64,000 bases of DNA from Dirofilaria immitis. Lineage: Eukaryota > Nematoda > Chromadorea > Rhabditida > Onchocercidae. The DNA lies in assembly GCA_024305405.1 (NCBI GenBank), contig JAKNDB010000064.1, positions 682,001-746,000 on the forward strand. The letters run 5' to 3'. The notes beneath the pieces were generated by a model. It saw nothing but the letters and a program-made list of their open reading frames with translations, was not told where the DNA came from and ran no database searches. Positions within the stretch are counted from its first letter, which is position 1. The number at the start of each line of letters is the position of its first letter. This document shows, piece by piece, positions 1-64,000 of the stretch. Made by a program: the position numbers and the translations under genes.

Positions 1-42
1 AGCATTCATTCATTCATTTTTTAACAATAATCATAGTAATAA

Positions 43-135
43 TAATGATAATAATAATAATAATAATAGTAATAATAATAATAATAATAATAATCATAAT
101 CATAATAACAATAATAATAGTAATAATAATAATAT
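43..135. repeat. (TAA)n-type microsatellite
   Basis: About 90 bases of imperfect AAT/TAA trinucleotide repeat with occasional C and G interruptions, read directly. It yields a long Tyr/Asp-rich open frame on the minus strand that is a composition artefact. Nothing else is recognisable in the first 800 bases apart from A/T runs; the remaining exons of the minus-strand gene at 0.85-1.55 kb must lie beyond the left edge. Confidence 0.9.
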
Positions 136-846
136 ATATATGTATATTTGTAATCGTTTATCAATTTTACAAGGAATAATTTATTTTTCATGACCACTTT
201 AGTCTTCAATATCATAACGACTTAAAATTGGTATTATTTATTGGCCAATAAAAATGTGAAATATAACTCAACGGGCGGTATTGTCCTTATTTCGGATTAA
301 ACAAAATGATAGATATTTTAGAATATTTCCGCATTTTATGTATATCTTGCTGCTCAAAGCTAATTTAATCAATGATAAAATTTGATATAGCTGCAACTTT
401 TTAAAGTTTAAATAAATAATCCTAACAAATTTTAAAAATTACTGTTATGCATTCGCTTAGTTTTTCCTTTTTTTTTTTTTTCGTAAATTTTTAAAACACT
501 CTCAGCGAATTATCATAATACTTATTGGAAAAAGCTATTCTAGAAAAATCGTTCGAAAGGAAAGTGCAGTAAATTTGCAAATTTACGACTCGCAATTAAC
601 TATTTTGCTCATTTCTCGATCAGAGGTGACAGTACATAAAATTTAATAATTTCCATTAAAATAAAAAGACCAAGGATAAGAAAAGAAAAGAGACAAGTTT
701 TGCGGCCTAAGATAAAAACAAAAAAATTATGATATTAAAAATGATAAAAAAACGGAGAAATGAAAGAAGCCAAGAAAAATTTCGCTCAATTATTATCATA
801 AAAAAAAAAAAAAAAAAAAACGATTTAAAACATTTGATAAGCTAAC

Positions 847-1552
847 TAACTGTGATAAGCCAAAATGATTTGGGCCATAGAAGAATGGATTTGGTTGTGA
901 TGCCGCAGCCGCAGCTGCTGCCGCTGCGGTAGCAGGATTTCCAAACGCTGCCGTTGAATCGTTATTAAAGCACTGTACTGTAGCCATTGATGATAACGGA
1001 TTATTAGTGGTAGCCGCTGCTGCTGCGGCTGCTGCTGCTGCGACTTCAACGGCTCCGCCAGATTTCATATTATTCGCATGCTTAAATAGATAAATAAATA
1101 GTATATCGAATAATTATAAACTTGATCATTTGGAAAAATAGAAAATGCTCACAAGTTATAATTAATTTCCTTCAAATATTTCGCTATCAGGATAAACATA
1201 AATATAAATCTAATCATGACAAGATTAACTTATAACCCCAAAAGACGCAGTCTTTGCTAATTTTATGAATTTATTTTATTTATTGATTTGATCGATTCAA
1301 ATTTGATCGATCCAGAATTTATTCATATGATATAACTAATTTGAGTAATAACAAAATATGCATAGGAAAATGAATGACCTCACAACTGGTCAGCAGTGAT
1401 GTAAAAGAAGAGAACGTTGGTGACGAGAAGGCTGAACCATGTGCTGATGATGATGATGATTGTTGACATGATGGAATTGGTAAATAATTAATACCACTAA
1501 CAGAAAAAGGTGGTACTGAACCATATTCCAATGAAATACTACCGACTTCCAT
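847..1552 (-). CDS. N-terminal exons of an Ala-rich, probably regulatory protein (partial)
   Basis: Two exons on the minus strand join in frame. Exon 1 (1552-1379, 58 codons) starts with MEVGSISLEYGS and is Ser-rich with a five-Ser run. Its donor is a weak GTCATT. Exon 2 (1080-847, 78 codons) follows a TATTTAAG acceptor; it carries two poly-alanine tracts (about 11 and 9 residues) separated by a Thr/Asn/Ser-rich stretch, then FFYGPNHFGLSQL, and ends at a GTTAGC donor. Both introns are phase 0. There is no stop codon, so the gene continues past the left edge. Seen: low-complexity, Ala/Ser/Asn-rich protein with no catalytic motif. Inferred: such N-termini are common in developmental transcription factors (homeobox and others), which would also fit the very long empty upstream region, but no DNA-binding domain is in the window and I do not recognise the family. 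The alanines use mixed GCN codons, so they are unlikely to be a simple expanded triplet. Confidence 0.6.
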
Positions 1553-2904
1553 AATATTACTACCGTATTTTTTTTTCGATAAAAATTCTTTTTCTTAATA
1601 TGCGTTTAATTCAGCATTTATTACTGTAATACCATAATGACTGATATCAATTCTTACGGTACAGAAATAATTCCTGAAAAATTCGGAATAATGGAAAAAA
1701 AAATGGGGAAAAATTAGCATACTGTTAGCAACGTTCGATTTTATTCAAATTTATTTAAAAAAAAAAAAAATTAAAATTTTCTCAATTGATTGATTTTTTT
1801 TTTAAATGAAATTATTAGGAAGGAAAAAATTAGCGCATTATATATCAATGTATGAATTATTTAAATTTATCAAAATTTTAAATAACAAATTTGAACAATC
1901 AATCCAGATGTTTAGGATTGATTTAATAATTGTAAAAAAGGATGTGAAGCAATTTTCTTCCATCATAAAATTTTTGTTACTCTTTTCCTATTCTCATCAT
2001 TAATAACAATAAATATCAATAATCATAAATAATTGCAAAAAGAATTCTAGATATCGAGAAAATGATGATGTTGTTTATAGATGGATCTTTTATCACGTTA
2101 TATGAAATCATGATTACCACATTTCTTTTTAAATTCAACTTTTCACCTTGAAGGAATTATATCTACAGTAATATATCAAAGAACTGGTTTTTTTTCGTTT
2201 TTTTAAAGAAAAAAAAAAGAACTTCAACATAAAAATTGATCCAATTACATTGAATGATAGCTTTTATGAGAAGATACTGTGATCTGATTTCATTTCGATA
2301 ATGCTGTAAATAATAATAATAAAAAAAAGAAAAAAAATGAAAAAGTTTTTTTTTAAAAAAATTTCCACCTATCTTTTTTTTTTTTGTTTTTCATTTCTTC
2401 GATTAAAATAATTTCAATAAAATGCAACTTATAAAAATATGTATGAATTAAATATATTTTTAATTTTTTTTCTTTTTAGTATATAAATTCCTATTTTTGT
2501 TTATAAATATTAGAATTAATTTTGAATTATTTTTTTTCAATTAATTAACTTTTCATCGTTATCATTACTTAAACTAACTAGGCTTAAACTAACTAGGCTG
2601 CAAATAATTATCATTTCTTTTTCTCTTTTATTTCTCTTCCATAATTATTACTATGATTGAAATATAAATAGGTAAATGAGGCGAATGATATAACGATTGA
2701 AAAAGATAATATCATATGGAATAGAATAATATTATTCAGGCTTTTATAGTAAAAAATTTTCAACTAGCCAAGAGTAATGTTTTTACTAAAAAAAAATGAC
2801 CCAATCAATAAAAGTTATAGCATTCGTAAAACAAAACAGATTATATTAAATCTAACAATATATATCATAAGTGAAATTTTATTGATAAAACTTGAAATAT
2901 TATA

Positions 2905-3118
2905 GGATAAATACGACATAAAAATATTATAGAGAATAATGATCAATATTTAAACAATAAATTATTCCTATACTGTTTGTTATTGTTTTGTTATTATTAT
3001 TATTATTGTTGTTGCTGATATTATTATTGTCATAGAATAAATATAACATAAGAATATCATAAAAAGAACGACAATATTTAAACAATAAATTATTCCTATA
3101 CTATTTATTATTGTTGTT
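2905..3118. repeat. Two diverged copies of a ~90-bp unit
   Basis: The segments at about 2905-2995 and 3033-3118 share the block TTTAAACAATAAATTATTCC and most of the sequence before it, separated by an ATT/GTT-rich spacer. Direct orientation, several mismatches, so an old local duplication. Confidence 0.7.
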
Positions 3119-5347
3119 GCTTTAAAAATAAAAAGAAAAAATTAAAAATATTATTGAAATATTGTTGTAGGAAAAAGAAAAGCAAAAATTTTCTTCTCAT
3201 TAAAAATCATTTTTGTATTTAATTAATAAAGTTTATTTAACAAAAAAAAACAGAATATATTGTTATAATAATAAAAGAAATAATTTAAAAAAGAAAAACT
3301 ATGCAAATAGATTAGATATGAAAAAAAAAACGATTAGATTGGTATATATTTGAGATCGAAAAAATAAAGCAATAAATTGTATGATATAAAAATTTGATAA
3401 GTTTAGAATTATCAGTGAAAAAAAAAAAAAAATAACTCTTCATAAATGACAACTGACAAAATCATCAACCCAACCATTAACAATTTTGTAATTTGAAAAT
3501 ATATTAGACGATGAAGAGTAAAATGATAAAATGAAAAGACAAAAAAATAAAAAAAAAAATGAGGGAAAAAGGTTGATTTAATACCAATGATTTTAGTCGA
3601 CAGGCATTTTGTTAATAAACTAAGAAATAATTGAAAATTTCATTTGATACGAAAAGAAAAGTTTTTTTTCTTTTCTCTTCAAAATTTAAAACTTTTTACT
3701 TTTCATTAACAGGCGATCAAGTCAGATATAGTCATTTCTGATTGATACAACATGAATGATTGCAATGGATAAGAAATCATTGATAAGTTATTTAATAAAT
3801 AAATTTTTACATTCAAAAATTATCTATCTGAAAATGCAAAATGTTTTAATTATCTTTTCGTTTCATCTAAATAAAAAAAAAGAAAAAGGAAGGGAAAAAT
3901 ACAGTAACTTATAAAATGTCTTAGAGGACATTGTTAAAAGTTTGGAAGTTAAAAAGAAAAAACGAAATTAAAATTTTCCTTTTTAAATTTTACGATTAGA
4001 AGATGATTTAAGAAATAACAAAAACTTATTTTATTAATTTGCTACCTTTTCCATCATTTCCCGAAATTCTTTCCCAACACTTCCGAAAATATCCGCATAT
4101 ATTAATAGCAAAACAAATTAATGATATTAAAATGATATGATAATTGTTGCATATTACATATGTTACCGAAAATACATTCATTTATATTAAGGAATAAAAC
4201 GATAAATGATATGAAGAAATAAATGTTGATGACATGAGTAGAATCTGAATGCTGCAAATATTAACCATTTAGTGAACTGATAATAAGGTGATAAGAAGTT
4301 TCTTCTTTTTTTTTTTATAAAAAAGCTCACGTGAAAAGAACATAAAACTGATATATATCATTTACTTCCTTAAAAAGTTTATAGGCAATAATAAACGAAT
4401 TCCTTCCTTCCACTCATATTTATCATTTTTGAATTAATTAATTTTGTTTCATTGAAGCTAATATTTATTGAAAAAGTAATAATTTAATTAATTATTACTA
4501 ATATAGACCGACAACACGTACACGTACGTATGCATACATACGCTATTCACGTATGCAAATATGTGGCATAAATTATGATACTGTAAACATTTTGATAATT
4601 ATCAAACGATAAGCAGCAAAAAAAATTTAACTATTAATCTTATATGGCTACCATAGCTCTACCGTACTCTAAATGTTATCAACTGTGATTACGGTGGTAA
4701 CGAATAAGATTGTAAAAATAAATTTTACAAATACAAAAATACATTAGAATTGCAAAATTAAAATAGTAAATTTAAAACAATGATAGCTAATACTAACATA
4801 TTTTTAAAATGTACAAAATAATAGGTAAACGAATTATATTTATTTTTTGCAATCGATTACTGTAAATCACATTTCATCGTTAACTGTTGCAATTTTCTTA
4901 ACTAAAGAAGCAAAAAAAAAAGAAACAAATTTTCTCTTATTAGGCATAGATATGCATATATTTATTTTTAATCAGTGTTATTTCATATCTTCAATCAATT
5001 TTTATGCCATACAATAGTTTAATGAAAATATAAATTTGGTTGTATGATTCGATCAATTTGAGGTGAAATCATTTCAAGTAACTGCTAAATTACACGTTAC
5101 ACGTGCGTATAATATATCGTCAATTTATTGTTAATTTGATGTTTAAAAAAAAGTTTAAAAACGAATTAAACTTATATTTTAATTTTTTCGTAAAAATTTT
5201 TACGTCAAATTTCAATTATTTTTAATGCAAAAAAGAGTGAAAAATGAAATTATAAGAAAAGAAATAAATAATTTTGTGAAAAAATAGTTTAATTTGAAAA
5301 ATTTAAGAATAAACTATTAGTTGAAAAGAAAAAAATTAATGATAAAA

Positions 5348-5377
5348 AAATGACGATAATGATGATGATGATGATTG

Positions 5378-5415
<38 letters not shown>

Positions 5416-5426
5416 GATGATGATTG

Positions 5427-5461
<35 letters not shown>

Positions 5462-5495
5462 TTGATTGATGATGATTGTGATGATGATGATGATG
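5348..5495. repeat. (GAT)n microsatellite
   Basis: About 150 bases of GATGAT repeats with GATT and GTGAT interruptions. It creates poly-His/poly-Ser open frames on the minus strand that should not be taken as coding. Confidence 0.95.
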
Positions 5496-7049
5496 ATTTT
5501 ATGCCTTCCTTCCTCTATCATTGAAAAGTTGTGATCGACTGCGGAATAGTTTCGAACATTTTGTCCCATAATGTCTCTCTAATTGTCCCTTAATGTCTCC
5601 TATCTCTTCCTGAATTTTAACTTTTCTTTTCTCGAAAAATAAAGATAGATGGAGAGAGCGAGAGAGAGGGTGGAAGGGAGAGAGAGATGAAATTCTATGG
5701 AAGCAAAAGGAAAATTGACGTAAAAAGTGCAACAAAACAGCATGATTGTGACGTAGTTTTTCCAGTTTTTTTTCCTTCTTTTTTTTTCTATCCTTCTTTT
5801 TTTTTTTTTCTTCAATTTCTTTAAAAAGAAACAGACAGACTAGACTTACTCTTGATATGCTTAACTTGAAATATTCATTCTCGATCAACTAATATTGCCT
5901 GCAATATATGTGTACTTTAATATTTGCCAAGAAAAAAAAAAACATAGGAAAATTTTTTTTTTCTCAATAGATTCCTTTTTTTTTTTTAGTAATTTTAATT
6001 GTTCATATCAAAATGTTTCTCTTTTTTTCTTCCGAAATTATAATTATACATTCAATTTCTGACAATTTAAAAGTTTAAAATTTGTAGTCTTTTTATTTAA
6101 TTCCTTCCTTCCTTCATCATCTAAACAATGATCGTTTCAATGCCAGAAGTCGTAAACGTTTGATTCTTTTTGTGATAAAAGGTCATAATCTTCAGATTCT
6201 CTTTCACCATAGAAATAAGATTAAAAGTTGAAACAATCACAGAAAATCGAATTTCTTTTTCATCATACAAATAAACCGAAGTGTTGATCTGTTACGATAT
6301 GTGAAATTTCTTCATTATCTTTCATATAAATGCAATTTGGTTAATTAAAAAAATTTTAGTGCAAAAAAACAAAATAACAATACCGTTTAAATTTTAATCT
6401 ATGATAGCTAGGAAAAAGTTGAAAACACTTTGATATATTCAAGAAAAATTATCATTAAAATATCATACAGAAACGAAAGACGAAAATAATCTCAAATGAA
6501 AAGAAATTGCTGATGATGGGTATAAACGATTTGTTATGATTAAAATAGAAGAGGATGAAACAAATTGAAGAGAATAGATGAAAAATAACAATTTATCACC
6601 AACTTTTTCCTATCATCCATTATTGGAAAAAGATAAGAATGATGGCAATTAAAAATAATAATAAATTTCTTCCCCTCTCTTAGGTTAAGTACGTTACTGT
6701 TTCAATGTAATTTTTGCAAAAATAAAAATTTATTTTTCAAGTTTTGATTTAACATATACAAAGATTAATTTCTTATTAAAATAAACTACTGATAATATTT
6801 GAAATATAAAACTGAATAATCCATCATTAAATGGAATATTTAATAAATTATTATTTTAGCAATGATTCTATAAATTAATCAAAACGATTGATAAAAATTT
6901 AATGAATCCAACTAGGAAAGGTTAATGTAATTCGATCAATTTCATTAAAGGAATAAAATTTTAGGAAGAAAAAAACAATTTAATAAACATTAAGATATTA
7001 TTGCTTAATCACAAAAAAGCATCGAATTATTCACGAAATGATAATTTTA

Positions 7050-7265
7050 CTTTTGCCAAAAAGTTTAATTTATAAAAAATACCTTTGCCAAAAAGTTTAA
7101 TTTATAAGAAATACTTTTGCCAAAAAGTTTAATTTATAAGAAATACCTTTGCCAAGAAGTTTGATTCATAAAAATACCTTTGCCAAAAAGTTTAATACCT
7201 TTGCCAAGAAATTTAATTTATAAAAAATACCTTTGCCAAGAAATTTAATTTATAAAAACACCTTT
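7050..7265. repeat. Minisatellite, ~32-bp unit, 7 copies
   Basis: Seven direct copies of a unit built on CTTTTGCCAAAAAGTTTAAT followed by a TTATAAAAAAT tail. The last copies change CAAAAAG to CAAGAAA, and one is truncated before the tail. Confidence 0.9.
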
Positions 7266-7982
7266 GAATAATAATCGATTTAGTTGCAATAATCACCTTC
7301 AAATGAAATGATTAATATGGCGGACAAATGAAAAGAAAAAAAAAGGCACAATTTTAAGTTAACTACCATTTTTGCAATTATCAAAAAAATGTGATCAATT
7401 ATAAGTCGCCGATCGGAAAATCTGAAAAAAAAAAAAGAAAAAATCAATCGCAACATGTGTTGGTTTATAAAAGTTTCGTTTTTTTTTGGTAGAAAAAATG
7501 AAGTCTGATGGACAATATGATCGAATGTATTAGTTTATGTTGAATTCGATAAATCGAAACCGCAACTAATCAATTTGGTTGAAAGAAAAAATTAAAAGAT
7601 TATTTTACTAAAAATAGGTTTATAATATTTTGTTGACTTAACTTTGTACTTTTTTCAAATCAACAAATACAATATATTTATAAAGAATATCAGATACTAC
7701 GGTTTGAATGAAATAAATTAATGCTTTTCCTTCTCTCTCTCCACTTTTCTCCTGCGCGATTTTCTTCCCGCGATTACCTGATAAAATGGAAAAATTGGTA
7801 TGCTACGACTGAAATAAGAAGGTTAAAATTATGATTAATATGCAACATACATATTTCTATTTGCAATAATCCTTGTTAAAAAAATCTAGCGAATCTCGAG
7901 AAATAATATTCGTAAACTTCAAAACTCACTTTCATTTCACTATCAATACTTATTTGAAATAATTATCAATAGCAAGAATATT

Positions 7983-8330
7983 GAAGATAACTAACCATTC
8001 AATGGAAAATACCTTCCAATCACTCCTCATTTTTAACTTATCATATCAGTCTAGCTTTACATAGATAGATATATGTATAAATTCTGTCATGTATTTTAAA
8101 TCGGAAATTACATCTATTCTCGACAGAAGAATCTCAATTCGAATAATAAATATTTCTAAAAATATTGAAGATAATTAACCATTCAATAGAAAATACCTTC
8201 CAATCATTCCTCATTTTCAACTTATCATATCAGCCTATAGATAAATGTATAAATCGTGTTAAATATTTTAAATCGGAAATTGCACCTATTCTCGATGGAA
8301 GAATCTCAATTCAAATAATAAATATTTCCA
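7983..8330. repeat. Tandem duplication of a ~170-bp block
   Basis: The block starting GAAGATAACTAACCATTCAA at about 7983 recurs at about 8167 with scattered substitutions and small deletions. Both copies end in a run reading AATAATAAATATTTC. A non-coding local duplication, followed by (ATCT)n and (CATT)n at 8459-8510. Confidence 0.85.
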
Positions 8331-9693
8331 TACTTACCTTCTTGCATAACATGATGCAATGATCTAAGGAAAGAATCGATGACCGTATCAACTTTTTTCA
8401 TATGATCTTTTCGCTTCACATTCTTTCTAAACATATTGTTTACACATTTTATGCAGATGAATATCTATCTATCTATCTATCTATCTATTTCATTCATTCA
8501 TTCATTTCTTTTTCCACATTTGCTTTCGATGGTAGTAATATGCAAATTGAAGGATCTGATCAGTATATGCCGGATGTTGATTGATACTATAACATCCAGA
8601 TGTATAACATATTTTCCTTAAAAAAAAAAAAAAAAAAAAAATTGGTAATTTTATTTCATCGTTTCTAACATTTTATCTACAACAAAAACAATGATATAAT
8701 TATACATGATAATTATCAATCAACAATTTGAAGATTCAGGATTTTAAAAAAAAAATTCATTCTTTTATCATCAATTTTTTTCTTTTTCCTTTCCTTCTTA
8801 TCAATCTCGAGAAAAAAGAAAAATTTCCTAAGCTTTAAAATTGATTTTTTTAAAAAAAAAAGATCAAGAAATAATGATTGAAAATGAGATTAATTGAAAA
8901 TCTTCTTTCGCTTATCAATAATATCAATTCTTTTATTTTTAATTTGATAAATATTTATCATAGATAATATTATCTATGTGAAAAATTATCAACTTATATA
9001 TATAAGTGTATATGTATATATATATATATATATCTAAGACTAATCATTAAATATTTAAATGAAAGAAAAAAAATAATAAAATGTTTAATATTTCAGTTTC
9101 TTTTGTAGCTCTAACTAATATTGAATTTATTATTTCAACAAACGATATATATATATCTATCAATTTCTTTCTTTCTTTTTCTTTTTTTTCTTCTCATCCA
9201 GTAAAACTATTTTATATGATACTGTTAACTAAACTAACATAGTAATTAGATTAATTAGCATATCATTAATTTGACAACTCTTTTATTTTGATTTTCATCA
9301 ACAACGTCATGCTTGCTTCTGATCTCGAGACTTACTTTTTTCTAAAATCATAACTTGCTACTTTTCAAGTTTATCTTGCAAAATATGAATTGTAATTCTT
9401 TTTCTTTTTTTTTTTTTTTTATATTAAATATTCATTTTGCAAAAAAAAAAAAATAAAATATATTTCTTTTACATTAAATATTCATTTTTCAGTCTAAATG
9501 GAAAACAATTTTTATTTAGGGAAAAGAAAAAATGAAAGAAAGAATAAAAGAAATTTAACTTATTTTTCAACAAATATTTGAATAATTAAATTCAATTGCT
9601 TTTAATTATAATATCTAAATAAATTAATCCATTCCACTTGAATTAGGAAAAAAATATCGAAAAAATTGATTAAAAATTATCTGATTATGATAA

Positions 9694-10035
9694 TTATTTT
9701 TATTATGATTATTACTATTATTATTATTATCATTATTACTATTATTATTATTACTATATCATCACTCTTCTTCCTCTCTCTGTCTTTTTTGGATAATACA
9801 ATTATTTCAACTTTGCCCTCTCTCTCTTCTTATTTCCTATCATCATAAAATAAATGTTCAACTGTGGTTTTTAGGAATATTGTTATTATCATTATTATCA
9901 CTATTACTATATCATGGTATCTCTCTCTTTTGTCTTGGGATAATAGTATTATTTCAACTTTGCCCCCCTCTCTCTCTCTTCTTACTTCCTACCATCATAA
10001 AATAAATGATCAATTGTGGTTTTTAGAAATGGCAT
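9694..10035. repeat. Duplicated microsatellite block, ~150 bp twice
   Basis: An ATT/ATC microsatellite, a CT-rich tract with CAACTTTGCCC and an AAATAAATG-TCAACTGTGG tail occur at about 9694-9875 and again at about 9885-10035. The whole composite was duplicated, not just the simple repeat. Confidence 0.8.
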
Positions 10036-10284
10036 TTATGTAAATTAATGACCTATTTTGGGAGTATTATTGATCGGAAAATATGGAATAATTTTTTTTT
10101 TTTTTTGATCAAAGAAAAGAAAAGTAACAAAAAGGCTTTATCATTAAAATCATTCATTCATTCATTCATTCATTTCTGTCTTTCTCATCTTTTTTTTTTT
10201 TTAACTTCCAAAACCCTAATCATTTATTCGTCTTCTTCTCTTTTGCTTTTTATCGATGAGAATTTCTTCCTTTCTTTCTTTTTT

Positions 10285-10289
<5 letters not shown>

Positions 10290-10316
<27 letters not shown>
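10290..10316. repeat. (GA)n tract
   Basis: A pure GA dinucleotide run of about 27 bases inside a CT/T-rich stretch. Similar CT or GA tracts occur near 5655-5690, 13944-13962, 19340-19367 and 21348-21372. Confidence 0.9.
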
Positions 10317-10322
<6 letters not shown>

Positions 10323-10504
10323 AGAAAACAGACTAATGGTAGTTGAAAAAAATAAATAAATAAAAAAATCCGAAAATTTTAGCATAAAATGATCATATAT
10401 ATATATCGCAACAGTAATTCAATCCAATCATTAAATTGGAGGGATGATAAAAACGTCTTGCGCATTTTTATCATTAAAATAAGAAAATTACCTCTCCCTC
10501 CTCT

Positions 10505-10646
10505 CCATACCTCTACTACCATTATCATCATTGCTATTCGCCATCCTGTAATATTATTATCATCATTGTCATTCTCCACCCGGTACTATCATTATCATCA
10601 TTGCTATTCGCCATCATGTAATATCATTATCATCATTGCTATTCTT
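10505..10646. repeat. Short tandem repeat with ATTATCATCATTG core, 4 copies
   Basis: Four spaced copies of ATTATCATCATTG followed by CTATTC or TCATTC; two are joined by CGCCATCNTGTAATAT. This makes an Ile/His-rich open frame that has no other coding character. Confidence 0.75.
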
Positions 10647-11581
10647 TATTTTGTATTGATAAATCTGAATTAAAATTCAGCCATCAAATGGTTCATTAAT
10701 TCGAAAAAAAAAATATATGCAAAAAAAAAAAGAAGACAAAGAGAAATACTGAATATATAAGTAATGTATTGTTAATGATTAACAATTTATTATTGAAAAA
10801 TAAATAAATACTATACGTAAATAAATAAATAAATGCTATGCGTAAGATAAACAATATTAGTTATTTAAAAATATTTTACAAAATCGATCATTTCTTTTGA
10901 TAATATTTGATTGAAATTAAAATTTGATTTCTTTCATTTAATTTTGAAAATAATTTTAAAAATTTTAATGTGATAATATATGAATAAATGTTAAAATTGA
11001 AATAAATTTAATTATGATACTTATATGTATTTTAATAAAACTTTTCAACTTATTATTCTTTCTAAATAAATATATTTAATTTAAGATAAATTAATTTTCG
11101 CCTATTATTTAGGATTAATTGAAATAATTCTAGATAGTTAATCGACCAGTAATCATTTAATTTCTTTTGAATGATAAGAATATTTATTTTTAACTTCGAT
11201 AACTTACATTTTTATTTAATCCTAAATTATGTCATCCTAAATAACGCAATTCTAATGTTTTTTTCTTCTTCTTCTTTTTCAGATTTTTTCAGGATTCATT
11301 CATTTTTCCAGCAATATATTATTAAACTTCATGATTATGCTTTATACAAAAAGCAAATGATTATACTTGTATGATAAATTGATAATGCTATATGATAAGC
11401 ATTTTGAAGATTTTGACAACAAAAGAAAACACTAAATCAGTTACGTAAGAAAGTTAAGTTTGACGTACGATACGTGAATTAGTAATAGATAAATTACAAA
11501 AAAATAAAAAACTCGTTGTTGATATGATTTCTTGGTAAATTTGATATTATTAACTATATGCTAAGTAACATCGAAGACTTC

Positions 11582-11585
<4 letters not shown>

Positions 11586-11622
<37 letters not shown>
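11586..11622. repeat. (TA)n microsatellite
   Basis: A pure TA run of about 37 bases, ending at TGCATGCG. Confidence 0.95.
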
Positions 11623-11624
<2 letters not shown>

Positions 11625-11659
11625 TGCGAAAATGGCTTCTAAAATACCGTAATCGATCG

Positions 11660-11697
11660 ATATTATCACTTAATCAAATATGATCAAGTGATAATAT
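11660..11697. repeat. 12-bp inverted repeat (hairpin)
   Basis: Perfect arms ATATTATCACTT and AAGTGATAATAT separated by 14 bases. It could extrude as a small hairpin. No gene is nearby, so a function is not suggested. Confidence 0.7.
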
Positions 11698-12410
11698 TTG
11701 ATTCGTAAATAAAATGATTTCTCTTCTTCATTGATAATAATATTGTATTGTTGAATATGTAAAATTAAAAATTTTGCATTATTCGAAAAATCATCTATTG
11801 CTAATTTGCTACATTTAAGCTAAATTTACTTAAGTTAAATTATTTATTTATTTTTTTAAAGATTCATTAGATTGATTTCCTTATCATTTCAATTGGCTGC
11901 TACTTCCCTTTTCATATATACTATCATGTAAAATACATTAAAAATGTAACATCAAAATGTACAAAGGTTAAATATCATATCATTCTATTACAGTAAAACA
12001 TTTATCATTTTTTTTCTTACATTCAATATTTTATTGAAAAATAAAAAAAAATTATAGAAGGAAGAAATAAAATTTTATGTAAAGTTTAAAAAAAAAAAAA
12101 TAAATGCTTTAATATTGGCTATCATTGTTTTTTTTTTGAAAAAAAATAAAAATGACAAAATTGAAATTTAAATGTTAATTTGTTACGAAATAAAAATATT
12201 AATTAAATTTAAGTAAATAATTTTTATAGCAATTTATATGTATTATTTCATTATAAAATGATATCAGTATTTTATAAAACGATCGAGAAAAATATATATA
12301 TATAAATTATAATTAATTATTTAATTAATCAATTGATAAAAATATATATGTAAATTATAATTAATTATTTAATTAATCAGTCAATTAATTAATCAATTAA
12401 TTAATCGTGG

Positions 12411-12890
12411 TAAAAATTATTGTATTATTTTATCATTAATATCAATAATTTGCAATTTATAAGAAAATGATATTTTAAACATTATCATAATGTTACAATC
12501 TTTTATCAATGATAAATTTATTAAATGGCTGCTAATAATTAATTAATTAATCATGGTAAAAATTATTATAATATTTTATCATTAATATTAATGTTTTATA
12601 ATTTATAAGAAACTAATTTGGAAAAAGTTTAGCTACTACATGATATTTTAAACATTATCATAATATCACAATCTTTCATCAATGATAAATTTATTAAATG
12701 GCTGCTAATAATTAATTAATTAATTAATCATAATAAAAAATTATTATAATATTTTATCTTTAATATTAATATTTTGCAATTTATAAGAAAATGATTAAAT
12801 GAATGCCTAGCTATTACATAACGTTTTAAACATTATCACAATATCACCATCATCTTTTATCAATGATAAATTCATTAAATGGTTGTAAAA
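12411..12890. repeat. Three tandem copies of a ~150-175-bp AT-rich unit
   Basis: Copies at about 12411-12556, 12557-12733 and 12734-12890. Each contains TTTTAAACATTATCA, then CAATGATAAATT and ATTAAATGG. The first two also share GCTGCTAATAATTAATTAAT. They differ by substitutions and one roughly 25-base insertion (copies 2 and 3), so this is a satellite-like array that has aged. Confidence 0.85.
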
Positions 12891-13123
12891 TACAATTAGT
12901 TATAGCAATAACAATAACTTTTTTCCATTTTATCTTTAAAAATAAATTATCATATCATTCAATGATAATTACTTTTATTTAATTATAATAAAAAAAAGCA
13001 AAAAATAAATTTTCCGAATTTCTTTAAAAATTGTCTGGAAGAAATGGAAAAAGAAAAGAACGAAACGAAAAAAAAAAGAAATTTACCTTATTGAATAAAA
13101 TAATACTATTAAATTAATTACAT

Positions 13124-13431
13124 CTTCGATAAATATATTTTGATTTGATTTCTTCGATAAATATATTTTGATTTGATTTCTTCGATAAATATATTTTGAT
13201 TTGATTTCTTCGATAAATATATTTTGATTTGATTTCTTCGATAAATATATTTTGATTTGATTTCTTCGATAAATATATTTTGATTTGATTTCTTCGATAA
13301 ATATATTTTGATTTGATTTCTTCGATAAATATATTTTGATTTGATTTCTTCGATAAATATATTTTGATTTGATTTCTTCGATAAATATATTTTGATTTGA
13401 TTTCTTCGATAAATATATTTTGATTTGATTT
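13124..13431. repeat. Perfect 28-bp minisatellite, 11 copies
   Basis: Eleven head-to-tail copies of a 28-base unit starting CTTCGATAAATATATTTTGA and ending TTTGATTT. I see no variation between copies, which points to very recent expansion or strong homogenisation. Confidence 0.97.
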
Positions 13432-14228
13432 CAGATTTTAATCAGAAAAACCGGAAAAAACACCTTTTAACTATTTCTTCAAATATTTTTGTATTTATTC
13501 TTTTTTTTTTCCTTTTATCTTTTATCTTGTACTTTGTTTTTTTTCGTTTTTAAAAAAAAAAAAAAAGTTCAAATAATCCATCTGGCAGAAAAGCTATAAA
13601 AATTTATTTTTAAAATGTTTTATTCTTTTTTTTTTGGTGATATAATTTAAAAAAAAAAAAAATATTTCCATTCCCCTTGTAAAAATACATATATACGCCA
13701 TAACAGAAAACAATTTTAAGATGGAAAAAAAAAAAAAAACGGTTTGATTCTCATCTTCAAACTATTTTTGCCCACCATTTTATGGGCATTTTCATTTTGA
13801 TCATTTTATTTTTCTTTTCTTTTTCACTTTTTTTTTTTTTTTTGATTCAATCATAGTTAAAAAGTGTACGAAATAAAATGAATGAGAAGCAAATGTTTTT
13901 CTTCTTCTTTTTTATTTTTCTCTCTTTCTTTCTTTTGCCCTTTCTCTCTCTCTCTCTCTCGCTGTTTCTCTCTAACAAAGAACAAAGTTGTTGCGAAGTT
14001 TTTTAAAAGAGTAATTCAAAACAAATTGATTGAAATGGATTAATGTTAAATTGTTTTTAAATTTAATATTGTCATTCTATTAGTATTTATTTCGTTGCAT
14101 TTTTGAGAAAATATTTTCCGCCAAAAATTATAATAAATTTCTTCTTTCGTTTCGTTTTTTTTTTGATTTTCTAAAATTTTTTTAATTTTTTCATTTTTCT
14201 ACAATTTATCTATTAGATAGGCTTAATT

Positions 14229-14740
14229 TTGTATTATCATCATTATCACTATTATTATCATCATTATCACTGTTATTATCATCATTATCACTATTATTAT
14301 CATCATTATCACTATTATTATCATCATATATCTGCCTTAATTTCGTATCACTATCATCATTATTATTACTATTGTTATCATATATATGGCTTAATTTTGT
14401 ATCATTATTATCATTACTATTATTATCATATATCTTGCTAATTTCGTTATTATCATTATCATTATTATTATCATATATGGCTTAATTTCTTATTATCATT
14501 ATCATTATTATTATCATCATATATCTTGCTAATTTCGTATTATCATTATTATTATCATATATCTGCCTTAATTTCGTATTGTCATCATTATCATTATCAT
14601 TACTATTATTATTATAATATACATAGCTTAATTTCTTATCATTATTATCATATATTTGGCTTAATTTCGTATTATCATATATATGGCTTAATTCTGTATC
14701 ACTATTATTATTATTATTATTATTATCATATATTTGTTGG
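14229..14740. repeat. Composite microsatellite with GGCTTAATTTCGTAT-type spacers
   Basis: Runs of ATT/ATC trinucleotides alternate with a recurring spacer of the form ATATATNTGGCTTAATTTCGTAT (about nine occurrences with variation). Open frames across it are Tyr/His-rich on one strand and Asn/Asp-rich on the other, an artefact of the repeat. Confidence 0.9.
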
Positions 14741-15272
14741 CTTGGATATATAAAATTTTTTTGCAAAATTTTGCAAAATTATGCAAAATTAATTTGATAA
14801 AATAAATATTTTCAAAATAAGAAATTGCAATAATTTTAATCAAATATTTTTATCATTTCTTTTTTTCACATTTCTTTTCATTCTTAAATTTATTCAATCA
14901 TATCAGCTAAATTTAAAAAAAAAAAAAAAAAGGAAATTGGATAAAAATAATTTTTAAAAGTTTAGAAATAATTCTTCGATCTAAAAGTACAAAATGAGCA
15001 GAGTGCAATTTTAAGCAAAGAAAAAAAAGAAAAGAAAAGAGAGAGAGGGAGAGAAAAAAAAAGGAAGAAATTATTTTAGTTGATCGTCATCATTGTTGAT
15101 TATCATTTCATCTTTTGGGAATAGAAGAAGAAGACGACGAAGAAGATGAAAAAAAAAAAAAAAAGAATCTCATACAAAATACAATCACATTTATTGTCTT
15201 CTTCATCCAGTTTGTCTTTAATTTCATGCAATTAAATAAATAGATATAATAAAATGCAACAAAAATAATTGC

Positions 15273-15380
15273 TTATCGAGAATCTCGAATTTACAATAAA
15301 TTTTCATATCATGCATATATCTAAGGTTATCGAGAATCTCGAATTTATAACAAATTTTCATATCATGCATGTATCTAAAT
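15273..15380. repeat. 54-bp unit in two tandem copies
   Basis: Copies begin at 15273 and 15327 with TTATCGAGAATCTCGAATTT and differ at only a few positions. The unit contains the 10-bp palindrome GAGAATCTC with flanking bases CGAGAATCTCG. Confidence 0.9.
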
Positions 15381-18132
15381 GCATTTACGAAAAAATAAAA
15401 ATAAATATACCACAAAAACAAAATTTTCTAGCTTAATTAAAAATTATTAATTTAATTTTATCAATACGTTAAATCTCCTTTAAATACTTCTAAAGAATTT
15501 TATGGATAAGAAATATTTATGCATAATCATAAATATTTATATTTTTATAAGCATAATTCGGAAAATTTTATGAGATTTGATATTTACAGTTTGATTTGAT
15601 ATTTACATTAGACTGTAAATTAGCATAAATAAAATTACCGTAAACAGATAACGATTTTAAAAACACCGAAAGATTTAGTACAGTATCACTAATTTCGTGT
15701 TAGTAATTTGGTGATAAGCATAATGATAGCATAGATTATCGTTTTCAGATTATGTATGTAAATATATTTTATTATAATATTTAATAATATTAAAAATTCT
15801 AAAGTTTAAAAGAAAAATTAACGAATCAGAATTCGATTAAAGTATGAATAGATTTCAACATTTACATAGAAATGCATTATCATCAGTATTAACGAATTAT
15901 CTCTTCTGCTTTCTATATCACATAAAGACCTTCAAGAATTTGATCCTATATTCAAAAATGATCTTCGAGATTTAATGTATTATATGCTAAGGAAATGAAT
16001 CACTATAAAATATGAATTTTCAAGATGAATAAATGCTACTCTTTGTTATCTAAAGCTTATATTATTTACGTCATAAGTTGAACTTCTTTCCAGCTTGAAT
16101 AACACTTAGATAGTGTACAGAAAAAAAATTGAATAAACCTAAGGTCATATATTATGTCTTAATGAATGCAGAGAATTTAGAAATTTATCGTCTTAACATA
16201 ACATCCAATGAGAAGTATAAATTACAGATTTTAATTTCTGATATATTAGAAATTATATTAGAATTAAATGATTTTATCAATAACGTTTACTAATGATAAG
16301 TCAATCTTTGATATAATATGGATAATCAAAATAAAAAGAGATGATCGATTTTAAATATGATAATATATCTTATAGATAATATAAAAATTTAAAATATTAT
16401 ATTCCAAATTTTGTTAAAATAATAGTAATATTAATCGAAATATATGAAATTATTTGTTACCGTGAAATTTATGATTTCCCGATACATTTGATACATTTAA
16501 ACGTTAGTGTTTGGAATGGATTTTTTAACTTGAAAATAACTTAGAAGATTAAATTGAAAGATTAAATAATTTCTATTAAGCAATTATTTGAAATCAAAAT
16601 TATTTTATATATTTTTCTTGATATGATATGATAATACACTTCTAAAATATTTTATTATCAATTCTTCGTATCCATTAAATGTACAACAATGCTATAATAT
16701 CTGATTTATAACTTGCGGAAATTTCCGCAATCCAATCGAATCATTTGATTTCATCGGGTTAGCATAGGAATTTGATGCAAATTATAGGTCAAATAATATC
16801 AATCCTCTAACTTATTCTCTTTTTTTTTTCTTTTTGTTCAATTATAATGATACATGAAGATAATACATGTAAGGATAGTTTGATATTATAAGAGAGAACT
16901 TATCAATTTGGCATCATGAGAGAGCTAAAGAATTCATTTGATGTCATGACAATGGATAATTTTGATATAACTTCGATAGATTCTGCTAGCTCTATCAAAT
17001 TATGACAAGAATGATGATTAGGACTGATGATAATCATAGTTTTATTGTAGTAATAATAATGATCTTTCTTAAGTTATTATGTTAGGTTACAGCAATGAAT
17101 GACTACAATTTAGTAATTACAACAATAAGTAATATTACTAGAAAAACAATTGTGATAATGATAACAGTAATAAATAATGATAATGATAATAATAATGATT
17201 TTTGTATCTATTGATAATAAATATCGCAAACTTCGTTTTAAATGGACAAAATTTCTGAAGCAATAATATGTAAAAAGCTAAATAGCATAAATTTGATACT
17301 ACTTATCAGCAAGAAATGCATAAAAATTTTTCCTCTTATTATCTACTAATTTTTCATAAAATTAACGAGAAAATAAATGCGGCGCAAATGTCGCAATACC
17401 GATTATTACACTTATCTATCCTTCGATACGCAAATAAATTATTGAAAATAATTTTATCAAAAAAAAATATTATCAAATATTTGAATATGAAATTATCAAT
17501 TCTAATTGTTATTACTTATAAATTATAAAAAAAAAAAAAAAAAAAAAAACCATATACGAGATTAACAACGGTAAATGATTAAAATAAAAATACATATACC
17601 ACCGTATCTTCGTACTTCGTATCATCGTATCATCGTTATGGTGTTTTTTTAAAAAAAAAAAAAAAAAAAAGAAATTTAACTTACGATTGAATAGGCGCCA
17701 AAATGATAAAATTTGGAAAAATTCTGAAACGAAGAAATATTTCAAAAATCGGCAATACGATAAAGAAGAGAATGTTTGTAAGAGAGAAATTGTGGATGAA
17801 ATATAATTTTAAATTAGTTGGTAGCAGCGACAATAAAAGAGAAAAGAGAAATGAAAATGAGCTCAATTTGTTGCAATTCGTTTAACTTAAATCCAAAATG
17901 AAAGAAAAAGCCATATTTTAAGAGGAAAGGGAAAACAAAAAACAATTCTTTTAAATACTAAAACAAAAAAAAAAAAAAAAAAGAAATGAAAGAAAAATAT
18001 GGAATTTTTTCACAAATTTTGTTTCCACGAAAATTTGAAGTGATAAATCTTTTGAAAATGAAATTTGTGCAAAAGGAAAGGAAGAAAAGAAAAGGAAGTA
18101 TATATGCTTTCACCTATTTTTAATGCTACAAC

Positions 18133-18162
18133 AAATGATGATGATGATGATGATGATGATGC
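18133..18162. repeat. (GAT)n microsatellite
   Basis: About ten GAT units in an otherwise non-repetitive AT-rich stretch. Confidence 0.9.
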
Positions 18163-19055
18163 CTCTCTCAATTTTCAACTGTAAGCTTTTAGAAATATAA
18201 CGGGAAAAGTTATTTGGCATGTTTTGCAGGGGTATATTTTAAATTCTTTTTTTTCTCTCTCTCTCCTTTTTTTTCTCTCTTCCCTTTCTCAATTGCCCTA
18301 ACATAAATTTTAATCCGAAAAATGTTTGTGCTTCTACAACAATTCCGATTATAATCAGCGGCAATACTCTCTTATTTTCATTGAACTAACTATTTACCGT
18401 TTCCAATCTGTGTTGATAATTTCATTACTAACACTTACCATAATTTTGCAATCGCATGCTTAAATATGAATTTATTATACATTTAGAGTAGATGAATATG
18501 AGAAATGAAGATAAACAAAAGAAATGTATTAAATAATTTTCATTTTATCACAAATAATAAATTTTTCAAAAGAGAAAAAATGAAAAATATGAATTCCTTA
18601 TGAATCAATTAACTATCATTTGATTTATCTTCGTTCAAGCTGCGGAATACTGTAGAATACAGTAGAAGAGAAAATGCATGATAATGACATAACTGAAGAA
18701 AGGATTAAACTAAGTGATATTACTGTATCTTCCAAAAGCATTCATTACTAATTTAGCTTATTCTTCTTTATTTTATTAAGAATTTTTATAATTTACTTTT
18801 ATGTATGATAGTTTAGCTTAATTTTTTTATGCAATTATTTAAATTTTATTAAAAATATCAAACAAACTAACTACTCATTATAACTCTCATAAATTTGTTA
18901 AATTTGCGAAAGGCATATCGATGAATTTTTTTTTCTTTTGATTTTTACATAACTTTTGCCATTTCTACATCTCTCCTCATTCAACTTACATATAATTTAT
19001 AGCAAAAAAAAAACAAATAACCAAAATTGCTTTAAAAATATACAATTAAAGCATA

Positions 19056-19172
19056 ACACAACAGACACATACACATACAATAAATATACATATTTGACAC
19101 ACATACAACATATATATGACATACACATACAATATATATATATATATTTGACATACATACAATATACATATG

Positions 19173-19234
<62 letters not shown>

Positions 19235-19245
19235 ATATATGTATG
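19056..19245. repeat. ACAT / TA microsatellite block
   Basis: Imperfect repeats of CATACAATATA and GACATACA grade into two long (TA)n runs (about 19180-19212 and 19215-19236). Tyr/Ile-rich open frames on both strands come from this and are not genes. Confidence 0.9.
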
Positions 19246-19729
19246 CATATTAAAAGACTTATTTCGAAGAAATTTTTCTGCAAAAATTTTATTGCTATTA
19301 GTTTGCACTGATAATTTCTTTACTTTCTTTCTCTTTCCCTCTCTCTCGCTCTCTCTCTCTCTCTCTCCTTCTATATTTGCAAGCAAGTACAAAGCCAAAG
19401 AACGATCAATCTGACAAGCCTATTAGAGAGAGATGGGACACAAAATATTTGAAATTGCCTCATTACATGATTCAGACAGTTTTGCTGAATTTCATATTTC
19501 AAATTTCATATTTCAAAGAATCTGTCACTTTTCATTTGCATTATTTATTTTATTTATTTACTTTATTTATTTATTTACTTTGTCTTTTTTTTCTTTCAGA
19601 AAATTCTAATTACAATATTTATATTGTAATTAGAATTTAAAATAATGGGAAGATCAAAATTATTCATCGAAATTGTACAAAAGAAAAGAAGTAATATAAA
19701 AAGAATTTGATATTTAAATTATCCTATTA

Positions 19730-19978
19730 AATCGAGATAAAGGCTAAATCAGCAAAACCGATAAATCGAGATAAAGGCTAATCAGTAAAACTGATAAATC
19801 GAGATAAAGGCTAAATCAGTAAAACCGATAAATCGAGATAAAGGCTAAATCAGTAAAACCGATAAATCGAGATAAAGGCTAAATCAGTAAAACCGATAAA
19901 TCGAGATAAAGGCTAAATCAGCAAAACCGATAAATCGAGATAAAGGCTAAATCAATAAAACCGATAAATCGAGATATA
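19730..19978. repeat. 34-bp minisatellite, 7 copies
   Basis: Seven head-to-tail copies of a unit reading AAATCGAGATAAAGGCTAAA followed by TCAGTAAAACCGAT. Copy 2 lacks one A and a few copies have single substitutions (CAG/CAA, CCG/CTG). Confidence 0.95.
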
Positions 19979-20190
19979 TCGATAAGTATGTTATCATTCA
20001 TGTTTATTTCTCTTTTCTGTTTTTTTTTTTTAAATATAATTTTATATTTATATATGTATATAAATACTTTAGCAAAATTGGATAAATAATTTTGCTAAAA
20101 TAAAAATGATTGAAATAAATTTTCGCAGTGTTAATATATTAGAGGAAATTTTTATAACAATTTTTTTTTTTATCAATAAAATACTTCCGA

Positions 20191-20222
<32 letters not shown>

Positions 20223-21607
20223 GATATCATCGGATATCTCTGTTTGCTATACGAATTACAGTGTATTGTTAATCGACAAAAAATTAGTTCAATTAATTGG
20301 TTGGGTTTATTGCTTTAGCTTAACTAATTTTATATCAGTTGATTTGCTGCTATTCTTTTAAAATTAATTTCATCTTTTGCATGCGAATTCTGAAACTGAA
20401 ACAGCTGCAAGTTATTCCCGCACATTGAAATTCTTGAAACAGCCAGACGACGATTAATATCAATTTTTTTGCTTTTTAACATTTTCCATCTGATTATAAT
20501 TCGTTTTTCATTTTTGCACAACACACAGCTGACTGAAGACGAATCTAAGGATTATTTGAACATCGAAAAATTGACTAAAATTTTCAATATTAAAATTACA
20601 ATATGAAAAATTGAAATAAACGAAATGCAAACGTATGTTTAAACATGAATTTATCACTTATTATCAATTTCATTTTATCGCTAAGACATATCAATAATAT
20701 AAAAACGCAAATGAATAATGATTATGATAGAGTCATTATGATAATAGCGCATAATAATAAAAGACAAAAGCACTTCCTTTATTATCATCATTACTTAGAA
20801 TTTATCTCTCATTATTAATTTCTATTTATCATTAAAACATATCAAGAATATAAAAGCACAAATGAATAGTGATTATGATAATAGCGCATATAAACAAAAG
20901 ACAAAAGCGCTTCCATTATTATGATCATTATTTATTATGAATAATTAAACATAACATTTTTGCCAATATTTACCAGAAAAAAAAAATCTAAGAAGAGACA
21001 AGAAAGGAATAATGATATAATATGATAATAACAAGAAAGACGCATATGGTATGATATTGGTTGGTATTTATATTGATATTGGAATTGGTAGATTGAGGAA
21101 ATTGGGAAAAAATGAGGAACGAACAAAGAAAGGTATTAGAAGGCTAAAATATATAGTTCCTCATAGAAATGAGAGCCCATAAATCAGTGGACGATTTTGG
21201 CGGAACAACCGAAGAAGAATCGGACAAAATTTTTATTTCGATATTTCTACAAAATGCAAGCGATAACATTTTAAGAAATATATTTTTTTTTTTTTGTTTC
21301 ATGAAACCGATCAAAAATTGGGTGTGAAAAAAAAAAAAGAAGAAAAGAGAGAGAGAGAGGGAGAGAGAGAGAAGAAAACGAAAAACGAAAGAAAAGAGAA
21401 GAAACAAAATGATTGGAATCAAAATTTTTGTAGTATTCTATCTATCTTTTGAGGAAAATTTATTTTAAAATTGAAGTACGAAAAATTAAACAAAAACGAA
21501 AAGCTCACCTGAAAAAAATGCTTTAAAAAAAAAAAAAATTAAGAATAAAAAGATACCGCCATGTAAAAGTATATTATAAATGATATAAGAGTAATTTTTC
21601 AATATTT

Positions 21608-21866
21608 TTATGAATCCCAATACTTACTTATCTATGAATCCCAACACTTACTTACTTATCTATGAATCCCAATACTTACTTACTTACTTATCCATGAATC
21701 CCAATACCTACTTACTTACTTATCTATGAATCACAACACTTACTTACTTACTTATCCATGAATCCCAATACTTACTTACTTATCTATGAATCCCAATACT
21801 TACTTACTTATCTATGAATCCCAATACTTACTTACTTATCTATGAATCCCAATACTTACTTACTTA
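21608..21866. repeat. Minisatellite with variable (TTAC)n, 9 copies
   Basis: Nine copies of TATGAATCCCAATACTTAC followed by one to three further TTAC units and TTATC. Copy length changes mainly through the number of TTAC steps, a repeat inside a repeat. Confidence 0.95.
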
Positions 21867-22872
21867 CGCTATCTATTTGTTGCTGATATTTTGTTGCGAA
21901 ATACATCTTTTTAGCCTCATTAGTTGTAATTTATGGAGCATCAACGTTTAATGCATGTGTATCGTCGTCGTCGTCGTCATCATCGTCATCATCATCTATC
22001 TGTTCCGTAGAATCATCAATTTGTATGATTCGTCCTTGCTTTAATTATCATTATTGTGTGTATATTCCAAATGATACATTTACATTACATACACAGTAAT
22101 CTAATATTCATTTTTACAATTCATCAAATTTTAGATAATTCTCTTTATTTTAATAACTTCGTTTATCATTATCATTTTTATATGAGATTCTTGTTAGCTA
22201 TCATTATCATTTTTGTATGAGATTCTTGTATAGAATGACTTTTTGATAATATTTTTTTTTTTTTTAAATATTAGCTAATTTCATATATTATATTTTTAAT
22301 TTTTATCATCGAGATATTTAGATAGGCTTTAAAAAATATATATATATATTTTTTTAAAAGATTAAATTTGCAAATATCATTATGCTGCTTATTATTTCAT
22401 TTTAAATTTTTTATTATTCCATAAACGATTTCATAAATGACTTCAAAAGCAATAAAATCAAAAATGATTCAATTATTTAGATGATTATTAAATTTTCCAT
22501 TAATCAATAAAATAATAATAACTCATATTAATACAACGATTCAGATAGCTATCATGCAAAAAAAAAAAAAAAGATAAATTATTTAGATGATTATTAAATT
22601 TTCCATTTTGAAGTACGGTCAAAAGAGGATAGCACGCAAAAATAAAACTTTTCTCAACAAACTTTATCATCATCAACCCATACATATATATATATATATA
22701 TACATATACATACATTCATGTTTAAAAAGGAAGGAAGAAGAAAAATTTTATAAAATATTTCCAACAAACGAAAGTAGAAAGTAGAATTAAGAAAATAAAA
22801 CTTAAAATTCATATTTCTAACTATACAATATATATTGTTAATATTAAAATTAAAATTTAACATAATCAAATT

Positions 22873-22990
22873 ATTTTACATTAGCTACGATTAATATTAT
22901 AATAATTATTTTTAGCAACTTCGTATCGTACATTTTACATTAGCTACGATTAATATTATAATAATTATTTTTAGCAACTTCGTATCGTAC
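22873..22990. repeat. Perfect 59-bp tandem duplication
   Basis: Two directly adjacent copies (22873-22931 and 22932-22990) starting ATTTTACATTAGCTACGATT. I read them as identical at all 59 positions, so the duplication is recent, or is an assembly artefact. Confidence 0.95.
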
Positions 22991-24226
22991 ACAAATTTAT
23001 CCAAAATTTTTTTTTTTTTTGGCATATTTTAAAGTTAAACAAGGAAATATCGTATAGCTAAATTTTACATTTATAGAAGTAACATATATCGTATAACATA
23101 CTTTTCAATTATGATGATGATATTGACAGATGGGCGATATTGTTATGAATATTTTATTCTTAGTTAAATATTCATTCGTTATCTGAATAATTGTAATATG
23201 CATCGCAACATCTGGTATATTGTGTAATCGATATGATATATGCTATCATGCGAAATGTTATGATAGAAATAATTAATACATTTTATCTAACAAAAGAAAG
23301 TGTTTATATGTTAAGAATGAATGAATGATGTATACATGATGTTGCATATGTAAATATTATCAAACAATGGTGTATTTTTTATTTTTATATTTTATTCTCG
23401 CAATTTCATTCATTTTTTCATTTGAAGAATAATGAAATGATAAGGAAGAATTCCTGTAATATTTATTGTTAGATCTGATTTTATAAATTCGAAGAAGCGA
23501 TTTATTTGCTACATAAGCATGTATCATTTTCATCACTTTTCCTCATCTTTAGTAACTTAAATATAAGCCCAGTAATGCTTTTTGAAATTTATTAAACTAC
23601 GAGAACAATACATACATTTTAGGACATTCTAGTAAATGTTGAAAATCAGGAACTATTCTATTTTTCTGTCTCAAGGAATATCCAATTTTCTTATATTCAG
23701 TAATCTAATTATCCGGTGATCATATTATTTGCTAATTATGAATGATGACTACTCAATGAGATTTACAAATATCAAAATTAAGCAAAATCACACTGAATGT
23801 AATATTTTCTTAAAGCATATTCCGCTGCAATATAAGTTCAAAGATTGTTAAGGAATAATAAAAATACAGAACAAAAATAGCCCACAATTTTTTCATATTT
23901 AGTTCTTAGAAAATAGTTATATGACATGCATGCAACTTTGAAAATCAGGAAAAATTTATTCGTAATAAACAAACAAGAAAAGATAATAAAATCATACATA
24001 CAATATATTATGAACGGAATGTAAATGCATTCATGTTCTTCTTATAATAAAGAGGAAGTTGATGATCACGACCCTGAAAAATAGATGAAGCTTACCTTAT
24101 AGTGTATATTTAAAATTTGCATAGTTTTCAGTATAAGTAGAGTAATTACAAATATGTCGACTGCTCCACCCCATCAGCATTATCGGCTATTTATAAATGT
24201 ATAGAAGTAATTTACAAGATAAAATG

Positions 24227-27200
24227 TCAGATCAAAAAAATAAACCGATAAGGACGGGAGAAAAGATGTTCACGGGTAAACTGCCCCGATCCACTAGCTG
24301 CACTGTTGGATTCAAGAAGGATATCGAAACGTGAAACCAAAAATGCCATCTGTGCCTCCAAGATGCTATTTGGATCATCAAATGTTACATAGGCCGCAAA
24401 TTCCGCATTCAAAACTCGTTCCACTTGCTAAATTTAAGTACCATACTGATTTTTATTGTTGCAAAAAGAAATCCAAATAAATGTGAACGAGTAATGCTCA
24501 ATAAAAACTTAACATAAATATTCGCAAGAAACTTTCCATTTAAAGAAGAAGTTAGAAAAAATTCAGGAAGTGTTTAGGAAGAGTAAGATCACTACTTCAG
24601 CATCTCATTTTCCAGAAAATTCAAGAATCGTATAGAGATAAACGAAAATAAATGGACTTCCTGAAGAAAACGTCTAAAAGGTGCTAAGTAATAAAACTTA
24701 ATAAATTGAAAGGAGCAAAAATGCTTACAATAAGATCATTGTTGAATGATGAAGGAACTTCCGTGTCATCCAGCGTAAAACTCAGAATATAAATTGGTTT
24801 TATTTTCGGGTACTTGATATCAACCTGAAATTTGCTTCATTAATGATTGTCAGAAACTTACGAAAATACAGCAAGCTTGCTAAAACTATGTCTGACACAA
24901 CGATTCTAGTTATTATATATACTAAAATGTTTATAATAACCAGAAAAAGACCAAATCATATAAGTTAAGCAAATCTTGAAGCAATTTTTGCGTATTTTGA
25001 GAAGCTATTTAACGCTAGTCAAAATCGATCAAAACCGCTACTTGTTTTAATTCTATCGAGTATTTAAAGAATGCTCATTAATCATACATATATTAAAGCA
25101 TGAAGTTTGGCTCCGGGATCTCTTTCAACTGTTGCAGAAAAGTAAAATTGCTTGTCAATATTTGTTTTTCGTTCAAATTCTATCAGATTTCGATACTCTT
25201 CCGTTAAGGCTTCATATTCCTAAAATAAACATACCAAAATGTGAACAAAAATCTGAACTAAATGGTAAGTAATATTTTTTTCTGGCGCTCAGGAATTTGT
25301 ATATTATTGAAATTGGATCATATTTAATGAGCCTTCACAAATCGAACGGGATATTCAACAAGCATTTACAAGAAACATTAAGATTTCATTAAGTAACATT
25401 AATAATACAAATATTCTTCAGTTTATCTAACGATAATTTGGAGATAGGACGAAATAACTGCTTAACTGATATGGGAAAGAAGTAGCACAGATTATAAAAT
25501 TTGTTTAGAAAATTTCATAATAAAATCTACTCTATCAAATTTAAAAAATTCCATAGAACCAACTAACAAAGAACTGATCAGCTGTAATCATTCGAAAACT
25601 AGTGAGTTTTGCACAGACGTTATCCGGGAAATCATTTCGGTTCTTTAAATCATCAAATACTTTCAACGCATCTGAAATGTTGCTTATAAATCTATAACAG
25701 AATGCTACTTAATTGTGAATTAGAAAATTATAGCTTCAGATATTTAAATTTAAATATGAAAAATAGAAATTATCCATGTTTTTTAAAATCTTTTGTAGAC
25801 TTCTACCATAATTATACAAATTAATCAAGTGATGATAGCGAATGCGATTCGCCATCAAATTCCATCTTAAGAAATGCAGCAATTTGCATTTATGGAATTT
25901 CGTAACTTAATGTTCGGATGTAAATTTTGGGAAAAATATATTATTGATTCACATTTCAAAATTTTTTATGAGCATAGAGAGAAACTAAAACAAAAAGGGT
26001 TGACCTTATAGACATTTCATGTTTAACACTGTTATAAAAAAACATACGTAGTGAATGAGTGATTCGAGCCAGAACGCATCTTGAACGTATACGTGACCTG
26101 ATCTTTCCAACAACGGAATGTATAATTTCACATAATTGAGAATTTTTCGCTGGAACTTCATCATTTATACCAGCCATTTTTTGAGCAAATGCATAGAATC
26201 GACCAATTTTAGGTTCCAGATCAGTTACAGAAATCCTGTAAAAAACTGTGAATTACAAAATATTGAAATAAAGTAGAAATTTCTGTGACACTGAAAATTG
26301 ATTCCAATAATTAGTTTAGTCTATAACAATCTATTAAGAGTTTAGATGCTTTTAAATATAGGAGCAAGCGTGAGATTCGCCAGAGTATCGATAGAACAGA
26401 AATATAATATTAAAATAATGTTCATTTAAAGGCATACTTTAATTGGTCTAGTTTGGCTTGTCCTGCACTATTAACACATTTACTTCCATCGTCGCCATCA
26501 AATAATTCGGCAAGAAGGAAACATCAAATAATGTATTTCTGTAAAAGGTCAAAAAAGAATCAATCTTCTAACCAAATACTCTTGGAATTTTTTCCTTTTA
26601 CAAACCTTTAATCTAAACAAATCTCAAAATTATGAATTAAACAAGAATTTTTAAGAGGAAAATACCCATATATTAATGTAGGTACTTGATTTAGCTTTGC
26701 CATTACTCCAACTGAACGTAAACCCGGAATGAATTGTAACACAAGGGTTACACACATATCGTCTGAAAAGCATTTAGACTTCCAGTTTACTCTAGAATTA
26801 GCCATATTCTTCGGATACTACTCAATTAGTTCTAGACAATTCAATTTTGTCGTTATGCAACGGAATAAAACCATAATTTACTTAACTTTGATCTAAGAAT
26901 TCATAAATTTTGAATTAGATTCAGCGAATTAAAACATTTGCATAAAGCCATTTTTGGATTTAAAATAAGATAATTTGTAAATCAAATTATTTAAATAACC
27001 TTGACAAGCGATTTCCATTTCAATATGAATCGGATGAGGAGCAACAATGGCATCCTGTCGTTCAGCAATTAATTCTTTCATGGACATATGTCTTCTTTTA
27101 TCATGACGTGTCGACTGTGACTGTTTTTCATTCAACTACAATCATTTAAAAATCAGAAAGAACGTTTTCTCTAGGATACAGAAAGTAATGAAATTGGTCG

Positions 27201-29663
27201 TTAAAAAGGAGTACTGGAAATATAATCAATTGCTTGAATCCCAAGCAATAATTTCAGGGTGGTTAAATTTCGGTAGAACAAAGATATCGTAAACATTAAG
27301 GATAGCTCAATAATTCAGTGCAATACTTTTTTGGGAACAAACTGAATATCGGATGTGGCGAAGTATCAATTTTTCGAGAAATGCTTGCGATACTGCTAGT
27401 AATACAACTAATCATTCAAGTGAAAATGAAAGTAGGATAGCCAAATCCTTGCTACAATTTATAGAAATAATGATATGAAGACCTAAATATTCAGTTTTTT
27501 CCGAGAATTATCTACTTTCATATGTCATACCAAAATAAGTTAATTAAACTGACAAGAATGAAGGCCATTCTTCGTTCGAAAAATATTTAAGTTTTTATAT
27601 AAGACGGAAAAATCAATACGCTTCATATATCCAAAAAAAAATTAAAGTAATTCACATCATCCTGGCTTTCCTCATCATCGACATCTTCAATGACTTCGAA
27701 CGTACGCTGTCGATTTTCTAGAAACTTCACGGCACTTTCGTAATCACCCTTGCATTTTAATATTATTCCTGCTTCTAGAAAAATGCATATTTAAATGGTA
27801 CCTATAATACTTTTCCAAAGATGGTAGTAATGGTTTGCAATCTATCTACTTATATTTCCTAGAAATTCAAAAGTGCAAATGCATATATAAAATTAATTTT
27901 TATTATAATTCGGAATGATAACTAAAGAACCTTTAACAATATCACAATAGGCCTCAACCTGTATAGCTATTACAGATAGCTCTTGAGGTAGCAGAGATAA
28001 TACACGTTCCTTCTCAACATCGATAGGACTAGATGTCAAACCCATCAACTCTTGCACTGGTCTTGCTGCCTAAATCACGAGAAAATAAAGTATATTTCAG
28101 AATAAAAGAAAAAAAACACCTTTTAATGAAGATTATAGAAAATTGAGAAAGTGGTTTCAGAATAAAAGCTTTCAGGTGAATAAAATATTGCAAGAGAGAG
28201 CAATGATAAAAAAACTATCACGACAAAAGCAATCCGTTAAAATACAAAATGTGGAAAAACCTCAATTACGGCTTCGATACGTGGTTTTAACGATTTTAGT
28301 CGATGTTCTTTCGTTGTAATATCAGTAATAAGTACGTTTTTCCGTCCTTCTCGTTCTTGCAAAGTTCCGACCAAACTACAAAAATGGAAAATGTTGTTAT
28401 TTAAGTCGATGTTCGATTGTGTCTCTAAAAAGATTTTTTCCAATCTTTGCTTTTCCTCACCTACCCCTCATTTCAAAAATCGAAAAAGCAAAATTTCATG
28501 AATAAATTCGCAAGTTAATCAAAAGAACTAGTTTATCCATCCAACTTAAAGGATTATACAAAAATATCATCATAATGAGATATTCGAGTAGTGCCAAGAA
28601 TAAAACAACCCCATATTTTCTCGATCCTCACTTTTCTTTATCTATCTCTCATTTTCTAAAAATAACAGAGAACTTAACAATAGCATTCCAAAATTTTTAT
28701 AGCTGAATATTACTTCTTGCGCTCTTCCATCTCCCAATTTAGCCGAGCTAGATGTTGCCGATGCTGATCCTTACGAGTGATTTCCTCTTGAGAAATACTT
28801 GCCGGTGCATTTGCATAGAATTCTTCTAATGATACCATTTCAATATCTTCATCAGCTGATCTAAAATTTCGAGAGGAAAATTTCTGCTCCTTTCTAGAAT
28901 TCTCATGTATCAAATATTTTTTTAATGACAAAGAGGCACACCTAAAATCATAACATCGATCGATTTCTTTCTGCAAATGCTCAATTTCACTCCTAATATT
29001 TTGCAGTTGCAGAAACCGTTCTTCGACAACAGTACGCTCTCGATTTACTTGGTCTCGAATTTGCCGATTTCGGTATTGGGCCAAACGATTTAATCTTCGC
29101 AAAGATAAGAACAGTGAAAGCAATGATTCTTCAAAATTTGATACTTCTAGTGGCTGAAATATCCATTACATTTTTGTGAAAAAAATCTGGAATTCGAAAG
29201 GATTAATATGGTAAAATAAAAATAAAAATTAGATATGGATTACCTTAACTGCATCACAACATGACTCAAGAAGTTTTTGTTTGAGCATTTGCGAATATTC
29301 GAGAAAAGACTCTTCAATTGATGCCATCGTCATTGATAACGCTTCACGATCCTCCCGTTCATAAAATTCCTTAAAAATTAATGATCTCGTTGAGGTTACT
29401 TGAACTTCAATACTATCATCAACAGCATCAATATTCGGAACTCACTTTCACTCGTTAACTTAATCGCATTCATAAAAGGATGCATCTAAAGAATCTTTCT
29501 TTTCTTAAAATTCACAAATTACATTCTCAAAAACTAAATCATTGAAAAGAATTGAAGTAAATGAAATATATTACTGAAACAGTTTTGCAATGTGCTCTTC
29601 AGCCTGCTTTTTCTTCTCTGGAGACTGTAAACTACCAGTTAGCCGAGCGCGTTTTGCTGACAT
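24227..29663 (-). CDS. thoc-5: THO complex subunit 5 (THOC5), 15 exons
   Basis: THOC5 is a coiled-coil subunit of the nuclear THO/TREX complex that couples transcription to mRNA export. Exons (5' to 3'): 29663-29575, 29440-29244, 29153-28942, 28860-28714, 28375-28261, 28069-27931, 27774-27656, 27135-27000, 26762-26666, 26538-26439, 26235-26048, 25671-25568, 25219-25088, 24824-24729, 24427-24227. The sum is close to 690 codons; human THOC5 has 683. Recognised blocks: RRLNRLAQYRNRQIRDQ, LQLQNIRSEIEHLQKEI and VSLEEFYANAPASISQEEI in exons 3-4 (N-terminal coiled coil), an acidic stretch in exon 7, and a conserved C-terminal half. The start lies one base after TTTTTAG, a likely SL trans-splice site. 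Two problems: exon 10 needs one extra base near 26509-26511 to join FDVSFL to AELFDGDDG, and the exon 1/exon 2 phases do not match, so that junction is unresolved. All other junctions keep phase. It is the last of four same-strand genes. Confidence 0.9.
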
Positions 29664-31418
29664 CCTAAAAATCTAGCATGTTAATCTTCTCATCAATTAT
29701 AAATTTTAGAATTCAACAATCCCGAGAATGCTGCATCATTGCAATGCAATCATCGAACACCTAACATTTATTTCTTTGGTTTTTACGAAAGAATTAATTA
29801 AATATCCAAACAAAATGGTGATAAATAAGATGTTTTAAGAGAATGAATAGCATTTTACTATTACTCGCTTAAAATTAGCTAATTCTCATATCAGCGAATC
29901 ATTTGTAAAAAAAATCGGGTCCCTGTTATTCATGAAGTTTTCAATATAGACCATTTAACTTTTTTTTCTACTCTGAATTCAGTTCTACTGACAATTCGGA
30001 ATGCTTTAATTCCTTGAATTGTGGTTATCACTGAATGCATAACATATAAAATACAAATACTATCACTCAATTCAATATAAATACTGCATATGAAGCAGAA
30101 AGATCTGAGAGAAAACAACATTGAAGAACTACTTTTATTATCAAACATAAAAACATTCTTAAAATATATAAAGAGTGTAAACCGGAGTAAAATGAATAAA
30201 TGCAAAAATAAATCATCACCAGATGCTAACATGCATAATAAGTAAAATAAATAGACCGTAATTGAAAAACAAAAAATGAGCAATTTAAAAATCAATTCAT
30301 TGCTATCTTTTAATAACAATTCTACTCAAACTTTCATTTTCTTATGAGAATGAATATACAGGAATGTATACAGGCAAATAAAACAAACATGTGCATTGGT
30401 TCATTGGCTAAAAACAAAATTGCGCAACCTGAAGATTACACTTCCAATAAATAAATATTTAACCAATAAAAATATTAAGTAGCTCTCTCATCTCAAAATC
30501 TTGTAAAATCCTTTTATACATTTCTACAAACGGAAAAATGATTCCAGTGAGAAAAAAAAACGAAACCAAAACTATGACTTAATCACTATGACACCGATCA
30601 TATATTCCAACTTCCAGTATGTATTGCACAAAAAGAAAGAAATGTATAAGGCATTCATATATGGATTAAAATAAGGCAAACGTATAAGGCATTCATATAT
30701 GGATTAAAACAAGGCAAACGTAAAAAAATTAAAACAAGAAGAAATGAACATTTCAAACATCATGTAACAACAACGATATGTAAGAAAATTCCGAAAGAAA
30801 TATAGAATTTGAGAAAAACAAACGTATAAGGCATTCAGATAATTATGACAAAAATTCATTTTGTTTGCTAACTAAAGAAATAGTAACAGAAACCATTTCT
30901 AAAATGCAAAGCTGTAAACCATATGAGTTACTTTTTATCAGAATCGAAATATGAAATTCATGCAAGATCAGTATACTATAATCTACCACTGCGTCAATTA
31001 GCTCATTCTGTGATCTTTAGAAGCTTAAAATGAAAAAAAATGCCTGAAGCTCAATTAGATCATGAATGGGAATCTTAAAAACTCGAATACGAGTCGAATT
31101 ATATATATAGGATTAATTGAAAGTCTTAAATGGCATCTAGCTATGAAATAATACCCATGCCTTTATGGCTGAAATGAAATCAAATCTAAAACAAATTATC
31201 CGTTAAAAATTACGTTTCCAACTTACATAGATAGACAAAATTAAGCACCTATCAGACAATAACATCTCGTACGGAAGAAATATAGTCAATATACTAAATT
31301 TAAATTCAAGAAAATAAAAACTAGCAATAAGCATAAAAACAATGACACTTTGTGGAGGACAATTTCACGTAATATGTAATGATTGTTATCTACTTACCAC
31401 CAAATTAACAATATGAAA
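29664..31418. other. Intergenic spacer THOC5-merlin
   Basis: About 1.75 kb between the THOC5 start and the merlin stop. It must hold the merlin 3' UTR and the THOC5 promoter. A frame of 129 codons on the minus strand (29930-30319) is Phe/Leu-rich and matches nothing I know. The only structure seen is a 36-bp direct duplication at 30645-30720 (ATAAGGCATTCATATATGGA plus 16 more bases), with a shorter third piece near 30825. Confidence 0.6.
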
Positions 31419-34400
31419 TTATAATCCATCGAATACTTGTACGCGACTCTTCGTTGCTCCAGCGCTGCTCTGAAAAATCCAAGGCTACTAAATTTTATAA
31501 ATACAAAATCCAGCTGACAAAAGCACAATATCTCACAAAAATATAAGATGTGCACAAAACAAAATTCTGGATATAATTATAACATGCATTTATTAAACAA
31601 TCTATTTTGTAATTATCCACTATTTTAAAACTGAATTCGAAGCTACTTAAAATACCGAAATGATTAATGATATTAGACTATACTTTTCACTATTTTGCTG
31701 CAATATGGTTCACTTTCATCCTATAGTAGTAATGAGATAGGACATTCACAGAGGTGCTATCTTCAACACAATGAAGTTAACATTTAGAAATACAAACATC
31801 TTAACTAAGTTATGGAGTGAACACTCATTTTAGTAATTTTTTATTTTAAGCACAGCAAAAACACACTTGGATTTGCTTGAAATCACCTTATTAACATGAT
31901 ATATATGTGGTTCAGCGACTGACTGCAACATTAAGGATGTAATTTTATTAAATACTGCGATATCAATAAACTAATAGCTTAAAGCGGAAAGATATGACAG
32001 TGAATTTCGGACACATTGAATGATCGTTTTCCATAATGATCGGATATTTAATACAATAGCTGTTTTCACTGTATTCAAACAATCCAGAATTTTTCATCTG
32101 ATAAAGCTTTCTAAGAATGAATGCTATGTTTTATTTTTTGATGCAAAAAAATACCTTTCTAAGTGTGGAATATTTATCAATACCCATTTGTAGGTTGGTT
32201 GCATGGATTCGATCGTGTTCTGACTGGCGATCCACAACTTTCAAGCTTTCGATTTCATTTCGAAATTCGGTCATTTTTCTTGAAGGCTTTTTTTTCTCAT
32301 TATAATCAGCTCTGAAAATAATTGAGAACCTTAAAACAATAAATTAATAAAAATACGCAAATATTCACTTATTTTCTTCGAATTTTGCATCAGAAAATAA
32401 TTTTTAGAATTTCCATTTGAAAGAACCTTGATTTTTCAATTTCTGTCCGTAAAGACAACAGATCGTTTGGCATCATCTGATTACTGGATGGATCGGGTGG
32501 TGGACAATTCAGTAATGCTTGTTTTTATAAACAATGGTGGCTGTGCTTTAATTATCGGTGCTACAGTAGCTGTAAAGTTCGGATCATCATCCAAATATTG
32601 CACATAACCGCAATCACCACTACTTGATGATGAGACCAAACGATGATGACTAATATATCGCTGGGGAACAGGCAAAGCATATGTTGACAACCAATCCTGA
32701 AAATTGTTGTGTAAATGCTCATAATAATTTAAAAATTTTTTTGCTTGAACAGTGAACTTATGTTACAGCAAAACATATAAATTTAATATAAAACATCGTT
32801 GATCAATATGAAAACATTCAGCGATAAATACGATCTAACACTTCCATATATCCAAGAACGCTACTTTATAAGAATAACGAAATGAGAGATAACCTAGTTG
32901 ATAAAAGATCGATTACAAACTCGACAATAAGTTCATGAACCGCCCTTGAAAAACCTCCAAAACCATGTAAAAATTTGTGACAAATTTTTAAAATCATCTT
33001 TAATATTCAAACCTGCGGCCAACTCGGTTCCGAGTCATATAAATGTGCACGACATAAGTATGGGTCATAACCATGACGCTCTGATTCATGCATCAAACGG
33101 TGAGCCCAAAGTTCAGCATCACGTGCTTTCCGCTCCAAAGACATTTTTGTCTCTTCCGCCTAAAAAAAATCTTTTAGTTTCAGTAGAACGTACTTTTTAT
33201 ACAGGAAGTGACCGTGAATTTATAATAAAAATTAGCTTTTGTAGTTCTACCGACAATGTTCTTGAATCATTCGATGAAATGAAACGCAACTGTAACTGTA
33301 GAGCAAGATTATATGGAATGTGCAGAGAATCAAGTTAACCATAAGTGACAATTTTTAATTTCTCATTCATATGATTTTTGACCTTATTAAACTAGATTTG
33401 TGCTCAGTGATAAAAATTTTATTTATTTAACATATCTGTCAAAAATTGATAAAATTGTGACTTAAATCAATAAACATTTCCGCAAACTATCATGATTATC
33501 TTTCTTTCTCCGCAACAAAAGCATAAATTAATTCAAAAAATAATTTAATTGATCCGATTAAATTAATTTTACCACTTCTAGTTCATACTCATCTTATTCC
33601 TCCTAATTAACATTTGCCAGACTCGGGATTTTGAAAAAACATGAATTTGAAGGTTTCACCTTGATCTGCGAAAGTTTCATGCGCTGACATTCTGCTTCAG
33701 CTTCGCTGGCTCTCTTTGACAGCACGAGAGCTTCCTCTTCTGATACTCTCGCTTTTTCTGCCATCAAATGCGCATTTTCTTCTGTTTTTTCATAGCTTCC
33801 TAAACAATAAGCCCTTTTTTAGTGTATTACATCGTGTCCACTTGGTGACAATGATAAATGAACAATAAACAAATCTCAACATTATTATTCAATTATAATA
33901 TTGTCCAAGAAATCATAGATATGGAATAAGCTAATATTTCAATCTAGACATTGCCTAATAACTATGCAAAAAATATAAAAGTAAGAACTTCTTTAAAGCG
34001 CAGGAAAAAAATACGAAAAAAATGCGCATAAAAAGTAGGAGTAATTTAACATCAAACAAAAATTTGTGTACAAAATATATATATATATATTTTTGGTACC
34101 TTCATATTACGTAGTTGCTCATTAATCGCAGCTATTTCATTTTTATATCGATCTCGTTCTGTTTCGGCCTGTATACGTTGCTCTCGCTCACGAGATAAAC
34201 GATTTTGTTCTTGCTAGAAAAGCAAATTCATATAAAAATGAATATAAAAACAGAAATGGAGAACAAAATTACTCAAGTACTGAAAAAAATGGCATACTAT
34301 AAGTAAAAAAATAATCATACTCTCAAAATCATAAAAATTAGAAGAACAGTGATAGTTGAAATTTTTCTTCGATAACACTTCGAATTTTCTATTAGAAAAA

Positions 34401-37400
34401 ACAAACAATTCGTCTAATTCTCTGCTCTTTCGCTTGAGCTTTCATTTGCTGCACTTCAAGCAAATCTGGCTGACGTCTTCTTAGGTATAAATTGTGGGTA
34501 CCAACGCACAAATCCAATATGCTCATATTGATGGAGATATCTTTTGCGCGAAATGTTATGGTACTCTTGTCCATTGTTCTCATATTAAACTGAAATAACG
34601 AAATACTTCTTACTGCAAAAATTCTAGCCAAAATTTGTAGAAAATCAATAGAAAATAATTCTTTACAAATCTCATGTTTTAATTTGGCTATTTCCACCCA
34701 AATCTTTCTAATCATATTCATTTTAGGAATACCAACATTATCTATATATCCTGCGCACTATATGCTTAATGATATAACTGAAAATCGACACTGTAAAACA
34801 TTACATTCTCAAATAAAAATGAACAAATTAATATAAAAATTTTGCAAAACTGTGAGTTTTTGAGGAATCGTAAATCAGACTTACAACTTTGTTCTTGAAT
34901 GAAATGTTTTTAATTTCGCTCCACGAAAAAAATGGCCGCGGTGTAATTCGATTAGTCTCTTTGTAAATTCCAATTCCTTGTGCTGATACACCAAGCGTTA
35001 GATCTGTTTCTTTATTATTCTATAATATCGTTGATTATTGCAAAATCAATTATGAAAATCATACAGGTGACTAATTTGAATATCCCTTTAAAAATAAAAA
35101 GCAATTATTCAGTTGAAATCGCCATTATAAAAAATTTGTTACAGAAAATCATCAATAAGTAAGAAAAAATGATAACGGTAATAACAGACAATAATATGTT
35201 TTCTCAGTCAAATCGAATTCAGGGAAACCATGTAAAAGATGAAATATTGGATGCCTTAAAAACTAACACATATAGGGTAGTACTGAATTCCATACATTTC
35301 CAAATCCTGTGCAACCCGTAGGTATTCCATTTCTGCATCTTCTCTATAATGCTACTTTTAATTAGTTTTTTAAAATCATATCAAAAGAACTGTCCATGAG
35401 CTATATCATTCTGAAAATAAAAATACATTCCAAACCAATGAATCTTTCTCACCGAATTTCTGGCAATTAAAAAATTATAACTGTCAAATTACCTGCTTTG
35501 TCCACTATTGTTTATCCACCACCGTTTGATGCGTTCTTCCCACATCTGCGGAGTCATATCGTACTGTTTGATTACACATTCCGGCAATAATTCACTTAAT
35601 TGTAACTTCGAACTTTCCACGCAGTCACCTTGCTAAATAATTATGCTTCTTCAATTTGCAGCTTTGTAAACTTATTAAAAACGAAGAGCAGCAATTCTGC
35701 TAATGAGTTACCTAGTAAGTGCAAAGCATATATACAAAAAAATCTCTAAACTGGCAGTTTCTGCCGAGTGTAATATAAACTCACAATTGCCTGTACAGCA
35801 TAAGATGCAAGAAGAACAGATGCTTCAGCGGAGCAGTACAGCTGCATACTTAAAATACTTTGCTTAATCTGAAGGAAGAAAAGATGACGAGTTATATCTT
35901 GTATCAATTCCTCTTCAACATCCTCTGGATAAAATTTCACAAGAAATATGAGATGTATTGAATTATCGTCCTGCTTCGGCACTTCCTGCTTACTTATCTA
36001 AAATTTAAGTAAACAGTTACTAAAGCTAATAGGCATTGAAGAAATTAGATAGTTCACAGTATGAGAAAACATAGCCATATCTGCAATAAAAAAATTAAGA
36101 GTCAATATATTACCTAATTTAATAACTAATTAAAGAATATACTAAAGATCAAAGTACGGAAGCATCCTCGAATTTGTTCGAAATGAATTACTTATTATAT
36201 CATGTGATATATTGCACATCCACTTAATTCATTAAAGATATCACAACTAATTTAAAAGACACAAAATTTTTGATCATATTTAGTTGTAAAAATATACGTA
36301 TATAGCAAGAATAAATAAAATATTAGTAATTTTATCACCTTATTGCACCTAACAAACCTTTTTATCCATTTGTAACCAGCACGGAATTCCTTTTTATTCA
36401 CAAATTGTAAACCAAAAACCAAATCTCTCTTAGACCGATTATCCTGCAAACTGTATCAAACAGCTGTCGTCCTGTACAATCCGGCTGCAATATTTTACAG
36501 GAAAATTAAAAGTGACATAAAATTTAGAAATGAAATGATTTATAATTTACAAATAGAAATCGAAATTAAAAAACCATAATAATAATAGCACATGAATAGA
36601 TATGTTACATGACTTAAATCCTAGCTTTTTCGTTTAATACGCTTATCTTAGTAAAATTTATTCCTCACAAGATTTTAATATTTACTATAACAAACAAATT
36701 CAAGAATCAAAAGAAAATTGAATAGAAAACAAACTCTTCTGAATCGAACCTATTTCGGCAAAAAACTACATGCACTCACTTATGTACATATAGCATACAT
36801 TACCCATGCGACTTATTCTAACATATTTTTGCTACTCTCATATACAACAAAATTTTTTTATTATGAGGAATTAGGCAAGAAACCAAAAGATTCACTATTT
36901 GTATTTTTAAAATGCAAAAAAAATGTGATTTAAGATGCTCATGTAAAAGGCAATGCTTGTAATTACACAAAATCTATTTATTTCATAATTTTTAAGTAGA
37001 AAAAATATGTATTTTTATTGTTTAGATATAAAATAATAATTTGATTTTGATACTTTAGATATACAGCCATCAAACTAATTTGAATATGACTGAAAATTAT
37101 GAACAGAAAAACAATTAAAATAAGAATTTTGAAAAGACAAACACTTAATAATTCAATTAGTTATGACCTCGGAAGTGATTAAACTATTTTATTCATGAAA
37201 GACCAGGTCGATAATCTGGTGAATTAATAAATTGGTATTCACTAATAAAACGTATCAGCATTATGCTCTCTTTAATAATAATCTAGGAATAGCGTAATTC
37301 TGTAGCTTAATTTACAATTCAGCATATTTGGCCAAAAACTTAATAATTTAATAATCTAGCAAAATTTATCAATTCAATGGTGCCATAATCTGATAATATA

Positions 37401-37676
37401 TTAATCCCACAATAGTAATCTCTGATATAAGAATTTAATATTTATTTGGTTCAGTAACATACTTATTCAATAACAAATTATTCGGTTATTCAATAGCAAA
37501 TTATTCAGTAAAATTATTCAAGCAATCAAATATATCAGCAACGTAATTATATGTGTAAGATTATGGTAATTAAATAAAAAAACAAACCTCCACAGTAATT
37601 TTTCTAGATCGGCATCCATAGTGCTTACTTTGACATACAAATATTTGCCACTACCTCCAGATGAAAAGAATCCCAT
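31419..37676 (-). CDS. nfm-1: Merlin / NF2 homologue (FERM protein), 13 exons
   Basis: Merlin links membrane receptors and cortical actin to Hippo signalling. Exons: 37676-37588, 36484-36358, 35997-35785, 35632-35493, 35343-35268, 35019-34885, 34589-34407, 34213-34100, 33799-33660, 33159-33013, 32696-32427, 32311-32155, 31469-31419; about 614 codons against 595 in human. FERM lobes are clear: [10 protein letters not shown] (F1), [19 protein letters not shown] and [13 protein letters not shown] (F2), [18 protein letters not shown], then [16 protein letters not shown] and [16 protein letters not shown] (F3 end). A helical rod follows (exons 8-9). The end, [10 protein letters not shown], matches merlin KSRVxxFxxL, not the ERM actin-binding tail, so this is merlin and not ERM-1. 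Start: ATGGGATTC at 37676; an in-frame ATG at 37721 is possible. The frame needs one more base in A/T runs at 37599-37603, 36414-36418, 36359-36363 and 33785-33790, and is off by one (opposite sign, or two bases) at 32522-32526. Confidence 0.92.
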
Positions 37677-39299
37677 TTTTGTATTGCCAGTGATAAAGTG
37701 CAACTTTTGTTCGTCAATCAATCGATTTTGATTCCTTCTAATGCAAATTTCATCGATCTTACTACCATGCGACCACTATTTCCTACATTCCACAATAAAT
37801 GATTCTAACTGAAAAAGAAAGAGAATAAATCTTTGCTATAATAATTCTGCACAATAATTGCTATTCTTATCAGTACAATCAATTATTATATTTTCCTTAA
37901 TCCGTAATAACAACAATTTACTAAAGTTAATATAATTTTTAAAATTAGAGATCTAAAAAAAGAAAAGAAGAAAGCGACAATATTTATTATGACTATTTCA
38001 ACATTAAATGGCTAAGTGATAAAATCAAAGCAAAATATGTCGGATACGACACGAAGATTAATTAACGGATTAATTAATGCCCATGCTAAAATTCAAAGAA
38101 CCAAACTATAGGTTTCAGATACTGACCGGAATCAGAGCTTCAGATGCCACCGGAATTTAAAATATTAAGCAAAGTAAACGTAATGAAGATGTGCAGCTCA
38201 CAGCATTGCGGCAGGGTGCAATACTTTCATCCCAGAAGTCAAAATCAATCTTACGAGACTCCCTCTCTCGTTATTTCAGAAGTTTACTATTGAAGTTTCG
38301 TTTTACTTCTCTTGATTTCTTGGTTATACACCTACTCTCATCACACGTCTTATCATATCACTCTTAATGATTAGTAATGATAATCTAATGATTTCGCGTA
38401 ATTATATATCGACTGATGAATTACGAAAATTACATAGACCAGGTGTATCAAGCCATTTAATTCAGTGCCGATTCTCATAGATAATTGACCGTATTTTGAC
38501 ACATCAATCATTGTATATCGAATTTCATATACGCATAAACTGGAGATTCAATCTTTACATTTCCTGCTCTCTTAATCTTTATTTCTTATGTGAATGTGTA
38601 CTTTGACCTTTTATTCATTCTAAAAATAAAAATCCAAAATATAAACATAAGAAACAGTAATAACGTATCGAACATAAGCTGCATAAGACTTATGCTAAAA
38701 CGAATCAAATCAACAAAAATAAAGTGGTGAATTTCCATGCAACATTTCGAAAGATTTCGAGAAAATGAATTTCGAACTCATTTGTGGCAGAAGGTAAATA
38801 TATTCGAATAAAAATTTGTTGTATTTTTGTCGTTCATCTAATTAGATAGAATGGGCTTTTCCAAACATTAAAACTTGTTTTCTTGAATTATTTCTTCATT
38901 TATTTCTTATTAAAATTGAACCAAACTGAAATTTTAAATTTTTTTAAACCCTCTATTTCAATCCATTCAACATTATTCAAATAAAAATTCTTTCATTTCT
39001 AAAATTAATAGACGCAAGCTCAGTAGATATCTTCTTCTCTCCAGCCTAATTTAGAAACGAACTTTTCTTTCTATTACTTTTTTATATATGCTATCAATAA
39101 TAACTGTAATGAGATAAAATTCTTATCATTTGATCAGAAGAAAGGTATCCTGAAAAATATGATGGCAAATAAGATTTGATGAGATTTTTTCTTAATTCTT
39201 AAAATTCTAAATATTATAAAATTTGAAATTTCTATTACTTAATAAAAGAGAAGAAGAAGGACAATGTATTGGAAATTATTAATGAGAAATTGCAATTAG
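37677..39299. other. Intergenic spacer merlin-PGM2
   Basis: About 1.6 kb with no recognisable exon. It should contain the merlin promoter and 5' UTR and the PGM2 3' UTR. The part near 38100-38300 is less AT-rich than its surroundings and includes CT-rich runs. I cannot place a promoter element. Confidence 0.6.
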
Positions 39300-42200
39300 T
39301 CATATGATTTCAGCATCTTTCAATAAGGCCATTAATTTTGGCTCCAATAAATTGTCGACTACTGTCTGCTCTAGTTCAGCAAGTTGTCTTTCTATATCAA
39401 TTAAGTCTCTGAAATTATCTTTCAGAATAAAAGAAATATTTCTTTCAGTAAAATTTTTGAAAGGACTACTTAACAATTAATTTTATCAGTAAGATGAAAA
39501 AAAAATGGCTTTTCAATAAAGAAGTCATTAGTAGTATGTCGAATGAATACGCCATAATACCTTCTATATTTATAATTTTAGATTTAAATATTTGTTCTTC
39601 TTATTGCATTTTTAACTTTATTATCTTATAACTCGAAGAAAAAATAAAAATACTTTTTCGTTTTGCCTGGTAGTGATTTCAATTCGATATAGTATTTGAT
39701 TTTTGGTTCAGTTCCACTTGCTCGTATCGTTGCCCAACTACCGTCTGATAATGTGAATGTAATCATTTCGGATGAAGTACTCAATGGTAAAATCTGTAAT
39801 TAGAAAAAGTTTCAAATCAGATTTTTCTTTTCCTATCATAACAAATTATCTTGGCACTTAAGAATTTAAACTCAACTTATTCCAAAAAAAAATATGCTTA
39901 TATGGAAAGTCCGGATCCAATCATTATATATTCCAAATCAGTTAGCCAGAAACAACGATATGTTATCTCTGTTTCTAACGAACTGCTAAATAAAATTATT
40001 TTTCGTGAGAATCTCAACTGCAAATATGCAACATCAATTAAACTTGATGATAGCTGTTCATTTCAATAAAGCTGAAGCTTCAATCTTCAGTAGGCTATAG
40101 TAATGAAATGAAAAATTTGAAAATTAAGAATAGTTTTGAATAGGACTATCGTAATTCCTCAGTTTGTTCAGACTATTCCTTTCTCTCTACTTGTATATTT
40201 TATTAAATATAAAAATCGTTTTTCTTTCGTCTGAAATTTATTATTTAGCGTTTTCTTTGATTTATCTTCATAAGTTTTGCTCTTCAACTCTAGTCAAAAG
40301 ACTCGTCCAATATACGTTCTCATATGGTCATATAATTATTCTGTTCTATTTCTCATTTTTTCAAATAATAAATCTTTACTTCTTATAACGGATAATATTA
40401 ATATAACAATGGTGAAAAACTATAAGTTATTCGATAAAAAAAAAGGAATGAAATAATACGTTTAAATGTAGTCTGATAATATGAATATCAGAAATATATA
40501 GATGATGTTAAATGAGAAATAACAAATGAAACTAACTGGTTTATTTCCAGGTTGCTCATTATCATATCCAATTGTCAGGTCGCGTACATATTTAATATCA
40601 AATTTTCCGATTTTTGCGGGTACTGAAATTTCAAATCATGCATTTAGTTCTATCCTTTTCATGAGGTAAAATATCGTTCAATGTAAGGCAGTTGCTGATA
40701 ATAAACAAGTCCCAAACAATTCTGATAACAGGTTTCTTAAAAGAAACTTTGTCATATTGTTTCATCTCATTCATCTGTTGGCTTAGTTGATAAAAAATAT
40801 ATAATCCAGATTGCAATCCATCTCGTAGTCTGTTCAAAATTATTTCTTTTCCAGTTACAAGTATAAACTGTATTTTTATAAAATAATGTTTTAAAAATAA
40901 ACAGTACTTTCTTATCTTTACGAAGTTTTCCAAAAATATTTCTCATTACTGTTTGATTGGGTACAAACCAATACGAACTTCTAATTAGATGGAAACCATA
41001 TCTATAATAAAATTACGACATAAGCAAGAAAATAAACAGAAAAAAAGTTCACACGTTAATTGAAATGCTTTATTTCAGAAAAAATTATTGAATTTTATGA
41101 CAGGCAATCTAGGACCTTTGCTGATATTTACAATAGTCTAACTCTTTCTCTCAAAAGATATCAATTTTTACTTTAATTGGATTCTTAAAAGAGATTCAAA
41201 ATTATTCCAAATCTACTTGTTATAAATGTTGAGAAGCTGTTGAGCAAGAGTTAATTCCTTGGAATATAGGTAAGATGTTAATTCGGCGAATGTTGCCGCC
41301 GCAGTAATACCATCTTTGTCAAGAGCACTCCCAGCATAAAACCAATCGACTCTTCCCATGCGAATAATACAGTTTTTCCCATACGGCGAAGTTCATCAAC
41401 TTTATTTGCTAGCCATTTGAATCCGGTTAAACCTAACTCATTTTGAAACCTGAAATTAATTGAGACTTCGTTTTCTACTTTTTATCAAGCTATCGATTAT
41501 CGTATTGCATACATTATTTGAAATTGCTTGATCACATTTCATATTTGATTATTGTATGGCTGTGCATTTCAAATACGTAAGATATTTTCTTCTTTCATCA
41601 ACTGCGATAAATAAGATACATTATGAAAAAAGAACAGTCAGTTGTCTATATTTTCTAGGATATGCATAGTAACTCTGAAAGAAATTCGAATCGGAACTTG
41701 TTTTAATTTGAATCTAGAACTTAGTTTGTTAAATAGGTGAAATTCTCAATAATAGCTTTTCTCGAATAGATATTGCCTCTCAGCGAAAAGAATTGATTTC
41801 TACAGTATATCTATAATTACCTTCCATGGTAGCAATAGTACGACTTATTGATGATGAAACAGCACTATTAATAATATATAAATTTGAAGGATCCTTTTGC
41901 GGATTTTGCTCTCGCCAGCAATGCCAAATCCACCATGATATTAGGGCGCCCATTTCATTTCCCGTGAAAATTTTCCAATCACCTCTGAAATTTAACAATA
42001 ACAAAATAAGGAAATGAAATTGATCTATATGTTCCATTGATAATTATAGTACTACCAATGTAAAGATGTCCAGTCAATTGTAATACTTGTCAAAATCTTG
42101 TTAGAATTCAGTTATCTGTTATGACAAATATGTCTTAATAAGATCTATGATTTAAGCCATTAAATAATCCCTGCCTGATTTATCAAAAATCGAACTATTT

Positions 42201-45200
42201 GGTCTCTTATTCTCAATAATATGTCCAACATCTTATCATATCACCCTCCACAGCCATTTCTTCACCATAATGAAGTAATCAGCTAGATAAATTTTTGTGG
42301 AAAATGAAAAGAATTGAATTAAAGTCAAGTAAAGCAACAACTTGTTCAACAAATTTATTACTTGGGTTGTTTTTCCGCCAATTGGAAGCGGTCAGCATCT
42401 GGATCATTGGCTAGAATTATGCTAGAATTATGTTTGTCAGCTGTTGCTATAGGTATTGTAAACACTTTCCGACCTTCTTCTGGATTTGGAAATGGTACTG
42501 TAGGAAAATCAGGATTTGGCTCTCCATGTTCCTGAAAGAAATTTTTTGTCACCACCATTAGTATTAGCGAAGTATTAAATAAAAATCAATAGGAAACGTA
42601 ATACCTGTACAATAATTATATTTTCAGATGGAAATCCGAAATCTTTCAACATTCTTGTCATGTACGGTACTCCAACACCATGGAATGCAGTATAAGTAAA
42701 TTTCACCGGACATTTTTCATTCAGAGACCTATTTTAAAATAATATATTATAAGTTAAAATGTACAATTTATTTTCCAAAAAAATATATGATGTATTTAAA
42801 ACTTTATATCACTAGTCAATTTAAGTTGTCTACTACAAAAACTATTACAGAAAAATTGTTCTGCAGAAACAATCATCAATAATATTACGTTATCTTTAAT
42901 TTTGATGAATTCTTTATTTTGATTTGTCTGATTTCATTTCCTCAAGACCATCATAGTTATATTCTCACGATGATTTTTTCACTAATAACTTACGGCCAAA
43001 AGATATTTCAAACTTTAAGTCATACTAATCTTTTCAATTTTCCACTAATAATGATATCATGTTTTGTTGCAAAATAAAATCAAGATAAATATTATAACAT
43101 CGTACTATGCTAATATTCTGACGGATAAAACTAACTGGTAGGATACACTCCCTATCTTTTTTATAATTAAAAGAAACAAAATTAAAATTAGTTCTAAATT
43201 TATTAACGATTGTTGAATTATGTTTTCTTCGCTAGTGTTTGGATCGATAGATTTTCAAAATCTTTATGAGTTGTAAATTAATATAATGGGGTTCAAATAT
43301 TAAATCAAATATTTAGAAAGTTTATGTATGAGATAGCTTAGTTAATCTAGGAATCCAAGTTCTTCCAATAAAATCAATTGATCTGAATTGACCTGTATTA
43401 TTATTTTAGCTGAATTTCGCTTTATCTTTAACCTTTTACAATGTTTTATCGAAAGTGGCTTAGCATAAGCTGTTTAATACATAACTTACTTATAACGACA
43501 TAAGAACAACTCCTCGGTAAAATATTTTTCCATTATGGAATCAGCTGAATGTAAAAGTGGATGTTCTGCAAATTTTGACATATCCCAATATTCCGCCTTT
43601 GGTTCCATATTTTCATAAGCAAGTCGACATATTTCCGAATCATGAGGTGCCAATATCTATGTATCAAATATATATTTCATATAAGCGAAAAAGACTAGTC
43701 GAATGATGATGTTTTATAAATTTCATTTTTTTTAAAGTGTCTTTTCAACTGAATTTGCTATTATTCATTAAAGATATAAAATTTTCCATTCGCCTTGCTA
43801 TATTTCTTTTCTATAATCTGTATGTCAACATAATGTTTTAACATAGTATCACACATTAAAATGTGAAATGAAACTCAATATTACAAACCAAATCATTTCA
43901 TGTTAAATTCCAATTTTAAATTAAAAATTTTCTAATACTCTAAAAACACTCATATTTTAAGGTATTAATGTCTCCTACTCAAAAAAAAAGAATTCATATT
44001 ACATTGAGTAGTCGTTTATTTTTTCTTAGAAATCAAATTTACCTGAGCTCCATTTGTCCAATAAGCCTTGTAACCATTATCTTGTTTTGGATTATGAGAA
44101 GCTGTTATCATCAAACCAGCATCACAATTAAATCCAATTGTTGCGTAAGACTATAATTTTCATCAGTTTAACTTGTTATGCTATTATTACTAATTACAGA
44201 AGTTAGTATCGTAAAATATTTAAATAATTCAACTTCGAAATGAAATTTCCTAAGAAGATTTTTGTCAGTGCAACGCTACTAGCGAAATCATAGATCTTAT
44301 TGTATAAAAAAATCAAAAAAATATAATTGCCTTACCACAAGAGGTGTTGGACAACATTTTGAGAATAGATACACTTTGATTCCATTATGAACAAATACAT
44401 TCGCGGCCAATTTAGCCCAACTAAAAATTATAAATTGATTGTTGAAAATTAATTCCTGCCAAATCATATTAATAAATTTTTACAAAATTCAACATAAGTA
44501 ATATCATTACAATCAAAAAATCATCATACTTGAACAAGATAAGGATATATATTTTAAAAATTGTACGAAAGTCGAGAAAATACCGCGTACTTTAATTAGT
44601 AAAGATGAAACGGTGATTTACTATATTCTAGAATATTTCAAAATTATATGTTTTTTCTTGTAGAACAAATAAAGGAATATATCATTTTTCTTTTGGCCTA
44701 TCCTTTTCTCATAAAATGATATAATTATTTCAAAGAAGAAATAAAAATATGAGAAGATAAGCATAAACGATAGAAAAAAAAATTAGAAACCGTTCACTAT
44801 TGTGACGACCATCGTAACCAATAGCGACACCATTGCTTTGACGATTATAGACATTTTTAAATACGCAGCAAAACCATGAGTTAGCATCAATATTGTCAAA
44901 TCATTCAGTCGACAGAAACCAGCTTCCATTTTTGTTCGTACACCTGGAAAAATTTCACTAACAAAATGATGTCTAAATGAAAGGATTTAAAATCTAGAAT
45001 TATATCTTTGATTTCAAATTTAATTTTATCTCAATTCAATTTTTAATCGTTCCAATTATTATATGGATTAAAGTAAGCAATATAATGCTCGCATGGTGGG
45101 ATATCGCCTAAAAAATGAAAATTATGATACTTTTTTGGTTTAGAGATTAAAAAGTAAATTCCATTTTTTTAAAATTAAATTAGTGGTTAAATTATTATAG

Positions 45201-46028
45201 AAATCGATTTATTATATTTATTGCTAAAGAAATTACTTTATTTTATTTCTCGATTATTTTATAATTCAGTTTTCACTACTTGAGGATTGAAGAAGTATTG
45301 ATAAGACAAAAATGAAATTGAAGAAATTAGAATTATTCAAGCTTCGATTATTAAGCTTAAATTATTTTTGTCATAGCACTGAAACTGATTAAAATAAAGT
45401 AGAATTAAATTAATACTTTAAAATATATTATTCCTATTAAAAATTAATTTTAAATAGGAAATTTATTTTATACAAAAAATTAAATCAAATTATATATATA
45501 TAATACCAGCTGTGCCAAACGACATTTTGCCACACATTCTTGATTTTAATGCTTCAATATCTTTTTGTTCCATAATTCTTCAATTTCTGCATGAGTCCGT
45601 TTGTTCTATAAAAAGCATTTGATTGACCTTTAACATTTGAGTACTAACTATTACGCTTCATTTTGAACTTATTGATCTAATTTATTTGAACTTATTGATC
45701 TAATTTATATTCTTGTTCATCCAAAATTCTTCATTCTTAGTTTCGTTATGGTAGTGTGATCAATAAATAGAAAACAATTCATATGATTTTTAGATTTTAA
45801 GTTAAAATAAAAAAAAATGAAATTATTATATATTTCAGCAATATTAAAATAAATTCATTTCTATCTTATCTATATTATCAATAAAACAAATAAAGATATG
45901 CTATATTCTATAGCAAGAAAATATAAAACTCAAAATAGAATATAATGAGAAATTAAAATGAAAAATAAATAAATTCATACATTATCCCATTTTAACCAAT
46001 TTGCAGTAAGCGTTCCGTAATCATCCAT
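39300..46028 (-). CDS. PGM2: Phosphoglucomutase-2 / phosphopentomutase (PGM2), 14 exons
   Basis: An alpha-D-phosphohexomutase of the PGM2 type, interconverting pentose-1/5 or hexose-1/6 phosphates in the cytosol. Exons: 46028-45981, 45605-45507, 44943-44791, 44420-44336, 44150-44043, 43656-43490, 42728-42605, 42531-42362, 41984-41821, 41449-41217, 41001-40908, 40622-40537, 39793-39654, 39408-39300; about 594 codons, human PGM2 has 612. Key sites: FGTAG at the exon 2/3 join, catalytic-serine loop [13 protein letters not shown] (exon 5), metal loop DPDADR (exon 8), TGFKWLANK and WEESIGF (exon 10), phosphate-binding [12 protein letters not shown] (exon 13). All active-site elements are kept. The start follows an AAG acceptor-like site by one base. 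Frame requires one extra base at 45574-45577, 44854-44858, 41446-41448, 41338-41341 and 40611-40615. These breaks look like sequence errors, since splice sites and motifs on both sides are intact. Confidence 0.93.
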
Positions 46029-46437
46029 TCTTATCGATAAAATTATCAATCAATTTCTAAATATTAAATTATTTGAAAATTTATCAACGAAAAAAAAAAC
46101 AACAATAAATCATTATCAACAAATTGATCAAAAAATACATACACTAGAGAGTAGATATTCTTATAACTATCATTTTTATTTATTCAATAATTGAAAAAGT
46201 TATGCTATATTATGAAGTTATCATTAATCAACTTTTCCAAGCTTAATTACTAAGCCTAAATATTTTTTCAAATTCTTCATTAAAGAATACTTTACATGTA
46301 TCGAATATGCTATCTAACCATAAATATTAAAATAGTTAGAATCTATCCAAATAAATATGTATTTATTTTTAGGTTTTTTTGTTTTTCAAATAACAAATAT
46401 TAACAAGAATAAAAAGAAAAAAAATTGAAGAAGAAGA
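46029..46437. other. Spacer between PGM2 start and DHFR-like fragment
   Basis: About 400 bases of AT-rich sequence with A runs near 46090 and 46420. It should carry the PGM2 promoter. No motif can be named. Confidence 0.5.
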
Positions 46438-46657
46438 ACTATTTTCATCGTTGTTATGGGCAGGAAAACATTTGAAACAATATCCCAAGGTGTATTAAAA
46501 GATCGTACTCCCATTATTTTTTCTCACAATAAGTTAAGTTCTTGTTTTAATAGAAATATAGAATGTACAGTTGTTTCATCTATACAAGAATTTCTGTCAA
46601 TTCAAAGTGGTTCTAAAATCTATATGATTGATAGAATTGTATGAAAGAATAAAATGA
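46438..46657 (+). pseudogene. Dihydrofolate reductase fragment, bacterial-type (possible Wolbachia insertion)
   Basis: The plus-strand frame reads TIFIVVMGRKTFETIS, the hallmark beta-strand and NADPH-binding motif of dihydrofolate reductase (VVMGRKTFESI in many bacterial FolA proteins; animal enzymes usually have GRKTW). It continues with PIIFSHN, matching the NIVISRN strand, and KIYMI, matching the strand before the GG loop. Then the frame ends at TGA; shifting by one base gives ELYERIK and a stop, resembling the GGxELY segment after that loop. The N-terminal third and the C-terminal third of a normal 160-residue enzyme are absent, and there are no introns or splice sites. Family assignment is fairly clear. 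Bacterial origin and in particular Wolbachia origin is inference from the motif style and the worm host. It sits in the PGM2-SEH1 spacer on the opposite strand and is very likely non-functional. Confidence 0.5.
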
Positions 46658-47752
46658 AAAAATGATAGATAAAAAGGAAAAGTAAAAATAGATGGAATAG
46701 TCAGAAGATGAAAATTTAAAAATGGGGTTGTGCAAATGATGTATGCTATCATCGATAAGGTTCATTGAAATCAAACGCATATAAATCATATCGATAAATT
46801 GGCAATAATTTTACAACATATAACAGGACAACAATCAACAATTCTCGAGAATAAAATATACAATTAAAATAAACAATAACAATAAAAAAAAAGAAAAAAT
46901 TTTGCCATATATTTCAGCTAAGAATTTATAATATACTATAATATGGGAAATTTTTATTTGCAAAATTAAATCATATGAATATATATTGCTATAATGTCGT
47001 ACACATTTATATTATATTATGAATTCGATTAATTGCATGCTATATTACCTATTTCAAAAAAAAAAAAGAATAGGTCTAAAATTCCCACTCTTATAATAAA
47101 TAATATTCATTCATGCAATATAATAGTGATGAATAATGGAAATAGGAGTGTAATTATGTATCGTATGTTGTAAATCAGACATGTGAGATACTACTATTAA
47201 TATAAGTCGTAGTCGCATATTTCCTCGTCCTTCATCAGTTAAATAATGCAGTAATTAGTGTAATATTAAAAAAAAAAAAAAAAAAAAAATTTTATTGACT
47301 GTAAGAAAAAATATATCTTACAAAATTTATAATTTGTAAAAGTGAACGAATAAAGTATTCTGCGGAATATCAAAAATCAATTAATTGAATGAGCATAGTT
47401 GTTGCAAACTGTCTCTGATAATTCATCTCTTATTTTAACTAATGATTACATATTCACCAAATAAGAGACAAGTCAAGGAAAAACAAGAACAAAGTCATTT
47501 TATTTTCATAATGTAATCAATAACATGTATGCCAACTGGTCTATTAGTTTCTCTTCTCTCCTCCTCTTCTCTTTTCCTTTTTTTTTTCTGGTGTATTTTA
47601 GATGTCAAGTTCTCATCCAGGTGTATACATGTTGCGTCATTTAGAATAAGAAATGAATATTTCATCATAAATAATCTGTGACTGCAAAGAACTATTAAGT
47701 CGAATCGAAAAGTCACGAAATCAAACATATTCATTGCAAAAAATCAACACAT
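46658..47752. other. Intergenic spacer containing the SEH1 3' UTR side
   Basis: About 1.1 kb, AT-rich, with a poly-A run of about 22 bases near 47268-47289. If the DHFR fragment came as part of a larger bacterial insert, neighbouring remnants should lie here, but I recognise none. Confidence 0.5.
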
Positions 47753-49990
47753 TCAATAATATACAAGATTCTCTTTAGTAAGTGAACTTAATGATGTCGT
47801 AACTTTCGGGTCATCATCAGATGGTTTATAATCTTCCGTTGATTTAATCGTTGCAACAAGACTCCATTTCTTCAACAAATTTTCTAAAAATAGTTTTAAC
47901 TTATTATATGAATGGAACCTACTTTTCCCTGAATTATTTTAATTTAATTAGGGTGCATAAAGAATTTTGATAAAAAATATAAATGAAATCATTCTGCTTG
48001 CCTTTCCACAGTCGTATGTACCCATCTGAACTTCCAGTTGTTAAGATTGTTCCAGTTATGTTCCAAGACAATCGCCAAATCTACAAAGTTTCTAGTTCTA
48101 ATTATCGAAAAAATATCTACAGTATAATCACAAAATGAAAAGGATTTATAACGGCTGGTACAATTACTTGATTCAGATTTTTGCTCTTCTTTCCTCCCTG
48201 CTTTTACTGAATCGACGAATAATCCTACATTCAGTTGTATAAACAAAAGGATTGTAAGGTTAACTATCAGACTATCTTTCCTTATTTTTAGCTAATTAGA
48301 GCATCAGGGAAATAAATTTCTTTTTTTTTTCATTTCCAATATAATGCTGTGATGCACTGGAACATTTCCGAGAAATCAAAAATAATAATAGAGAACCTGA
48401 ACAGGTGAATAAGACGGATTCTCAAGAGCTTCCAACTGCGTAATCTCATACTCAGTTGGTCCACCTCGCTCAATCAAATCAACATTAAAACCAGTGGTTT
48501 TCCCGGTTTCACTCAACTTGAAGATGCAAATGTCTTTGGAGCCAACAGCAAGCAAATGATATGATCGTCCAGCAGGTGGTGCAAAAGCAATATCCGTCAC
48601 TGGTTCAGTTACTTTCAAGGATGGAGTATTCAACAATTGCCATTTTCTAGAAAATGTATCCAATCAACAACATTCTAAAAACCGAGAAATGAGCATTTTA
48701 TCTGAGATATGAATTTTACTAATTTTAAATTAAAAAATTATAACGGTTGACGATATGATATAATGTAGCTCTAATAATTAGTTGAAAAATTTTGAAGACC
48801 GAAGATTATCGTGATATTCATATACAACTACTCGTTTTCCAGTTGTATGTGCATCATCGGATCCTACAGCAATAAGTGGTTTTGTAAGGCGATGTGTACT
48901 CCAAGAAAGGCAACTACAGCGATATCGAAAAGCAGCTATATCTTGATTTAGACTCCACATTGATAAGTTCATAATATCTGGAGCTTCGTATACTCGTAAT
49001 ATTCCCTGAGAAGATACAGTCGCCTATAAATAAACTTATTAAACAATGCATTTCACTAAAGCGAAAAATAATCATACATCCTGTTTATTATATGTCAATA
49101 TTCCGCTTTTATATTCATTACACTTTTAAAAAAGGCAAGTAAAATCAAATGCATAATGTTGCTTACAAGCATCAATCCAAGATGCCTCGGAGAAAATTTA
49201 ATGTCAGTAACATTATGACGACTATCAACAAGTTGACAACATCGTTTCCAACGTGCTTGTTGTTTCTGGTCACTGTGAATACTATTTTTCGCTACTGTCT
49301 CAACTGATTGACGTACTGCAATGTATTGCTTAATTTTCAATTTTCAAACAACTAATTCAAATGCATAAAATATATTTCAAAAATTCTGTTTCGCTTGAAC
49401 TTTTGAACTGATTCGAGAATAAATTAGCTTCACTGATAAACACTGTAGATTTTATTGAACCAATTAATAATAAATTCTAGAAAGTATTATGACGACTATC
49501 ATAATGATGCAGCAAACCGGTTTCTTCCCAAATTGTTACACTTCGATCAAACGAACATGTAGCCAAGATTTGTCCAAATTCAGGATGAGCCCAGATTACT
49601 TTCCAAACCGGTCCACCATGACTCTGCAATAGCACATAGTAAAAAACATTTATGATTTGCATTAATAGGACAACTAAAATACGATCCATATAACTGGATA
49701 CAAAGCATTTTGTATCTATCGTTATTCTAATTAAATAGTGACCAAAATCATTGATGCGGGAATTAATCCTCGATAAAATTTTAAATCTGAACCAATCAAT
49801 TAAACACCTTCCACGACGCAGATTTAATCCAGCTACCATTTGATGACAAATTCCACACACACACCATCATATCACTGGATGACGTAGCAATCCGTCGTCC
49901 GTGAAAATCGAATGCAACGTGATGAATAAGATCACGTTGTTGATCATTGAATATTATTGATGTTGAGAACTGCTCCGATGATGATGTCAT
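47753..49990 (-). CDS. npp-18: Nucleoporin SEH1 (WD40 protein), 7 exons
   Basis: SEH1 is a WD40 beta-propeller in the Nup107-160 (Y) complex of the nuclear pore and in the GATOR2 complex of TORC1 control. Exons: 49990-49808, 49623-49518, 49315-49167, 49023-48800, 48646-48397, 48080-48002, 47883-47753; about 371 residues, human SEH1L has 360. Recognised blocks: [15 protein letters not shown] and [12 protein letters not shown] (blade 1), [18 protein letters not shown] with [11 protein letters not shown] (blade 2), [42 protein letters not shown], and [20 protein letters not shown] with YIRLW. Phases agree at every junction, and this is the only conserved gene here without a frame break. Intron 6 appears to use a GC donor (AAAG then GCAAGC at 48001-47996), since no GT fits and the phase of exon 7 requires it. 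It is divergent from the small membrane-protein gene at 50.9 kb. Confidence 0.94.
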
Positions 49991-50915
49991 TTATCTTCAA
50001 GAAATAAAAGAATAAATTTGTGAAAGATTCTCAAATACAACTGTGAGAAATTACTGCAATATCTCGAGATCGTAACAATTGTAGCAAAATTTCGAAAAAA
50101 AAAAAGTTGAATTATGCTCGATTTTTTGAAAAATGAACACACTGAATAAACTAACTTGAAACTAATACTTGTTTAGAGATATTACAATCGACGTACCTCG
50201 AAATGTGCGTAAGGTCCGAAAAACCTTACGTGCGCTAAACAACACACGTCTCCGATTTAGTGCAATCCAAAGATTTGAAAGTTATTCACAACGAATCGCA
50301 TCCCGCCTCTTGATTCTTCTTTTCGCTTGCGCCGGTTAATACTTCGCGGCTCAGCCGGTCAGTAATTCATAACGTTTGCATAAGAGTTTGCATGAGATTA
50401 GACGCTGAAAAGCCGTAAAGGGAAAGGGATTTAGTTTCCACGTAAAATACGTGAAGGAAAAACTAATTTTCGTTCATCGAGTAAACTTTGCCGCTAACAT
50501 TAGGCGATGAAATAGTGTAGAAACGGAAGAAATAATAAAATTAAATGAATGACGGAAATTTCATTGAATAATCGAAATTAAATAATTAAAATCATTGATG
50601 AAAATAATTTGGTAAAAGAAATGAAAGTGAAAAAGTAAAATAATAAAAATAATCATTGATAAGAAGAATTGAATAATTAAAGTTTTAAAAGTGAATAATT
50701 AAAGCAATGGATAACAATTCAAATTTCAATTCCAATTTTCTTTTATTTTTATGAAAAATGGAATCAATTAATGGAAATGTTGCCATAGCATCAGAAATGA
50801 TATTATTAACTTCTTAAATTTCTCATTTTTAATTTCTCCAGGGATAATATGCGAGTAGTAGTAATCGGTTACCATGGAAATATATATCTAAGCTTTTACA
50901 AATTTTGCAATATTG
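49991..50915. promoter_or_regulatory. Divergent intergenic region (likely promoters of SEH1 and the membrane-protein gene)
   Basis: About 0.9 kb between two divergent starts. The section 50196-50420 is clearly richer in G, C and CpG than the rest of the window (TCGCTTGCGCCGGTTAAT, CGCGGCTCAGCCGG). It holds a hairpin with 8-bp arms CGTAAGGT (50208-50215) and ACCTTACG (50223-50230) around a 7-base loop. Promoter role is inferred from position and composition; no TATA box or known site was identified. Confidence 0.45.
50208..50230. repeat. Hairpin in the divergent promoter region
   Basis: Perfect 8-bp inverted repeat CGTAAGGT / ACCTTACG with loop CCGAAAA. The flanking bases GTG and TGC almost extend it. 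It could be a palindromic protein-binding site or part of a small RNA; neither can be shown here. Confidence 0.6.
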
Positions 50916-51704
50916 ATGGATATTTTTGATACAAAAATTACACTCGTTGGTATTGTTCTATCTATATCTATTGCTTATTTCATTCTTGTTATCGCTATTT
51001 TTTCATTTGCATTCGTCTTCAGGTTGATCCATTTTTTTTCGCAATCTCGAAAATATTCTCTTAAGAGAATTATGATGAAATATTAGATAAATGCATTTGC
51101 AAATTTATTAAGAATTTAAAAATTCAAATTAAGACTTGATAAATTCAAGTTCAAATTTAAGAATTGAAACTAATTTTTTGCATATCTTTATATTTCAGCC
51201 AAACAGATTCATTCAACCTTATACGATACGCAAATTCGAAAACGGCGAATCTCAACCAATAATATCATCTTCTTATATGGATTGTTCTGGTATCGCGAAA
51301 TGTTGTCCATGTCCAGTTTTCAGTTTCCGACAATTCTTGAAATCTTGTTGCTGTGATTCGGTAAGCTGAGATTTTTTATTTTCTACAAAATAAGAGATCG
51401 AGAACATTTTTTTGAAACGAAAGAAAACTTTTATTCAACCTTATTCAACCTTCTTCCTTCCTTTCCCATCACCTTTCTTTCTTTCTTCTGATTTTCGGAA
51501 ACTTTTACTTTAAATAGAAGATTTCTTAATCTCATTTCCATTTCATGTTAAAGCACAGAGCAAATGTTAACATTGTATCAACGTAGCATATTGCAGGAGA
51601 AATTGCGACATAGCGTGAACTGCGAATGCATACGACCAGCTGTACATGGCTCACAAAATTCTGGTTTAAACTTTGTCTGCTGTCAAGTTAATGATCGTAA
51701 TTAA
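50916..51704 (+). CDS. Small Cys-rich single-pass membrane protein, 3 exons, unknown
   Basis: Three exons join in one frame: 50916-51022, 51199-51360, 51597-51704, about 125 residues to a TAA stop. Exon 1 encodes a short start then a hydrophobic stretch (TLVGIVLSISIAYFILVIAI, about residues 8-30), a signal-anchor or transmembrane helix. Exon 2 carries the cysteine cluster CSGIAKCCPCP and, at its end, KSCCCDS. Exon 3 has NCECIRP and ends FVCCQVNDRN. Introns have TTTCAG and TTGCAG acceptors and GTTGAT and GTAAGC donors. Joining exon 1 to exon 2 in phase needs one extra T in the six-T run at 50998-51003. I do not know the family. Clustered cysteines next to a membrane helix could be palmitoylated or form disulphides. 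A PLAC8-like resemblance was considered but the pattern does not fit. Call rests on open frame, matched phases and signal-anchor shape, without homology. Confidence 0.5.
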
Positions 51705-52033
51705 AACAGAGGCATCACTCCTTTATTTCTGTAGTTTCAACATCTTTCGTATTCTTCAATTCATTATCATAACATTTATTATGCTACTTCAATACAATAT
51801 AAAAGCATCACTTATGCTAGTATCTATTATCCCTTATCTTATTACTGAAGATTCATCAACTTTAAGATTTTATCTTATTGCCAAAGATACTCATTAATTA
51901 TTAGACTTCTTATTATTTTTGGAAATTTATCAACTTTTAACTGCAGTCGAGATATATGTAAGATAAAATTAAAGTGCGAAATGTTACTATAATCATATCA
52001 AAATTCTTTAACCCATGAAATTTTCATCGTCCA

Positions 52034-52035
<2 letters not shown>

Positions 52036-52078
<43 letters not shown>

Positions 52079-52110
52079 TATTGTGTATCTCATTTCTGTA
52101 AAAATGAGTT

Positions 52111-52144
<34 letters not shown>

Positions 52145-52175
52145 TATTGTGTATCTCATTTCTGTAAAAATGAGT
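52036..52175. repeat. TA microsatellite and 38-bp spacer, duplicated
   Basis: A (TA)n run at about 52036-52076, a spacer reading GAGTATTGTGTATCTCATTT plus CTGTAAAAATGAGTTTG, a second TA run at about 52113-52141, then the same spacer again. The second spacer merges into the left end of the dispersed repeat at 52158. Confidence 0.9.
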
Positions 52176-52956
52176 TTGTTTTTCAATCGAAAACAGATTA
52201 TATATTGCCAAATTTACTTTTGCAGAAAACGATCAAATCATGTATTTTAAACTAAACTGTGTTTTAAGTAGAATTTGAAAACAAATTCATTCCAAATAGT
52301 ACTGCATTGATTTTCAAGAGATAACTTTGTGAACGAACAAACTGTTATACATTTATACAGCACACCTGTATGAGTTTGTGGATATTTGCTAATTTTCAGC
52401 AATATAAGACGGAAATTTACAATGAATTGGATTAGTAATGTTTAAGATATCCTTGCCATTAAATTTAAGGTAAAAAGATCTGCTATAATCGGTGTATATG
52501 GCTGTTGCTAAAACAGCGATTCAAAAAAATGATTAGGCGGATAATAGCCACCTTTGGTCGTAAAATATCCAAACCCCACTTTTCCAACTATTACCAATAG
52601 AAACAGCCGATCGAACAGACACGACAATTAGGCCAATCATCCATGAAGATAAAACAAACAAATCAGACAGGTAATAGGGAATGAAGAATCACTTCGCTTT
52701 GTGCTGTTAAATCTTAGTATAATAGCGATGCTAACATTAGACAGGTTACTAATCAGTTATGATCAGAGAGATAAAAACAAGATATAATTGGCATGCATTT
52801 ATTTTAATGAACACTGGTTACTTTCTCACATTTATCTGTGCAATTGAAATTTGTTCAGTCCGTCTTTACCGAAAATTTTATTTTTATGCCGAACATGAAA
52901 AAAAAGATTAGTTAACATCTGAATTTCTTGCTCTTCGTCCAAGTCAATCATTATGG
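52158..52956 (+). repeat. Dispersed repeat copy R1 (~800 bp)
   Basis: Collinear with 63145-63928 (R4) in the same orientation. The left and middle parts differ at roughly one base in ten; the last ~250 bases (from GGTTACTAATCAGTTATGAT to GTCCAAGTCAATCATTATG) are almost identical. No clear open frame, so probably a non-autonomous mobile element or a segmental duplicate. Element ends and target-site duplications could not be defined. Confidence 0.85.
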
Positions 52957-53769
52957 TATTTGCTTACGAGGACGTAACTCATCGCTAAGTAATACAACTT
53001 ATTAGTTTCTTTTCTACATAATCCTAGAGAAAGCTTCCAAAAAAATAAAAATAAGAAAAAACGTATATCTATTTCTCTTTTCTATTTCTTTTCCATTTTA
53101 CATCATTAGTCATTAAATATCTATCGCTCATTGATAGGAAGCTCTCATTCCTTATCAAATTAGATATCCGTGGATTTAAATGATTAACGGATTGACTTTG
53201 ACTCTGTAAGGAGTTTTGCAATTCACATGAAATGTTGCACTCGTGATTTCGCTACACTATTCCCTGAATTGTTAGCATCATAATACAGAAACAAAGTTTA
53301 TCTAAAAATTTTCAGAAATATCAATGATAGTGATAATTTCTCATTTTTGATGGATAGTTGCATATCAACTATTTGTTTTTATCTCTTTTGAATGCATCTT
53401 GAAAATTTATTCTGCTTACTTGTTCACTATGACAGGACTATCGCAGTACAATCTTTTATGTACGCTAATGTTATTTGATATTAAAAGATAAATTATTCCG
53501 TACAGTATTGTTCTAATCACAAATACATCTAATATGATCATGCGATTGCGCAATATCTCACTCGCATTAGATTATTTTATATTCTTTCAGATCTCTCTCT
53601 TTTACAGTATCAATATTTTAATATAATGAAATTGTTAAATAATCCATCTATTTAGCATTTACCAAAGTTTGCATGATTGTTTAATGTATGATTACTTGAA
53701 TCGTTTGAATAATCTATATGATTGTTGTTTGTTATGATAAGAATAATCATTGTTCTATCATTCTTTTTT

Positions 53770-54240
53770 TGTCAATTATATCTATTCTTCGTCTTATCTC
53801 TCTGATCATTACTGATTAGAAAGCTGTCTAATGTTGGCATCCTATTTAACTAAGGTTGGAAAACATCAGAGATTTTGTAACAGAGTCGCTATTACCTGTC
53901 TGGTTGGTTTGTCTTACCATAATGAATGATTGGCCTAATTATCACGTCTGTTTGATGGAATGTTTCTATTGGTAATAGTTAAACACTATGATTTTACACA
54001 CATAAAGAGGCTATTATTCGCCTGTCATTTTTGGCATTCTGCCTCAACGGCGGTAATATACATCGACAATATTTACTTTCCTTCTGGAATCTTTTTTTTT
54101 CTAAAATTTCTATCTACGTTATTTTAGAGATGAGGAAGAAATAAATGATATCATCCTTTCCCTTTGTAGGGTGAATTTTTGGAAAATTATTTACAATAAT
54201 TTATGACTCATGCAAGATTTAATGTAAATTAATCTCGTTG
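53770..54240 (-). repeat. Dispersed repeat copy R2, inverted
   Basis: Reverse-complement relative of R1: the block TCTCTCTGATCATTACTGAT through CTGTCTAATGTTGGCATC to GAGGCTATTATTCGCCTG mirrors GGCGGATAATAGCC to GCTAACATTAGACAG in R1. More diverged than R1-R4. It shares extra sequence with R3 beyond the core (GATGAGGAAGAAATAAAT, ATTATTTACAATAA). Confidence 0.75.
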
Positions 54241-55114
54241 TTGATAACCCTAACATAAATCCGACTTCAAAAAAAGGAAATTAAAAAACATATTTTCAAT
54301 TTATTGAGTTTTTATGTTTTCGAAATATCTTAGCGAAAATCTCTTCCGCTTATTGAATACATTATGAAAATTTTTGCTAATATATCTCGAAATAGCTAAC
54401 GAAATGTTAGATGAACGATCCTATTCGATATAATGTTAAATGTTGCAATAGTATCAAATTAATTCGTATTAATTTGAGTCTTCAATTACGATAAGTCTTC
54501 AATTTCTTTCAAATAAATGCTTCTGAATGAAAAAAATTGCTCTAAAGATTATGCGATGATTAGTCAAAAATTTGTCAAATTCTCGAGAAACAAATTTTAT
54601 TAATTTATTCAATGAGTCTGTTTCAGATTTAGATTTCAGATTCAGATCAGCTATTGTCGTTATGCGCTGCCTCTGTTAAGATTGGTGTTGTTGAAGTTGG
54701 TGAGATTACTAAAAATTATTGATTGTATTTAATCAGAAGTGTAAGCTTGTTTTTAGTACCTAAATACTCCGTTTCATATAGGGAAATTAAAAAGTGGTAG
54801 ATTGGAAACCTAAAATCTTTGATGATAATATAACTGTTAAAAAGAAGATATACGAAATAATGAATTGTCGGAAAATGCCAATACTATATTGATTTTATCA
54901 TATAGTATGCAAACAACTATACAAACTATGCAAACGATTCAAGTAATCATACATTGAATGATCATGCCATCATGCGAATCTGATAAGTGCTAAACAGATG
55001 TTTATTTAACAATTTCATCATACTAAGATATTGAACTCAGACACTGAATAAACAGCCAGTTAAGAAAGAACATAAAATTTAATGCAAATGAAACATTGTG
55101 AAGTCACATGCATT

Positions 55115-55560
55115 ACATTAAAAGTGCATGCCAATAATATATATGTTCATCTTATCTTTGTGATCATTAATAATTAATAATCTGTCTAATGTTGGCATCG
55201 CTATTATACTTAAAAGCATCAAAATATAACTTAAAAATTGTACTATATACTTGTCCGGTTTGTTCGTCTTAATGAATGATTGGTCTTATTGTTACGTCTG
55301 TTTGTTCGAATGTTTCTATTGGTAACAGGTAAACTTTGCGTACATCGAGAGGCTATTATACGTCTCGTCATTTTTTTGAAATTCTCGCTCTAAGAGCGGT
55401 AATATACATCAACAAACGCTCATTTATTTTTAAATTCTTTCTAAAATTTCTATTATTATAGAGATGAGATGAGGAAGAAATAAATAATATCATTCTTTCT
55501 TATTGTGCAGTGAATTTCAGATAATTATTTACAATAACTTATGGCTAATCCAAGATTTTT
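55115..55560 (-). repeat. Dispersed repeat copy R3, inverted
   Basis: Same orientation as R2 and sharing AATCTGTCTAATGTTGGCAT, GTTTCTATTGGTAACAGGTA and GAGCGGTAATATACATC with it, with an internal deletion of about 20 bases. It ends against the Srx exon relic at about 55556. Confidence 0.75.
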
Positions 55561-55640
55561 TTATTTAAAAAGTAATTACCGATAAAAAAGACAATAGAAA
55601 GAAACTATGACCATCATAATAGCAGTAATACAAGTCTGGT
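55556..55640 (-). pseudogene. Relic of an Srx-type receptor exon
   Basis: The minus strand is a diverged copy of exon 6 of the GPCR gene at 58.8-58.93 kb: both read ATTACTGCTATTATGATG after a TGTATTAC/TGTGTTAC start and share the TTTTTAAATAA/TTTTTAAGTAA end. Only about 75 bases are kept, next to repeat R3. I infer that a second Srx gene once lay here and was broken up. Confidence 0.6.
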
Positions 55641-55659
55641 CATCGTAACAGAGTAATAC

Positions 55660-55750
55660 AAGATTACTTCATTACAAATTTCAATAGTTTGCTGGAGAAT
55701 TGACTAGCACTGATGTTGCTTTTATAAAAGAGTTATTTATGAAAACTTCG
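55660..55750 (+). repeat. ~90-bp segment shared with 61759-61850
   Basis: Both copies contain GAATTGACTAGCACTGATGT followed by TGC, a TATAAAAG box, and TTTATGAAAAC. Similarity is high up to the ATGAAAAC and stops there, where this copy runs into kinase coding sequence. It could be a duplicated promoter with TATA box or just a repeat fragment. Confidence 0.7.
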
Positions 55751-55757
55751 TGTTTTC

Positions 55758-58107
55758 ATGTGGGAAGTATTCAGTGACGGAGATGAACCTTACGAAGGTC
55801 TTACGCATATGGAAGTACGACAACGGGTAAGTTACGAATAATGAGAATTATCAGAATTTTTATAAAGAAAAACAGATGCATATCTCTAAAATCTTTATTT
55901 ATGGCATTACGGTATAACATTACGGTAAAGTAGCATACGGTAGGAAAGTGTAATATTGGTAAATATCAGTTACAATTAAATGTTATATTAAATATTGTTT
56001 TATATCTGTTTATCGATGAAATAAAAATGCTTTTACGATGAGTAAAAGCTTGAAAAAATTGTAAATTAGTTATTAGTAAAATTGTAGGTAGGCTGTGGTG
56101 CCCGATTAGATCGACCCGTACATTGTCCAAAAATATGTTTTCCTTATGCAGAAATGTTGGGATCAGAATCCAGATGAGCGTTATGATATGAAACAAGTAT
56201 GTTATATCAATAGACTAATAAATTACCAATTTGATATTGAAATTATCAATTTTTTTTTTAATAAATTTATATTTTCGTGTATATTTAATTTAAGGTTGTG
56301 CGATTTTTCGAGGATCATTTTGAGAGTAAAATAAAACGAAAGAAACAGCAAATGTGGTCAGCAGAGAAGACCGAATTAACAGTGAAAGATGACAAGGATA
56401 TTATTGAGGAATATTTGAAAGAAAATGGAAAAATGATGATGCAACAGCTGCTGCAACAGATACGAATGCTGAAAAATTGATCAAAGAATTGCAAGATAAA
56501 ATTGCAAGATTGCGTGCAGTAAGTTATGATTCAAGTTCATCATCAACTGTAGACGAAAATCGATCAAATGCAAAAGGCAAAATGTGGGAAATAACAGATG
56601 ATTATAAAGAACGACCGAAACATCAAATAGGTAAGGCTGAAATAATGCAAGATTAATGATTTCTAATTTAAAATAAATGAAAAAGTATTAGGATGAAGAA
56701 TAAGAATTTTATTTCATTTGCATAAATAATGTAATAGCACATATTATTAATTCTCATTTTTTCTGATCAAAAAGTTGATTAATTTTATAAAAATGTAACA
56801 TAATCTGAAAAAATAAAGACGTCAAATTTTCCAATGAAATCAAAAAGCTATTCTATTCGTTTAGAATCTAAGAGTTAATTAATTTTTTTCATTTAGAAAA
56901 TCTAAAATTTAAGATGTCTTTAATTTTTCGGTATTTGAACGAAATTAAATTTTATTTATGAAACAACTCTTTTGATCGTTTGATATATCAATATGGGATA
57001 ATATATAAAAACTAATTAATAAACAAAATTATCTCTCTCATTAATGTCCTATAAACAAATGAATCCTTTTCTTAATAATTGCTTTTCAAGAATCGAAATC
57101 AAGAAGAATAGTTAGATCAAAGAAAACACTACCGACAAGAAATGGATTACAAGAATTTAGAAAATCTTCTATGGTAAAATTTTTATACTTTTAATATTAT
57201 GAATTCAGAAAAAAAAGTTGCCATTTTAAGAGTTCTTAATTTTTTTTCTAATTATTGATTTAATATGAAATTCAAGAATTTAGTCAAATTAATTGTACTA
57301 ATTTAAAATTTTATATTGAATTGTTGCATTTTTTTGACAGATTATAATTCGGGAAAATTTTACAGATCTCAAACAAACAATATTGTATTGAAGGATAAAT
57401 TTATTAATTGATATGTCAATCCTCATTGCAAGACAATGAGAATATAAAATTCAATTGCAGAAATGGAGTCAAAGTAAAAAGCCTAAGGAGAAATTAAAAC
57501 AATCATCAAAATATGAAGAAATTAACATTAAACCGAAAGAGTTAGTATTTGATGATTTCAATTTAATTTAAATCGTAATCGTAGATAAATTCAAAAGAAA
57601 ATTAATTGTATAGCTGCAAATTTCTATAGATACATTGATTCGATATTCCAGGATTTCATTGCTTTTTCTTATTGAAGACATAGAAGACAATCGTTATAGA
57701 TTCAAAATTCTTTCCCCAAAGAAGGAATTAAGAGAAGAAACAAATAAGAAAATATTTCGAATAATCGCATTTTTGGAATATCAAATTTTTCTGATCAAAT
57801 TAGTAAAATTAACTTAAGACATAAAAATGCAATAAATTAGAGATTAAAATCATTAAAAAATTAGTGTATGATTGAAACAAAAGGATATCGATAGAGAATG
57901 ACATGCAAGAATTAAAGATATAATACTTAAATCTTTTGAAAATTTAAATTTTTCAGAGATTGCATAAAAGGATATGGTTTGAAAAAAAAAAGGAAGGATA
58001 TTCTCGAACAAGATAAAAATTAATATAAAACTAATTAATTTCAGATTAGAAGCATTGGCAGAGGATATTAAACAATTGAAAAAGCAATTAGCTTTACATC
58101 GGAAATA
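55758..58107 (+). CDS. Protein tyrosine kinase, C-terminal part (subdomains IX-XI plus tail); 5' part not found
   Basis: Exons: first from about 55758 or a little upstream to 55826, then 56088-56196, 56295-56630, 57091-57173, 57461-57540, 58045-58107. Exon 1 reads MWEVFSDGDEPYEGLTHMEV, the subdomain IX-X signature of cytoplasmic tyrosine kinases. Exon 2 reads GARLDRPVHCP and then, after frame repair, QKCWDQNPDERYDM (subdomain XI). Exon 3 continues VVRFFEDHFE into a Lys/Glu-rich tail with a likely coiled coil; the last exons are basic (SKSRRIVRSKKT) and end LKKQLALHRK. Phases match from exon 1 to the stop. One extra base is needed at 56129-56133, near 56144 and at 56429-56433. ATP-binding, HRD and DFG exons were not found, so the gene is truncated, very diverged upstream, or a relic. 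Style recalls nematode Fer/SPE-8-like SH2 kinases, but no SH2 domain is seen. Confidence 0.65.
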
Positions 58108-58650
58108 ATGAAATTGAAAGGATTAAATTATTTTTTTACTTCACAAGTTTATATTATATTCACATTAATAACATATCCTTGTTCTCTAATAAAGCATGAA
58201 ATTTACTTCACCGCACAAATCCTACAACAAATCCAGGATATGATTATTATATGATGATCATATAAAAATACGATTTTATGTAAATAGTTTAGATATGTGA
58301 AAAAAATCATCTATTATAAAATTTCAAGTAAAATTTGATTGATACAATATCAATCGTAAATATAACTCATAATGCATGAATCATAAGGAATAAATATCCT
58401 ATCTTTTAATCCAAAATTTCTGAAAAAATAGTAGACCAATTGCTTAGCCCCATGTGTTGACATAATTATTTGTTTTATACTTGCAAATCAAACCGGATCT
58501 ATTGCTCGAGAAATACGCATCACAATTTTTTTATTCAATTAGCATTTTTTTTCATTTAAAAATCGCTTCCTTCCGAATTTATAACTATTCTCCATATCCA
58601 TTCGAATGCAATCGTTGGTATATTTTTAATCGACAAAAAAATTTCCTTTC
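58108..58650. other. Convergent spacer between kinase and GPCR genes
   Basis: About 540 bases between two convergent stop codons, AT-rich, presumably shared 3' UTR space. An AATAAA-like AATAAAG lies at 58188-58194, about 80 bases after the kinase stop, a plausible polyadenylation signal. Nothing else seen. Confidence 0.5.
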
Positions 58651-60752
58651 TTAAATCGTAAAATAATGCCAATTGAAAGCCAATACAATAAATCTATAAA
58701 AATTGGCATTATTTTTTGATAGCCAAGCATTAAATTAATTTAAATTATGAAATAAAACGATAGTTTTTATTTAGCTAAATTAACAATAAAATGTTTCTTA
58801 CCCTTCCAGAGCATGCGTCATTTCCCAAAAAATTGTACATACTCCAAATACAACCCATTTATTACTTAAAAAGTAGTTACCAATAAAAAGATAATAGATG
58901 ATATGATCATCATAATAGCAGTAACACAAGACTGAAAATTTAGCAATGAATTAATTTCGAAAAAAAAAGCAATTTAATTAGAAAAATCAGATATTAAAGC
59001 ATTGAAATGTTAATCAAAAATTCTGATACTACAAAGATATTAATATATATACATATGATCTAATTGAATTTTAATAAAACAAAACTTCTTGATAATATCA
59101 TACGATATGAATTAATTATTTTGAACATTGGAATAGATATAATATTCAAAATAATAACACTTAATTATTAGCATTTTCATTTCTAACTTCTCCTTAATCA
59201 ACTTTTCATGCAAGAATTCTATTTATTCTTCTCTCTTCTGCTTTATTTATTGCTTTTACCTGTTTAAAAAAGAATAAATCTCGTTTACGTGTCATAAAAT
59301 TATTTGCCGTAATTGGAGTTATTTTTGGCTGAAAAAAAAATTTTAATTTAAACTTTAATATAAGTTTTAATAATATTTCAATTGAAAAGAAAATAACTTT
59401 TTATATGATAGGCAAAATTTGAAAATTTTCATTCATTTTTTTGAATATTTATGAAATGTTTTTGAGATGAAAGTATTTCTAATTTTAAAATCTGTCTTAT
59501 CTAATCATAAAGATCTATCATGTTGAGCTATCCCACGATCTAAGCAAATACTTTTATTATATATTCATTTGTTAAGCAAGAAACTGCTGTGAATCGTACT
59601 TTATGATGATTTCGTATTTTGATAAACGTTACTAAATTGATGCATCCCATTATCACTGAAGATGATAAAACTATTATCATATCAAAAATGGAGTTTATCA
59701 GTCCGCAAGTTGTATTACAGTAACTCCAACAATATGATTTCGCATTAAAAATGAGAGTACATGGTTCTGAAAATTTTTAATATAAATTGATGTGTTTTGA
59801 TTTTCCAAATTTTTTTTCTATAAACATAACGAATTATTCCAATCAATCGATATATTTCGTGAAATGGTTGTTTTTTTTTTTTTTTGGGACAATATTTTTA
59901 TTTAAATCATACCGACAATGCTCGGAAAACATGGTAGAAATCCAAGAAAATAAACTATAATTCCTGCTTTGCGTGCTTTCTGTACGGACCAAAAATATTG
60001 GTATTTTAGAGGATATGCAAATGCACAATATCTATTAATTGCAATTAACAAATTCAACAATACTGCTCCATAAAGAGACACATTTACCAAACATCCAGGT
60101 ATTAAAGCAACGAGAGATGTCGACGATAGTTCATTAGAATTTCTGAAATTATAATTAACTCAATACTAGTAGTAATGGAAACGATCAGAAATCAACAATT
60201 GAATACATGAAGTTAAATTCCGATTTCTACAAATTCTTTATGGATTAGTGGAACAAATTAAACATAATAGAAAATGTTACGTCATTAAAATGATAGCTCC
60301 CCAAATTAATATAATTGATATCGTTTGTATATTACAAAGTAAAACTGCGGTACAAAGTGTACCATAAGCATTCCGAAAATGCGAATATGTGGTTGTGATA
60401 TAAAGTGATAAGCTGTTACTGACAATGCCGATTGTTGATACCTGCAATAAAATTGACATTAAATGAAATACAATCTCGTAAGTTAATTCTGGTCAATTAT
60501 ATAAAGCGAAGTTATCGCTAATGATATGGTCCTATACAAAATCTCTCAAATTCTCGAAGGTAAGATAGTATGTTAATTTGTCATTCAACTGACAGATTAA
60601 TTAACAAACTAACAACTTCGAGAGAGTTTAAGTTTTTGTTTGAGTATTTGATAAGAAAACAAAGTTGATACGATGAAAATCGAACTTACTATAGTAATAC
60701 AAATCAATGCCAATGCATTTTCATTTAAGTTTGGCTCCGTAACTTTCATCAT
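58651..60752 (-). CDS. Srx-type serpentine chemoreceptor (7TM GPCR), 7 exons
   Basis: Exons: 60752-60690, 60441-60281, 60142-59913, 59766-59600, 59328-59260, 58931-58802, 58693-58651; about 287 residues, within reach of nematode Srx receptors (about 300). Seen: TM1 ending GIVSNSLSLYI, the FRNAYGTLC motif before TM2, the TM3 end AINRYCAFAYPLKYQ (an NRYCA/DRY-like element), TM4 with LPC, an extracellular loop with SYCWSYC, TM5 SSSVIMGCINLVTFIKI, a short third intracellular loop with TRKRDLFF, then TM6-TM7 with FGVCTIFWEMTHALEG and FIVLAFN. Phases agree at all junctions. Exon 6 needs one extra T in the run at 58868-58872. The C-terminal tail is only a few residues. Likely role: chemosensory or peptide receptor; ligand unknown. 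It is the only intact receptor among fragments of relatives (55.56 kb, perhaps 62.2 kb). Confidence 0.8.
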
Positions 60753-61758
60753 ACTTATCGAAATCAATGAAGAAATCTGAATGGGAATGAACAATTCAAA
60801 AACATTTAATTCTGTGCAAAAAGAATTTGATTTAAATTTGAAAAAATGCAAGCAATTAGTGAAAGATATAAAGGTTATAAAAAATTATAATTTCAAATAA
60901 ATAATTCATTACAATTTTTGACTGATTTTTGATTATTTTGAAATTTTTAATTCAATTCAGTTTTTTAATTTCCATATTCGTATGTAACATATGTATGACA
61001 AAAGTTTCCGATTTTCATCGTTTTCGCATCTTTTTGTAATTCTTTTTTAGATATAATTAAGATGTGCACTTCGATCTCACCAATCATTCAATTCAGATTA
61101 TCTGAATATTTATAAATGTTTGTTTTTGAAATAAAAAAATGAATATATCGGAATGGAAGTTAGATAGCTAAAAAATATGCAAAACTGTTTAAGCATTACA
61201 CTGTGGAAAATTAGAAATTGAAACAAAAATAGAATGCAATTAAAGTTTCCAATATCATAATTTATGAAATTATCGCTATTTATAAAACGTGAACATTTAC
61301 AACAAAATTCCAATCATTTTCATTTTTATTGCTAATTGAAAGTTGTTGTTTATAAAGGCTTTAAATAAGGCTAACTGTAATAACAAACTAGCCTAGCGTA
61401 TGATAAATTAATTTCGAATTATCTTCTTTATTCATTATTAACATTTGGTGAACATAACTAGTAAAAATTTTTAATTAAGGCTGAAATTGTTTTTATTGAA
61501 TGTTATTTATGCTTACGACGTTTCATTCATGAGTCGTGTTATTGCAATACTTTCGTTTAGTTTTCCTAACATTCATTAATTTGTTTATATATATGATTTT
61601 ATATATGAAATATATATATATATATATATATATATCAGCGGCAGGAAAGAGAATAACATTCAGAGTTAATAATCGAAGAAAAAAATAAGTAAAAAATTAA
61701 TAAATAGAATTGCCAAATGCCATATGAAGCAAATTTCTGGAAGACAAATTCGAAAATG

Positions 61759-61850
61759 ATTACTTCACTATAAATTTCAGTTGTTTGCTAAAGAATTGAC
61801 TAGCACTGATGTTGCCTTATAAAAGCGTTCTTTTTTTATGAAAACGATTG
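61759..61850 (+). repeat. Second copy of the TATAAAAG-containing segment
   Basis: Partner of 55660-55750. Here the shared ATGAAAAC opens a frame MKTIGLQKHSKRLIFLIYLA ending at an excellent donor (AGAG then GTATGT at 61905). This could be a signal-peptide first exon, but no following exon was found and the TATA-like box is only about 20 bases upstream of the ATG, so I do not call a gene. Confidence 0.6.
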
Positions 61851-62169
61851 GATTACAGAAGCATTCAAAGCGATTAATTTTCCTTATTTATCTTGCAAAT
61901 AGAGGTATGTATTAATAGAAATTAAAATCATAATTAACATGAAAATTCGAACAAATAAATTGTAAGCAAATATACTTATTCTTATTGATATTCTTTATAT
62001 ATACTTATTGATATTCTTTTTATTACATAATAAAAGCATTAATGAAAGTGAACAATATTACTTGATGTTTTAATTTACGTATTATACTGTCTGTAAATTA
62101 AATTCAATTTCTTTCATTATTCTAAATATATCATTAACAGTTGGAAAAACAATGCATCAAAAAGATTAC

Positions 62170-62361
62170 TAATGCTGTAAAAATCATTGCAACTTGATCA
62201 TAAGACAAAACGCAATCATCAAAATGCTCAGATCTAAATATAGATATCGGTAATGTTTTCTGTTTATGGAACAGATGAATCTTGAAGAGAAACATTTTAT
62301 TTAACGAAAGATTTATTTCTTCGCCGGCGTTATAAAATAAGATAAAGTCAGATAATATCAT
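62170..62361 (-). pseudogene. Possible first exon of a second Srx-like receptor (doubtful)
   Basis: An open frame whose end, SYDQVAMIFTAL, stops at a GTAATC donor in phase 0, in the same way that exon 1 of the receptor at 60.7 kb ends LALICITI at GTAAGT. It lies upstream of that gene in the same orientation. The resemblance is short and hydrophobic, and no other exons follow in the 1.4 kb downstream. It may be chance. Confidence 0.2.
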
Positions 62362-63144
62362 ATATATAAAGTTGATCGATTAAATGTAATAAGAACGAAT
62401 TGGAATTAAGATATTGAATATTGAGCGATTGAATTAACTGCTGATATTGATTAACTGAGTGTCAATTGGTTAAAAACAATGCCAATTGACCGTGAGAAAC
62501 TTCCTTTTATATCGATGATCTTTGGTTTTTACTTATATGTAAAACATGGATTTCAATATCTTAAACCCTATTTACTTTATTAACAGATCGAAAAATGAAC
62601 AAAGAGCATTTGTGCTAGGATTTGAGTAAATAATTTCATTCCAATGATAAACAAGAAAATGTAGAAATTTTTTTACTGTACAAAATTCTTTGATTTCGTC
62701 ATATTTATATCCCACGAAACAAGCATAATTATAAAAATTTGCATGAGAATGAATGAATTTTAGCAATTCGTCTTTAAGTAAAATTGCATTCTCACATTTT
62801 TTCCAACTTTATTGTGCTCATATCTCTTCTGATTGAGCTAAATGAATGATCATTATTCTTAATCATCATAAATATACTTTTATATAAATTTTTATAGAAA
62901 ACAGTGTATTGTTGAAAGATGTCATGCAATAATGATAGATCGCAATAAAAATTAAAATTATTTTAAAAATGGGAATTATTCTTGAAAATCAGAATTACGC
63001 ATTCAGAAAATAAGTAATAAAATTAGAATGGATTCTAAATAAGCTTTTTGTTATTGAGCCTTAACTTCAGTTGCTAATTAAAAGATACGGAATAAACGGC
63101 AATCATAAAATTCTAAGTATTTTTCCTTTTTCTATTAATGAATT

Positions 63145-63928
63145 TCTGTAAAAACGAGTTTTCTTTTTTCAATCGAAAACAGATTATATATTGCCAAATC
63201 TACCTTTGCAGAAAATCGCCAAATCATGTATTTTAAGCTAAACAGTGTTTTAAGTAGAATTTGAAAACAAATTCATTCCAAATAGTACTGCATTGATTTT
63301 CAAGAGATAACTTTGTGAACGAATAAACTGTTATACATTTATACAGCACACCTGTATGAGTTTGTGGATATTTGCTAATTTTCAGTAATATAAGATGGAA
63401 ATTTACGATAATGTTTAAGATATTTTTGCCATTAAATTTAAGATAAAAGGATCTACCATAATCGATGTATATTGCTGTTTCTAAAACAGCGATTCAAAAA
63501 AATGATGAGACGGATAATAGCCACCTTTCCTTCTAAAGTAGCCAACTTCCATTATTCCAACTATTACCAATAGAAACAGCCGACCGAACAGTCATGACAA
63601 TTAGGCCAATCATTTCGGAAGGTAGAACAAACAAACCAGACAGGTAATAGGGAACGAAGAACCACTTCGCTTTGTGCTGTTAAATCTTAGTATAATAGCG
63701 ATGCTAACATTAGACAGGTTACTAATCAGTTATGATCAGAGAGATAAAAACAAGATATAATTGGCATGCATTTATTTTAATGAACACTCATTGCTTTCTC
63801 ACATTTATCTGTGCAATTGAAATTTGTTCAGTCCGTCTTTACCGAAAATTTTATTTTTATGCCGAACATGAAAAAAAAGATTAGATAACATCTGAATTTC
63901 TTGCTCTTCGTCCAAGTCAATCATTATG
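63145..63928 (+). repeat. Dispersed repeat copy R4 (~785 bp)
   Basis: Direct-orientation partner of R1, from AAAACGAGTTT to GTCCAAGTCAATCATTATG. The 3' 250 bases are nearly identical to R1 while the rest has diverged, suggesting gene conversion or a composite history. The right end of the window follows about 70 bases later. Confidence 0.85.
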
Positions 63929-64000
63929 TTATAGGTTACATTGTCTGCATCGATAAAAATAATAATGATAATCATATAAATAAACTAGTTAATTGATAAT

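Follow-up and report, generated by a model that had tools for sequence, protein, structure and literature searches.

The reading frames of several conserved genes are broken in the 64,000-base stretch of Dirofilaria immitis DNA analysed here ("the window"), and we attribute these breaks to residual nanopore errors, in which A/T runs were called short, with the genes of the worm themselves intact (probability about 0.97). The breaks are real in the deposited sequence and very probably not in the worm, whose DNA we infer to carry the longer runs. Homopolymer undercalling in a long-read assembly, which is already well known, had been proposed in a preliminary description of the window, and it is supported by each point that was tested: the events nearly all share a sign, favor A/T runs and recur on other contigs, non-coding DNA shows a run-length deficit too, and the gene models are distorted. 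The features in the window are the following.

24010..29663, minus strand: THOC5 gene, with three minus-one breaks (29583-29588, 26509-26522, and the exon junction 24246-24247 / 24074)
31865..37676, minus strand: merlin gene (ERM family), with minus-one breaks at 37594-37604, 36414-36418, 36388-36395 and 33783-33790
32522-32528, minus strand: a further shift in merlin, two bases short or one extra
32270..32295, minus strand: a stretch of merlin in which two A runs are apparently short, by three bases in total, with the frame kept
39302..46040, minus strand: PGM2 gene, with minus-one breaks at about 45559-45572, 44853-44860, 41440-41444, 41327-41334, 40609-40616 and 39334-39341
48002..49936, minus strand: SEH1 gene, an internal control, without a frame break in its aligned part
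50998..51003, plus strand: putative break in a membrane-protein-like gene, as read in the preliminary description
56117..56200, plus strand: two frame steps, near 56129-56145, within a subdomain of the kinase, from Pfam scores
56429..56433, plus strand: third putative break in the kinase gene, as read in the preliminary description
58868..58872, minus strand: Srx-type GPCR gene whose final transmembrane part contains a frame break, from Pfam scores

Spliced, frameshift-aware alignment of THOC5 to five filarial THOC5 proteins (P0241-P0245) placed all three minus-one breaks with every reference, and the score against P0241 was 2485 with frameshifts allowed and 2391 without. The single loss originally listed for this gene, at 26509-26511, is borne out, the listed bases being the edge of the alignment interval; the breaks at 29583-29588 and at the exon junction, each found with five of five references, had been overlooked.

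For merlin, four of the five references (P0001, P0003, P0004, P0005 and P0006) require the complete set of four minus-one breaks; with P0006 only the first and the last appear, the middle exon being skipped. The score against P0001 rises from 2126 to 2504 when frameshifts are allowed. Alignment to the relatives agrees with the losses listed at 37599-37603, 36414-36418 and 33785-33790. The one listed at 36359-36363 had been misplaced: a break exists nearby, at 36388-36395, and the A5 run itself needs no change. A shift at 32522-32526 had been described as falling outside a rule of one missing base, a claim that must be softened, because a single A run called two bases short fits; the relatives disagree, one reference giving a minus-two event at 32522-32528 and three a plus-one. 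A candidate minus-one event at 33160-33161 was rejected because it is forced by extra residues of P0001 only; P0003, P0005, P0006 and P0002 need no event there, and the P0004 alignment ends earlier. At 32270..32295, the residues KKKP-SRKM of the window and P0002 correspond to KKKSLKEKM in P0001 and to KKKSLQEKM in P0003, and from these residues the two A runs look as if they lack three bases together.

In PGM2, the first five breaks are present with all three references (P0121, P0122 and P0124) and the sixth, 39334-39341, which had been missed, with two of three, the third alignment stopping short of it. Scores against P0121, a transcript-derived protein that is only 520/582 identical and therefore not from D. 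immitis, were 2350 with frameshifts and 1937 without. Two of the listed losses, 44854-44858 and 40611-40615, are supported where they were put. Those at 45574-45577 and 41446-41448 are true breaks that sit a few bases away from the aligned positions, and the one at 41338-41341 is also true, but its best placements are not inside that run.

The preliminary description had found SEH1 free of such breaks, and in its aligned part, which has 138 identities over 279 positions to a PDB SEH1 sequence, allowing frameshifts leaves the score unchanged at 558. Pfam scores favor both early frame steps of the kinase (56129-56133 and 56144), with 26.3 bits to PF07714 for two minus-one steps, 20.4 for one plus-one step and 15.6 for the best single frame. 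They likewise favor the GPCR break, where the match to PF10328 increases from 59.1 to 78.5 bits once the C-terminal frame is added. Two pieces of the membrane-protein-like gene around 50998-51003 gave no Pfam match, and the pieces tried around 56429-56433, a stretch of low conservation in the kinase gene, matched no family; an Rfam search of the window found nothing. Filarial alignments (THOC5, merlin and PGM2) and Pfam (kinase and GPCR) together uphold 13 of the 15 listed breaks (2 of the 13 misplaced, others a few bases off) and add the 3 that had been missed; the other two listed breaks are the sites without a family match.

The losses had been said to share one sign, and each of the 13 one-base events counted in THOC5, merlin and PGM2 is a minus-one. 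The same fault appears on other contigs: cytosolic HSP70 on C17 (547/635 identities to human HSC70) has three minus-one breaks, and mitochondrial HSP70 (C65), BiP (C21) and actin (C10; 362/370 identities) have one each. BiP, for which the reference was human HSC70, also has one plus-one event, which adjoins an intron. Actin provides a natural experiment: two intact actin genes on C58 both read AGAGAAAAGATGACC, and in the C10 gene an A replaces the G of AGAGAAAAGATGACC and the frame is broken there. Overall, the counted genes carry 19 minus-one events (13 in the window and 6 on other loci), 1 minus-two and 1 plus-one, so that 19 of the 20 one-base events are losses; a further minus-one row was removed as a reference artefact. 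Merlin 33160-33161, the minus-two event and the BiP plus-one are not among the 19 sites, and the four merlin sites, which had been listed twice, are counted once. The density of the 19 is roughly one break per kilobase, the aligned exons amounting to about 14.3 kb. Two genes whose references are divergent were kept out of the counts: on C10 an HSP110-like gene, with 117/331 identities, has two minus-one events and one plus-one, and on C26 an actin-related gene, with 196/362, has one of each sign, giving three minus-one and two plus-one between them. An HSP70-like fragment on C17 (112/260), which has no event, was also excluded.

Taken at face value, the sequence could mean that these are true frameshift mutations, in decaying genes or as damaging alleles in the worm. 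We consider this very improbable, since the broken genes include cytosolic HSP70, an actin, THOC5 and merlin, high identity and splice sites are kept outside the breaks, and neutral decay would bring losses, gains and substitutions to stops, as opposed to one-base events that are nearly all losses.

As had been claimed, the breaks favor A/T runs. An A/T run of at least 4 bases is touched by 13 of the 19 minus-one sites (3.59 expected by permutation) and one of at least 5 by 10 (1.43 expected), and none of 2000 permutations reached the observed count for either run length. The other six sites touch no A/T run of at least 4 (two lie at G3, two at an A/T run of 3 and two at no run longer than 2), and the runs therefore do not account for every site. 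Within the three window genes, 21 of 28 A/T runs read as 5 are without a break, and two longer runs look right.

The numbers of A/T runs are also distorted. In the window, the ratio of counts from length 5 to length 6 is 0.242, compared with 0.453 one step earlier and 0.595 one step later; it is 0.25 in the non-coding part of the window and 0.301 in 163,067 bases of other loci, where there is a second drop from 7 to 8 (ratio 0.212). In non-coding DNA as well, A/T runs of 6 reach only about 55 to 65% of the number predicted by neighboring lengths, the deficit being judged within the same assembly.

This deficit bears on a second explanation, raised in the preliminary description as a rarer option, in which the bases are truly missing from the genome and polymerase slippage or insertion editing mends the transcripts, giving ribosomes an intact frame. 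Such correction agrees with the common sign and the A/T-run preference. However, runs of 6 are depleted just as strongly in non-coding DNA, where mending serves no protein; at least 6 of the 19 sites touch no A/T run of 4 bases or longer; and the relatives encode the same residues, with deposited proteins that are full-length and give no sign of correction. Slippage on runs of 3 to 5 bases is weak, which also counts against it. We found nothing that supports mended transcripts and give them very little credence, and just as little to the broader proposition that hundreds or thousands of heartworm genes truly lack bases, with their transcripts gaining length at short A/T runs either ahead of translation or in its course. 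Least credible of all is programmed minus-one ribosomal frameshifting that restores the frame at each site. It shares the sign of the shift, and A/T runs look like slippery sequences, but slippery heptamers of the form X XXY YYZ, read in the upstream frame, lie near only 2 of the 19 sites; up to six shifts per gene would be demanded (six in succession for PGM2, and hence a minute product yield); and the non-coding run-length deficit is not predicted. Neither correction of transcripts nor programmed frameshifting is needed, and both fit badly.

Residual nanopore error has a straightforward route. Because A/T runs of more than about five bases would cause almost no current change in an R9.4.1 pore, the basecaller would report them one, sometimes two, bases short, and polishing with the same reads only would let the losses persist in the consensus. 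Every loss in an exon would then shift the frame by one, and an automatic gene finder would be expected to invent introns or starts to avoid the breaks. What we found is what such an artefact predicts: mostly single-base losses that are concentrated in homopolymers, independent of gene and contig, and accompanied by a run cut-off above about five in coding and non-coding DNA alike.

The gene models follow the same pattern. The preliminary description had anticipated that automatic models would be broken here, and the D. immitis GenBank models of PGM2 (P0123; 495/495 aligned residues) and merlin (P0002; 557/563 residues) match the window with no frameshift, their introns skipping the breaks: they detour around the breaks or take the wrong frame at them. 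If the losses are artefacts, the coding sequence behind the proteins of this assembly is interrupted about once in every kilobase of exon, including in genes for conserved chaperones and the cytoskeleton, and searches, drug-target work and annotation inherit false introns, false ends and lost exons. According to excerpts of another filarial genome paper (PMC12546972), proteins of the D. immitis record GCA_024305405.1 served as gene-prediction evidence. That record is probably the assembly analysed here.

We infer that the assembly analysed is very probably the de novo MinION assembly of D. immitis by Gomes-de-Sa et al. 2022 (PMC9179477). Excerpts of that paper describe one R9.4.1 flow cell, Guppy 2.3.5, Flye, polishing by Pilon with the assembly's own raw reads only, and genes from GeneMark-ES; they also put the identity of its 18S to a D. 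immitis record at only 98.91%. Chromosome-level D. immitis assemblies made from PacBio or short reads (dimmitis_WSI_2.2; PRJNA1246367) are named in PMC12562366. The species, an N50 of 3,687,191 consistent with the contigs here, and GeneMark-type models agree between the excerpts and the assembly, whereas the excerpts give 110 contigs and 87,899,012 bases, compared with 65 contigs and 86,694,620 bases here. The paper cites, and follows the extraction procedure of, a one-flow-cell MinION study of Brugia malayi (Fauver et al. 2019; PMC6925183). Passages of that study report 553,752 indels left after polishing, together with shorter CDS; the authors hold errors in homopolymers responsible and infer frame shifts. 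The B. malayi assembly resembles the one here in a technology that is very probably shared, in coming from a related worm, and in errors that are mostly indels put down to homopolymers, and the two studies differ in that Nanopolish on signal data and a reference comparison were used for B. malayi and Pilon with raw reads for D. immitis.

A search for COX1, intended to provide a control from the mitochondrion, returned only fragments, on large contigs. The tubulin-search loci contributed to the run counts and to one comparison of duplicates, from which the tubulin pair was dropped as too diverged (94%). The histone search was used solely for its loci. Among them, inverted histone-gene duplicates about 99.6 to 99.7% alike differ by eight distinct single-base gaps, six of which lie in runs of at least 4 of the longer copy, a pattern that suits the artefact, yet real copies diverge likewise.

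The breaks in reading frame that interrupt otherwise intact genes of the window, and of other contigs, are most probably an assembly artefact of an already known kind (probability about 0.97). To each gene we aligned several relatives with a purpose-written spliced protein-to-DNA aligner, which admits GT-AG introns of all three phases and, at a penalty, residues encoded by 2, 4, 1, or 5 bases, and each run was made with frameshifts permitted and barred. Permitting frameshifts raised the score from 2126 to 2504 for merlin (relative P0001), from 1937 to 2350 for PGM2 (relative P0121), and from 2391 to 2485 for THOC5 (filarial THOC5 P0241). SEH1 and two actin genes on contig C58, which served as internal controls, yielded zero events, and their scores with and without frameshifts were equal (558/558, 1760/1760, and 1764/1764).

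The alignments bear out the breakage described in the preliminary description and amend its site list. THOC5 (window 24010-29663) carries three breaks of one lost base rather than the single one listed, every one of them in 5 of 5 references. Merlin has four such breaks as claimed, and four of its five references show them all, the exception being P0006, whose alignment bypasses the middle exon; the listed site 36359-36363 is not among them, and the actual break lies at 36388-36395. PGM2 is indeed broken repeatedly, at six sites instead of five, and the listed 41338-41341 falls outside the best placements; all three references show five of the six breaks, and two of the three also show the final one, at 39334-39341. 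Pfam scores favor two of the three proposed kinase breaks (near 56129-56145) and the GPCR break: 26.3 bits for the two-step kinase reading versus 15.6 for the best single frame (PF07714), and 78.5 bits with the C-terminal frame of the GPCR versus 59.1 without it (PF10328). A family search with the pieces of the membrane-protein gene gave no match, and no family covers the third kinase site, 56429-56433.

A further shift in merlin, at 32522-32528, is two bases short by P0001 and one base extra by the relatives P0003, P0005, and P0006. We favor a loss of two bases out of one A run, because P0001 is the closest among these references. A few bases past this shift, on our reading of the sequence, two A runs seem to be short by three bases combined, which would keep the frame and change the residues (KKKP-SRKM in the window, KKKSLKEKM in P0001, and KKKSLQEKM in P0003).

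The fault is not confined to the window. The cytosolic HSP70 gene on C17, with 547 of 635 identities to human HSC70, has three breaks of one lost base; the mitochondrial HSP70 gene on C65 has one; and the BiP gene on C21 has one, together with a doubtful gain of one base adjoining an intron. Two of the three canonical actin genes are intact, and the third, on C10, has one break. At that site the sequence of the intact pair is AGAGAAAAGATGACC; the C10 gene has A for G, extending the A run into the following codon. Which actin gene breaks depends on synonymous spelling, not on the protein.

Across about 14.3 kb of aligned exon there are 19 sites of one lost base (PGM2, 6; merlin, 4; THOC5, 3; HSP70, 3; mitochondrial HSP70, BiP, and actin, 1 each). 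This count excludes a one-base loss called in merlin at 33160-33161 with P0001 alone, the two-base merlin event, and the gain in BiP. Thirteen of the 19 touch an A/T run of at least 4 (expected, 3.59) and 10 touch one of at least 5 (expected, 1.43), where the expectation comes from intervals of equal width placed randomly on the exons; neither observed value was reached in any of 2000 throws. In the three window genes, break intervals contain 7 of the 28 A/T runs read as 5 and 3 of the 52 read as 4. Five A/T runs there are read as 6 or more: one lies in a break, one in a P0001-only stretch, and one at the merlin misfit that keeps the frame with differing residues, while two look right. From these counts it follows that A/T runs truly six or longer are mostly read short.

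Non-coding DNA has a similar deficit. A/T runs of length 4, 5, 6, and 7 number 1149, 521, 126, and 75 in the whole window, 1087, 491, 124, and 74 after removal of the exons of four aligned genes, and 2537, 1039, 313, and 170 in other loci (163,067 bases). If run lengths followed a mixture of geometric distributions, dividing each count by the preceding one should give a ratio that never declines. Judged against neighboring lengths within the same assembly, this ratio drops in the window from 0.45 to 0.24-0.25 and then climbs to 0.60; the other loci have a further drop from 7 to 8 (0.212). Because non-coding runs have no reading frame, this deficit is predicted neither by ribosomal frameshifting nor by transcript repair. 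That the genome really lacks the bases and transcripts are corrected is very improbable. True frameshift mutation is about equally hard to credit, since it would require one-sided damage alike in HSP70, actin, THOC5, merlin, and PGM2, whose identity and splice sites remain high. Programmed minus-one ribosomal frameshifting at each site is less probable still: only 2 of the 19 sites have a slippery heptamer nearby in the upstream frame, and six shifts within one gene would leave nearly zero product.

Homopolymer undercalling in a long-read assembly, the cause suggested in the preliminary description, is supported instead. PMC9179477 describes a D. immitis assembly made from one MinION R9.4.1 flow cell with Guppy 2.3.5 and Flye, corrected by Pilon with mapped raw reads, and annotated with GeneMark-ES; its own 18S matches a D. 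immitis record at only 98.91% identity. That assembly has 110 contigs, 87,899,012 bases, and an N50 of 3,687,191. The present one has 65 contigs and 86,694,620 bases, and its six longest observed contigs (42.96 Mb in total) and the seventh (3.60 Mb) are consistent with that N50. Because the totals differ, we can only infer that the two are the same assembly. A Brugia malayi assembly made by the same approach (PMC6925183) retained 553,752 indels after polishing in 90.3 Mb (about 6 per kb); its authors blamed homopolymers and inferred frame shifts.

Deposited gene models are damaged, as had been anticipated. Homologue searches returned a D. immitis Merlin (P0002, 576 aa) and Phosphoglucomutase-2 (P0123, 503 aa), which, aligned back to the window, are identical at 557 of 563 and 495 of 495 residues and belong to the same assembly. 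Both are distorted around the breaks: P0002 gains a spurious exon and omits the sequence at three other breaks, and P0123 starts late, skips stretches or takes the wrong frame at breaks, and is without the family C-terminus. The 18 THOC5 relatives listed at E <= 1e-30 include none from D. immitis, though the gene is present in the assembly, and its model may be split. The main value of these results is caution over deposited models. A Dirofilaria asiatica genome paper (PMC12546972) drew on D. immitis record GCA_024305405.1 as gene-prediction evidence; if that record is the present assembly, assembly errors may spread via gene prediction.

The window also holds a dispersed repeat (52179-52735 and 63165-63708), 89-95% identical in two ungapped blocks and 91.6% over 795 columns in a wider alignment; by eye, a related open frame lies near 55118-55389 (-). 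At about 52010-52200, two TA-rich microsatellite stretches, with a repeated short unit between them, translate as IYIYIY. Large contigs carry COX1-like fragments, mostly with stops, which may be mitochondrial or Wolbachia DNA within the nuclear genome; we also noted inverted histone-gene duplicates that are 99.6-99.7% identical:

C64:1211108-1211437, COX1-like fragment
C26:1610144-1610332, COX1-like fragment
C26:881535-881876, COX1-like fragment
C58:519462-520413, COX1-like fragment
C4:216541-218206 and C4:340208-341874, inverted histone-gene duplicates
C60:643307-643558 and 646915-647166, inverted histone-gene duplicates

The few differences between the histone-gene duplicates include differences in non-coding run length.
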